The translations under genes were made by a program, and so were the position numbers. The notes beneath the pieces are model-generated. The model was given only the letters and a program-made list of their open reading frames with translations, was not told the DNA's origin and searched no databases. Of a DNA stretch of 64,000 nucleotides, positions 1 through 64,000 are shown one piece after another. The DNA is taken from NCBI GenBank assembly GCA_963669155.1, contig OZ022583.1, positions 3,951,609-4,015,608 on the forward strand. Direction: 5' to 3'. Position 1 is the stretch's first letter. Every line of letters begins with the position of its first letter. This DNA is from Arbacia lixula (Eukaryota; Echinodermata; Echinoidea; Arbacioida; Arbaciidae).

Positions 1-3000
1 AAAAGAGAATTGCTAAATTTGACAGCAAACTAAATCAAAGGCTCCATTGCCTTGTCAGACACTGACAAATTGGCACTTGCCTGCCCATTTCCCTCTCCCT
101 CTTTCTATCATTAATCATGCCTAATGTCTAGACAGAGCTGTAAATAAGATGTGTAACTTAAGACATTAAGATCCGAACAAAATATATTATTTACAATGTT
201 AGTTGACACTTTTTTTTAAGTGTCCTTAAATGTGAATCTTCTGTGCGCTGTGCAGAATCTTTCACGCTGTATTTATGAGTGTACACTACGTGTACACAAA
301 GTCTACACATGTAGTTCTGTGCATTTAGAATTACATTTCTCATTGCACATGTTTAAGATGTATAAATTATACTTGGAAAGTCATTCAGAAGTAGCCATAT
401 TTATTGTAAGATATTGGAAAAGATAGAGAGTTTCTTGTAATAAAGTTTTAAATAGAGTAGGTTTTCCACATACAATCAAGGATATACAATGAAGGTATGG
501 AAGTATCAATGTTCTAGATGCATTTAAATCTGTATCTCTTGGCACATTTGCATTCTTGTAGCACATACATAGTGTACATTTAGAGTCGTTTAGAAATCAA
601 CCAATTATTCAAATTGGATAGTATTCCAAGTTCCATGAACAAGTTTTTTCCAGTGGTTCCTATCTTTAATCAAATTTATTATTTCCTGTGTTTCATTTGG
701 AAGTACATACTTACAAGTACATGCATTTTCGTAAATAGCCACATTTACTGTAAGATTTTGATTGGAAAATATGTAGAGTTGCTTGTTCTGTAAGTAGTTT
801 GAATTAATGGAGTAGTAGGGTTTCCCCAATGCAATCAGGAATCTGTTCGGATGCTAAGCACGTACGGTGCTGAATGTGTAGTTGAACGGATGTCTCTCAT
901 TACTCCTTCTGAGACATGACAGCTTCCCAGCATGCTCCAGGCTCTTGCGCATGCATGCATCATGGATTCAGAGCGATCAGTATGCATGAAGCCAGCCTAC
1001 GAGGGCTGCTGCCGAATAGTGCGGCCGGTTTCTTAGGGTTTCACGCTGTTATGTATGAAGGTCTGAATACTTATGAAGACTAACACAAATGTGTGTAATT
1101 TATGTCTTAAGACACGGACAAGCAGAAACTGAATAGGGATGTCATTTATGACGTCAATATAACACACACGCATGCATACTCAATCAAGGCACCAGAACAT
1201 GTGCATAAAAGAAGTTAACTGTCCCCCTCATTGCATAGTAATGCGTTATTCACCTGTGCTTCATGACTCAGTTTCAGTGGGTGGAATGCCCTCTGAATAT
1301 ATTGGTTGTTGCTTCTGGGGCAAACCTGGGACAAGCTTTGGGGTTACCATTAGTACTGTATTATTTGAAATGACATGAATAAAATTTGCATTCCTTACTA
1401 AAAATGGACTATATGATTGCCGTTTATATGACATCAAGAAACCAGAAGAACAGCAACACACACTTGTACATGAAGCCAGTGCAGTATATGCTAACATAAA
1501 CGTAATCAGCTGATTAAGTTATTCTCTGCCAGTTAGAGTTTAATGGCCTGCTCTTCTCTTTTATTGAATTTGTATAATGACAGTGTACAGTGCACATCTA
1601 CTGTACATGACTATTGGGCATGCTCTTTGTATGGCCTATATTAATGTAAGATCATTTGCATATTCTTCTTATGAGAGATACATACCATGCTACTGTGTTG
1701 AATAACAATATAGTGTGTCACAATGGTTCTTGGACTTTTTATGGCATACATTGTTATCACATGAGGAGAATGTTAGGTTGTACATATTTCTCTGCGTATC
1801 CACATTCTTGACTCACAGTTTTTCCCCACATATGGATTGTCTATCTCAGCCACGTCTTCCTCATTAGTAAAAACAGTGCATCATCCTGCTCCAACACTCT
1901 TTGTATTTTCAGTGTTTATATGTGTATTCTAGTTGGAACACAGTGTAACTGAAAATTCCTGTTACACTTCTCACAAAACATCTCCAATTTCACAAGTTAT
2001 TTTCCTAAAGCTAGGTCAGGCAAAGATATGCAAGCAGTGTGACTGTAACTCTATGTCACAAATGACCTTTGTCACATGACCTACTGTACATAATGTGATT
2101 TACACCCCGTGGAGAAGAAACTAGATCAGCAGAAGGTACATAATGAATTTGAGACTTACAAAACACTCACACACATACACACATGCGCACGTACGCACAT
2201 GCATACATACGTGCATACACACACACATACATACATTGTACATCCATATATACATCCGTCCATGCCTACTATAAATGCTTGAGGAATTGGCAAGTATGGA
2301 GTAGGACCCACAGTGAATTTTATTAGCTCCAAACTAAAAGTGCTTTTAAAAAGCACTATGAATATCGTGTTACATACACATATGTGTCTATATAATGTAC
2401 TTCTAGTGTAATGTTGATACTTTTAAATACAGTGTAGCTTCAGTATGCCTCTGAATAATACATCCATATAATTAGCAGTCTCCACTCCTGCAACACGTCA
2501 TACAAAATCATGATGTTCCAGTACAGTAGAAATGTAGCACCCTAGTGGCAGCACACCACCCGACAAGGACGTCAATATGGCGTGGTTTGTTTTCAGCCAA
2601 ACCCTTTTGTTTGGAAACCTCTCTTGTACTATCTCGGTATGTTGTGTTTGCAAACACAAAACTGGTTTCACTGTATGGAGAGGTCCTAGAATCACAGTGA
2701 CTGGTTTCTCTGCATATGTCTCAGTGGGTCAGTGTTGATGTCTTGAGTCTTAGTTTTAGTCAGTTTTTGTGCAGTTGAATCCTATTTCTTTATTGACGGA
2801 TACATCATATCTGTCCCCTGTCCACCCACAAGCACATTTTATACATAACTTACAGAAAAAGAAATGCTATTCTGTAGGAATTGATTGTATGTGTTCCTTT
2901 TGACAGTGATACTTGACATATTATTCCTTCTCCAATATCACACCAACACAACTCTCTGTCTTCAATGATATTACAGATTATAATCTTCACACATCTCTGA

Positions 3001-3289
3001 TTCTCACTCACTGAATTCATTATGACTTTGATTACTTATCTCGAATAAATTTACATGTATTTCATCTTGTTTTGAATACATGTATGTACATGTATGTACT
3101 GTAGCTATGTTTTCCCCTTTTCTTATTCTATCAACATTATATGTATTCTTTGTTTTTTTCCTATTCTTTTTTTTTCCTTTTCATATTCTCTTTTCTTTCT
3201 TGCCTCTGAAATTATTCAGATGAACTTGTGACAAGTTGCATTATTTGATGATTTAAATACTGTATGTTGTCCTTTGTTTATCTTTGCAG
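1..3289. other. Intronic or 5' flanking sequence, no gene seen
   Basis: AT-rich sequence with no exon that would give the missing SPPL3 N terminus in the right phase. It contains a diverged direct duplication (about 380-490 and 730-850, both with the phrases AGCCA(T/C)ATTTA and GTAAGAT), a CA/CATA-rich purine-pyrimidine tract at 2157-2245, and a dispersed repeat copy at 1236-1396 described separately. The small ORFs here show no family resemblance. Confidence 0.6.
1236..1396 (+). repeat. Dispersed repeat, copy 1
   Basis: About 160 bp matching 4232-4412 in the same orientation: both share TAATGCGTTAT, a GA(C/T)TCAGTTTCAGT block, AGTAGAATGCACT-like and GTTGTTGCT segments, ACAAG(C/T)TT(T/C)GG and a shared TACTGTATTA/TACTGTTTTA end. 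Divergence is substantial, suggesting an old interspersed element of unknown class. Confidence 0.6.
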
Positions 3290-3367
3290 GGCCTACTCAC
3301 TGGTAGACTCATCCAGGGTCTCTACATTCCTCATCTCAATACTCCTCATCGTCTATGGCAGCTTCAG
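3290..3367 (+). CDS. SPPL3: SPPL3 exon 1 (first visible): luminal N terminus and first membrane helix
   Basis: A pyrimidine-rich tract ending in CAG precedes 3290 and a GTAAG donor follows 3367. The exon begins with the last base of a split codon and encodes [16 protein letters not shown] followed by ILLIVYGSF, then the first two bases of an arginine codon. In human SPPL3 this stretch follows MAEQTYSW, so the start codon belongs to an exon upstream that ends in TG. The hydrophobic run [15 protein letters not shown] is the first transmembrane segment, and there is no room for the large N-terminal protease-associated domain of SPPL2 proteins, as expected for SPPL3. Confidence 0.96.
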
Positions 3368-4231
3368 GTAAGAAAATACATGTGCAAACCCCTGGACCAA
3401 AAGTCTAATATGCAGTCTTTATTTACAGACTCTGTTGTAGTAGTTTCTTGAAATTGTTTAAGTGAAACAATGAGGCTGCCTCTATCTTCGACTTCTGAAA
3501 ATGATATTGATATTGGTTGCAAGAATCATCCTTTGGGGTTACTGGATGTTACCCAGCATGCTTCTTGCCTCACTTTCAGTTTCAAATTATAAGAAGGAGG
3601 AGCAGGAGGAGGAGGAGGAGGAGAAGGGAGAGGGTTGTTGGGGAGACCTCCTTACAAAATGTCTTCTGACACAACTTGTGAGTCATCACTTGAAGTAGGA
3701 GAGACTGTTTGCCAAGGTTTTATCACGCATGCACTTCACACTTTATGTCCATTCTGGCAAATCAGCAGGAAGTAATACATCAACACTCTTGGAATTGTGG
3801 GATATTCAAGGCACAGTATACATGTGACTCCCTCACCATTACACTGCTGAAGCCCTCCCATTGTTGTTATGTATGCACATTTTAAAAATGTTATTTAAAC
3901 AATACATTTCTAATGGTAACCTAAAATTTGTCTAACTAGCAACAACTAATAGATTCAGAGTGAATTCCACCCATTAAAACTGAATCATTAGATACAGGTG
4001 AATGTAATAACATGTTATTGCCCAGTTAGAGGTAATGTTGTGAATATATTACAAACACAACTTATTCTCAGTGTAATATCTTCAATACACTAGACTTGCA
4101 TGTGATTGAGATGTTTGTGCAGTAGAATATATTTAAAAAAAAACATGTTTTTACAGATATTGAATAAAAGCTTCTGAATCTTGAATGTTCTGTTTTATCA
4201 TAAAAAATAAAGTTGTTTTCATAATGTATTC

Positions 4232-4412
4232 ACAAGTTGCCCCAGTAATGCGTGGTAATGCGTTATGATCTCATTTACTTATCTCCAGTGATTCAGTTTC
4301 AGTAAGTAGAATGCACTGTAAATCTGTTGTTGCTGGTTGAACAAACCTCATACAAGTTTCGGTGTTATCATTACTGATGTACTGTTTTAAAGATGTGCAT
4401 AAGATTGCATAC
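4232..4412 (+). repeat. Dispersed repeat, copy 2
   Basis: Second copy of the element at 1236-1396, 3 kb away on the other side of exon 1, so the two are not a simple local tandem duplication. No coding potential or terminal inverted repeats were seen. Confidence 0.6.
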
Positions 4413-4649
4413 ATGTACTTTACATAACCGAAACGGTCTAGTGATTGTCAACAAGTACCTAGGGGGGTAATGACTATTCGTCAACTGATTCGTCAAATAG
4501 CAATGCTGTGAAACTGTTACTATGGCAACACATTGTAAGGTTCATTACGTCAAGGTTTCAATATGTACTTGGCACTTCACATGAACGAAGACAGAATAAA
4601 TGGTCGCCATGGTTTGCATATAATCACATTGTGCAGTTTACATAATCTT

Positions 4650-4962
4650 TCCACTCTAGCTGTTGAATTGGTGAATCTTTAGAAAATTAATGGTCTCCAT
4701 AGTTTGCCTTCTTGTGTATTCTCAGTCACATTGTGTAGTTCACTCTGAACATTGTCTTTCTTTTCTTTTATTCTAGGATTTGCTTTGTATAATATCTTTT
4801 CATTTCTCTTCTCATTTTACACCCACTCAAGCTGTTGAGTTGGTGACTCTTAAGAAAATTAATGGTCTCCTTGGTTTTCCTATTTGTGTTTTGATCCTCA
4901 GTCACATTGTGTAGTTCACTCTATACACAGTCTTTCTTTTCTTTTCTTCTAGGATTTTCTGT
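4650..4962 (+). repeat. Tandem duplication, about 165-bp unit
   Basis: Two units start near 4655 and 4820. Each runs from GCTGTTGA(A/G)TTGGTGA through AAAATTAATGGTCTCC, CAGTCACATTGTGTAGTT and a T/C-rich tract ending in TTCTAGGATTT. Each unit therefore carries a cryptic 3' splice-site-like polypyrimidine-AG, but no matching exon follows. Confidence 0.75.
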
Positions 4963-5300
4963 TAGCCTCCTCATTAAGCCTATCCTCCCCTCTATTCCCT
5001 TCTTCTTTTTATCTTATTTTACCATTTCTTCTCCCTTGTCATCTTCTTCTACTTCATCTTCTTCTCTTATTTCTTTTCTTCTGCTTCTACTTCTCCTTTT
5101 TCTCCTCCTCTTCTTTCTTCTTCTCCTCCTTTTCCTTCTTCTTTTTCTACTTTTCTCCTCTTCCTATTTTGTCTCCTTCTCTTTCTCCGTCTTCTTCCCC
5201 TTCTTCCCATTCTTCCCCTTCTTCTTCTTCCCCTCCTTGTCCTCTTCATTTTTTCTGTTCTTGTGCTTCTTCTTCTGCTTCTTGTAAATGTTGATCTTGT
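4940..5300 (+). repeat. CTT/CTC polypyrimidine tract
   Basis: About 350 bp of almost pure pyrimidine on the + strand made of CTT, CTC and TTTC blocks. It creates long but meaningless open frames on both strands (Ser/Phe/Leu-rich on +, Arg/Lys/Glu-rich on -). Confidence 0.9.
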
Positions 5301-6014
5301 TTCTGTCCCTTTTCTGCTTTTCTTCTCCCCATTCATCTACCTCCTCTTGCTTCTCTACTTTAATTTTCTTCTAGTTTAGTGATTATCTATTCCGTTGCAA
5401 TGTACTAGTAGCTTCATTGTAGCTGGCTGTTTGTCTCATTTTCTACCTTCTAATCTTCCAGCTCCTCTTCTTTTCTCTACTCATCTCTTTCTCCTTCTCA
5501 TTCTTCTACATTTTTAACTTCTTCATCTCTTTACATGTATGGCTCCTGCATGTTCAGTCCTTTTATCAACCTCATCCTCTCCCTCCCCTTTAATGTAAAC
5601 CTACCTTTTCTCAAGAGTTTGCTCCGGAACCGTGCATTCCCTTCTGAACTCAATTAATGAGGAAATGCGAGGTCTTGCGAGGGCAGGCTCCGTAACCATG
5701 GAAGGATGCCCACACTCACACGCCCTTCCTCTCTCAAATGGAATTAATGGATATAATTAATGTCTTCAAAATGAATCTTCCAAGGGTTACTGCACTGTGC
5801 ACGTAGGCCATATCTATATGTAAGAATCTCTTGTTTCATGAGGATAATATGCACTGCCATGAAATAAAATGTGCACATTTATATACTAAGGCTTATGCTG
5901 TATGAATGTCAGTTCATCAAGAGTAGTATTAAAAAACAGAGGAAATATAGAAAGAATTGTTCTAATTCCCCATGATCTTCAAGGATCTTAACTTGTTTTA
6001 GTACAACCAAAACA

Positions 6015-6584
6015 TTATCTGCATACTGGCACCCATATATTTGAGTACCGGTAATGAGCTGCAATATAGTTTTCACATTCTGTCAAACATTTTGCAAGCA
6101 GGAACTGGAAGAGCTCCTCCGTATGATGTGAGAAGAATTTGGTATTTATGTTGTGGCCACTAGCTGGCTCCATCATAGATAATTCATCATGTGCGTAAAG
6201 ATGTCTTGTTTTCAGCAAGGATGATCTTTTAATCCAACCAGTTTCTATGGGCAGCTGATCATGTAGCAAGTTGCTCGGACCTTGTTGGCATCTTCTTTCT
6301 CGCACCACTCCACTCTATGCTCATTGTCTTTTAACAAGCTCTCTCATGTCTAACTCCACAAAGTGGATGGTGATAAGAGATTTCACCCGGCCGCTGGCTG
6401 CAGCTGCAAGGGGCTTTTCAGATTTGATTTCACGAGGATACGAATTATGATCATCATTAAACAAAAACATAGTGGCCCGTATTTTGAACAGAGGTTTAAG
6501 CAAAGAGTGTACTAAACCTGGACTAACTTGATTGCCTGCAAATAAATCAACTGATGCTGTCACAAAATCATTGATTTTCATCAC
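6015..6584 (-). pseudogene. Unidentified minus-strand ORF relic
   Basis: Two open stretches on the minus strand (6584-6321, 87 codons; 6308-6015, 97 codons) lie in the same frame, separated only by stop codons near 6310-6323. Together they would be about 185 residues of mixed, non-repetitive composition (for example DFVTASVDLFAGNQVSPGLV and GWIKRSSLLKTRHLYAHDEL). I do not recognise a family. A decayed transposon or viral-type gene fragment, or chance, are all possible. No splice sites or start context support a live gene. Confidence 0.3.
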
Positions 6585-7939
6585 AGAATCACAACAGTGG
6601 GTGATTTTAATTATTTGCTATAATTATTATGTAGACAAACTCAATATAACATAGTGGTGTCAAGGATCAATAATAATGTTTTACATTGTTTTATTTGGCA
6701 TTCCGTAAAGTAAGTCCAGGTTAAGTACACTATTAACATTAAACCTCTGTTCAGAATATGGCTAATGTTAACTTCATGGATAATTCATGTTTGCAAGATC
6801 GATTGATCAGATCAAGCAATCAGAGCAGCGATACTATTGTAAAACCTACAGCATAAAGGATGAATCCTTCACACCTCAGCTACAAAGCGTGTTATCAGTG
6901 AGCGAACATGGCATGTACAGCTTATGTAATATGACACAATCGCCCATAGATCCCTCATTCTTTAACCCGAAGGTACAGAAAAACGATGCATTACATGAGA
7001 AATTCAAATTAAATACTTGTGAAAAAGCCCTCAAGGCTGTTCCCGCTTACCAGGGCACAGTAATGGTAATGGTGTGCGATCAATCGCAAAATAGCGATGG
7101 CCAATCAACATCATTGTTGCATGCACATTTTGTTCAATAGACTGAACAGTAACCAATCAGAGTTTGTCTTTAAAATTTGCAATTGATCGCAAACCTTCAT
7201 GTTACGGGGGCCCAGGTCAGTGTTCTTTCGAGCAGTTTAGTGGAATATAAGATGCTAGAGGCCTTTTTACGAGACTACTGTGCTCCCCCCTGACAGCACA
7301 TAAAATTAACAAAGAATCAGAGTGCATTATGGGAAGGTTCCTCCCACAGGTGCAGGGCTCTTGGTTGCTCGGCCGTTCCGTCTTTTCCCAACATGTAACA
7401 AATCCCTTCCGCTCATCACCTGGAAGCTTGTCATTAGGTCGTCAGCCAGCTCGGTTGCCACGGTAACCGATGGGAGTTCTCGATGCCGCAAGCTCCATGG
7501 GCTGGAAAAGTGTCACATTAGGGCTGTGAATAAGTGTGTAGAGAGTAGAAAGGTGTTCACTTGGGAAATGTTAAAGTGACAACTTCTCCAGCGATTTGTG
7601 TAAATCTTTAGCCACAAATGCAGCCATCCATGCACAGAGACTAATCCCTTTGCTTGGCTCGTGCTTGGAAGCAGTTTTCCTGCAAAGTGTGTGTCTTGCT
7701 ATAGATTGTTCTTCTTGTTGTAAACTATCTGAGTCAAGAAAATGAAAGAGTAAGATTTTGTTATACATGCAAGCATTTAGAGAATACTCCACAAAGAAAC
7801 TTGTTTTCACATAATGCATATTAGTTTTAGTACAGGAATTAATTTTGCTGGTATAACGTACAATTTGCTATACATTTTTTTAGCGAATTGTCAGAGGTGT
7901 ATAGCAGTCATTGGTAATTGGTCTGATTTCTCACAAAGA

Positions 7940-8430
7940 AAAGTCTGCAGATTGGAATCGCTTAAATTTTGAATCCTAAATTATTCCCTGTATTCTGGTA
8001 TTTTGTTTTAACAAAAAAAATAAATAAATGTTTAGCAGGCCTTTAAAAACAAATCTCAAAATATCAACCTCTTTGTTGTGTAGAGTCACTTTGCATCAGT
8101 TGGAGTCCCCCTCTAATCATCAAATCATCAAATTTAAATTCCTAAACTATTGCTTGTGATATGGTACCTATTTATTTTGTTTTCAAAATGAATCTTTAGT
8201 TGAACCACCATACACAAAGCTCAGAATATGAAGCTCTTGAATGTATTCAATTTGAATCAGTTGAATCTAATATTACAATCATTAAATTCAAATTCCTGAA
8301 TCATTCTCTGTACATGGTATTTATTTGGGGGTCAAAATTAACATTGAATGAAACTCACTACACAAAGCTCCAAACATCAAAATCTTTGTGTACAGATATA
8401 TTCTCTTTGAATCGGGTAAAGTCGCCCCCT
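7940..8430 (+). repeat. Diverged tandem repeat, about 150-180 bp unit
   Basis: Three units recur around 7950, 8140 and 8290, each with an AATTCCTAAAC-like start, ATT(C/G)(C/T)(T/C)TGT, GGTATTT(A/T)TTT, then an AAAGCTC(C/A)(G/A)AA block. They are heavily diverged and not coding. Confidence 0.6.
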
Positions 8431-8892
8431 CGAATCATTCCTCTTCCTGTTGTTGAACCCCTAGTCTTAGAGATGAGATGGGTTGAAGAGGCTGTACACA
8501 CGACATGGGAGTGGTCGGCTTGATGGGATGAGAGAGGAGGTGAATGAGGGAGATAAGTGGGAAAGGAAATTGGCCAGACTGAGAGAGAACATATACCGAG
8601 TCTGCCATGATGGAATCATGCTATTGATTGCTGTAGACCTTTCCAATCTTTCTTTGTATGTCAGATGGACGATGAAAGAGAAAAATAATAAGATTTCATC
8701 ATCTAGAGAAATTAATCTTTCAAGTGAGAGCACTATTATATTATTTTGGTTTAGAGCCGTAATGAGGATGATTGCTGTATGTCCTGCTTATTTCTTTCTT
8801 TTTTGGTTGCGCATGTATACTGCACATCAAGTGATCAAAATGAAATTTTGTCTCATGCGATGTCTATCATTATACTCCTTCCATCTCTGTAT

Positions 8893-8899
8893 GTCTCTG

Positions 8900-8961
<62 letters not shown>

Positions 8962-9332
8962 GCCCAACTCTTTCTCTCCTGCCCAACTCTTTATCTTTCC
9001 CTTTCGGTATTCCTCTCACTCTTTCTCTTTCACTTTCTCTCTGTTCCTCACTCTCCCTCGCTCTCTCTTCCACTGTCCCCCCCCTCTCTTTCTCTCTCAC
9101 TCCCTCTATCTCTTTCTCCATATTGCCATACATGTATCTCCCTGTCTCTTCCCCTCTGTCCTGCTTTCTGTCCCCTTTTTCCCCTCTCCCCCTCTTCCTC
9201 TGTGTACTTAGTTCTGTTGATACCAAAACTGAGCCTATTTTCCATCTCACTCTCTCCCCCTCTCCCTCCCTTCCCTCTCTACCCTCCCCTCCCCTCCCTC
9301 TCCACCCCCTCTCTTCCCTTCCTTCCCCATTA
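8893..9332 (+). repeat. CT microsatellite and CT/CCT-rich tract
   Basis: A (CT)n run of about 65 bases near 8900-8960 is followed by 370 bp of imperfect CT/CCT sequence ending about 100 bp upstream of the exon 2 acceptor. It gives several Ser/Leu/Pro-rich overlapping open frames that are not genes. Confidence 0.95.
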
Positions 9333-9434
9333 TACTATTTAAACCAATGCTGAACATTCCCCTCTCCCTCTCCCACCCTGTATAATGGTCTGCTGCTTAC
9401 ATCAATACTGACCATGTGTATTTTCCCATCACAG

Positions 9435-9529
9435 GTCACTCAACATGGACCAGGAGGAGAAAGAGCGCTTATCGAGGGAGGAGAAGGATACCTGTCAATC
9501 ACCAAACCCTCAGCAAACACCAGAAAATG
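9435..9529 (+). CDS. SPPL3: SPPL3 exon 2: hydrophilic loop after helix 1
   Basis: The exon follows an ACAG acceptor and ends at ATG before GTGAGC. It encodes SLNMDQEEKERLSREEKD and then TCQSPNPQQTPEN, residues 27-57. The SLNMD start matches the vertebrate protein; the rest is a charged, then proline/glutamine-rich, poorly conserved linker equal in place to the human serine/asparagine-rich loop. It enters and leaves in frame (95 bases; 1 + 31 codons + 1). Its last 30 or so bases plus donor are duplicated about 650 bp downstream, described separately. Confidence 0.93.
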
Positions 9530-9581
9530 GTGAGCAAATACTGACACTTACTTTCACACCAACTATGATCTTCAATGTCAG

Positions 9582-9720
9582 GGCCCTGTTGTAAAAACTT
9601 ATCACTGATGGTAATTTCTATGGAACCCTAGAATTGCATTGGCTGTCAAGTGATGTTACCATGGTAGCTACCATTGGTGGCAGAGTTACTATTAATGGTA
9701 AGTTTTATGCAACGGGGGCC
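9582..9720. mobile_element. GGGCCC/TTACCAT MITE, copy 1
   Basis: Starts GGGCCCTGTTGTAAAAACTT and ends GTTTTATGCAACGGGGGCC. The terminal repeats are inverted, and internal ACTGATGGTAA / TTACTATTAATGGTAA and CATGGTAGC motifs are also inverted-repeat-like. Same family as 58160-58318, 60936-61090 and 62448-62583. No coding capacity. Its absence from the neighbouring duplicate copy shows that it inserted or was lost independently. Confidence 0.85.
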
Positions 9721-9732
9721 TGCTGTAATCCT

Positions 9733-9807
9733 CTCAGTCCCATAGGTGAGAAATCATGTTGTTATTGGCATGGAATTACCATTGGTTGGTCCTGAGAGGG
9801 TTATAGG
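9733..9807. repeat. Short 75-bp CTCAGT inverted-repeat element, copy 1
   Basis: Begins CCTCTCAGTCCCATAGG and ends TGGTCCTGAGAGGGTTA, so the ends are imperfect inverted repeats over about 12-14 bases. Related copies occur at 10228-10305, 45610-45692, 55264-55340, 56088-56165, 56241-56316 and as units of the arrays near 29 and 33 kb. Confidence 0.75.
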
Positions 9808-10227
9808 TAGTTCCCCTTTTGCAGACGATGTCAAGATTATGTTGCAATATTGCATGAACCACAAGTACAGCATATGAACATAATGACAAACACTACATGT
9901 ACTTTGTAGTTTGGCTGTCAGGTTCAGCTCCCTTTTGAAATTCAAAATGAACTTGGGGGTTGTCTCGTCAGCATTTTTATGAGCCATCAAATCCATACAG
10001 TGCACAGATTTGATGGTTTGTAAATACGATCTAGATGTAATCTTCTGGTTTTCTACATAATCCATCGTATCTGATGGAGTCGCTAAATAGGTTGTGGGGA
10101 TCAAAGCGTGGTTTTTTTTCAGTGTTATTTAGGGAACTTTTCAGTCATCAAACCCACACATCAAACACCAGTAAATGGTGAGCAAATAGTGACAATTTCA
10201 CATTAACAATGAGCTTCAATATCAGCT

Positions 10228-10305
10228 TTGACCTCTCATAGTACCAAGCCAGGAAAACCCCAATGACTAAGTACACATTTCATGCACCCATGGTACTCCG
10301 AGGAT
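10228..10305. repeat. Short CTCAGT element, copy 2
   Basis: Begins ACCTCTCATAGTACCAAGCC and ends CCCATGGTACTCCGAGGATT. The interior contains CAGGAAAACCCCAATGACT, which matches copies at 55264, 56088 and 56241. Lies at the position equal to copy 1 in the segmental duplication. Confidence 0.7.
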
Positions 10306-11884
10306 TATGGGTATACCTTTTGCAGACAAAATCAGATTATGTTGCATGAACCACAATCACATTGTACAGCATGAAAAAACAAGTCTTGTTAACCTCTTTG
10401 GCTCAGCTTACTTATATACTGCAAATTGAACTTCACGGATATCCATCCGTCTTCTTTTTTACATAATCCTTTTCTATGTGATGGAGTCGTTAAGATTGTA
10501 ATATTCAAAGTGACCTTCTCAGTGCACAGGTGTGTTGGTACCAGAATATATTTCCTAGACAAGGAGACAAAGGTCGATGTGAAATGAAAAGATCAATGTT
10601 ATACTGTATTCAAAGTCAGTTGTGAGGTCCTCTATTTTGAGTGAAGTCTTGTAACAGTATTTTCTTCAATACCGGTATGCTGTTTTATTGCTGTAGTGTT
10701 AAAATAACTTTATTTCTAATCTCTGCAAAATGTTATCCTTCCTTTTACCTGTGTCTCTCCCTCAAATTGTTCTTGCCATCCCACCTCACCACCTCACTAC
10801 TCTTGTACCCTTCTCTCTCTCTTTCCATATAAGAGAAAATTCACTTGTAGTCCAATGACACATATTCATGGATAGATTACCAATACAAATGATAAACAAC
10901 TTGCTGAACAATAAGTTATATTCTAAAGTTTGAAAAGAAATCTTAGACCTACATACATTGAGGATATTGTGATCCATCCTGTAAGTTATCAGAACAATTA
11001 TTACTATTTTAAATTTTGAAAAGAAATCTTACAACATATATAGACATTCAATGATGATATTGTGCTTCATCCTGTAAATTGATGAAAAACAAGTCAGATA
11101 CAAATCTTGGAACCAGAGAGAATTTGAGCCTGCAATCTACTACAATAAGATTTTAGTTGTCACCGATCCCTCTGCCCTATCCGTTTTAAAGATGCATGTG
11201 GGTGCTTGATGGCATCCCGGGGACTATACATGTACCGGTGTACGTCCTCTTAGCTCATTGTGCATTCAGTAGGATGCAGGGAGCCTCATTCAGCTGTGCC
11301 AGGACAAACCCCAGGCGCCATGGAAACAACATTAAGCGCGTTATCAACATGCATGTTAAGCAGATCTATACATTCAGTGGTCCATTTATCATGTTTCTAA
11401 ATACACATTAAGATATGCTGGTTGTAACTTTCAAAAATTTCTGAACTACCTATAGACAGAGGGTGCAGTTAAAGGGAGGCGTTCACATTGTGACTGATCT
11501 CTCCCCCAGTATTTCGCCAAAAATGTTCATATTTGCTCCTCTCAATTTACATAGTCTCATTAACATTTGGCGGGTACATTCACTGTTCAATTTGTTTTTA
11601 TTATCAAGATATACCCTTGTCGATATTTCACACCAATAATACTCTGTCCACACGAAGGGCTCTATAATCGGTTTGGCTCCCTCTAGTGGCCATAACTGGT
11701 AATGCCATCGAAAAAAAAAAACTCTACAAAAACTCTACCATAGTGTGCAGAGAATGGTCGGCATGTTCAGTTGATGTCTCATGCTCCCTCTACGATCACT
11801 GGTGGGGAGATCAGTGTCTACGATACAGGATTTCTTTCTCGCCCGGTGAAAGCACTGAAATTTATAATTCAGTGGGTGAAAGCG

Positions 11885-11922
11885 CGGGGGGCTGGCGGGG
11901 GGGGGGGGGGGGGGGGGTCTGG
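11885..11922 (+). repeat. Poly-G tract
   Basis: Nearly uninterrupted run of G with a few C/T breaks, capable of forming G-quadruplex. Its length may be unreliable for sequencing reasons. Confidence 0.85.
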
Positions 11923-12689
11923 GGGGATTCGTCTAACTTGATAGGGCGGGCCGCGATGCCCCATTGAATTTGGGAAATTCTCTTGTAGTGTTTCTTCTCC
12001 TTGCGTTGGCGGGGTAGCAAGTCGTAAGTGCTGGTAACCACACTTGCCGCACACAATGGTATCGTGTATTTTGTATTGACTGATGGTTACAAAACTTTCG
12101 AGCAGGCAAACATGATTCTATTCAACATTTCAAAGTAACTTACGTCATTGTTTGTGATGGTGTACAGTGCTCTTGTTCATAAATTAAACGTTGACTGGTA
12201 ATTGGTATTCCCTTCTTTAAATATAAAATCTCTTAAAGACTTTGATGAGTTGAGCTGAGAGAAGCAGGGTGGTGGAAGTTGGACGAATATTCTGTTACAT
12301 GTATCTTTATTCGCAACTCCAGAACCGTGTCACATATGCTGGGTATGCGTTTCATAACACGCCGTTTGAGACTTTGAGCTGCACATGTCTGGCGATAGTC
12401 TCAGGTTCTTAGACACATTTTATTAGCCCGAAACCGCGAAGCACAGAGTGTATGTCAGTTTCGTACCGCACTCGATCTGTACACGCATTCGGACTGATTC
12501 CACCGTACTGGCTTGTGCTTGTGATACAGAAATAACTCGAAACGCATACCACCGTTTTATTTTCCTAATTTTCTCAAGCATCAGAACATGGACCATATAC
12601 AGAGCAACCGCGCTATGTGACTTATAGTAAATAGACCTCCCGTTCTCCTCTTGGACATACAATACGCTCCGTTGCTTGTATTGGTAGCC

Positions 12690-12750
12690 GAGGCACTAGG
12701 CACAACGCAGTCTGTAATAACTGTCTGGTAACACAGACTATGCCCTAGAC
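12690..12750. repeat. Partial relative of the 15973-16185 palindromic element
   Basis: CGCAGTCTGTAATAACTG followed by TCTGGTAACACAGACTA and CCTAGACC parallels the left arm of the element at 15973 (GAGTCTGTTAACAACTATG, TCTGGTAATACAGAC). A decayed fragment. Confidence 0.5.
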
Positions 12751-13245
12751 CCATCCTCGTCCATGCTCTTCCGTACTGTGTCCATCATGCACCTTACAGC
12801 CTAATAGGCTACAGTGTACTCAGAGTGGCGTCTCTGGTGTACTGTAGTTCTAAGGCTACTTGTATGCAACACTGCTTGTATGTCACTTTCAGTACCGGAC
12901 TGCAGAATACTTTTACTTACCGGAGCAAACTGGCACAATTATGTCAATACTATGTTAATTATCGTATTCATGGACATGATGAATGTTTTGGATGACAGAT
13001 TCGTGCACGAATAAATGAAGTAAAGTTAGTTGATGATACATGTAATTGCTCAAAAAGCTATACGCTTCATACATGCTTGGTGTGCACGCATGGAACGTCA
13101 ATGCGAGCTTCACGTAGCTAAGCAGCATTGCTGCATGATCGAGGACAGGAGACACCTTTCCAACTCAAGCCGGTCAGCGTCGCAGCCGGCCACGGCCTAG
13201 TCTAGGTTCTAGACGTATTTTATCAGCGCTCATTGGTATACACAT

Positions 13246-13282
13246 GCGACGAAACCCAGCGCAACGATCTGGGTTTCGTCGC
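13246..13282. repeat. Perfect hairpin, 13-bp arms
   Basis: GCGACGAAACCCA at 13246-13258 is matched by TGGGTTTCGTCGC at 13270-13282 with an 11-base loop; weaker pairing extends outward through ATACACA/TGTGTAT. Probably the core of a decayed foldback element; a non-coding transcript hairpin cannot be excluded. Confidence 0.75.
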
Positions 13283-13653
13283 GCTGTGTATCGAATGCGG
13301 CCGGGCGACTCGGCTGTATACTCAGGAATGACACAGCCTGAATTTATAGATCCTATACATGTAGCTAACAAAAAGAAAACGGGGAAAGAGTACATATTAA
13401 TAACCTAGCAAAATGAGACCTTTTTTTTCGGACACCGGATTGGACAACAATCAAACTGGGTCCCGACAGCTTCAGCCTATCACCGCTTCACCACACGATC
13501 CGACTCAGGCGAAAAGTTACAATACCCTTCTAGATACATGTATCATTCGAACAATTGTGAGATGCATGTTTCTCTCAGTGGCCACTGTCTGAAATATAGA
13601 CTATATTAATGACCATTGCCCAACGGCCTACTGTCCATTCTCTCTCATGCCCT

Positions 13654-14439
13654 TTTTATAGTGCGCTCAGACTTACCCCGCTTCAGAAGCGGGATAACTT
13701 TAGCTCGGGGTAAGTCCTTTTATACTGCTTTTTTCGACCACCCATGACGGGAGCGAGACCGCACTAGTTGCCGTGGTAACGTACTGCCCCATCAGCCGTC
13801 CTTCCCGCCAGCGCGCCCCATCTCAACTGTGCTTACCGTGAGTGCAAAAATTGTATACGTGCACTCGCATGCGCAGGTGCTAGCGTATAGCTCCGTGTGT
13901 TCTCGTGTGAAGTTCATCGTGTACCGATCCTCGTGTTTCACTTTTGGTTTTTGTATTACTCGACTCGCGCGAAGTTGGAGCATGAATAGCTCCTCATCGC
14001 TCTCCCACTTCTTTCCTCTCGATGTTTTATCATCTTTCGACATGCTTTACGTGCGGATTTTCCTTCTTCTTTTTTTTGCTATCTCGGCTGAAAGAGAATA
14101 CAGTACACGGCACACACAGAGCTAACGTGAGGAGGCGCGAATGTTTACAGCTATAGCGTGCTTTGCGCTTGTACGTGGGTAACCCGGAAACGGAAGCGGC
14201 GTACATATACCGCACAGTCCGCACTTCCAGTTCATGGGTCACTGATTTTAGTCCGCGCTAAGTCGAGAGACCTTTTATAGTGACGTTAGCTCGGGTCTGA
14301 TCCGGACCTGATGCGGACCTGACCCTCCTCTCAGCTAGGACTAACTTTAGCTCGGGCTGAATATTTTTCGACCTTTTATAGTGAGAGTTACCCCGGATCA
14401 GGTCCGGACCTGATCCGGGGTAACTCTCACTATAAAAGG
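13654..14439. mobile_element. Inverted-repeat element(s) with CCTTTTATAGTG ends
   Basis: CCCTTTTTATAGTGCGC with CTTACCCCG near 13651-13690 faces CACTATAAAAGG at 14428-14439, whose reverse complement reads CCTTTTATAGTGAGAG and TTACCCCGG. Additional copies of the end lie at 13710-13722, 14270-14282 and 14372-14390. This could be one 0.79-kb element or two nested small ones. A minus-strand ORF inside (14043-13792) starts MSKDDKTSRGKKWESDEELF; W and DEE spacing loosely recalls a Myb/SANT-like domain, but that is weak and I do not call it a gene. Confidence 0.5.
14372..14439. repeat. 68-bp perfect palindrome
   Basis: The 34 bases from CCTTTTATAGTGAGAG to CAGGTCC are followed with no spacer by their exact reverse complement, GGACCTG to CTATAAAAGG. 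There is no mismatch. It ends directly next to a short CT microsatellite (14449-14464). Confidence 0.97.
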
Positions 14440-15111
14440 GGTATCACTCTCTCTCTCTCTCTCTTCTGCACCCGGCTTGACCTATCTGACCTGTACCGGC
14501 CAGCACTCAATGAACTAAAAATAACCCTCCACTGATTCACTTTCCCCGTTGTTTCATGTGACCATTCAGGGGGTGTGTGTATGTGTGTAATGGGGATGTA
14601 GTGTGTTATGTGTTTAGTACGTGTAGTCGTATCGTACAAAGTTACAGTCCAGGACGGTGGACTATGTCTGTCCATGGATCCTACTAGGGTCCACATGCTA
14701 TAATACATGTAATTCTATTCGATTAGGAAGAACCATGGACGTACGCTATGAAGAACGTGGTTTGCTTTTAGTTTGAAACTAGGTCACGTTCGTGAAAGAA
14801 CGAAGTCTGTAATTTGCGTGCCATATTTTGTTCACCAGGTTACTAATGTTTCAAAATAAAAATTTAAAAAAATTGTAAATGATTCTAATGCTCAGATGAG
14901 CCTCGCATGATGATGTTGGTAACTGCACTTATTTTAAATTTAGGACTTCGTTAGACTGAGTCTTGTTTTACAGACCAGCCTACGTCAGACAAACCGTTGT
15001 GGATGGCCCTATATTTTCGCTTGCCGTAGCGGCCATCCAGCAGTTCAGAACGCGGTATGGCTGCTATACATGTACATGTATTAGCTCTCCTTGTCCACTG
15101 ACCGTGCTAGG

Positions 15112-15126
15112 GAAAGAGAGAGAAAG

Positions 15127-15191
<65 letters not shown>
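15112..15191 (+). repeat. GA microsatellite
   Basis: (GA)n with a few AAG interruptions; one of the few purine-rich sense-strand tracts in the window. Confidence 0.95.
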
Positions 15192-15192
<1 letters not shown>

Positions 15193-15213
15193 CTATGCAT
15201 ACTATACTCTGCA

Positions 15214-15600
15214 TGCTCTAAAATGTGTTGTGAAGCATACGTGAACGGATTTGAGAGAGATGTTAGGGGGGGGGGGGAGAATGAGAGAGTGAGAGGGAGG
15301 AAGAGAGATACTACATGTATGCAGGGCACTGGTTTCAAAATGCGTTGTAAAGCATACGTCATGTGAAACGATGAAGGGATTTGAGAGAGATGTGGAGGCG
15401 GGGGGGGGGGGGGGGGGTAAAGAATGAGAGAGTGAGAGGGAGGTAGAGAGACACTATACAGGGCACTGGTTTCAAAATGCGTTGTAAAGAATACGTCATG
15501 TGAAACGAAGGGATTTGAGAGAGATGTGGAGGCGGGGGGGGGGGGGGGATAAAGAATGAGAGGGGGAGAGATAGATAGAGATGAAGATACTACATGTATA
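15214..15600 (+). repeat. Tandem repeat of about 120-130 bp with poly-G cores
   Basis: Three units share AAAATG(T/C)GTTGT, AAGCATACGT, GGATTTGAGAGAGATGT, a run of 12-20 G, GAATGAGAGAG and ATACTACATGTAT / GCAGGGCACTGGTTTC. The high similarity suggests recent amplification. An apparent long minus-strand ORF across it (15605-15081) is repeat-driven. Confidence 0.9.
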
Positions 15601-15972
15601 CACAAGCATGATACATGTACATGTATTTATTTCAATATGTACGAAGAGAAAGTGGGTGAGAGAGAGAAATGAAAGAATGAAGACAGCAACAGAATAGAGC
15701 TAAGTTTAATATTTCACATTCAACCTTTTCTCGCTTATCTCTCTCTTTCTCTCTCACTCCTCTTTCTGTCAGCTGTACTTTCTCTCTATTTGTATCTGTC
15801 ATTTTTCCCCTCATTCCTTCTATCTTTCTCACCCTCATACCCCTTGGCGGTATGTTTATCCCTCATCCCACACGTTTTATTTCTTTCTCACTTTTTTTTT
15901 CCTTTTTCTTTATCACTCCCTTTCTCACTTCATTCAAAAATGTTCTCTATATCATAAGCATTTACCCTACTT

Positions 15973-16185
15973 ACTAGGCTGAGGAGCGCATTGTCACAAC
16001 CGAGTCTGTTAACAACTATGTCTGGTAATACAGACGAGGTCGTAATCCCTCTGACTGCCCTGGACCCTCTTCATAGCAGGGGGAGGAAGAGAGTCCAGGG
16101 CAGTCAGAGGGTTTGGGGCCTAGTCTGTATTACCATACATAGTTGTTAAAAGACTCGATTGTGACAATGCACTCCTCAGCCTAGT
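15973..16185. mobile_element. 213-bp palindromic MITE (ACTAGGCTGAGGAG ends)
   Basis: Left ACTAGGCTGAGGAG, CATTGTCACAA(C)CGAGTCT, TAACAACTATGT(C)TGGTAA and CAGTCAGAGG-type blocks recur in reverse order and complement up to CTCCTCAGCCTAGT at 16185. Arms of about 100 bp are more than 90 percent alike by eye, with a short centre (about 16070-16090). Confidence 0.9.
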
Positions 16186-16906
16186 AACTAGGCTACATAA
16201 GAATTTAAAGAAGCTTTGCTTCCCAACACACCGATTTTTGAATAAATATAATAAAAAGGCATACAGTACAAAAATGAGGGAGAAAGGAGAATGAACTGTA
16301 AATGTACAGAAGTCTAAATGTATTTTATACGATATATGTACATAACTAGATATATGCACTTCTAAAAATAGAAATGGATGAAGTGAACAACACTTACACT
16401 TGTCACACCAACAATACATGAGTTTGGAAGAGAAATTGGAAGAAAAAACTACAGGGTAGCCCTAATGCATGCAGATAAATTTCTTCCCAATGATAAATCT
16501 GGAAACTGACTCTGAGCAGAATTATTTTGATTGCCAGATTTGGAGGTTTTGTACGGGTCATTCGAAACCTACAGCCTATGAATACAATCACTGCATGTCA
16601 CACTGCACAGTGATACGTTGAGGCAAGCGGCACACAGCTGAACGAACACTGCAATATCAATGTAGCTCGTGGTTGCTACATTGCAAACAGGGATTTTCAC
16701 TTTTCCTGATGAGGTTTGAGAAGCTGCGACTGTGAGATGTCATACATGTTATTGCAAGGGTATACAGTTTCATGATGTCTGCAAATGGGCTACCCTGTCT
16801 TTAAGGTGTTGAAAATGATTCAAAATTTAAATAAAATCTGTTTTGTCCCATAATCACATTGTAAAAACATGCCGATTAAAATATTTGTGTGTTCATTTAT
16901 GGACCC

Positions 16907-17458
16907 CTACATGTATATGAGAGTCACGCTTAAGTCCTGCAGCTCTTTAACCATGCCCCTTCTGCTCATTCTCATGGTCCTGAGGGCTCCAATGTTTTTC
17001 TCCTTGAGAACATTGAAGACGACAGGCGCACTGTAGTCCATGATGACACGCGCACTGTAGTCCATGATGACACTCCTTCTCGTCCCATAGACAGGCTTGG
17101 ATAGTTCTTCCACTCTCTGGACGGTCATTGAGTTAGCCTTGATGATCTCTGCATTCCTTTCATGGCTTGTGTATGCTATCCACTTCAAACAGAAGTATTG
17201 TAATATGTCTGCTACTCCAAAGCACTAATTTCACCATTTCTTTGGCTTCAAATGGAGCTACTGTTTGAATCCTAGATGTCGTATGATGGTGAACAAGCTC
17301 TTGTTGATCAAGAGGATGCAGCCTGGAGAGTATGAAGCACGATATGCCTCATGATCGGATGGACCTTGAAAAGAGGGACGTATTCTGGTAGGCTGTTGGA
17401 AGCACACTGGTTGATGTCATTCAGGTGGAAAAAGGTGTCTTGAGACTGGTACATGTAC
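16907..17458 (-). pseudogene. Frameshifted minus-strand coding relic of unknown family
   Basis: On the minus strand a good acceptor (ATTCCTCTCAG) precedes 17458. It opens YMYQSQDTFFHLNDINQCAS, then SLPEYVPLFKVHPIMRHIVL, ending in a stop after HTLQ. Shifting frame near 17335 opens RLHPLDQQELVHHHTTSR and APFEAKEMVKLVLW; shifting again near 17220 opens KANSMTVQRVEELSKPVYGT and VFNVLKEKNIGALRTMRMSR, with an in-frame 8-codon repeat (VIMDYSAR / VIMDYSAP). Consecutive open, protein-like segments in three frames with a splice acceptor suggest a broken gene fragment. I do not recognise the family. Confidence 0.4.
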
Positions 17459-17667
17459 CTGAGAGGAATGGTATAAAATGTAGTGGAAAAATACATGAAC
17501 AGTTATTACAATACTTGAAAATGAATTATACAACTCATGTTTGACATATTGATAATTCTTTTTATTCCATGCCAACATTTACAGTTTTTCAATAGAAAAT
17601 CAGCGATAATAATATGACACATGCTGCTGAGAGCTTCAAGACTTTTGGTTGTTGATTCTATTCTTTC

Positions 17668-18066
17668 AATTCTCCCTATCGCATATAGCCGATATCAAGC
17701 GATATCAGCTCACGATACCGATATCTGATCGATTGCTCTTGGGACGTATACTTCCGGTAAGAACTGGGTGTCGGCAGAAAGTGACCAAGAAATCACTTTT
17801 TTTTATGAATTAAGCAGTGAAAATTTTGTGTAGGGTTGTGTTTGGGGTCAGGGTTAGGTTTAGAATAAGGTTTAGGGTTAGTGTTAAGGTCAGGGTTAGG
17901 TTTAGGGTTAATATTCATAAAATTAGTTGGATACCCTGGTCCCTTATTGTATACGGGATTGCCGAATGTTCGTGGACCGGAAGTTCCTATCCCAAGAATT
18001 AAAGGTAAAAAAATTAGAGCGCCACACACGTTCAGATTCGGAGAGCTATATGCGATAGGGAGAATT
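17668..18066. mobile_element. 399-bp inverted-repeat element carrying TTAGGG-like repeats
   Basis: 22-bp perfect terminal inverted repeats: AATTCTCCCTATCGCATA plus TAGC at 17668-17689 and its reverse complement at 18045-18066. The interior has AAG-rich ends with CTTCCGGTAAGA / CCGGAAGTTCC and, at 17830-17912, an imperfect array of GGTTAGG, GGTTTAGGGTTA and similar telomere-like words. No coding capacity seen. Confidence 0.85.
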
Positions 18067-18169
18067 CACAGAAATTAAACAAGAAAGGAGGAGAAAGCAC
18101 ATACTATCAAAAGAACAAACTATGTAGATCTAATTAAATGTTCTTTGAATGTTTCCATGGTGAGAGTGT

Positions 18170-18690
18170 CCTAATATATATTACTTAGAAAATTGTAAAA
18201 CTTTCGGTAACACCATGTGGTTTTATTCTTTCGGATAATTGGCCCACTTATGGGGTGAAGAAAGGAAAGGAGAATGAAAAGTGAAAAAGGGAGAGGTGAA
18301 TTTTGTTATACTTTTTTATAACACTTCCACAAGACTATTTTAGCTTTAGTTTTCGGTGTTTTAAACCGAAAATAAATGGGATGGAATGGAGGTAGAAGAA
18401 GAGGGTGGGTGTTGATGAGAGCTGTGAACTAGTCACAAAGTAGTGATAAAGAGAAAAGAAAGAAAGAAAAGGAAATGAGAAAAGTGTAGAAAAGTTATAG
18501 TCAGTTCTGCAACTAACTATAGGTTTCTCAAAACATCAAGACTGATACTCCCTCTTTCAGATTTTGAAAGAAACCTATATTTCACTGTCCTTTCCTTTCT
18601 TCACCCCATAAGTGGGCCAATTATCCGAAAGAATACAACCACATGGTGTTACTGAAAATTTTACTATTTTCTAAATAGTATTTATTAGAA
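18170..18690. mobile_element. About 520-bp foldback element
   Basis: About 100-bp terminal inverted repeats: CTTAGAAAATTGTAAAACTT, GGTAACACCATGTGGTT, TTCTTTCGGATAATTGGCCC, ACTTATGGGGTGAAGAAAGG on the left are matched in reverse complement at 18585-18680. The interior is purine-rich and non-coding. Confidence 0.9.
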
Positions 18691-19348
18691 TGTATATATG
18701 CGCTTCGTTCATCCCCCTTGAAATGCACCGCACCGGGTGTATTCTACCGGTCTAGTCTGTGTGTGTATTTGATGTGTTGCGTGCGCATTTTAATTAGCCA
18801 TACAGCCACACGCAGTTGGCGAGGTGGAGTGACTTTATTCCGACACATTTTTCTAGTACATGTACATGTTAGACTAACTGTTCGGTCAACTAACCTGAAT
18901 ATTAATATACCAGATGTTAGCTTTGTAGCCTTTGTTGTCATAAACATCACAAAATTTTTCAACCTCAGCGTTTTGCTCTGCTGCTTCGGGAACAAAGGTT
19001 TACAGACATTCCCTCAGCGCAGTGCAAATTCCCTTGGTATGAACATTCTGTAATGTTTCCTCCAGTGGCAGCCAACATCTATAATGTTGTAAGATTTCTG
19101 ATTTTTTTTTAAAAAAGTGTGCTTCTGATCTTTAAAAAAAAAAGGACAAGTAGGACTGGGATTATTTGTATTTTGATGTGGGACACACACAGAAATAAAT
19201 AAAATGTCTGCACAATACATTTACTACCTGTTACATGACATCATGGAAAATACAATATCCACCTACAACCACCCCCCCCCCCCCCTTCCAATTACAGAAC
19301 TGGTCAGAGCACCTACCTACATGCCTACATGTATACCACTACATGCTA

Positions 19349-20719
19349 GACAGGAATAACCGTCTCATTTGGGGCATCCTATAATCATAAATACATTTTT
19401 GGACAAACCCCCGAACAGGTAGGGGCATTCAGAGGAGCCAGATACAATCTCAGCGGATCCAACGTCCTACAGAGACTGATTTTTCGGTCTACTACATGCT
19501 GTCTACATGGAGTTCTGTGAGGGAGGCTTCTAAGTTTATGTCATAGAATTTTTTTTTTATGTAATCAAATTTGTAATGATTTCAACTGTACAGAAATTGT
19601 AAGGATATCAATTATTGTTAATAAGAAAAGCTTGATCCTGTATCGCTACAAGATAGAGTAAATTTCCAGTAAAGAAAATTCACACATCTCGGGGCGAAAT
19701 CAGTCTCTGTAGTAGTTCTTCCAATCAAGTACATCCCTCTCATAAGAGTATTGTCATACTACAGGACGTTGGATCTGCTGAGATTGCATCTGGCTCCTAT
19801 ATAATTTCGATTAAAGAATGCCCCATATGAGATGGTTATTCCTGTGTAATTAAGCACGTGCAATTGCCAATGCCAAAAACGAGATCTCAAAATTATTTTT
19901 TCCTTGACTTTTGTTTTTTTAGTACAATCCAAAAACAGGCTTTGGAGTACACCGAAAAATCAGTGGCCATATTGTGTTATAAGCCACTAAGGACCTCTTC
20001 GAACATCTACCAATATTTGCAGGCCGATTCAATGAAATGACGGCTTCAGTGATTTTCAAAGGAAATCTTTTGTTCTCAATGCGTAACGTCCTCCCAGACG
20101 CACCAAATATAGTAACCTTGCTTCACCACGCAATTTCCCATTGATACAATAATTTCTGAGTAGGACGTGATTTCATTTGACAAATTCTGTAGTTTATTCA
20201 TAGAGCTTATAGTATGGCTATTGGGTTTATTCTGTTTTTCAACAGGTGGCTTAGATGTAGTCTACTATACACTATATAGTAGACTACTATAGTAGTTCTT
20301 TTCCAAAAAGTAATATCGGCTCACTATACTTGGTCGCCTTCCAGGCCACTATTGTGTACAAGTCTATGGAAAATACACCATAGGTTTATAAAGAGTAGTG
20401 GCCTCGAAGGAGACCAAAGAGATAGAGCCCATAGTAGATTACATCTGCATCTAAGCCACCTGTTGAAAAACGAAATAAACTGTATTTTGTGTTCGACTTG
20501 TGTCTGCGCATAACAGTTGCACACGTATTGGCAGAGGAGACGACGCAAGAGCAAGATAGGACATGATTTGAATGCCAGAAAGTGTCCGGGGTAACGAGTC
20601 CACTAGTGCTAGTGGCTTCGATCACGAGAATGCCAAATCAGTCTCTATTCGGGGCAGGGGGTATGTCAAAAATGTAATTTCGATTAAATAATGCCCCAAA
20701 TGAGACGATTATTCCTGTC
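19349..20719. mobile_element. 1.37-kb non-autonomous inverted-repeat transposon, TA flanks
   Basis: Left end GACAGGAATAACCGTCTCAT plus TTGGGGCAT and right end ATGCCCCAAATGAGACGATT plus ATTCCTGTC form inverted repeats differing at one base over about 29; both are flanked by TA inside GCTAG/CTAGC. An internal copy of the right end at about 19808-19850 and the shared GGAGCCAGAT(A/G)CAATCTCAGC blocks (19437, 19775) indicate internal duplication or a nested copy. A further inverted pair (CAACAGGTGGCTTAGATG at 20240; its complement at 20445) sits inside. No transposase is recognisable. Confidence 0.75.
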
Positions 20720-23700
20720 TAGCTTTGGAGTGCCAGTTTCATGGCATGGCATTACATTACATTATTTATAGGCTTGAAAAATAACCCCCGCAAATGTTTT
20801 GATTTACCCCTGCTAGTGGATCTTCTTCAAGAAACAATTTTGGGTTCTGATCATGTAGGGCTAGGGCCTTTAGTAGGGGGAAATAACTAAAAACCTAGCG
20901 AGGACACTACAGTCCAGTCCAAATGTGTTTACAATTTACATGATGTAGGTGTAGTGCCTACTGGTACTGGTGTGTACGTTTGATTTTTCACATTTTGCAG
21001 GAAAACCTAACAGGCCAGACTCCCGACAGGCCATGCTGAAAATCTGAAATACCGCTCGTTCGAGCTCCACTCGACTCATGGAAGACAATATTGCCTGTGA
21101 TTGCGTAGTACAGACTGCAATTATATGACTACTCTATGAAAGAAAGCAACTTACCAAAACACCAATAACCAAGAACTGAGATCCAGCAGGATTTTCCGGT
21201 GATTTGTCAAACATTTGCGACAACCAGCAGTGGTGACTGCATGTACTACGTACGTACACATACTAATCACGTACAATATAAGGTCGATCACTGACGTTGG
21301 AGCGCCGCTGACTAGCATGCTAGTACCCGCGGTATATTAGCCAGGCTGGCCGGCCCGGGGCTTTGCAGTCACCTCGTCTTACGATCAACTCGCACTACAC
21401 GCAATTCGCCCCAATTTAGCGAAGTCACTTAAAATATTGTATCTCCTAAATTGTCACTCTCTGTAAGATATTTTGAAGTTGATAATTATTTCAAAATTTA
21501 TACAATTATAAATATACGGCAAATGGATTGCTCAAAGAGCACGGTTCTTCCAACAAAGTTTAGGCCTTATAAACACAGCGCAAATGTATGGCGCATTTGT
21601 ATTAGGGCGAGTTGACACGATTCCCACCGATCGTACTCGTGTCGGCTGCTATGTCAAGCTCGTAGAGCTATGCCTGTAGCAGCCCGCACAAATATCAATA
21701 CATGTACGGCAAGTACAGTGCGGCTGAGCCTTTATATAACAGCATAAAAAAACTAACACCTTTATGAATGCTAGCAAGTTGTAGGGACTCTTAGTTAGTT
21801 TATATGAACCTGATACATGTGTCAGTCCTATATTTTATTTAGCATAACAGTACACATTTCCAATATATGGGGATATCCTCAGCCAGATCTGAACATACCC
21901 AGGATTCTGAGACGTGTGAATTTTGATGTAGTTGTACCATCGATACGATGACGTGTGCCGTTTGGGGGCGCTCTTGTTTTAGTTTGTTCTGTCATCAAAA
22001 TATGCGACAGGAGCAACTATCTATTTTTATGCCATTTCAGATTTCCTCATGCTTTTTTATTTTATCGTTCATATTTCGATCTGAAAACAATATATATGTT
22101 TTAAGAAATGTCATACATCAATATGATATCCATTACAAGTGTTCAATTAATATTTTTGACAATTTTCACACTATGGATAAGGCGCTTTAACAACTTTCTA
22201 TACATGTAGCTGCATGTAAGATCAGCATTTTTATCACGTTTGAAAAATGCTAATTTTAGGGTATAAAAGAGTTGATAAATGCACTCCTAAATTACAGCCA
22301 AACCTGTCTATAATCCAAACTGGCCACAAACAAAAAACAGCTTTCTATTTTTGGAGTGCAGAAAAGATTGTTTCAATCATATTTAGCATGGATTTAAGGT
22401 AGTATATTTTTACATCCGATTTTTCATTATTCAATCACTAGGAGCAAACCTTATTTTTATTTGTTCATTGATCCTAGAATGTTTTTATACAATCTCAAAC
22501 CACTTTTTCTTATGAATAAGTGCTGAATATAACTTAGGCAAAAACAAAGTGTGTTTCAGGTGCTTGGTTCAAGTTTTTTGTGACTTTATCAGGGAGAATT
22601 AAAATGGCCTAGTAGATGAATTGCAGCCCAGCAAGCAGTAGACAACTGATTCAAATCCTGTTGGGTTCCAAGATTTTTTTTATGTACAAGAACAAGTATG
22701 CAATCTTTATCATTGGAAGCATGCCAATAACAAATCAAATTATATATTTATCCAGTCATGATATATGTAGATATTTTGTGTCAGCTTTTCTGTGTTTTTA
22801 AAGTGATCATAAAAGGCAATAAGTGACAAATTAACACAAACAGCTGATAGTCATGGTTGGCGTCACCACCTTTCACTCTTGATCAGCTTGACTTTTCCAT
22901 TGCTGACAGATCCAATGTTGCCTGTTGCAGATATTTGGCAGGGTGTCCCATACATGGCAGTTGATGTTAGCTTATTGGCAGACAATGAGTTGGTAATTCC
23001 GTCAATATCAATGACGACGTTTACCTTGAAGTGTTCCGATACTTCCTTGTTTTTATTAGATACGTCTCAAAAAGAGGAAACGTGACAAATTAAATGAGGG
23101 GCGATAAACATTAACTTACCAGGGACATGTTCATGTACATCCTAACTTGGAATGTGGACTGTAATGCGCATGTGAATAAAACTGTTTGAATGATGAATCA
23201 AACAGAAAAATTAATTTTCTGTCACCCATGTGCAGAATAGAAATAACTTTACAAACATTTACAAGTATGTGCTGTGAAGTACAATACGGGTACATTATGA
23301 GGTAAAATCACAGTGAAGCAATTAATTCATCGTTATGAGGAAATCAAAGGTAATTCTCTGGCCTAATCATGTATTTACCACTCTAAATAACATGGTATTG
23401 TCATCCTTCGATAGAATGACAAACATCAAGGCAGGATTTATATGAACAATTTTACATGTATGTTTGTTCACCTTCAACAGTGAGGAACATTGTATGCTGG
23501 AACAAATACTGTATGTGTACATGTGTTATACAAAACTTATCAGTTAAAGTACATCATGACGTAAAAACTTTAAACTTAATGAAGCCATTACTTAATTGTT
23601 ATACATGAGAGATTAAAAAGAGGTCAATTCCATGGCCTTACATAAGTCATCATGGTATTTGCTGCTCTAAGTATAGATAACATGGTATTATCATCCTTTG

Positions 23701-24600
23701 ATAGAAGGACAAACATTGATCAAGCCAGGTTTTTATATGAACAAAACAATTGTACATAAATAAATGATGTGGGTCAAACCCATGAAGCAATTACTTGATT
23801 GTTCTACATGAGAGGTTAAACATGAGTTCAATGCAATGACCTTAGCTACATGTACATGAATGTCATCATGGTATGTTCTTCTCTAAGTTTAGATGACATA
23901 GTATTGTCATCCTTTATAGAAGGATAAACATTGATCAAGCCAGTTTTTTATGAACAACACCTTTTTCTGTAGCTTCATGTACATCTTTCATGAATATGGC
24001 CTCATCATGTTATGGCGTGAAACATGATTGATTGACAAGGAGAAATTAATTGGATATTTGCTGTGTAGCTTTTTGTGATTAATGTGGTTATGACTTATGA
24101 CATGTTTTGAATTTTCCAATGCTGTGAGATTTGCGTGTCATTTCTGTAAGATGATTGATAGAGATGAGTTATACTTTAATCCATCAATTTGTTTTAAATA
24201 TTGCTGCTAAGACATGTGTCAAAACCTTGTGATATACAGAATTATTAAATGTCATGTAATTTGCAGCCTGAAGGCCGATTTGAGTTCAATATACGATAAG
24301 AATAGGTTGACACACAATTTATATAAAAAGGTCATTACTACACTGTAGGGGTATGTGTAGAATACTTGCACAATACACATTACTTTATCATTCTTGTATA
24401 ATATCATTATTACTATATTATTATTATATTATTATTTTACTACCATACATTTTATGCGCCATTGATTGATTTTTGCACTAGTAATAGACATAAAATGCAA
24501 AGTGCATAATTTTGAAAATCAGATTTACATTTTCCTTAGTTTCCTAAATATTGACTGATTATATTGATTGTTATTTTCTCTATCTCTCATTCCTCCACAG

Positions 24601-24717
24601 TTCACAGTATAGACACAACTCAAGCCATGTTCCTGCCTATAGGGGCTTCCATCTCCCTACTTGTCATGTTCTTCTTCTTCGATTCCATGCAGATGGTATT
24701 TGCAGTGTGCACAGCAG
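24601..24717 (+). CDS. SPPL3: SPPL3 exon 3: [19 protein letters not shown] helix
   Basis: The acceptor is CTCCACAG and the donor GTATGT. The exon encodes [20 protein letters not shown] and then [19 protein letters not shown], residues 58-96, close to the human sequence at the same place. The FLPIGAS...FFFFDS segment is one of the most conserved SPPL3 signatures and forms the second membrane helix and its exit. The exon lies 15 kb from the previous one and 13.9 kb from the next, the two largest introns of the gene. A dispersed repeat starts within about 80 bp of its donor. Confidence 0.97.
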
Positions 24718-24799
24718 GTATGTACAGCTTCCCCACATGTGTGCTTCTAGCCTGCGCTCCAGGCTCTTTCATATTTCCCTTTAATTCAAATGATCGTAA

Positions 24800-25030
24800 G
24801 TGTATAGGGGGGTCACCAGAAAATCTTTTATGCATTGCTCGTAACGGGCAGAGTGTCACTTTTTGTCACATATCTGTGCTGGACGCGTGGTACCCAACTA
24901 CCCAGCTCATAGAAAGCAAAAACAAAAAGAATAATAAGACTGATACTGAGGTAATGCGAGGTGCAGTTAATTAACGCGTGGCTCACAATTGCCCTACCTT
25001 ACACATAGTGTTTGCGCTACATGATTTACA
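24800..25030 (-). repeat. 230-bp dispersed repeat, copy 1 (reverse orientation)
   Basis: Matches 37685-37915 and 43316-43470 in the opposite orientation: shared words include ACCAGAAAATCTT / AAGATTTTCTGGT, GTGTCACTTTTTGTCA, TTGTGAGC(C/A)AC and GCGCAAACAC. Begins about 80 bp after the exon 3 donor. Class unknown. Confidence 0.7.
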
Positions 25031-25149
25031 CACTTTGGATCGTCCTGAGGCTGTTTAACATTTCTACTTCAAACAATCACAAGTGTTTATTCGGATCTAG
25101 CTCAGAGTAGCTCAGGACTTCATTTCAATTGCCATGAAGTTGAGAAGTA

Positions 25150-25206
25150 TACTGTTTCTGCTTTTATTGAAACCAACTTTTCTTCAGGGTGAATTTATCC
25201 CTTTAA
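25150..25206. repeat. Truncated end of the AGTTCACCCTG MITE family
   Basis: CTGTTTCTGCTTTTATTGAA, ACCAACTTTTCTTCAGGGTG and AATTTATCCCTTTAA correspond to the right end of the elements at 30996, 35904 and 45846. The left arm is missing. Confidence 0.7.
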
Positions 25207-25439
25207 TCTAATCAGATACGAATGATTATGCCGTAAAGTCTAGAGAGTGACGAGTGATATGTCGGCACTTTTAAAAAAAAGTCTGCAGCCCTGTAACTAG
25301 GCTAGCAGCAGAGTTGAGGAGCTGCGAAGGGATACCAGTATAATGGGGTGACAGGGATAAGTGTGAGGCTGAGATGAGAGCAGAGGAATGTGGTAGATGT
25401 GGGATCATTCAGCCAGTCAATCAGCATCAGCTCAGCTGT

Positions 25440-25990
25440 TCAATCACATGGCAGCCCTCCATCCACGTTCACACTTCACATCCAAGATTAATGCGACAAA
25501 AAAGTGGGACATAATCACATAATACCAATCATCTTCTACCCCATTTTAATTTTTTTACATTATTCAAATCAAAAGGAAGTACGATAACAGTGGGTAATAT
25601 TCACAATCACATTCTCATATTACCAATTAGATGCTAACGCATTGTATGTTAATGTTTCTAAATCATTAAAATCAAACGGTAGTCAATAAAAGTAGGAAAC
25701 TGAACCTATAATATCACAGCTTCATGACTGAGTTCACACTTCACACCAGAGATTAATACATCATATAAAGTGCGACATATTCACAATCACATTCTCATAT
25801 TACCAATCAGGTTTTTACCCCATTGTACCGAACAGTCAGTTTTTAGTGAATCACTCAAATAGAAGTTAGTATGAGCAGGGAGATATAGGGAGGTCATAAC
25901 CTACATCTCACTGTTATGATAATAGAGAGAAAGTGAGCCTAGATGTAGGTGATATCACAGCCTCATGACTGAGGTACCAGTTCGCCTCCA
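25440..25990 (+). repeat. Diverged tandem duplication, about 265-bp unit with 130-bp subunits
   Basis: Phrases TTCACACTTCACA, GATTAAT(G/A)C, ATTCACAATCACATTCTCAT, ATTACCAAT(T/C)AG and TACCCCATTTT/GTA recur at 25465-25560, 25600-25680 and 25730-25830, and ATATCACAGC(T/C)TCATGACTG at 25710 and 25950. Confidence 0.65.
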
Positions 25991-26315
25991 AAATAGTTTG
26001 ATCTTCTTTCCCAGCATTGCATCATTGCATTGGTTGTCCCTTTTCTCCTGATAGTTCCCCTTCTTCCTACCTCTGGTAAGAAAGAATTATATTCCACATA
26101 CTAAGAATGTTGCTATATGATTGGTCAAGAGTTGATCACGTGATAAAAGGTAGTTTTGCCCATCGGATCATCTGAGAAGAAAAGTTTGTTACACTCTAGG
26201 TGATAGTACTTTTTGGTTTCGCTGATCTCTTCACTCCTCACAGTCCTAACGCATGATCAATATTTTGAGTACGCACGAAATAAAAGTGTGTTACACTCGG
26301 ACTATCACTTGACTA

Positions 26316-26395
26316 CAACCAGGTCCTAACGTGCGTCCTAATGCGCATCCTAACACGCTTCCTAATGCGCATCCTTATGTGCATCCTAATGCGTG
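26316..26395 (+). repeat. 12-bp tandem repeat, six to seven copies
   Basis: Variants of TCCTAATGCGCA follow one another (TCCTAACGTGCG, TCCTAATGCGCA, TCCTAACACGCT, TCCTTATGTGCA, TCCTAATGCGTG). Confidence 0.9.
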
Positions 26396-26492
26396 TTCCC
26401 CATGGCAGCGGCTCGGGGTTATGTAGAGAAGTATTACTTTTCTACGTCAAATTGTCATTTTTGGTATAGATAGTTGGTTTCAGATGTGAAAT

Positions 26493-26672
26493 ATAAAGCA
26501 AATAATCAACTTTTGGTTTCAGGCAATGAGACGAACTATCACTTCCTCGGAGAGCTGAATGTATACGCTATCTTTCCTCAGCTGCGCTTCGGAAAGATAG
26601 CTACATCCAGATCGCCTTGGAAGTGATAGTTCGTCCCATCACCCTCACCAACGTTGATTATTTGCTTACTAT
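26493..26672. mobile_element. 180-bp foldback element
   Basis: GCAAATAATCAAC near 26497 and GTTGATTATTTGC at 26653-26666, GACGAACTATCACTTCC at 26531 and GGAAGTGATAGTTCGTC at 26618, and GCTATCTTTCC / GGAAAGATAGC near the centre are nested inverted repeats. No coding capacity. Confidence 0.8.
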
Positions 26673-27282
26673 CGGATTGCAGAGGCCATGTGCACTTGAT
26701 ATGAAATGTACATTGTAGAGGCCATGTGCACTTGACATGTAATGTACATGTGAACACAACATCTCCTTTAGATGTGGACAGAGATCGATGTTCATAGTGT
26801 ACTATGTACATTTGAAAAATCTATTTTTTTAAAGATAAGGGATAGTAGTGGTTGGCCATAATCACTGCAGATTTGTTATAATGTGGTTTTGGGGTCATCC
26901 CTGTGAGCAATTTGTCTCAAAAAGGATAAAATTATTGAAATTAAATGAGATTTAGCCCCATGATAACCATTTTGCCATGATGACAGGTCCTGTTATCTTT
27001 TCCACTGCTATCTCATACCTTTGTCCATTGGATGCCAGACAAACTGATGCATCATGGGATTTGAATGTTATGTGCTTGAATGGTTAGGAAATACACACAT
27101 GGCGCATAACAAATTTAAGAGTGTCCACCCTTTGTTTTGTTGTGGTATCAGCCTGTGTTTACTTCTTGTCCATTTAGCCCCAAACATCCATGTACATGTA
27201 TGTGCAAGGAGGTATTTGAATATGGAGTCCTTTGCGAGTATGTACTCCAAGTACCTGTAGAAGCGGGTCTTGTGTATGATTT

Positions 27283-27656
27283 TTAAAGGGCATATACTGT
27301 ACTGTGAAGGCAAAAAAGCCTTCAAAATATAATTGTTAGCAATCTTCTTGGCAATGGTCTTAGATTAACGTATTGTCCATTTTAGAAGCTTGCTGAAAGT
27401 TATTTGCCCTCAGATGATCCACATATGGAGAAATGAGTGATTAAATCACAAATCCTCCAAAATGTTCGGGCCAAACATTTTGAAGATTTAATCATTAATA
27501 ATTAATTACTCCATATGTGGATCATTTGAGGGCAAATAACTTTCAGCAAGCTTCTAAAATAGTCAATACATGAATTTAAGACCATTGCCAAGAAGATTGC
27601 TAACAATTACATTTTGAAGGCTTTTTTGCCTTCACAGTACAGTATATGCCCTTTAA
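27283..27656. mobile_element. Palindromic MITE with TTAA flanks, AGGGCATATACTG family, copy 1
   Basis: TTAA at 27283 and 27653 flank AGGGCATATACTGTACTG ... CAGTACAGTATATGCCCT. Arms of about 180 bp match with few differences through GCCTTCA, GCAATCTTCTTGGCAATGGT, GTCCATTTTAGAAGCTTGC and TTATTTGCCCTCA. TTAA target duplications point to piggyBac- or Kolobok-type transposases as mobilisers (inference). Confidence 0.92.
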
Positions 27657-27699
27657 TTGCAGAGAAAACATGCTGTCCTCTTCTGCACTAGGCCTTAGG

Positions 27700-27890
27700 A
27701 TGATGCATATTCTGGTTTCCGGGCTTTTTGGCATTTTCAATCCAAATTAAAGTTAAATAACTGGGTCTGGCTGCAGTAGACTAATCATTCTCAATTGCCT
27801 GCCCCGGTCACTTGGGACACGGGAGAAAAGAGGAGAATGGGAGAGGAGGTAACGGTAGTCTTGTGACCACTAGACTCTTCTTTTATTTTC
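27700..27890. repeat. CTGCAGTAGACTAATCAT dispersed family, copy 1
   Basis: Contains GGGTCTGGCTGCAGTAGACT and AATCATTCTCA. Related segments occur at 29790-29970, 34900-35030, 40640-40790, 41600-41760 and 46940-47130, in both orientations, each pairing a GACTAGTC or TTAGTCTACT end with a conserved middle. Confidence 0.6.
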
Positions 27891-28194
27891 TCAGTTTGAA
27901 GTTGAAGTATATATCCAAAAGCCTAGAGGTCAGGCTAGACAATGCATCATTCCTGTCTGTTCATGGTCTAGTGCATTTGACCTGTCTGGCACCTTGCTAT
28001 TGCACACTCAATGTCAAATGCAGCACAATGCCACAGTAGGCTATCTGCAATGTACAAAAGTCAATTCTGTATTTACTGTAAGTTATTCTTGCCTCATGCA
28101 TTTTTGTTTACATTTGTTGTGCAAAACTGATTTATCGAAATATTTAGCTGTCCATGGTTAAATAAACATGTAATAAATTTACACTTTACTAGAG

Positions 28195-28408
28195 GTGTGT
28201 ATCTTCTATTCATGACGTCAGTGACCACCTTCAAGGGCAACCTAAAGACATACCTGTAGAATGGTGCTTTTTGACATACAAGTTCATACTTGTATTGTAT
28301 TTTTTTTTCTCTCTCTCTCTTTCTCTTTAATTTGCTCTGAAGCGCCTTGAGCATCTGATTAAGATGGAAAGTGCGCTATATAAATTCTATGTATTATTAT
28401 TATTATTT
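28195..28408 (+). mobile_element. 3' tail of a non-LTR retrotransposon (L2/CR1-like)
   Basis: Ends with GAAGCGCCTTGAGCATCTGA, AAAGTGCGCTATATAAATT and a (TTA)n tail, the hallmark 3' end of L2/CR1-type LINEs and the SINEs that share it. Upstream, TTCAAGGGCAACCTAAAGAC reads FKGNLKTYL, resembling the usual last residues of the reverse transcriptase ORF. Only this 5'-truncated end is present, in the sense orientation of SPPL3. Confidence 0.8.
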
Positions 28409-29090
28409 TGGGTACAATTGCTGAGTTTTGCTGGGAATTGTTTGGCCAGCAGCTCGATCTTGCTATACTGTCCACTTACTGCAACCAAAGCACTTTATAC
28501 AATACATTCAAACAATTGAGAGAGGAAAAAGAAGAACAATGTTACAACTTTAAATTACTAAAGGGATGTTCTCAGAGTCTTTCTGAAGGCAAAAACCCAT
28601 TGCTCATGCATTGATCTAGACTTTTAGGTGTAGTGAACCCTGGTACAGGTAGGATGTCAAAAATTTACCTTGGAACTGCAGTAACCAAAGGGGTGTGCCA
28701 CAATTGCTGAATTTGAAATTTATTCATAGCCTGTAGTCTATTATCCATAGAGCAGATTATGCGGGAGTCGTGCTGCTCAGTATCTGAGTGGGAAAAAAGC
28801 CAGCCCGTAAGTAAGCAGGCTCAGCAAAGAACAAGTTAAGCAATGTAGACCATCTATTTGTAAGTGGTTAATCATTCAGGAGTGTTTTTGAAACGTGGAG
28901 GTCACACCAGGAACTGTCAACATCAAACTCAGAGGATAGACAAGAGGAAATATGGCATTTCCTCTCAACCTCTGCCCCTCCGCCACAGGTACACACTTCC
29001 AGTTAGCGTTCACTCTATACCAGAAACCAAAGACCATGCCTCATTGCATATTTTTAATCGTAGTTAACTACCCCAGTCCCGCTAAGGAAT

Positions 29091-29600
29091 GTGTTGTAAT
29101 TGAAATGGGACTATCAAAGATTGTTATTGATATGGTTAACGCTCTATGTTCCAATTAAAGTCAATACACTGTGCTGTAATTGGAATGGGACTATCAATGA
29201 TTGCTATTGATATGGTTAAGTCTCTATGTTCCAATGAAAGGCAGTATACACTGTGCTGTAATTGGAATGGGACTATCAATGATTGCTATTGATATGGTTA
29301 ACTCTCTATGTTCGAATTAAAGGCAATACACACTGTGCTGTAATTGAAATGGGACTATCGATGATTGCTATATTAAGAGTCTTAACTCTCTCGGCCCATA
29401 GGAAAAGTGTTGTAAATGACCTGCATGGGACTATCAAGGATTGGACTGAGGGGATTAACTCCCTCAGTCCATAGGCAATCTACTGCGTTGTGATTGACAT
29501 AAGACTCTCAATGGATGGTACCGAAAGTGTTAACCCTCTTAGTACTTTGTTGAAATGAACATGGGACTATCAACAATGATTTGTATCGAGAGGATTCACT
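29091..29600 (+). repeat. 80-bp tandem array related to the CTCAGT element
   Basis: Units start at 29091, 29171, 29253, 29335, 29407 and 29485. Each has GT(G/T)(C/T)TGTAATTG(G/A)AATGGGA, CTATCAATGATTGCTATTGA and a junction CTCTCAGTCC(C)ATAGG in the later ones. The first four are nearly identical, the later ones diverged and showing the CTCAGT-element ends. Confidence 0.9.
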
Positions 29601-30995
29601 CTCTCAGTCCCAAAGGCACCTGTATTTGTACATGTTGAGTTTATGTACGTGTTTGTACCTTCCTGATAATAATGGGTTATTAAGGTTTATAAATACTTCA
29701 TATTTGGTATGCGGGTCCCCACTTGAGTGTTGAACACCTTGATGGAGTAGGCAGGGAAAACTAGGTTAATGGACCACAAAAGGTGTAGTCTTGTTCCAAG
29801 CTGCCAGACATTTCTAATCTAAGCTTTACAGTGGGGTCTTGTACTCTTAAGACTAGTCACTACTCACGTCTCATCTTCTCCCAGTTTGACATTAATGTAC
29901 AGAAGAAGTAGAGAGAAATTAGTCTACTTAAGTCAGACATATTTATTATAGATTCAAAGTTAGGAATTTTTACAGTATGGAGATCAGGATACTAGTGGAG
30001 ATTAAAATCCCAATCTTGACAAGATCAACTGATGTAGATGGGAGTATTAGAGTATTGACATCAAGCTATTTAAAAGCCTTCTAGAGAAGAAAAACGGTAG
30101 CCATTTTTTTCCACACAGTTACCATGTATACCTGTAGTTGAAGCCATTTTTTTTTTTTTTTTTTTTGGAGGGGGGTCAATATAGTTTGTCTCACTATTGT
30201 GTTGATCAGATATGTATCCAAAGAATACAGCATTATTCATAGTGCTGATTTGGATGAATGATGATTGGATTGAAGAGCGAGGATGAGATCCTTATCGGAG
30301 CGAGTTTTCGGCTCTGCAGGGGTGTAAAAAATGTTAGACTTTGCACTTGATGCTGCCATTTTAACCCTTTGGGCAAAGGTCAAACATATGGCTTGCGCTT
30401 TTCAATATCACACTGCAGTATGCGTGGTAGAAGTAAAAGGGAAAAGTACTTCTTGTGGAAAAAAGATCAATATTTTCAGATATTCATAACCAATTGTAAT
30501 AATTACGGATTCTGACCTATATATAATCTGCTAGCATATGTCAGGGGGAAAAAATCAATGATTATTTGAGAGGTCTGCTTTTTAAGCCTGGTGTAGTGAA
30601 TATAGAAGTAAAGGGAGAAAAAAAAACCTGTCATGCATGAAGGATATTTATTTTCAGATATATAATGTAGAAATCAATCCCTATTAATGATAAATTATCC
30701 TGGTCTATTCTTGCGAGTTCATGCCAGGGGAAAAAGTAAATGATTATTTGTGAAGTATTGCTCTTCCTCCTGCTTACTCAAGCCTTGTGCTTTCTTTTTT
30801 TGGAGGTCTTCGTCATCTATGCTTTTTCTCAAGTGTTGTTGATGTTTTTACTTTGTTGAAAATAAAATTGAATTGAGTTGAATTTTCAACCCTGATGTCA
30901 GGACACAAACACAATGTGTTATAAAACCTAAGTGGATTTTCTTTCCGGGGCTCTCCAGTTATGCACGAGGGTTTTACTTTGCATTGCGGAAGCAT

Positions 30996-31461
30996 AAAGG
31001 GATAGTTTACCCTGAAGTTATAAAGTTGGTTTCAATAAAAGCAGCAATATGAAGAAAAAAACCCATATTGTTGAAGGTTTGATGAAAATCCGTCAAAGGA
31101 TAAAAAATCGTGTGAGGTGCCCTCCCCTGTGTTGTGTGCTGTATGATTTCATAAATTGCTCTTTTTCTGCTTTTAATGAAGGAATATTTTTTAATATAGA
31201 TACGTGTGTAAAAACATGTTTCTAATATCAAATATACAGGTAAAATTTTGCATATCCTTTTAAGAATATTGACATTTAAAAAAAAAAATGTGTACAACAT
31301 ATAGGAGAGCGCCACAGACGTGACCTCACATAATAAAGACTCTAAAAGGTTACTTTCTAATCCTTTGATTGATTTTCATCAAACTTTCACTTATATGTTT
31401 CTTTCATGTTTCTGCTTTTATTACAACCAAATTAATTTCAGGGTAGTTTATCTCTTGAATC
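30996..31461. mobile_element. AGTTCACCCTG-family palindromic MITE, copy 1
   Basis: AAAGGGATAGTTTACCCTGA, GTTGGTTTCAATAAAAGCAG and GGTTTGATGAAAATCCGTCA on the left are matched by GATTTTCATCAAACTTTCAC, CTGCTTTTATTACAACCAA and CAGGGTAGTTTATCTCTT on the right. Flanks ATAA and TTGA are decayed TTAA. Ends 37 bp before the Tc1-like element. Confidence 0.88.
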
Positions 31462-31497
31462 ACCCTGATCCCCCCATGCACGTATCCATTGCATGTA

Positions 31498-32139
31498 CAC
31501 TTGAGGCCAAAAGTTTACATACACCCATGAAATTCAGTGAAATTTGTTCGCTTGACAAACATCGTAAAATTTACTATATCTTCAGAAATATAAATACTAA
31601 CATGATGAATTTGGTATCAAATGAAAGAGTGTATTCACATGATTGGAATGCCGTTGGGATTAAATTATATTTCACATGGAATTTTCTTTGCAGAAAAAAA
31701 TACATATTTGTTCCAAATGTATTCTATTGTTTGTTATTATATTTTCAAACATTGTTTCAGAGAAATATATTAATGTCAACTCTATGATTTATATCGCTTT
31801 TTCTATCATGATATGTCACAATTGAACAAAAATGTGTAATCTGAAATAGTGAAAAGTGTTGAAAAATAACTAGCACAAATATGAAATGTTTTTGTTGAGT
31901 TTTTATTTTTAATTTGTCTAAAATATGAAGAATTTTTTGGGAAAAATAACAGCTGAATATTTCTCAGCTCCTGATGACAAAGCAATGTGATGAAGGGCCA
32001 TGACATACTCATTTGTTTGATATCAAATTCGTCATGATAGCACAAATGATTTATAAGATACAGTAAATGCCATGGTGTTTGGCAAGTGTAAATTTTTCTT
32101 TGAATATTCTGGGTGTATGTAAACTTCTGGCCTCACCTG
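31498..32139. mobile_element. 642-bp non-autonomous Tc1-like transposon
   Basis: TA at 31496 and 32140 flank ends CACTTGAGGCCAAAAGTTTA plus CATACACCC and (reverse complement) CAGGTGAGGCCAGAAGTTTA plus CATACACCC. This resembles the Tc1/Sleeping Beauty terminus, which carries the same AGTTTACATACAC core. Inverted similarity continues inward for about 150 bp (TTTACT(A/G)TATCTT, GA(T/C)GAATTTG(A/G)TATCAAA). There is no room for, and no trace of, the 340-residue transposase. Confidence 0.9.
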
Positions 32140-32639
32140 TACATGAGTGATTTTCCACACATTTGACAAAGAGAGTGTTGCTATCAAGACAGTGTAGCCT
32201 TGATGGTGTCAGGTGTGAGCTATTCTCCTCCATTATATAGGAAAGCCAGACAACCACCGGTTCACAAGTCATCAAGTCATTCCTGGCTGCACAAATATTG
32301 ACTTTTCTCTGCCATTGACCTTGCCAAGGTCTGGTGGTTACTGCCCATGTGTATGTGGACAAAAAAAAAGAAAGAAAAAAGATGAAAGTGCTAGTGTGAA
32401 GGTAGAACATGAAGGGGAGGAAGAAGAGAAGGAGACGAAGAAATAGAAGGAATTCTCAATAGCAAATTTCCCCTTTGAGACACTTAACCATAGTTTGATG
32501 TTGTGAATGAGGCAATCCACCAGCTTTTCACCATTTTTTCTGAAGCAATGTTGTATTTATCTTGAGGCAGGGTCACTTAAAGGGCATATAAATACATAGT
32601 TGCTGCTAAAGTGTTTTTGCTTTTCATTCAAGGGAGAAA

Positions 32640-32915
32640 CTTGGTGCCTTCTCTTTCATCCTACCCCAACTCTTTCTTTCCCTCTCTTTCTTTCTCTATC
32701 TCTATCTGCCTTTCCCTTTTTTCTCTCTCTTTCCCTTTCTATCTCTCTCTCTCTCTCCCTCTCTCTCTCTCTATCTCTCTCTCTCTCTCTCTCTTTCCCT
32801 TTTTATCTCTCTTTCTCTCTCCCTCTCTCCCCCCCCCTCTCTCTCTCTCTCTCTCTCCCTCTCTCTCCCTCTCTCTCCCTTTCCCCTCTCCCCTCTCTCT
32901 CCCCCTCTCCTCACT
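32640..32915 (+). repeat. CT-rich low-complexity tract
   Basis: TTTC, CTCTAT and (CT)n blocks, about 270 bp, pure pyrimidine apart from a few A. Overlapping open frames here are artefacts of the repeat. Confidence 0.95.
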
Positions 32916-33156
32916 GCACTTGTAGCATGCATCATACATGTACCATGCATTATGTATGAGTGTTCGTTCTGCTATTCTGCTGCTTCCATCCAAGGTGTAA
33001 CAAGCAAGCAAGCAGGGAGTAGAAAGCCTGTGGGGAGGGAGGGCTGGGGAATAGCTGACATTTATCCTCACCTTAGGGTGTCCTCATATTAACAGGAAGT
33101 CTCTTCAGTTCCTTCCTATTTCTCATTGCAACTACCTTCAATCAGTTTCAAGTCTA

Positions 33157-34530
33157 AACCCTCTTAGTACCAACTTATCATAGTCCAGTGTCCATCTCTA
33201 CACAGTTTACTGCCTGTGGGACTGAGAGGTTTAAGTTACTTTACATTTCAGAGTGCAACTTCCTTCAAACCAGTTTAACCCTCTCAGTACTGATTACTTA
33301 TTATATAGTCCCTGTGTCCATCCCTACACAGTTTACCACCTATGGGACTGAACGAGCTAAGTTCCTTCACATTTCTGACTAAAACTTCCTTCAAACCAGT
33401 TTAACCCTCTCAGTACCGATTACTTATAGTCCCTGTCCCTACTACACAGTTTATTGGCTATGGGACTGAGAGGTTTAAGTTTCTTCACATTTCTGAGTGC
33501 TACTTCCTTCAAACCGGTTTAACCCTCTTAGTACTGATTACTTATCATAGTCCCGGGGGGGTCACTCTCCACATAGCCTGCTAGCACCCGCGTCCAGAAA
33601 AAGCGTCGAAAAGGGTCCCGTTTCAGGCACTCCGGCGTCGTCGACGTCTTTGGCAAAAAGGGTTGCATTTCAGCACCATTCGCTGGTAAATCGCCGTTTA
33701 GGGTAGCCTTTTCTCACTCTTCACGCCGTTTAGGGTTGCTAATTTGGTTATGAAGATTACGCCGTTAAAGTGGCTAAGAGAGGTGTCCTTGAGAGTAATC
33801 ATGTTGGCCTTACTTTCAATAACTTCAAAAAATGGAATTTATACCTGTTGTATTTAACATCAATTTAACATCAGTCATCAGTATGGTATCAAATTAATCG
33901 ATTTCAATGTTCACGCCATTTAGGGTATCAAATTAGGGGATTTCCCTGTTCACGCCACTTAGGGTGGCTTTTCTCATGGGTTACGCCCCCGTTACGCCAT
34001 TTAGGGTTGCAAATTTAGGTAATGTAGTTACGCCATTTAGGGTGCATTTCTGAGGTTGTCGGACACGGGTGGGTAGCAGGCCATGTGGAGAGTGACCCCC
34101 CCGGGATCATAGTCCCTGTGTCCATCCCTACATAGTTTACTGCCTATGGGACTGAAAAGGGTAAGTCCTTCACATTTCTGAGTGCAACTTCCTTCAAACC
34201 AGTTTAACCCTCTTAGTACCAATTACTTATCATAGTCCAGTGTCCGTCCCCACACAGTGTACTGCCTGTGGGACTGAGAGGTTTAAGTTACTTCACATTT
34301 CTGAGTGCAACTTCCTTCAAACCAGTTTAACCCTCTCAGTACCAATTACTTATCATAGTCCAGTGTCCGTCCCCATACAGTGTACTGCCTGTGGGACTGA
34401 TAGGGATAAGTTTGTTTCCATTTCTCATCAGAACCACCTTCAATCTGGGAAACCCTCTCAATACCAACCAATCATACCCCAGTGTCTATCCCTACACAGT
34501 TTATCACCTATGGGACCAAGAAGGTTCAGT
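33157..34530 (+). repeat. 121-bp tandem array, seven units, interrupted by a transposon
   Basis: Units start with AACCCTCT(C/T)AGTACC at 33157, 33277, 33403, 33521, 34206, 34329 and 34451. Each holds the CTCAGT-element core ending CTATGGGACTGAGAGG followed by a 45-bp spacer with CTTCACATTTCTGAGTGC and CTTCCTTCAAACCAGTTT. Spacing is 118-126 bp; removing the insertion and its target duplication (562 bp) restores 123 bp between units 4 and 5. Confidence 0.95.
33552..34105. mobile_element. 554-bp inverted-repeat transposon with perfect 8-bp target duplication
   Basis: ATCATAGT occurs at 33544-33551 and again at 34106-34113. The ends are CCCGGGGGGGTCACTCTCCA plus CATAGCCTGCTA and, in reverse complement, CCCGGGGGGGTCACTCTCCA plus CATGGCCTGCTA. 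The interior has six or more copies of a CGCC(G/A)TTTAGGGT word and no transposase. An 8-bp duplication is typical of hAT and P superfamilies; which one applies here is inference. Confidence 0.95.
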
Positions 34531-35901
34531 TTATAAAATGTATTTTCTTGTTATATTAGAGGAGGGTGAAAAATCACCAAAATACTGACAGGGGCTAGTT
34601 TTCTAGCCTGCTGTCATGAATCAAACCCATTGAATCATGCTATGCACTATACACTAGGAGAAACAACAAATTCACAGGTTATTTTCCATTATTAAGGGGC
34701 AATATTGCCTTGAGTGCTGCATAGTTCTTCCACTCTATGAGAGTCAAGGTACATGGTACGTGTTGATTGTTGATACGGTGGAATGATATTTTTAATCATG
34801 AGATCACTCCCGTAAGTTATGCGTAAGAAAGGTCATCAGATGTTCGTTAGGAGTAAAATTTCTCCCAGATGAATCCTAGTATATAGTGCTGCCTGGAAGG
34901 GGTGGTGAAATACATGCTTTAAAGTAGCTTGGCTCTCAGGAAGTTGGGCATTTCTAAACTTAACTATTCAATGGACACGTGGGGCAAGGGTGGACGAATG
35001 CTTAATTAGTCTTAAGTATCCAGACCAAGTTGTGATGACAGTGCTTAGTCCGTGTGATCACATACTAGAACCAAGATGAATTCCTATGCTTATGGATACT
35101 GTAACTTTGTGATAAGTATAAAGGTATCCGCAGACAACATGAATTTTCTTCAATATCAACCCAGCTAGCTCTGCACATTTGATATCGCTCTCTTGTACAA
35201 ATGCAATGACCAGGTCCTGCGACTCAGCCAGCTGCAGATCGAGTCGTACGACCGATCGCATCGTGTCATCTTCGGTGGCCTCAATGATTCAAATTGATGA
35301 TGATGCTACCCACTGACCCTCCATATATCATCTTAAAGAAGTGTCATCTTAAAGAAGTAGATAGATAATGAAAGCGATTACTCCTGGTTTAAACCTTTCT
35401 TGTGAAGAGGGCTGCCATATATTATATCCTCTCTGAACATGCGGGCCTGGCCTGCTTGTCTTCTTTCGGAGCCGGAGCTCATGTGTAATTCATATGCCCT
35501 CAGAGATGTCCTTTTCTTTCCTTTCTCTGGTCAGTAAACCTTCCATAAGCTGTAAGCCATCAACCATGCTAGCCTTCCTCAAAGGCCCCAACTCCATTTG
35601 TCAGCCCAGTATCTCACATGTCTCTTATTCTGCACATGAGATGGTGACTATATCCAAAATATAATTAATAATTCAGACTCCTGAATTCGACTTTTTTACC
35701 CCTAATATTCATTTTGCAATAATTAGAAAAATGGCAATTATATTCATATCATTTTTAAGGAGGCAGCCTACCCTTAAATGTTTTCAGAGAAAAAAGGGGA
35801 AAATGTCATATACAGCCAGCATCATACAATGAAAGTACAATTGTGAAAACACTAGTAAGGTGACTAGTAAGGTGTGAGGGACTACAAGAGGGACCATCAT
35901 C

Positions 35902-36388
35902 TTAAAGGGATAGTCCATTCTGAAGTTATAGTGTTTTAAAGAAAGGCAGAAACATAAAAGAAATATATGAGTGAAGGTTTGATGAAAATCTGTCAATGAA
36001 TAAGAAAGTTAAGATCTCTTAAAGGTTTGATTTTGTGACGTCACGTGCAAGGTGCTCTCCTATATGGTATGTACAATTTTTTTTTAATGAATTTTTCGCT
36101 AAAATATATGCATCATTTTACCTGTGCACTTGATACATCGTTAGAAACACATTTTTACACACAAAACTATGAAAAAAATCCTTCACCAAAAACAGAAAAA
36201 GAGCAATTAATGGAATTATACAGCATATGGGAGAGCATCTCGCATGTGACTTAACAAAATTAAGATTTCAAAAGATCATAACTCTCTTATCCTTTGATGG
36301 ATTTTTGTCAGACATTCAATAATATGTTCCTTTCATATTTCTGCTTTTATTAAAACCAACTTAATTTCAAGGTGGACTATATCTTTAA
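35902..36388. mobile_element. AGTTCACCCTG-family palindromic MITE, copy 2 (TTAA flanks)
   Basis: TTAA at 35902 and 36385 flank AGGGATAGTCCATTCTGAAG and TTTCAAGGTGGACTATATCT. Internal TGTGACGTCACGTGCAAGGT and ATATGGGAGAGCATCTCGCA blocks also occur in the copy at 45846. Confidence 0.9.
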
Positions 36389-37153
36389 CTTTGGCAGTTA
36401 TTAGGAGCCATTTATGAGCTAGTCTGTGGTTTTCAGACTGGCTGCCTTTTAATACTGACTAGCATGAGTGTGTACCTGCACACTACACTGTACTTGTCGT
36501 GTGAGTGATACCGAAGGCATGAGGCATGATATGTATCTGGATCAGCCATGCCTGATCAGACCCTGGTTGGATGTCAACTCAAGATGCGGTGCACGCCACT
36601 CTCTCCTCTTACCTGTGCATGCATTATTCATAAAGGCCTTCAGTAGCACAGGTGTACAAACTATTTCTCTTCTCTCTGTACATCTTCTTTCTATTGGGGT
36701 GGGAGGGGTTCAAGAAAGGCAACAGGGTACTTTGAAATCATGCACCCCTGTCAGTCAGGCGGTCAGTGGGTTTAATTGTGCCCAAGCTAGTTCTCATGTG
36801 ATATTGTTACTCACGAGCTAGGCATTAGCCTTTTTTTTTTTGTGAAGATACATGTTTGGAAATGGTGTCACAATAGAGTCTGTGTATGCAGTCTATGTAC
36901 AGTAATGATTGAATTCATGACTATTAATGAAATTAATGTTTCCATGATTGCATTCTGTGTATGTGTTAAAGATGATAATTTTTTGTTGCTCTTCTAGATT
37001 GAAAATATTCACTGAAGAAACATATGTGTGGTGTATCACATCATTGTTAATAAGTCTTCTTATTGATCAAGAGTCTCAAGACAGTCATGTTGCATCATAT
37101 TTGACTCACTTAGTAGGTATTAGTAGTACTGCTGGTTTTAGTTATGTGAAACT

Positions 37154-37239
37154 GGAGCCATGTTCATGAAACCTTACTAGTTAGATGAATGCACTTTGGC
37201 AACTAACTAGGCTTGGTAAGGTTTCATGAATATGGCCCC
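37154..37239. mobile_element. 86-bp foldback element
   Basis: GGAGCCATGTTCATGAAACC with TTACTAGTTAG is matched in reverse by CTAACTAGGCTTGGTAAGG and TTTCATGAATATGGCCCC. Unit of unknown class. Confidence 0.8.
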
Positions 37240-37684
37240 TAGCCACTTGTATATGGCAGTGTATGGGACTGGTACTGGTTTTAGTTCTTGTGAAACTGGT
37301 CACATGCATATGGCTGTGTATTAGAGGTGGTCTCTCAATAGCCAGTTATATTCCCTCACCTTGCATACATTATATATGAAATACTAGCTGCTACCACTCT
37401 GATGTTGAACTCTTCAAATGTCTTGTCCCTTGACAAAGTGTGTACAAAATAGATAACAGATTCAGGTGAGCAAGTGCAGTAGAAGGCATTAACTCTTTTT
37501 TCTTTGCCTGATAGAATAGCGCTGTGTGGGATTTGTGTGCATTATTTGTGAGCATTATTTGTGACAAAAAGCACAATTGGCACACACTGAGCCATAGGCA
37601 AGGAATAGAAGTGGTGCAGGTGCCTTTATCATGCATCAGGATCTTGTTCTTTCTGTAATGCTGTGATATCTAATCATGGTGGTC

Positions 37685-37915
37685 CCCAGTGTAGAAAACA
37701 TGCGGCGCAAACACCACACGTCAGGTCCAGAAAGTGATTGTGAGCAACGCGTAACTTAACTGTGCCACCCGTAGAATTACTTTCGGTCTTACTCTGATTT
37801 GTTTTTGCTTTCTTTCAGCCACGTGTTCCATAGTTGTGTACATGTCCAGCACAGTTGTCTGACAAAAAGTGATATTCTTTCCTTTTGAGCCACGTGTTTA
37901 AGATTTTCTGGTACT
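37685..37915 (+). repeat. 230-bp dispersed repeat, copy 2
   Basis: GGTCCCCAGTGTAGAAAAC, CCAGAAAGTGATTGTGAGC, GACAAAAAGTGATA and AAGATTTTCTGGTACTGACC are shared with 43316-43470 and, inverted, with 24800-25030. Confidence 0.75.
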
Positions 37916-38088
37916 GACCCGTCATCTAATGAGAATGGGACCCTTGGTTACAGCAGAACGCCTCTGCTAGGTGTATGATCCAAAGTCTCTGTAATCTTGG
38001 CCGCTATTTTTCCTTTACTTGATGAAAGTAACCTACGTCCAGAATCCAGATGTTATGCAAGTAGATGACATTTGTCTCAGATGGCTCT

Positions 38089-38460
38089 TTGAAGGGAGTA
38101 TACTGTACTGGGAAGACAAAAAACCTTCAAGATGGTGATCGTGAGCCGTCTTCTTATCAATGGTCTTAAATTCATGTATTGTCCATTTTAGAAACTTGCT
38201 GAAAGTGATTTGCCCTCAAATTATCCACTTTTGGAATGATTAGTGATTAAATCACAAATCCTCAAAATGTTCAGCCCGAACATTTTAATCTAATTTAATT
38301 GAATCACTAATTACTCGAAATGTGGATAATTTGAAGTCAAATCACTTTCAGCAAGTTTCTAAAATGGACAATACATGAATTTCAGACCATTGGTAAGCAG
38401 ACGGCTCACGATCACCATCATGAGGGTTTTTGTCTTCCCAGTACAGTATACTCCCTTTAA
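38089..38460. mobile_element. AGGGCATATACTG-family palindromic MITE, copy 2
   Basis: TTGA at 38089 and TTAA at 38457 flank AGGGAGTATACTGTACTGGG and its inverted partner. Arms contain CTTGCTGAAAGTGATTTGCC and ATGTATTGTCCATTTTAGAA, as in the copy at 27283. Ends 140 bp upstream of exon 4. Confidence 0.9.
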
Positions 38461-38600
38461 CTGAAAATATTTATTTCAGTGCCTGTGTTTTAAAATTGTT
38501 TTTTTTTTCAATGTTTTGTTTGTATTTATAGCTCATGATGTAAACAGACAATTATTATTTCTCTCTCTTTCTCCATTTTACCCCCCTTTTTTTGTGACAG

Positions 38601-38679
38601 TACTAGCGACGGTCGCGTTTGCATTTCTCCTGCTGCCCATGTGTCAGTATATATTGAGGCCCTGCTCAGCAGGAACAAA
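38601..38679 (+). CDS. SPPL3: SPPL3 exon 4: helix 3, [11 protein letters not shown]
   Basis: The acceptor TTTTTTTGTGACAG and donor GTAAGT frame a 79-base exon encoding [20 protein letters not shown] and then PCSAGT, residues 97-122, with two bases of the next lysine codon. The human counterpart reads [19 protein letters not shown] at this point. The exon is immediately followed, about 125 bp downstream, by a long CT-rich array on the sense strand. Confidence 0.97.
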
Positions 38680-38759
38680 GTAAGTACAACACATCCTCAT
38701 CAAATATTAAAGCATTTTCATAAAAACATATTGACATATTCTGTTGCCATCTGGCTCTG

Positions 38760-39000
38760 GCTCTCTCTATATCTCTTATTTCCCTCCAATATTTTCCCAA
38801 TCTCTCTCTCTCCCCCCCCCCCTCTCTCCCCCTCTCTCCCCCTCTCTCCCCCTCTCTCCCCCTCTCTCCCCTTCTCTCCCCTTCTCTCCCCCTCTCTCCC
38901 CCTCTCTCCCCTTCTCTCCCCTTCTCTCCCCCTCTCTCCCCCTCTCTCCTCCTCTCTCCTCCGCTCTCCCCCCTCTCTTTCCCCTCTCTCTCTCTCTCTC
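38760..39000 (+). repeat. CTCTCCCC array
   Basis: Near-perfect repeats of CTCTCCCC (10-20 units) flanked by CT runs, about 125 bp after the exon 4 donor. Confidence 0.95.
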
Positions 39001-39760
39001 AACACTATCTCCAATCCTTGCGGGGTGACATTGACAAGCTGCCACTCAAAGACTTCACAGTGTCACCTCAATGCCTCTAATGTGCCACAGAACAATGCAA
39101 TGTAGCAGGACAAAGAGCATAATTATGCCAGTGGAGTATGTTGTCTCTGACATTGATCAAGACAATACCTGAGCTTCCTGTTTGCTAATAATCACATGGA
39201 TGACATTGCGATCTGAATTCTTCTCATGCGGAAAACCGGAAGCAGCATGTAAAGTTGATTAAAGATGTCCTCAGCTGATATTTTGAGCCTTATTGTCACT
39301 GCGCAGTGGTTATGGCCGACCAGCTGCTTGGTACATTAATGTGCCTGCCTCTCCCTTGTACTAAAGGAGCATGATAGAAAACATGTCAATCAGTATTGCA
39401 GGGGTATCCCGGGGGTATCACATGTAATGAGTTTCATGGTACACCACCTGATAGTCCATGAAAGAACTGTTGGGTTATTAATCTCTCTCTCTAAGAAATA
39501 CTCCCGTCTTACCCTCTCCATCTGTTTTCTTCTTTTTTTACTCTTGTTCTACGAGTGGCTCTTTTTAGAGAGAGCTACTCTGAAAGAATAACCTAGCTGT
39601 CCTGGAATACTCTACCTCTCCACTCTATCGATCTCTTTTCTTTCTTTTCTCACTCGCTCTCTAAACAGCTCTTTTCACAGTTATTCCCAAAGAATTACCC
39701 AACAGTCATGTACCATGAAACTCATAGTACACTTCTCACCATGCAAGAACATTCGATACC

Positions 39761-39996
39761 CTTTTTACATTGGGTTTTCTTAGCCCCGTACTATTGTGGG
39801 GTTAGCCCTGCTTTTCTGCAGGGCCAAATAATTCTGGACTATAGTGGGGCTAGCCCACTTTGGTAAAAACCAATATGTAAACAGAATGTGGTCCAAGCTT
39901 AGCCCTGCATCATAGGTGGGTAAAGGGGGGGGGGGGGGGGGTTGGCCTTAGTCCCACCCCCTAAGGGGCTAAGGACATTTTTGCCAGTGTAAAAAG
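39761..39996. mobile_element. 236-bp CTTTTTACA...TGTAAAAAG inverted-repeat element
   Basis: Ends CTTTTTACATTGGGTTTTCT and TTTGCCAGTGTAAAAAG, with internal TTAGCCCCGTACTAT, GGGGCTAGCCC and CCCTAAGGGGCTAAGG words. A 20-G run sits inside. Shares the TTAGCCCCG / GGGGCTAAG vocabulary with the element at 48518-49024. Confidence 0.7.
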
Positions 39997-40821
39997 CATA
40001 TAACATGCCATGTGTGTATTTTTTTTCTTCATTACTGCGCACAAACCAAGAAGTTAAGTTGATCTGGCATAGTAAGGGTTAGCTAAGGAACATATCTTGA
40101 TTCCCCCTCGCCCTGATGTTATGTCAATTGATCAATCATTAAGGCTGTAAAAGGGGCCAATAGGGATTGGAGTGCCTGATAACTAGACGGTGAGAGGCAG
40201 GCAGGCTTTATGGAAGGTGCTTCAAAGCCCTTCAGTTTCTCCCATACCATGCTAAACTGGGTCACCAAATGAGCTATGAATATTTCAGCATGTGTTTGTG
40301 CTCACGGAAGGCATATCGATGAAGTCGCCTCTCTGTGGAAGTTGTAAGAAATGGATTATTTTGGATCGCTTGAGATATTTTCCCATGTGAAAATGGTATT
40401 GTTTGTTGCCATGACTACTGTTTTAAAGGTAGTGTATCCCTTTTGCAGATTTTAATTTCAAATTTTGTGAAACTTTGCATGAAACACAGTAACAGCATAT
40501 ATGGGTCCACTTGAGACTTGACAAATAGAATTTAAATATTGTATGAAAAAAATTTTTTTTCAAGATTTGCATTTTTCAGGCTGTATCACTCTTAGCCTGC
40601 CATCCAGGGTATTGTTCATTTATAATCCACACAGGAAAAAAAGCGTCTAGAATTCTAAGACTAGTCCCTTTATCATTCTCCTATTTTCTCAGGGGAGCTG
40701 AAGAAGAAATCCAGAATGATTAGTCTACTGCAGCCAGACCCCATTATTGAATAGTTTGGCTTAGAAATGTCCAGTAGCCATGAAGCATGCAGGCTGTATC
40801 ATCCTTAATTATTCACTGTAG

Positions 40822-41477
40822 GTGCGTCTGCATTAGCCGATCTGACAGTTTGCTTATCTGGGGAACTAGCCTGAAGCGCGTCTTCTTAGCTTGAAACTCG
40901 GGATACGTTAGCTTGAAACTCGGGATACGTTAGCTTGAAACTTGGGATATGTTAGCTTGAAACTCGGGATACGTTAGCTTGAAACTCGTGATACGTTAGC
41001 TTGAAACTTAGGATACGTTAGCTTGAAACTCGCGATACGTTAGCTTGAATCTCGGGATATGTTACCTTGAAACTCTGGATATGTTAGCTTGAAACTTGGA
41101 ATGCATACATTTTCTGGATATTCGCAGTGTGCGACGGAAACAGGTGATCACCACATAGCTTTGGTTGTGAGATCGCCTTTACGTATGTATAAGACCTAAC
41201 GTAAACAATGCCTTAGTGCACGCTGATGCATGATGGGATCAAGAAATTTTCAGGCTAATGAAGTCACTCCACAAAATAGTGAGCTAGTTTGCAAATTAGC
41301 TCGCTAGTAGGCCATCTACCCCAAGATTTCCTGGAAAAATTTCTCTGCCAAATAGCTAGCTATTTTGCCTAATCTGGCTAATGAAGATGCAAATACCTAG
41401 CTATTTTGGTGTCAGGCTAGCTATTCCTATCACGTAATACATAGCTATTTCGCTACATCGGGCTAATGAAGACAACC
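40822..41477. mobile_element. GTCTGCATTAGCC inverted-repeat element carrying a satellite
   Basis: GCGTCTGCATTAGCCGAT near 40824 faces ATCGGGCTAATGAAGAC at 41457-41473. Between them are the 22-bp array (40885-41102) and several TAGCTATTT / AAATAGCTA blocks. A right end of the same family (ATCGGGCTAATGCAGACG) is at 45262-45280 without an obvious left partner. Confidence 0.6.
40885..41102 (+). repeat. 22-bp tandem array, about ten copies
   Basis: Repeats of TTAGCTTGAAACTCGGGATA plus CG, with scattered C/T and A/G differences between units. Confidence 0.97.
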
Positions 41478-43315
41478 CTTGTGCTGCAAGTAAATGAGGT
41501 GAAAGCCCACATTCTTAACACTTCCATACATAAATGTCAGTTTGGGGCAGTGGAAGTGAGTAATGTCCTCGCAGCTAAATGATTATTTTAGTGGTCTATC
41601 TTCTAGGCAGTTGGGCATTTGAAAACCAATCTATTCAATAATCAGGTCTGGCTGCAGTAGACTAATCATAATCAATTTCTTCTTGAGGCACGGACTGATT
41701 AAGTAGAAGAATGTTTTAGTGGCTAGTCTTAGAGTAGAGACTCTATTTGGCAGTTTGGATAAAAACATATCCAAATAGCTTGGAAACAAGGCAAATTTTA
41801 AAGTGGTGGGAGGGATAATACGAACCAGCAGCATCCTGCGCTAGCTTCACTACAAGGTGAAAGGAAATTAGTCTCTAGGCTCATACGCATTGTTATAATC
41901 TGCTATTGTTTGCTTAAGTTATTTTGCATATCTACCATTTGTGTATGTTACGTAAGTTAAAGTGATAATGTATAGGCATACTTGTAGGCCACAGTGTTAA
42001 TTTCCATAAGGAATAGATCATTATTATTGGAGTAAGTATCCATCATAGACAGAGACTTGAGAAGGGAAGACCTGTCTGTGGATATGGCACGTACACTCCA
42101 TCAAATATTTATGCGATGTTCGAGCAACATACGCCACAAATCAAACAGTACGTACAGCATTTCAAGCATATTGGCTCCATATGCCTGTCGTGTGTTTATA
42201 CCCTATATGTCCTGCTATAGATTTATAGTTTTGGCTTTCTCGTGATTGTATACAACCAGCAGTCTGTAGAAACTAAGGTTCTTATTTCCCAGTATGTCTG
42301 AATTATGATAATGTCTGAATTATAGACATTGATTTACAACATGTAGAATTCATGTGTCAAAGCTAGGGTCATGACTTGTATCAAAAAGACAATTTGCAAT
42401 ATATATGAACTCCCCTGTTATTAATCATTAAATGAAGTGCCCAACCTAACCTTAAACTTAAGCTTATAGATAATGATGATAATTATTAACAATAGTAGAC
42501 GTAATGGTCATAATCATATGCACAAACACAATTATTATACTAAGTCATTAAAAAATATAATGATTATAATAACTTATCTGTGTAGGCTGCATACTGTGGT
42601 AATGATGATCATAATTAATGATGTTCAGAAAGAAAATGAGGGTACGAACAACTATAATGAAAGAAAGCAGTAACAATGTTGATAATACCATTAGCACCTA
42701 TACATACATGTAGAGGGTTTCTTCAGGGGAAATGGGGGGGGGGGGTGCTTGAGAAATATTTGTAAAGTAGAGACTGAGCAGCATGCAAGGTGCTGTGAAG
42801 GAAGAAGTGGAGGGGGACGTGAGGGGGGGGGGGAGGTGATGAGTGGGGAGGGGGAATGGTGAGAGGGGTTTAGAACGGAAGGAAGGAAACGGTGCATTAA
42901 GACATCAGTCAGTCCCATGCACTGTGCTTGGTGTCCTGATCTTCCTGGGTTTTTGGTCTGGGATGATTGACAAGTTCTCAGGACATGCAGGCAGGTTGAA
43001 AAGAGGGTTTATATAATATAAAGGTAAAGACTAGAAGAAGTAAAGATTCCAGGACCTCATCATCACAGTGCTGGATCTTGTTTGATTTCCACAGCTTTAT
43101 GATTCAAGTTGATCACTTCCTGGTCTCCTGAAATCACAAAATATGAGCTGTGGTCACTGCAGAATGACGCTGTCGTGGGCCATAATCTTTAAACCATTAT
43201 TTTTATCCCATACATTTAAAGAATCGCTTTTTAAAGGTTACTCAATACTGAAGATACCGATCTCCAAGACACAGGGATTTACAAGTGTAAAAGCTTGCCT
43301 TTCGTGTAGCAGAAT

Positions 43316-43470
43316 TCGGTCCCCAGTTTAGAAAACGTGCATTACACACAGTGTGTTTTAGGGCCAGAAAGTGATTGTGAGCCACCCATTAAATCAGTAT
43401 CAATCTTATCATTGCTATTATTTTGCCCATTTGAGGAGCGTGTAAAAGATTTTCTGGTGACCACGTATGC
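43316..43470 (+). repeat. 230-bp dispersed repeat, copy 3 (partial)
   Basis: CGGTCCCCAGTTTAGAAAAC, CCAGAAAGTGATTGTGAGC and AAAAGATTTTCTGGTGACCA match the copy at 37685. Confidence 0.7.
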
Positions 43471-45609
43471 TCTGAAATTCACTGTGGGTAGTTTGTCATT
43501 GGCGTTCAGTGGTATGTAAGGGTTGTTGGCTGGGCTTGGCTACAGATGGTGAATAGAGAATTGGGAGTGGAGCTGGTGCACATATTGTGTGCATGATGTA
43601 TTCCTGTATGCTGTGACCAGGGCAATGATTGTGACATCCCTCACAGCTAAGTAACTGTAGGCTGCCATGAAGCCAGACTCATATAGGCCTGGAATTTGAC
43701 CTAGTTTGTTTCATATCCCCTTCATCAATGGACATAACTCTCACCCACTTCCCCTCCTTCATGCATCCTGCATACATGCATTATAAATGTGTTTAAATGC
43801 AGGGCTTCATGAAAGAGGTGCCTTCTTTGCTTTCTTTCATTAAAATCAGGTTACGATAATCTAGGCCAGGTTGGATTTAATCCTTTAAACTCTTTTCATT
43901 ATGAGATCCACTGAAATGTCTGTGATAGTGTTTTATATATAACCTACGGTATGAGGATAGGGTCTTCTGCATGGCACTCAGTGCAGATCATTGACCCAGT
44001 GTAGTTGACTGCGTATTAGTATTATAATGGACGCTCTCGCTGCAGAGTACTAGCATAATGGAACCTCTCGCTGCAGACTCCTTGAGGTCACAAGCAATGG
44101 ATTAATTCACACCCCTTGATCAGGTCAGCTGAGGGGATTAATAAACGGTGGTGTGAGATGGGCGCAGGTACAGCAGTGTGAGAGCTGTCTGTGGGAGTAA
44201 GGGAGAAGATGCATCCATTCAGCCAAAATTAATCTAATCTAATCTAATGTCTTGATCTCATCTCGAGTCTTTTCTGTCTTTCTGTGTATCGCTCCTTTTT
44301 TTCTCACTCGCTCCCTTTTTCTGTCTGTTGCTCCCGCTCTCTGACCGTCCATCTTTTTTCTTTGTCGCTAAATATATGTCTCCCTCGTTTTCTTATCATC
44401 TTTCACCAACTCCCTCTCTCTCTTTTACTCTTTCCATTTCTTTTTACTTTCTCTTTTTCGCTATCTATTTTTCCCTATTTATCTCTCTCTTTCCATCTCT
44501 TTTTACTTTCTTTTTCTCGTGCCATCTTTATCTCCCCCACACTCTCTCCCTCTCTTTCATGCGATCTCATTCTCCCTGTCTTTTTTCTCTTTCTGCCTTT
44601 CCCTTGCTCTTTCTAAACACAACAAAAAAAAGAAAGTCCCCCCCCCCCCCCTAAGCAAAATAGCATAACTATTTATTGAAGAGGTTTTGAGCAACACAAC
44701 TTGGCAGGATTGTACCTTCACTTATTGGTTAACTTCTGCATGAAAATCACATTAATCCACTCATTCATGCATGAGTGAGCACACACAAAATAGCACTTTT
44801 CTTAAGTCACAAGGGTAATTTGGGGATTCTGTCATATGAATTTTTATTAAATTCCATTTCTGGTGCATAATTTGTCTTTCCATTGTTAATCATCCATCTC
44901 TCAATGCTCTAAAACCTTTCCCGACACAACCCATTGTTCTGGTTGAATGAGCACAGTTTAAAAAATATTCATCCCTCTTCAGTTTGAAACTTTTAAAAAC
45001 CCTTTATTTTTGTGTAAAAATAAAACTGGATATTTGACAAAGATGTAACATGACCTGTTATGTGAACATAAAAAGTCATTTTCATGTCATAGTTGAGTGA
45101 GTACACTTTTAAAATCGAACAAGAAATGCAAAAATGCACTGTTAAAACGGCATAAACAATTACCCTTGTAACTTTTGAAAAGTGACAATTCTCGACCAAA
45201 TAGCTATTTCGGGATCTGGCTAGCTATCCCGATTATGAACTAGCTAGCTATTTCACCACATCGGGCTAATGCAGACGCCCCTTTATTTGTCAGATGGGAT
45301 CAGCTATGTCCCAATAGCCTGGGAGCCAGGCTAATAATATATTACCTGGCAAAATATGACTGACTCGTTGAGCAGAAGTGTTATGGTGCCGGGCCATTAT
45401 GATTGTGGTATGTTTTCCTGCAGTGTGCATGGCCTGAGGTCATTGCATGGGGTATAGAAATCTCAGCGACGGACGCCAGATCAGGTATGGCTGGAAATGA
45501 AACAGGGTCATCTTGCTAACCTGATTAGCAGCGTTGACTCCAGGTGATCAGCGCTGGTGCATTGTGGGGCCTGCGCGCTACATGTCAGTGATTCCACATA
45601 ACATGTCAG

Positions 45610-45692
45610 CAACTTTAGCCTGCTCAGTCCCACAGGCAATGAACTGTGTTGTAATTTATATTGGACTATGATTTCTTTGTACTGAGAGGGTT
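45610..45692. repeat. Short CTCAGT element, copy 3
   Basis: Starts GCTCAGTCCCACAGGCAATG and ends TTGTACTGAGAGGGTTAA, with GTGTTGTAATT in the middle as in the 29-kb array units. Confidence 0.75.
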
Positions 45693-45845
45693 AATGCTGG
45701 ATGTACATCTTCCAGTATTTCCAATCATGGCCCCATCCTATGAAGAGTTGTGATTGATCTAAATCGATCGCAACTCCAGTCCTATCGGTCGTAAGTCTTT
45801 ACAAAAACGGGCTGATTTAATAGGATATGGATCCCACTATAAGGC

Positions 45846-46355
45846 TTAAAGGGGAAGTTCACCCTGAAATTATTTTGGTTTCAATAAAAAGAGACAAATG
45901 AAAGAAACATATGAGTGAAGGTTTGACGAAAATCGGTCAAAGGAAAAGAAAGTTATTTGATTTTAAAGTTTTGATTTTGTGACGTCACGTGCGAGGTGCT
46001 CTCCCATACATGTATGTTGTGTACAAAATAAGTCGATAAATTGCTTTTTTTCTGTTTTTGACAACGGAATGATTTTTTTTCGTACAGGTATGTGTGTAAA
46101 AACGTATTTCTGATAATGTATCAAACGCACAAGTAAAAGGATGCATATATTTGTGAGAAAATGCACATTTTCGAAAAAAATTGTACACAACATATGGGAG
46201 AGCACCTCGCATGTGAAGTCACAAAATAAATACTTTAGAATCAAATAACTTTCTTTTACTTTGACCGATTTTCTTCAAACCTTCACTCATATGTTTTTTT
46301 CATTTGTCTCTTTTTATTGAAACCAAAATAATTTCAGGGTGAACTTCCCCTTTAA
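45846..46355. mobile_element. AGTTCACCCTG-family palindromic MITE, copy 3 (TTAA flanks)
   Basis: TTAA at 45846 and 46352 flank AGGGGAAGTTCACCCTGAAA and TTTCAGGGTGAACTTCCCCT. Arms are about 240 bp and highly complementary (GGTTTGACGAAAATCGGTCA / TGACCGATTTTCTTCAAACC). The best preserved copy here, so probably the youngest. Confidence 0.95.
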
Positions 46356-47349
46356 ACACTGCTAACATCATCTATAATGCATTGTTGGCTGAAACTGGAA
46401 ACTAATGATTCATAGGGTTAGAATGTGGTTGAAGTTCAGTCCAACTCAGAATATCCCAGACGAAGAAGCCGACTTGTCACTGACATGTCAAAGTAATCAC
46501 TTCCTCCAAATTGTTGTGACAGTGGGATGCAATATTTTACAAATAAAGCTACTATAAAGTTTCCATATTGTGTGACAGGGCAGGTGATATATTACATATT
46601 GATAGGCGCATGGCTTTGTGCAAATTCAAATGTAAGAGGGAAACATGGAACCATGTTGCTAATTGTGTTGATTTAAAACCCATATATTGTACGGTGATAT
46701 AGGCAACAACTGCCTTAAAACTGCTGGACAGCACCTAGACCTTGTAAAAACTTTCTGTGGATGTACAGATTTATTGACAGAGGGTTGCGTGTACCTGCAA
46801 ATGACATATCGTCACCTACCGCTCATGAGTAGACTATGGCCGCCATGTCAGTGGGCATGCATAGAACTCTCCTGCATCGATGAAAAGAGGTCATGTCTTA
46901 GGCTGGCTTAATTGCAGGCTTTTGCACTATTTCTAATTCAAACTCTAAAGACAGAGTCCAGTATTCACAAGACTAGTCACTCTGTCGTTTTTCACTTTTA
47001 TCCTTCTGTGTCAGGGCTAGCTGGAGAATGAGAATGATTAGTCTCCTGCAGCCAAACCCGTTAATTAAATGCTTTATAGTTTGGATTGGAAATGCTGAAC
47101 AGTCTTGAAGCCAGACTAGTCATGTCTGTAACTGTGCATGTATGCATGTCCTTGTCTCCTTGACAGCATTTTGGCTTATTTCCTCAGTGGGGTCTGTGCA
47201 AGACCCCCGTTGTCACATATTACAGGTCTTCCTGGCTACTAGCATGTAGCTACTAGCTACGGGGCAGACTCACATTGCTCAATAGGCATGATCATACAGG
47301 GGGAGTGTTACCCACACATTCAGTCACCGGCCATGTTGCCTTTGTTTTC

Positions 47350-47455
47350 AACTACTGTAACTTACCATTGATAGTAACTGCCATAGGAACAGCAAAATGC
47401 CGATAGCCCATTGGCTGATACCATGGTAGTTAGTTACCTTTACTGGTAAGTTACA
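47350..47455. mobile_element. TTACCAT MITE fragment
   Basis: AACTTACCATTGATAGTAAC, CATTGGCTGATACCATGGTA and TTACTGGTAAGTTAC match the interior of the GGGCCC/TTACCAT family, without the outer GGGCCC ends. Confidence 0.65.
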
Positions 47456-48517
47456 ACAATTGAAAGTACGTATGCAACAGGGTTCTGGTAATTTGTTATC
47501 TGAAAGTTGTGCGATCGCACTGCTACCAATCGCAGTATACTCTGGCCCGGTAGCACACTCCCCCCTCCATCCTCCCCCCACCCACCCCTACCCCCTATAC
47601 ATGCATGGAGTGTCACAGTGGGGAAATTGTGTGATAATGAATTGAGATTGGCTCCCAAATATGGTCAGACTGACAGATATTTCTGGTGTTTCCCCTGGAA
47701 CGACACATTCCAAAGTCCTCAGTTATTGTTTGATGCAACTTTTTGGGCTGCTTCATAGCGTTAGACAATATTTTGTAGATATTTCCATAGTGCGACTGCC
47801 TTCTGAGTGCATGTGATGGCCTGCTGGAGTGACCCTTTAGTTCTAAACATCATACGGGGTCCACCATAGCATTGACTGCCCTGTAATGTTGCTCAATGCT
47901 GACCTGTGCAAATGAAGTCATTTCTTGTCTGTAGGCTTTCTGCCTTGTCATTCTGTCTAGTTATTCTTCATTTCTGTTTATGCGACTCCATCTTCTCTTT
48001 CGCTTACAAAAACAGGGCATGTTCTGATTTGAGAACAAGGTTGGCTTACCATATTGCTTACCATTCATTGGCACATGAATTCTTTCATCATTTTTTTCCC
48101 TCTCATTTCTGTCTTTTTATTTTATAATCCTCCACTTCTTTTCTTCTTTCTGCTCCTTTTATTGCATATTCTTTGTTCCTCTTCTTCTTTCGTCCTCCTC
48201 CTCCTACTCCTCCTCCTCCTTTTTCCTCATCTTCTTTGTTGATTTCTATGGTGATATATGTGTGTGTGATATGGGTTAGTAATATACAGTGGTGCAGGGA
48301 AATTTAGACCCTCCTCCTCACTGTCTCAATATTAAAAAAGGGCCTACAAACACGAAAGAGTTTCTCTCTGAAAGTTTATTTTCCTCCAAAATATGCAGGG
48401 TGTTCATTTTATATCAACAGGCTTCCAAAGGAGCCCTTGCAAATGATTATAGATCTTTAAGAAACTCCAAGCCACGGGTGGTATTCTGACACTGTTTGTA
48501 GCTAAGTCAGTTGCAAG

Positions 48518-49024
48518 CTTTTCTCACTGTCAAAAATTTCGCTTAGCCCCAGCAATTGCGGTGCTAAGGCCCCCCCCCCCCCTCCCCTTTAGCCCCACAG
48601 ATTTCCCGGGGTTAAGCTTAGCCCTACTTCTGTTCTCACTGTGTTTTTGGAAAGTGGTATAGCCCTACCGATAGTCCGCGACTATCTAGCACCGCAATTT
48701 GGTAGGGTTATCACCGCAATTGTGGTGCTAAGAAAGCCAGTGAGAACACACAAAAACTAGTTCAGGGTTAAGGAACATACATTTCGCGCGCCTTCTCAAG
48801 CCAAGTGCGTGAAATGCGAGCATGGACAATTATGAATATTCCTTACCTAGAAAGTCCGGGGTTAACGAAAGCAAGTGAGAACAGGAGTGATTTTTTTTAG
48901 CCCCGCTTTCGTTGATAGTACGGAACTAAAATTGGCAGTGAGAAAAGGGGCTAAGGATAGTCCAGGGTCAAGGATAGTACGGGACTAATGATAGTACGGG
49001 GTTAAGAAATCCAAGTGAGAAAAG
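48518..49024. mobile_element. CTTTTCTCACT inverted-repeat element
   Basis: Starts CTTTTCTCACTGTC and ends CCAAGTGAGAAAAG. The interior repeats TTAGCCCC, GATAGTACGGG and GCAGTGAGAA words and has a poly-C stretch at 48571. Internal copies of the end at 48743 and 48865 suggest several rounds of insertion or duplication. Ends about 155 bp before exon 5. Confidence 0.7.
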
Positions 49025-49178
49025 GGCATTGGTCTTCTGAAAACTGATGTTGGTCATTTTCAAAATAACACCTCAGGCCCCTTGAGGATGTATCTATACT
49101 ACTTGAGATGTTACACGTACCTTCTTGAAATCGCATGTCTAACCGATACATTCTGATGTCTTTGTTTTGTTCTTGTAG

Positions 49179-49291
49179 GATCTCGTTTGGGTGCTGTGGG
49201 CGGTTCACGTCAGCCGAGCTGATGTCCTTCTCTCTCTCTGTGATGCTGGTCTTTATGTGGGTCATGACCGGCCATTGGCTCCTCATGGATG
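49179..49291 (+). CDS. SPPL3: SPPL3 exon 5: [10 protein letters not shown] and helix 4
   Basis: The acceptor is TTCTTGTAG and the donor GTAAGC. The exon encodes [20 protein letters not shown] and then [17 protein letters not shown], residues 124-160. The cysteine pair, the [13 protein letters not shown] segment and the GHWLLMDA exit correspond closely to vertebrate SPPL3. It ends a 10.5-kb intron; from here to the stop the gene is compact. A repeat element of the TTCTCACT family ends only about 155 bp upstream of the acceptor. Confidence 0.97.
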
Positions 49292-50270
49292 GTAAGCGGA
49301 GTATCCTGTAATATTGATAGAGGGCGCTGTGTTGATTCAACCTTCATGAAAGCCTAACCATAAACCTGACCCTGTCTTCTCTCTATCTGTGCCCCGGGGA
49401 CGGTTCCCGTGTAGCAGGAGCTTCTCTGAGGCTACGTGTACCCCAGCAACATTACTCGGATTATGTGCAACGCTCACGCGGCTCACACCCGGGTCTCCAA
49501 GTTTTCCAACCCGCTGTTCATCATGTTACTGCCCACGGCCCATTTTACTACATCGCATTTGCAATATAGCGTTTGCAGTAAAGTAAAATAAAGTACATGG
49601 ATGAAATATCACAATACTTCCCCAATATTTATCTTGACAACATCAAGACTCATTGCTCGCCCGCAATCACGTCACTATCAGGTCCCCGGACCTGTGATTT
49701 GTTCTGTTTCATCGCCTAGACTCCGATCACACTAATCGATTCTCGTATGAGTATGTGTACGTACGCGTATACTCACCGTGTGCAGAGCCATACGGTTGTG
49801 GCCGTGTGGCGCGCATGGGCGCTGTGCGAATGGCCTGCATTGACTGCACACGCATCACGGCCGCACGCGGACCACGGCGTGCCACACACAAGTTCCTGCT
49901 AAGCTCCTCATTCGTTTGAGCCATGCAGAGAGCAAGCTAAATCCACTCTGGTTGTTTCTCATTGATGCACCGCTTTAAAAAATGGCTCCGGGGCTGGATA
50001 GCTTTGATCGAGGCCCGGTTTACAAATCAAATCGACTCAGGCTTAATGACTAGAAATGTGACGTCACCTTCGTGCACAAATCCAATGACTGGGTCCTGTG
50101 ACTGGTCAGGTTGTGTCAGCTTTATATGAAGGGTGCTTGAAAGGGTTTGTAAGAAAAGACGATTGGGCCAAAAATATTTGCATGTGGTTTGTGTACCTCA
50201 TGAAATGACTTCTGGCTAGATGCCGTGACTGGTGTCTAGAGAAACAGAGAATGAGAGAGAGAAAAAGGTG

Positions 50271-50301
<31 letters not shown>

Positions 50302-50524
50302 TGTGTGTGTGTGTGTGTGTGCGTGTGTGTGTGTGTAAATAGAGTGAGAAAGAGATGGACAGAGGGACAGAGAAAAAAAATTGAAAGAGCGAATAGGAGA
50401 GAAAGAGGGACAGAAAGAGGTAGAAAAAGAGAAAAGAGATGGAAAAAGAGAAAGAGATCAAAGAGATGGAAATTGGTGATGATGCATGATACCTGATTGT
50501 TCTGTTTTTTCTTGACCATTGCAG
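49292..50524. other. SPPL3: SPPL3 intron E, 1.2 kb
   Basis: Contains a CpG-richer segment at 49640-49920 and, at 50240-50460, a GA-rich and (GT)n microsatellite that gives overlapping low-complexity frames. Otherwise nothing recognised. Confidence 0.75.
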
Positions 50525-50703
50525 CTCTGGCCATGGGTCTGTGTGTGACCATGATCGCCTTTGTGCGGCTGCCCAGCCTGAAGGTGTCCACTCTGCTGCT
50601 GACCGGTCTGCTCATCTATGACGTCTTCTGGGTCTTCTTCTCAACCTATATTTTCAATGCCAACGTTATGGTCAAGGTGGCCACGCGGCCCGCTGACAAT
50701 CCG
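50525..50703 (+). CDS. SPPL3: SPPL3 exon 6: first catalytic aspartate (YD)
   Basis: The exon starts after TTGCAG and ends at CCG before GTGAGT. It encodes [20 protein letters not shown] and continues through [19 protein letters not shown] to [13 protein letters not shown], residues 162-220. The YD motif is at residues 192-193; the catalytic GAC codon lies at 50620-50622. [10 protein letters not shown] and [11 protein letters not shown] are characteristic SPPL3 segments. G+C is clearly higher than in the surrounding intron, as in the other 3' exons. It ends in phase 0, so this exon and the next are separated between codons. Confidence 0.98.
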
Positions 50704-52979
50704 GTGAGTGGGCCTGTAGATCCATCCAAAGTTAAACCCTATCAGTCTCTTGGGAGGATAACGTGTGTAGTACCTTAGTGTGATTCTTATGACTTGGTAC
50801 CCAGATGGTTAAAGATCCCATTGAAAGAAACTTTAGCAGGGTTGCCGCCTTGGCTAACCTACGGCAGTTTTTGTTTAATGAGCATCAATAGCAGAAGAGC
50901 TAAGTTGCATTATCTGGTAGTGAGTTAAGTCTCACGTTTGAACCAGGAGGGCTACATAGTGAGTAATGCATCATTTATAGGATATTCAAAAACAAAATCC
51001 ATGGTAGCAGCCCCTAATTTGCATATTGATTTCATTTCATTTTGTGTCATAGCTTGCATGAGTTATTTTGTGTGTTTATTCAGTGTACATTTATGCATTG
51101 AGATGCACAATTGGAACATTAGCATAGGGGCCTTTTATGAAAAAAAATGTAAAGCGTCAAACCCATGGAATCGCCCTATATAGTTAAGTATGTACTCGTC
51201 GGAGAAGAGAGAGCAATATTTCATTTTATGATCATTGAAGTAACAGGAAGTACAGCATTCTTTAAGAGGTGGTGGGCTTTGTTGGCATAGCAACAGTTGT
51301 GTGATGGGAGATAATAGTACTGGGTACAGCCATCCTGATTTACATATATAGTGGGTTTAGGAGACTCTCTTTATGAAAATACGTTAAGTACTTCTGACCA
51401 GGCTGAGACACTTTCTTGTCTTAGAGATCTGATGAAGTCTTATTTTCAATTTCTCAGATTTGCCTCATAATCCCTAGTCAACATGCTCAATATTTCTGCA
51501 CAGTGCCAGTGGCGATTTCTCACCAAAGCTAACTATGTAATCCCCTCATTACCATAGGTGCATGACACGTGTAATAAGTCAGTAGGCTTCGCCTGGCTTG
51601 GTAGTGAGAGGGATAAACTTTTCCGATGACACTTTAGGACTAATAGTAATCAATGGTTACAATTACTGTTTATGATGGAGATTTAGAGCCGATAGTAATC
51701 AAGAGGTACAATTGAGCTGAGATTTGCCCCTGATCCATAGACTTGTAATTCCTCCAGAGATCTGCATTGCGGTCTGTAACAATATCCATGGTAGCAGCCC
51801 CTAATTTGCATATTGCTTTTCATTTCATTTTGTGCATAGCTTGCATGAGTTATTTTATGTGTTTATTCAGTATACATTTATGCATTGAGATACATAATTG
51901 GAACATTAGCACAGGGGCCTTATATAAAAAAAAAATGTAAAGCGTCAAACCCATGGAATTGCCCTATACAGTTAAGTACTACTCGTCGGAGAAGAGAGAG
52001 CAATATTTCATTTTATGATCACTGAAGTAACAGGAAGTATAGCATTCTTTAAGAGGTGGTTGGCTTTGTTGGCATAGCAACAGTAGTGTGATGAGAGATA
52101 ACAGTACTGGGTAAAGCCATTCTGATTTACATATATAGTGGGTTTAGGAGACTCTCTTTATGAGAGTTCTCATGGACATGTACATGATGTACTTCTGACC
52201 AGGCTTAGACACGTTCTTGTCTTAGAGATCTGATGAAGTCTTATTTTCAATTTCTCAGATTTGCCTTATAATCCCAAGTCAACATGCTCCAATATTTCTG
52301 CACAGTGCCAGTGGTGATTTCTCACTAAAGCTAACTAATCCCCTCATTACCATAGGTGCATAACATGTGTAATAAGTCAATAGGCTTCTCCTGGCTTGGT
52401 AGTGAGAGGGATAAACTTTTCAGACGACACTTTAGGAGTAATAGTAATCAATGGTTACAAATACTGTTTATGATGGAGATTTAGAGCCGATAGTAATCAA
52501 GAGATCTGCCCCTGATCCATAGACTTGTAACTCCTGTAGAGATCTGCATTGCGGTCTGTAACAATATCCCTGATTGTTGTTTTCATCTCCACAAATGTGC
52601 AGTGTAGATTGACAGTATTAAAGTTGAAAATTAGTCACATTTTGGGGTCTGGAAATCTTTTTCTCTAAACCTTTGGCTAGATGGCAGAATAGTTCCCGTT
52701 TTTGTGGGGCATCTCCATGAGCTCACAATCTATTTGTCATACGCAATAGAATGCAGCAGATGTATGTGCTTCATGTGGGCATGGGACTTGGGTGCCTAAT
52801 TAGCTTGTGAAGGACTTATGTCAGTCTAACAAAGAAATAATTTCAACTTTGGGCTCATTCCCTACATTAGAAAAGACCGTGCTATTTTGAAAACTCTCGG
52901 CTGGTGCCAATCCACCTAATGTGTTATCTGTTGGCTAATCGTTCATGCCTATCGTTCCTCTTCCTCTTCTCCTCCTCAG
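50704..52979. other. SPPL3: SPPL3 intron F, 2.3 kb, mostly a tandem duplication
   Basis: The whole centre of this intron is the duplicated segment listed next; the ends hold no further signal. Confidence 0.85.
50999..52569 (+). repeat. 0.79-kb tandem duplication
   Basis: 50999-51785 and 51786-52569 are direct copies, from CCATGGTAGCAGCCCCTAAT to GGTCTGTAACAATATC. Differences are scattered single bases and small indels (for example GTACAATTGAGCTGAGATTT near 51700 is missing from copy 2; TCATGGACATGTACATG near 52170 is only in copy 2). No coding sequence is included. Confidence 0.97.
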
Positions 52980-53068
52980 GTGGGCATCATGGCCAAGAAA
53001 TTCAATCTGCCTGGAGTTGCTCGAGATGCTCCACAGCTCTCTCTCCCAGGAAAACTAATATTCCCAAG
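52980..53068 (+). CDS. SPPL3: SPPL3 exon 7: cytosolic loop between the two catalytic helices
   Basis: After a long pyrimidine tract ending CCTCAG the exon encodes VGIMAKKFNLPGVARDAPQ and then LSLPGKLIFP, residues 221-249; donor GTAACT. LSLPGKLIFPS aligns with the vertebrate LSLPGKLVFPS, while the first half is divergent, as is usual for this loop (vertebrates read [20 protein letters not shown]). A 0.5-kb CT array starts about 75 bp downstream of the donor. Confidence 0.95.
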
Positions 53069-53142
53069 GTAACTAGGCAACGAGGAGACAAAATCACATT
53101 TTGCCAATTCCATCCCCTCCCTCTGCCTGTCTGTCTGTCAGG

Positions 53143-53162
53143 TACTCAGTCTCTCTCTCTCT

Positions 53163-53194
<32 letters not shown>

Positions 53195-53705
53195 GTTTCT
53201 TTTCCCCTCTATGTTGATCACTATCTTTGTATGGCTGTTACTCTCTCTCTTTCTCTCTCACTCTCTCTCTTTTTCTCTCTCACTCTCTCTTTCTCTCTCA
53301 CTCTCTCTTTCTCTCTCTCTCTCTCTTTCTCTCTCTCCCCATTTCTCCCTCTCTCTCTCTCTCCCCATTTCTCCCTCTCTCTCTTTCTCCCTCTAACCCT
53401 CTTTAAATCTATCTATATCTCTCTTCCCCTCTATATGTCTCTATATGTCTGTCTCTGTCTTTCTCTGTGTCATCCCCTCCCCCTTTCTTTCTCTCCATAC
53501 CTCTCTCGCTGTCTCTTCTACACTCTCTTCCTTTTACCCTCTATCTGCCTCTTCCACTTCTTCCCTTTCTCTTTCTGTGTCTCTGTCCCTCTTTCTCATT
53601 CTCTACCTCTCCTCAGTAAATCAGTATATCTCTCTCTGTTCCTCTCCCTCCGTCTCTCTTTTCCTCTCTTTGTCTAGTTGTCCCTCTCTCTCTGTCTCTC
53701 TCCAT
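53143..53705 (+). repeat. CT-rich microsatellite tract
   Basis: About 560 bp of CT, CTTT and CTCC blocks on the sense strand, the longest in the window. Confidence 0.95.
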
Positions 53706-54070
53706 GTAATAAGTGGAAAAAGTAGAGCAAGTCCCTGCTTTGAATGTAAGGGAAGACCCCGAAAGCCTATATGACCCATGTGGGCTATGGGCAACTTAGT
53801 TTTCACTTTGCACTTTGAGGGAAGGTGACTGGAATAAGCAGCCTGTTTGCAAGGATGTTATTTGCCATTTTATTTTTGCCAGTCATCAATAGATGGCTTC
53901 TCAGGTGTATCTTATCTGTTGTTTATTAGACTGTCACATGGCTCCTTTGGAAAGCAGTCCTCAAGACTGAAAGGACTACCCTGTCTAAATAAAACATCAA
54001 ATAAAAATAAAGATTGTAGGTCAAGGGATGGTGCTCTGGAAATCTACCAATTGGATTATAAGTACTTTTT

Positions 54071-54162
54071 CTGAAATTGTAGATGAACAAATCATTTTTG
54101 ATTACCTTTGACCTTTATTTCCCAGCATGCACCCCTCAAATCACTTCTTGAAGCTTGGTCTT
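54071..54162 (+). pseudogene. Pseudo-exon: diverged copy of the exon 8 acceptor and 5' end
   Basis: CTGAAATTGTAG..., ACCTTTGACCTTTATTTCCC and AGCATGCACCCCTCAAATCA, then CTTCTTGAAGCTTGGTCTT, parallel 54264-54347 (ACCTTTGACCTTTCCTACCC, AGCATGCACAACTCAGGTCA, CTTCTCCATGCTTGGTCTT). Read in the exon 8 frame it gives MHPSNHFLKLGLISHQ: the GLGD aspartate is lost (GLIS). No donor follows, so it cannot replace exon 8. Confidence 0.88.
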
Positions 54163-54307
54163 ATTTCTCATCAGTCAAAACAGCAATTCTCCTCATCAAA
54201 ATATCTTTTGTTGTTTAAATTTATTTAATTTCATTTTTGCAACCACCCTTTCTAAATGAAGTCTGAAATCATAAATACATTTGTAACCTTTGACCTTTCC
54301 TACCCAG

Positions 54308-54507
54308 CATGCACAACTCAGGTCACTTCTCCATGCTTGGTCTTGGGGACATTGTGATGCCGGGCTTGCTGCTGTGCTTCGTGATGCGCTACGACAACTA
54401 CAAGCGGCAGCAGTCTGACACCGTGGCCCCTACCCCCATTATGCCCCCCAACGGATTCACGCAGAAGCTCACTTACTTCCACTGCTCCCTCATTGGATAT
54501 TTTGTGG
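54308..54507 (+). CDS. SPPL3: SPPL3 exon 8: second catalytic aspartate (GLGD)
   Basis: The acceptor TTTCCTACCCAG precedes [19 protein letters not shown], then [16 protein letters not shown], a variable proline-rich loop, and [13 protein letters not shown] (residues 251-316); donor GTAAGT. GLGD is at residues 261-264 and the catalytic GAC at 54348-54350. This is the second half of the aspartyl protease active site. The first 40 bases, with acceptor, have a diverged copy about 185 bp upstream inside the intron. Confidence 0.98.
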
Positions 54508-55110
54508 GTAAGTCACAACAGTTGGATTCCAGGCTGATATAATCTTTGTCTTGCGGTTATAGTTACGGAACCTGAATAACCAACCATTTTCTTTTTTAAG
54601 TTTTTGTCATCACATTGTATTACTTATTCTGTTAATGGTTGTTTAGAATGGGAACAGTCAACCATTTCGTGCCACGCAATGCAAATATAAGGACAGAAGA
54701 TTCCTTTTGAAAACTGTTACTAAATAATTGTTACTCACAATTGCATAACCTCAAGTTGAAAATTACACATAACCCAAGATCATCTTTTCCCACTGTTACA
54801 TAGCACTGATCCAATATAGCTTTCATAATTAGTGTATGAAAAAAGATGAATGACCCATATACCCAATTCGAACAAATAGTTCATTTCTTCTGGTACTTAT
54901 ATGTTTATTTGTGGAACTTGCTTGTGTCTCAGTTTCAAAGACGCAAGTTTAAAATGCCTATCAGTCAAGGAATGTAATAACAGATATTCATTTTTTAAAA
55001 TTCCAAACGGCACTAGCTAGTACCCTGTAGAAGCTTAGGTAATTAGAAGTGTGCAGCCTGTATAAAAGAACAGCCCAGTGCTAATCATATGTGTGTTTGC
55101 TGCCCTCTAG
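54508..55110. other. SPPL3: SPPL3 intron H, 0.6 kb
   Basis: AT-rich; nothing beyond the splice sites is recognised. Confidence 0.8.
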
Positions 55111-55220
55111 GTCTGTTAACAGCGACGATATCATCGGAGGTGTATAAGAACGCGCAGCCAGCCCTGCTGTACCTGGTTCCCTTCACGTTGCTACCTCTGC
55201 TCCTCATGGCGTACCTCAAG
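55111..55220 (+). CDS. SPPL3: SPPL3 exon 9: PAL motif
   Basis: The acceptor is GCCCTCTAG and the donor GTAAGA. The exon encodes [20 protein letters not shown] and then [17 protein letters not shown], residues 317-353. [16 protein letters not shown] contains the conserved PAL triad (55158-55166) needed for presenilin/SPP-type active sites and forms the last transmembrane helix. The sequence is nearly the same as in other animal SPPL3 proteins. Confidence 0.98.
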
Positions 55221-55263
55221 GTAAGAACAAAACTCCAGCTTCTGCTTCAGGGCAGTATAAGTT

Positions 55264-55340
55264 TAACTCTCTCAGTACCAAGCTAGGAAACGCCCATTGA
55301 CTTATTGCACATGTCATGTGCCTATGGTATTGAAAAGGTT
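55264..55340. repeat. Short CTCAGT element, copy 4
   Basis: AACTCTCTCAGTACCAAGC, GGAAACGCCCATTGACTTAT, TGCACATGTCATGTGCC and TATGGTATTGAAAAGGTTAA. Its right end runs directly into the minisatellite. Confidence 0.85.
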
Positions 55341-55775
55341 AAAACTGACAAGGTTTAAACTGGCAAGGTTTAAACTGACAAGGTTAAAACTGACAAGGTT
55401 AATCTGACAAGGTTAAAACTGAAAAGGTTAAAACTGAAAAGGTTAAGACTGACAAGGTTAAAACTGACAAGGTTAAAACTGACAATGTTAAAACTGATAA
55501 GGTTTAAACTGACAAGGTTAAAACTGAAAAGGTTAAAACTGACAAGGTTAAAACTGACAAGGTTTAAACTGACAAGGTTAAAACTGACAAGGTTAAAACT
55601 GACAAGGTTAAAACTGACAAGGCTTAAACTGACAAGGTTTGAACTGACAAGGTTTAAACTGACAAGGTTAAAACTGACAAGGTTGAAACTGACAAGGTTT
55701 AAACTGACAAGGTTTAAACTGACAAGGTTTAAACTGACAAGGTTAAAACTGATAAGGTTGAAACTGAAAAGGTGA
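55335..55775 (+). repeat. 15-bp minisatellite, about 29 copies
   Basis: Units AAGGTTAAAACTGAC and AAGGTTTAAACTGAC. Because 15 is a multiple of 3 it leaves five-residue repeats open in several frames (KLTRF-type on +, LVSFN-type on -); these are not genes. Confidence 0.98.
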
Positions 55776-56087
55776 ACCCTCTTATTACCAAGGTGTGAAT
55801 AGACCATTGAATAAGCCACTTCGTAATTGCAATTGCGCGTGAGCAGATTATTGCTTTTAGTAGTGATCTCAGATCAATTTCCAAACTCACAGAGTAAAAA
55901 TGGGAATTTATGTGATAGTCGACCACATTTCAATCTATTATCATGCAAATATGGCAACAGCTATTCAGCTCTGAGAAGGTAGTGAAAGAACATAGCACCA
56001 TGTGCATCTGCCTCTATTGTTGTTCCGGGCACACTGTAAAATGTAAAATGCTCTCCCTGCTCTCCCATAGGCAATAGTGTTTTATTT

Positions 56088-56165
56088 AACTTGCTCAGTA
56101 CCAAGTCGGGAAAAAAAACGCATCGACTTATTCCAAATTTCATGCGCCTTTAGTACTGAGAAGGT
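56088..56165. repeat. Short CTCAGT element, copy 5
   Basis: CTTGCTCAGTACCAAGTCGG, ATCGACTTATTCCAAATTTC, TGCGCCTTTAGTACTGAGAA and GGTT. Confidence 0.85.
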
Positions 56166-56240
56166 TCATTCTTTGTGTGTCAATGACTTGTTTTTGCACA
56201 AATGCACGAAATACACACAAATCCCAAAGGGATGTAATTT

Positions 56241-56316
56241 TGTTAACTCTCTTAGTAAAAGCCAGGAAAAGCCCATTGACTTGCTGCACATTTCATGAAC
56301 CTATGGTACTTAGAAG
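56241..56316. repeat. Short CTCAGT element, copy 6
   Basis: AACTCTCTTAGTAAAAGCCA, GGAAAAGCCCATTGACTTGC, CACATTTCATGAACC and TATGGTACTTAGAAG. Confidence 0.85.
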
Positions 56317-56881
56317 TTGAATTCCATATGTCCCATTGAGGCGTTGTTGCACGTGAAGTACATTAGAATCCCATTGAGAAGTAATTTCTTTGGCCCACAA
56401 AGGGTTAAAAGGATTGCAAGCCTGAGGATCTCTTCGTTTATTTTGTATGGTACTCTTAGTGCCTGTTCGTTACTGTTAGTAGGCTGAACGGAGTTCTAGG
56501 GTTAACCACATGGGGTTGGCATCACTCACCCATTTTCCAGTGCAGGCTTTCTGTTCATTCCACCAATGTTTTTGTCTTTCCTATATATGAAACCTCTATA
56601 TAGCTTCCTAACTGAAGGACAAAACCATGATGATATGTCAATTTTAGTTCATTACAAAAATCAGACTTTCAGAGAGCAAAAGTTAGAGATAAAAACATAA
56701 GTTATAAAGAACTTTTTTAGTTGTGTTTGGAAGTGTTTATATCATGTTCCAGTGTGATATAGTGAAAAATTTAATGGAGCCAAACAGACTATGATTGAAT
56801 TTCATCTGATTGTACCTACCTGCAATCAGATCCTATCTGACCATGTGTCCCTTCCTGCTTCCATCCCCACTCCCCTCTCAG

Positions 56882-56950
56882 GGTGATCTGCGGCGAATGT
56901 GGCACGAACCCTTCATCAAAGGGACGCAGAACAAGTACATGGAGGTATGA
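56882..56950 (+). CDS. SPPL3: SPPL3 exon 10: cytosolic C terminus and stop
   Basis: After a CCCCTCTCAG acceptor the exon encodes GDLRRMWHEPFIKGTQNKYM then EV and TGA at 56948-56950, residues 354-375. GDLRRMW-EPF is the family C-terminal signature and the human protein also ends in EV. The short cytosolic tail fits the usual family length, so the stop looks genuine and not a truncation. Downstream sequence is probable 3' UTR. Confidence 0.96.
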   Translation, partial: GDLRRMWHEPFIKGTQNKYMEV

Positions 56951-58159
56951 CAGCCAACCAGACCACATATGGTGTGAAGAAAATCACTAGACAACCAAAC
57001 ATTGCTTGGGGCTCAGAAGGCCAGAAGAAATGCTAGAGCACAACAGGTTCACGGTCGCATAGTGTCATTCGGATTTGGATTTGGATTTGGAAAGCAGGGT
57101 AACAATGAACGGATGAGAACTGGCTGTGGATTGGCTGGCTGGTGGGTGGAATGGGTGAACGGCAGGGAAGAGATGGTGCACATTGTGTGTCGGCCAGAGT
57201 GTGTGACGATTAAGCGTGAATGTCAGCAAGGAACACTTTGATGGACGGACCTTTGGTGCATGCAGGACAGCCTCGTTATCTTCTCTTGTCCAGGACTGGA
57301 ACCAATGCATTTGGATTGTGGGAGACACAGGCACCTGCGCCAGTGACATTTTGCTTCATGCGTTGCGGAGGTGCAGCATTGTACCTCGATATCGCTCGTC
57401 AACTAGAACGGGTGGTTGTATGTACAAATGAATTAGGAGTAGTGGAACATGATTTAATGTGATCGGAACCAATCTACGTCACCAGAATAGTGTATTGTAA
57501 CGGGTTATTTTATCTTCTAATATTGCTGTATGATGGATCGGGACTCTCGCCGCATGCGATTCAGTGTGTAGTCTGCTATGGAAATTAAAACAGGCACGAG
57601 TAGTAGATGGTCTGGCATCGATTGCTTTCAATGAAAATAGAGGTCTTGGTCTGAACTGAGATCGTAGATGACGGGTATTCAAGGGTTTAAGATGATTCTT
57701 GCTAATCTGAAATATGAATGATGATGGGATGAGAAGTTTTTGCGGAATGAGATGAAAGTCAGGCCAGAAGGAAGTCGCTGCTTATCGTGATGAATGACGC
57801 TCCCCTTGTTGGGTGCAACCAGAGTGACGTGCTCCGCCTGCCAGGCGCAACCAGAGTGATGTTTGCGCCATTCAGGATGGGATCTCCATCAGGAGCCGGA
57901 CGGCGGTGATCTGCAAGATGGAGTGGGCGATGTCGAGACGATGTCAGAACGGTGGCATAAATGAATCATGGCTCTCAGTCAATGTGCTCTATTCTCGATC
58001 CAATGCTTGATGTATTTAAGGGTTCAGCATTAGTTTGAGTGGTTCATGAGACGTGCACCACAACCCGTAAACACATGATTAATCGCTGCTCTGATGACAA
58101 CAGAGTCTGCTTATCATTATACGATCATGAAGTTGTCTGTACGTTCTGTATACATCACC

Positions 58160-58318
58160 TGGGCCCTGTTGCATAAAACTTACCATTGATGGTAACTTTG
58201 CTCCCAATGGAAACTTCTATAGAATCCTTGAATTTGATTAGCTGTCAAGTGAGGTTACTATGGTAGTTATCATGGATGGCAGAGTTACCATTAGTGGTAG
58301 ATTTTATGCAATGGGGCC
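58160..58318. mobile_element. GGGCCC/TTACCAT MITE, copy 2
   Basis: GGGCCCTGTTGCATAAAACT, TACCATTGATGGTAACTTTG to GTGGTAGATTTTATGCAATG and GGGCCC. Terminal inverted repeat of about 24 bp; nested GATGGTAAC/GTTACCAT inverted motifs. Confidence 0.95.
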
Positions 58319-59109
58319 CTTGAGGTAACACAGCTTAGTGTAAACTCAAGAGAATCATTCATATTGTGAGCTGGGGGTAGTCTCGTTCAAGGCTTACAAG
58401 ACTTAATTATCCAGATGTGTGCAGAATGTTTCTGTTATCTCTGGTTGCTAGCTTCTATATATCTAGTGATTCATTCGTATGTAAGTCTGAACAGTGACTA
58501 CTGCTAGCCAGTCTGTGCAATGTCTACATTATACAAGTTTTAGTGATGTGGTTGTTTTATACATCAGAGTTTTTATCTGTGTAAAGCTCTTAACCAAGAT
58601 ATATTTTGCCATCAATATGACTGTGAACCCAGTAGTTACCTGTATGTTCTTTTCAAAATTTGATTGAGAATTGTCTTCATAATTTGAGAAGTCAGTGTTC
58701 ACATTCTCTTTGCAACTAATAATGTGTTTTTATTTCTTGTCTATTATTGAGGGTTCTGTTTTCACCTTTCATCTTTTTGTGAAGAACGGTAATTGTTAGA
58801 CTTGACATTAAACGTTAAACTACATACTCCAAAAAAAATGATAATGTGCTCGTTGTTAAAGGGTTGTTTTGTCAACTATCCCTATCAATTTTCTTTTCAG
58901 AACATAATAGAACAGTCTGTTAACAGTGCATTGAAGCTAATTGCAGTTGTAGAATCGCACTGGACATTCCATCAGTATTACCAGCTTTTTAAAGAGGAAG
59001 GAACATTCTTTAAACAATTTTCTGGCCAATTTCCTTCTCTTTTTTTTTCTTTACTCTCAATATACCTTATTACTCACTATCTCAAGTGATATGCCTCCTC
59101 ACTTTCTAC

Positions 59110-59261
59110 TGTTTTATTTGTCTTTGTCACTCTCTCAATATCTTTCTCTCTCTCTCTTCCTCTTTTTATATATTTCATCTCTCCCTCCCGGCCCAAAATC
59201 AAACCTCTTTCTCTGTCTAGCTTATCCTCTCTCTCTCTCTCTGTCTCTCTCTGTCTCTCTC

Positions 59262-59310
<49 letters not shown>

Positions 59311-59500
59311 TTTTCTCTCTCTCTCTCTCTCTCTTTCTTCCTCTTTCTCTCTCTCCCTCTCCCTCTCCCCCTCTTTCTCAATATCTCTCTCCCTCTCTCC
59401 CTCTCTCCACCTCTCTCTTGCAACCTCCAGTCTCTGCCACAACCTCAATGCTCTTTTTCTCAACAGCAATCTCTCTCCCTGTTATCCACTTTCTCTCTCA
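59110..59500 (+). repeat. CT-rich microsatellite tract
   Basis: CTCTGT and CT blocks, up to 40 bases uninterrupted, inside the probable 3' UTR. The overlapping 198- and 130-codon frames are artefacts. Confidence 0.95.
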
Positions 59501-60228
59501 CTGTCTTTTCACCCTACTGATTTTTTTTTTTCTTTTGTGGTTAATTCATATCAAGGTGACCTATTCATTTAATTTTTTCTTTGTTTTCATTGATGTTGTT
59601 TTCTATGTAACTCTGTTACTGTTCTTGTTTTGTTGTTTGGGTTTTCTTTTGTTTCTTTTTTCATACTTTATGGAGTGTGTGAAGTAGTGTTTTTATTGTG
59701 GAATGTTTATTGTGGGTTTTTTTAATCGCGGGACCTACCTACTAATGTAATCATGACACGTGTGATTGACTAACTCGTGTGTCAAAATGTGCTAACTTAG
59801 TTTAAATCATAATCCCAATATGTCTCTTTGTGTCAGATGTTATGCTACACTTTTCAATACCCAGATGTTAAATGCAAAATTTGGAGATTAGAGAAATCAT
59901 GTACTGGAAAAGTCAAGAGAAGAGAAGTTGTCGACAAAGTAAAAGCTCACGTTAGTCTGTTCACAGAGTGGTAGTGGAAGATGCTTGAAGAGATATTGTG
60001 ATACCAAAGAGGATTTTCTCGTATAGATAGAAACAAATACATGTATAAGTTAATTGTAGTGATGTTAATAATATGGAGTAATGTGTAGATCTAGTTCATC
60101 CGCAGGTGATATCGCTTCGTCATCTTCGTCTCTGAGCTCATTAGGTTCCTAGACGTGAGGTTAGTATGTATGTAGAGTTGTGCCTGCATTCATCCGTTAG
60201 ATATTATGTAATCTTCTCTGCAAATCAA

Positions 60229-60234
60229 AATAAA
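60229..60234 (+). terminator. Candidate polyadenylation signal AATAAA
   Basis: AATAAA followed within 10-30 bases by AT-rich and T-rich sequence (AACTTTTCC). It is the first canonical hexamer after the SPPL3 stop that I noticed, but usage is unproven; ATTAAA at 61828 is another, followed closely by an A13 run. Confidence 0.35.
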
Positions 60235-60935
60235 GAATTTATCATAACTTTTCCACCTACCTTCCATTGCAAAATATACCAAAACTCTCAAAATGAGCCT
60301 ACTTGATGGCTATATTGCGAATTCTTTAATTCTTTAAAATAACCATTTTGATTTGACAATTATTTATGATTTTCATTGAGCAAATTACAAAAAAAAAATC
60401 ATATAAAAAATGATTGCAGCATAATTTTGTATCGTTCTTTGCAATATAGTAACTCTTGAAATAACTACAAGCAATTTCAACTTCCATGGAAACCCAGCAG
60501 TATTTAGCCTGTTGTCATGGCAATTAATGTTAACAGCAAATGATATGTTATGATACCCTGTGTGTATAAAAGGGTCAAATGTGTTGAATTATATGTTTTT
60601 GTTTCTTTCTTGTTCTCATGTAGAAACAGTGATTTGATGTATAGAGTACCGAAGTGTGACGTCATATGAGTATGTTGTCTATACAAACAGTTTTAAACTA
60701 TGTGGGTAGAGCAAACTGCGTTGATCATAATGGAGACTCACATTGTGAGTGGCCAACGCTAGCCTGCTAGACAATGTCAAACCAGTAAACCTTTCTCTTT
60801 AGGAATGTTGTTTTGAACCAGAATCCTGCATTACAGTAGATATAACAACACCACTTCGGTACTCTATTTGCCCTGATAAAGATGGGGTTTTGTCTATTAC
60901 TTGCATTCCTCTGTTGACCAAAAAAGGGATGTCTG

Positions 60936-61090
60936 GGCCCTGCCGCATAAAAGTTACCATTTATGGTAACTTTGCCACCGTTGCCAATTGCTACAGAAAC
61001 CTTGAATTTCATGGATGTCAAGTGATGTTACCATTGTAGTTAACACTGATGACAGAGTTACCATCGATGGTAAGTTTTATGCAACAGGGC
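60936..61090. mobile_element. GGGCCC/TTACCAT MITE, copy 3
   Basis: GGGCCCTGCCGCATAAAAGT, TACCATTTATGGTAACTTTG to ATCGATGGTAAGTTTTATGC and AACAGGGCTC. Confidence 0.93.
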
Positions 61091-62447
61091 TCTGTACTAC
61101 AGTGGAGCTACAGCTCACCTTCTCAGTGATTATACAATCACTGACTGCAATGGTTTGCAATCAAGTTACAGTCAGCTTCATGAGATTGCACCATTTGATT
61201 TCAATCAATGGCAGTTGGCTGTCTCTGTAATCTCAAGCTACACTGAAAATCCATGTTGGGCATTGAAAATGTACAGAATTTGCATCTGATCGATTTGCAA
61301 AGGTATGACTGCAATCACAGTCAAAAACACAATAGTTTTCAGGAAATACAGTCGAACCTGTCAAGACCACTGTCTATAAAGACCATTTCTTTGTAAAGTT
61401 GACTCAACTTGGATTACTTCAAAGCAGAGCAGTATGGATGTGATTTTATCTGTCTGAAGGCCACTTATCCATTTTCTTTTCTTGGGATCATCTTTGAAGA
61501 CAAGTTTTCACTCACATTCACTCATTGCCCTCCTAAGATGAAATCATTGCCATTGCATATTTGGTATTGTGGACATAACCAAGCCAATGGTGATATACTT
61601 GTTAACATTTTGTGCCATATTTATTGTCAGAATGTTCATATACAAGCTAAATCAATACTGTACACGATATCAATTTTTCTGCTTTTTCATTTGTATGTAA
61701 GTGCATGTCCCATGCCGCTTAATGCTATGCAGATTTTGTATGTTCTTTATTAATTGGTAATTTGTTTTTGTTTACTGCGCATTATATGTTGGGATTCATG
61801 AGACCGTGAAGGGGAATGAATTCCTGAATTAAAGTTTAATGAAAAAAAAAAAAATCATATTTGAAAAAGTTTGAGAAAAATAAGATATTATAAAGAACTT
61901 ATTCATGTTTAAAAATTGTAGTCACTAACCCAAAATATTTTGCCATGTAAATCCAAGGTAGTCAGGTTATATTCTGGGTACTACTAGTATATTGTTGTTT
62001 TTATGAATTGCTACACAAGAACAAGGACAGTTCTGTTCGGTCCTGTAGATCATTACAGACCAGTGACGTTGCCAATTGAAGTACATGATGAGAACTCTTA
62101 ATCATTTGTCTAATTCTACTCAGCATTTCACCAATGCATTTCTTTGCATTCTCTTTATCTCTTGAATACAAAATTAATTATTTTGGGAGTTGACTGGTCC
62201 TTTAAGGTTTCTAGTTACAAATAAATGAATATTCATGAGCAGCTTAATGTTCCGATATTCCAGTTAACAAACATATTCAGAGTTTATGCTGACAGCTCAA
62301 TGTGCATAGCAACTAGCACTTTCTACGTTGCAAATTTGTCCATTGGAGAGCACTGTACAAACTGGTAAAGTGGCCATTGCTATGACAGGAAATCATTGAG
62401 CAAGCTATGGAATAAGCAATTCTAGAAATTGTGAACACTTGACTTGC

Positions 62448-62583
62448 GCCCAGTTGCATAAAATGTAGCATTGATGGTAACTTTGCTACCAATGACAACT
62501 TCTATGGAAACCTTGAATTTGATTGGCTCTCGAGTTACCATAGTTTGAGTTACCATTAATGGTAGGTTTTATGCGATGGGGCC
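62448..62583. mobile_element. GGGCCC/TTACCAT MITE, copy 4
   Basis: GCGCCCAGTTGCATAAAATG, GATGGTAACTTTGCTACCAA to TTAATGGTAGGTTTTATGCG and ATGGGGCCC. Slightly shorter than the others, lacking part of the middle. Confidence 0.93.
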
Positions 62584-64000
62584 CTGCTATAGTTGCAGTT
62601 GTTGTACAGGCCTGCTATACTTTCTTCAAGAAAGGTTAAAAGCTGCATAATTTAGATCTGAATACCTGCGACTGCGCATCAAGCTTATGTAATTGTATCT
62701 ATCATGACACAGATCCAAGATGGCAAGCATATTCATATCTCAGTCCCACATGTGTAAACTGATGTCTTGTTAGAAAACTGGTGTCTTGTATGCCCATCAC
62801 ATGTCTCAATGACTGGTTTTCAAGTATTTGTTATGTTCGTATTTGTATGTTGCAGCAGACTCACTGGATTGATGTACGCCTTAGTTTTGTACATTGAAAT
62901 ATTAGCAGAAGTATTGGGCACTATCTAGTAATGTTGAGAAGAAGATGAAATATGTCATATTGCTGGTTGTCTTGTGGGTATATGCTTATTTATGGGATGT
63001 ATGTTTCTCTGTTTGTAATTGATCATGACTTGTAAACTATTGTTGGTTTTTGTATGCAGTTTTATGCATAAGCATACACGCAGCCAGTGAAAATTAAATG
63101 CTGATTTTAAAATGTGTCACAAAGAAATTGTTTGTGGTAGTCTTCTTTTTGTGTTAAGTATGGCAAATTAACCTTAAAGGCGAGTGACGGAGGGACGACG
63201 TAAACAGAATGTGGAGTTGTGAGATCAAAGCAATACAAAAGTCGAGCAAAAGACAATCAAAGAGAGAAATGTGTGTAAGCATATCAACAACAGAGATGTG
63301 TTCATTATGGAGCTATGGAAAGATTAAAAGATCATTTGTTTGAAGAGGGGAAACTTAAACTGGAGATTTGTGTGTTTTTATCAAACATCTTACGTGCAAT
63401 ATTCAATTCATTTTGTATATTTCTCTCTTCATTGTATAGGGTAGTTCCTTCGGTTTGGCAAACGTTTTTCAGGGGAGCCATGCGTTACATGTACATTTAC
63501 ATAAGAATGACACATTGAACACACGGACAATTACAATTGTGACACGACAAAACGGGAGAGGGCGAGGAGCATTCACATTCACACGATACATGTACCAAAA
63601 AAATGGCTTGGTGATAACACTGAGTATATCTTTAAAAAAAATCTAATTTGTTTTGAAGGGAACACCACATAGAATGAGCAAAATCTCGACATTTTAATTA
63701 AAAAAAAACACCATGTAATTATTTGATCATAAGGACTGTTCCATGGTTATTCTTTCATTAGACTGTATTAGGCATGACAGAAAGTACAGTTCCAGATAAC
63801 CTCGATTTATTTCTACTACTAGAACTTGTGCATTTTATTGGAATTCACTCAGACCATTTTGTGGACAAAATTTCTTGAACTAAATCTGGAAAGAAGTCTA
63901 GATTTGGTATCTTTATTACTCGTTATTTAAGGGCAAACTCGCCTTGATCAAGCAGTTTGATTGTTTAGATTAAAAAAATGTGGGTGGACTTAGAAAAGAC

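What the first reader, a model, noticed from the sequence alone, without database searches (positions are those of the whole stretch)
9733..56316. A roughly 75-bp inverted-repeat element (CTCAGT family), both dispersed and amplified into arrays
At least six single copies (9733, 10228, 45610, 55264, 56088, 56241) share AACC(C)TCTCAGTACC at one end and GGTACTGAGAGGGTT at the other, and the same core forms the units of the arrays at 29091 and 33157. This is very short for a MITE. Two internal subtypes are visible: one with GGAAAAGCCCATTGACTTAT (55-56 kb, 10.2 kb) and one with a GTGTTGTAATTG centre (29 and 45.6 kb). Ability to exist both alone and as satellite units is unusual.
Basis: partly seen in the sequence, partly recalled or inferred. 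Interest (0 to 1): 0.75.

Follow-up and report, generated by a model that had tools for sequence, protein, structure and literature searches.

The report
Tiny TTAA transposon forming tandem arrays
An 80-base, non-coding element with TTAA at both ends, probably a jumping element, is scattered in thousands of copies through an animal-like genome and in some places has multiplied head-to-tail into small satellite arrays; it is a very short member of an already known kind of element.

Summary
The unit is a discrete 80-bp element, TTAA-CCCTCTCAGT[A/C]CC...GGTACTGAGAGGG-TTAA (72-bp core plus TTAA at each end). The exact 17-base end occurs 1037 times in the window's 607-Mb genome, its reversed control 0 times. 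Random DNA gave 5 copies in 200 kb, roughly 5,000-35,000 per genome. Homology stops at the TTAA: flanks of 30 single copies are 25-27% alike, the terminal 20 bp 73-75%, so it is not a fragment of a longer repeat. The two internal subtypes are subfamilies of one element.

Arrays are head-to-tail: 66 of 66 adjacent near-full-length pairs in 17 groups. Of these, 37 share one exact TTAA (76-bp period); outside four loci fetched by a TTAA pattern it is 15 of 43. Best explanation: a piggyBac-type (TTAA) MITE whose arrays arise by local tandem duplication. No autonomous partner and no convincing empty site was found. Coral CMITEs (PMC2872659) are a close precedent: TTAA, CC[C/T]T ends, about 100 bp, tandem arrays. 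Hence a new, shorter member of a known kind.

The parts
9725..9804 (+). single copy, AGTCCC subtype (B)
   Evidence: 50.3 bits; ends GTAA/TTAT
10229..10308 (-). single copy, AGTACC subtype (A)
   Evidence: 54.5 bits; ends ATAA/GTCA
29064..29624 (+). array: about 82-bp period first, then TTAA-sharing units of about 73-76 bp
33155..33565 (-). array, period about 120-126 bp (element plus about 40-bp spacer), first half
34108..34528 (-). second half of the same array, beyond an inserted inverted-repeat element (33554-34105)
45615..45694 (+). single copy, subtype B
   Evidence: 51.6 bits; ends TTAG/TTAA
   Evidence: 44.2 bits
51537..51616 (+). single copy, subtype A, inside a tandem duplication of about 790 bp
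   Evidence: 62.9 bits; duplication
52335..52414 (+). single copy, the duplicate of the one at 51537
   Evidence: 68.5 bits
55263..55342 (-). copy, subtype A, TTAA at both ends
   Evidence: 69.8 bits
55331..55773 (+). 15-bp minisatellite TGACAAGGTTAAAAC that continues the right end of the 55263 copy; its exact two-unit form occurs in the genome only here
55775..55814 (-). partial copy that closes the 15-bp array
   Evidence: 13.5 bits
56086..56168 (-). copy, near-full length
   Evidence: 46.4 bits
56243..56321 (-). copy, subtype A
   Evidence: 50.9 bits

Best explanation
An 80-bp, non-autonomous DNA transposon (MITE) that inserts at TTAA and was most likely moved in trans by a piggyBac-type transposase recognising the terminal CCCTCTCAGT repeats. 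Shown here: a discrete unit, TTAA at both ends, thousands of dispersed copies, imperfect inverted ends, piggyBac transposase genes with long open frames in the same genome, uniform orientation in every array read. Inferred: that TTAA is a target-site duplication, and that piggyBac is the mover. Arrays are inferred to start as local tandem duplications. Slippage or unequal exchange between the two flanking TTAA copies would duplicate exactly 'element + one TTAA' (76 bp); duplications that take in some flank give 82-, 87- or 123-bp units. Later unequal exchange would expand and homogenise them.
For: Ends: 10 perfect TTAA..TTAA copies against 0 for the reversed pattern; 1037 exact end motifs against 0 (ends, not elements). 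Boundaries: flank identity 25-27% against 73-75% in the terminal 20 bp of 30 singles; in 22 singles not chosen by TTAA, each TTAA base is the majority at both ends and conservation falls away outside. In 8 isolated sites chosen by one exact end, the other end is exactly TTAA in 4 of 8, where about 0.8% is expected from base composition. Terminal CCCT fits the piggyBac hallmark CC[C/T]T plus TTAA (PMC2872659). piggyBac domain PF13843: at least 120 matches in the genome, more than 20 of them in stop-free frames of 500-800 aa. Arrays: 66 of 66 adjacent near-full-length pairs in the same orientation. In the 11 groups of three or more units, interiors are on average 70-89% alike within a group against 53-69% to single copies elsewhere. 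The 17-mer clusters on C1/C2 are each in one orientation, 4 of 4.
Against: No autonomous element with these ends was found: none of the 20 PF13843 hits on the listed stretch of C1/C2 lies within 22 kb of an exact end motif, and 1-kb 3' flanks of ten piggyBac ORFs show no such end. Among 47 joined-flank queries against the held sequence, 6 alignments span the junction: 5 are to other array units and 1 is a weak 33-bp match beside a degenerate copy, so no convincing empty site. Because TTAA is palindromic, TA and TTAA duplications would leave the same empty site. Shared-TTAA junctions: 22 of the 37 come from four loci fetched by a TTAA..TTAA pattern (19 of them one array, L006); without these loci 15 exact and 3 mutated of 43 junctions, in 5 of 13 groups. 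The best match of an array unit in another held locus is often about as good as the within-array mean (L034, L035, L036, L037), and three pairs show little or no excess (L040, L044, window 29.4 kb). One partial neighbour lies in the opposite orientation (L050).
Confidence: 0.78

Rival explanations
1. Self-targeted insertion: arrays arise because new copies insert into the TTAA that flanks an existing copy.
For: Shared-TTAA junctions are the largest single class (37 of 66 in all, 15 of 43 outside pattern-chosen loci). The copy in L050 abuts a TTAA-bordered repeat seen without it in L021. Two copies of different subtype and orientation lie between matching segments of a local duplication at 9.7 and 10.2 kb, although another repeat also lies there in the first.
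Against: A palindromic target gives random orientation, but 66 of 66 near-full-length adjacent pairs agree; counting each group once 17 of 17 (16 of 16 if the split window array counts once), or 9 of 9 for groups with a TTAA-sharing junction. Units in most groups are more alike than single copies elsewhere. It could still found dimers that then expand.
Confidence: 0.15
2. Satellite first: a tandem repeat whose single monomers were spread, for example through circular DNA, without a transposase.
For: Unit and array period match (76 bp = 72 + TTAA); neighbouring hits occur on several contigs.
Against: 79 of 83 loci with the exact end are isolated at the resolution of that motif, although 1 of 8 inspected 'isolated' sites has a clear TTAA-sharing neighbour (L067) and 1 a possible partial one (L064). 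Single copies end at TTAA on both sides and carry inverted ends, which chance break points would not give.
Confidence: 0.07
3. A MITE of another TTAA-using or TA-using superfamily (Kolobok, Tc1/mariner).
For: Kolobok also uses TTAA (PMC6004289); the outermost T and A are somewhat less conserved than the inner bases (15 and 16 of 22 against 17-19).
Against: Kolobok ends are RR or AGGRR, while these begin CCCT, the piggyBac hallmark. All four TTAA columns stand above background at both ends.
Confidence: 0.12
4. A structured non-coding RNA or a hairpin kept by selection.
For: The consensus folds well as a single DNA strand (z -4.0); three single copies give z -0.4, -2.5 and -1.4.
Against: The two arms show no co-variation across 44 copies: paired fraction 0.753 at positions 5-17 against 0.750 after shuffling partners between copies, reached by 339 of 1000 shuffles; interior fold no better than shuffles; no Rfam match at the gathering threshold.
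Confidence: 0.02
5. A fragment of a longer repeat.
For: A few copies share a neighbour: the CCTTTTGCAGAC sequence beside 9725, 10229 and L050.
Against: Flanks of 30 singles are at background similarity; a similar neighbour sequence also occurs with no element hit nearby (L021, window 40439).
Confidence: 0.01

Closest known systems
CMITE, piggyBac/TTAA MITEs of Acropora corals (PMC2872659; abstract, outline and passages seen)
   Same: TTAA at the ends, CCC[T] terminal motif, very small (about 100 bp), homogeneous size, several subfamilies, tandem arrays of full-size elements attributed by the authors to slippage; family III end CCCCTCAGTGTCCG resembles CCCTCTCAGTACC.
   Different: Here 80 bp in all and more diverged copies (44 copies: mean pairwise identity 0.68; CMITE families 84-97%), junctions sharing one TTAA, deletion-bearing units of 65-67 bp and a 56-bp spacing, and a 15-bp minisatellite grown from one end. 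Whether coral arrays share TTAA was not seen. CMITE's conserved interior was not compared (no CMITE sequence at hand).
T2-MITE / Xmix-Xstir of Xenopus (PMC6004289, passages seen)
   Same: TTAA-targeting MITE connected with a tandem repeat family.
   Different: Kolobok-type AGGRR ends; there an internal segment, not the whole element, was amplified.
Other MITE-derived satellites named in PMC9659126 (passages seen): miDNA4, pearl elements, Messor ants
   Same: A MITE as the source of tandem repeats.
   Different: Other superfamilies where one is given; in miDNA4 the satellite motif is internal to the element.

Membership tests
piggyBac/TTAA MITE | TTAA flanking both ends | tested here: met
   in 22 singles not selected by TTAA each TTAA base is the majority at both ends
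piggyBac/TTAA MITE | TTAA shown to be a target-site duplication by an empty site | tested here: inconclusive
piggyBac/TTAA MITE | terminal inverted repeats of 12-19 bp with CC[C/T]T terminal motif | tested here: met
   CCCTCTCAGT...; arms complementary in the majority of 44 copies to position 18 (TTAA counted) except position 15, 10 of 44; hallmark from PMC2872659
piggyBac/TTAA MITE | short, non-coding, high copy number | tested here: met
   80 bp; 1037 exact end motifs; about 25 copies/Mb in 200 kb of random DNA
piggyBac/TTAA MITE | autonomous partner with the same ends | tested here: inconclusive
   at least 120 PF13843 matches exist; 20 on the listed part of C1/C2 have no exact motif within 22 kb; ten 3' flanks negative; the rest untested
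Kolobok MITE | RR/AGGRR terminal motif | tested here: not met
   ends are CCCT.../...AGGG; definition from PMC6004289
coral CMITE | shared conserved 75-bp internal region | not testable with these tools
   no CMITE sequence at hand

The most novel reading that the evidence does not exclude
The element's own TTAA duplications are what seeds satellite birth: a single TTAA-flanked insertion duplicates precisely into TTAA-sharing 76-bp arrays (by slippage on the TTAA microhomology or through transposase-made circles), so one transposon family repeatedly spawns new satellites, including nested ones such as the 15-bp TTAA-bearing minisatellite at 55.3 kb.
Probability: 0.3. Interest if true: 0.5.

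Novelty: new member of a known kind. Interest (0 to 1): 0.35.

Why it matters
In one genome it shows lone copies, pairs and arrays of up to 20 units of the same small element, with a countable junction type, so the question how transposons turn into satellites can be tested by junction statistics. It also adds a shorter, more diverged case to the array-forming TTAA MITEs described in corals, and is of use for repeat annotation of this genome.

Tried and rejected
Rejected: longer-repeat fragment; structured RNA; self-insertion in random orientation as the general array mechanism. Led nowhere: 3' ends of ten piggyBac ORFs (the only end-like matches, 5 mismatches, lie inside two ORFs); empty sites within held sequence (whose outputs were cut, repeated compactly); a text search for the 9-mer CTCAGTACC, 186 papers of which 10 were listed, none on repeats of this kind (listing only); the double-ended pattern in viral contigs and in the prokaryote genome contigs, 0 and 0. 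Literature searches for a described animal version: (listings only, apart from the three papers named). I considered an echinoderm or amphioxus as the host from contig number and size, by recall only; no call tested it and no species is claimed.

Miscounts corrected: the '5 random hits of 15 bits or more' printed counts one place on both strands; distinct copies are 4 at 15 bits or more and 5 at 12 or more, and the density uses the latter. Dropped rows: L001 (the window itself) was left out of the scans; L046 and window 52335 were dropped as duplicates; L003-L012 were left out of the TTAA column count because a TTAA pattern found them, but 6 of them are among the 30 singles. The second-round profile was built from first-round matches that include the same held DNA; the seed-only round gave a similar table (random 5 at 12 bits or more, strands not merged).
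Full report
WHAT IS THERE. The window lies on contig C8 of an unnamed 607-Mb genome. It holds exon-like stretches of a signal-peptide-peptidase gene (PF04258) at about 24.6, 50.5, 54.3 and 55.1 kb, which makes it animal-like (inference). A profile seeded with 18 copies (10 perfect genome copies and 8 window copies) and rebuilt from its own matches finds 25 distinct copies or pieces of at least 10 bits in the window (counted by hand from the table). The reversed window plus reversed random DNA gave none of 8 bits or more. Of the 25, 23 lie between or after the exon-like stretches named above.

ANATOMY. The consensus of 44 copies (28 singles, 16 array representatives) is exactly 80 nt: TTAA, CCCTCTCAGTCCCATAGG, interior, TTGGTACTGAGAGGG, TTAA. 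The arms are complementary in the majority of copies out to position 18 (TTAA counted), apart from position 15 (10 of 44). Subtypes A (AGTACC, 9 copies) and B (AGTCCC, 31 copies) both have an 80-nt consensus, and their interiors align in the same direction with score 13. None of 2000 shuffles reached that (maximum 10), and the reverse orientation scored -7. Comparisons of individual copies show this only weakly: A-B interior identity 0.61 against 0.56 for shuffles. Four of the 44 copies could not be assigned.

IT IS A DISCRETE ELEMENT. In 30 single copies (24 of them not found through a TTAA pattern), positional identity of the first 20 flanking bases is 0.27 and 0.26, against 0.73 and 0.75 for the first and last 20 bases of the element. 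In 22 singles not selected by TTAA, after removing two duplicates, the TTAA columns are conserved at both ends (15, 18, 17, 17 of 22 left; 19, 18, 18, 16 of 22 right). The signal fades within a base or two outside, leaving a mild T before and A after (13 and 14 of 22). The first eight isolated exact-end sites listed on C1 all carry a copy; the end not used for selection is exactly TTAA in 4 of 8.

COPY NUMBER. The exact 17-base end occurs 505 + 532 = 1037 times, its reversed control 0; these are ends, and one element can hold two. Twenty random 10-kb stretches on C1-C10 (200 kb) hold 5 distinct copies at 12 bits or more (4 at 15 or more), none within 150 bp of another: about 25 per Mb, 95% range 8-58 per Mb, or about 5,000-35,000 in the genome. 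In the 100 places listed (all of C1 and C2 to 27.8 Mb) there are 83 loci, 79 isolated and 4 clusters. 'Isolated' is judged by the exact motif only: of the eight inspected, one has a clear TTAA-sharing neighbour (L067) and one a possible partial one (L064).

ARRAYS. Seventeen groups of near-full-length copies less than 150 bp apart were read (six of them mere pairs): eight loci fetched for neighbouring hits (L033-L040), L044, four found by the TTAA..TTAA pattern (L006, L009, L011, L012), and four groups in the window, two of which are halves of one array. All 66 adjacent pairs have the same orientation. Junctions: 37 share one exact TTAA, 3 share a mutated 4-bp overlap, 26 have spacers or other gaps. 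Without the four pattern-chosen loci the tally is 15, 3 and 25 of 43, in 5 of 13 groups. So TTAA-sharing is still the largest single class there (the next is the 2-base gap of the 82-bp type, 12 junctions), but not the majority. Periods are 76 bp (L033, L034, L035, L037 and others), 65-67 bp in a 20-unit array with an internal deletion (L006), 82 and 87 bp with constant short spacers (L036, L038, L039), and 120-126 bp in the window; a 56-bp spacing is seen in a cluster on C1 (positions only). In the 11 groups of three or more units, interiors are on average 70-89% alike within a group against 53-69% to single copies elsewhere; three of the six pairs (L040, L044, window 29.4 kb) show little or no excess. 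The best match in any other held locus averages 73-88%, so for several arrays it is about as good as the within-array mean. One partial copy lies next to a full copy in the opposite orientation (L050).

A NESTED ARRAY. At 55331-55773, about 30 copies of a 15-bp unit TGACAAGGTTAAAAC continue the right end of the copy at 55263 and run into the left end of a partial copy at 55775. The unit is the element's last bases plus TTAA plus three bases. Its exact two-unit form occurs only here in the genome: 3 matches, all inside this array. This looks like a minisatellite born at the junction of two copies; that is inference.

MECHANISM. TTAA at both ends, CCCT termini, small size and high copy number match the stated hallmarks of piggyBac-type MITEs (PMC2872659), and the genome holds at least 120 PF13843 matches, more than 20 in stop-free frames of 500-800 aa. 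Not shown: a partner with the same ends (none within 22 kb for the 20 hits on the listed C1/C2 stretch; none in ten 3' flanks) and an empty site (47 joined-flank queries in held sequence; 6 spanning alignments, 5 to array units and one weak 33-bp match beside a degenerate copy). The arms mutate independently, as expected of decaying copies rather than a selected hairpin. For the arrays, uniform orientation favours tandem duplication over repeated insertion, and within-array similarity agrees for most groups. The frequency of shared-TTAA junctions suggests that the flanking TTAA copies can serve as the microhomology, but slippage, unequal exchange and circle-based amplification cannot be told apart here, and no chance expectation for the junction type was computed. 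Insertion beside existing TTAA borders may also happen: the copy at L050 abuts another TTAA-bordered repeat seen without it in L021. Copies of different subtype and orientation lie between matching segments of a local duplication at 9.7 and 10.2 kb, though a further repeat lies between segment and element in the first.

AGAINST WHAT IS KNOWN. Coral CMITEs (PMC2872659; abstract, outline and passages seen) are the nearest match: about 100 bp, TTAA, CC[C/T]T ends, several subfamilies, tandem arrays of full-size elements that the authors ascribe to slippage. Family III's end, CCCCTCAGTGTCCG, is similar to the end here, which is a lead, not a membership test. Kolobok MITEs share TTAA but not the ends (PMC6004289, passages seen). 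I therefore file it as a new, unusually short member of the piggyBac/TTAA MITEs, with the partner unproven. Interest is moderate.

Noticed in passing
33554-34105: An inverted-repeat insertion (CGGGGGGGTCACTCTCC... ends) splits the 123-bp array; the flanks repeat ATCATAGTCC (10 bp), which looks like its target duplication.
   Followed up: partly
16916-17344 (-): Weak piggyBac (PF13843) match with several equally scoring copies elsewhere in the genome; a Pfam scan of the open stretch 16910-17224 did not show it.
   Followed up: partly
50991-52572: Tandem duplication with about 790-bp unit, each unit carrying one CTCAGT element.
   Followed up: partly
window 9805, 10309, 40430; L050, L021: Another repeat with CCTTTTGCAGAC near its end, bordered in L050, L021 and at 40.4 kb by TTAAAGGTAG; the AGG end recalls Kolobok MITEs (resemblance only).
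   Followed up: partly
27283-27656, 38071-38461, 45846-46355: Inverted pairs belonging to two abundant repeat families with many copies in random DNA.
   Followed up: no
15960-16198: Long hairpin: 113-nt arms, 88% complementary, 13 nt apart.
   Followed up: no
9608-9721: Repeat with copies at 58.2, 61.0 and 62.5 kb and in L015, L021 that stops a few bases before the element at 9725.
   Followed up: no
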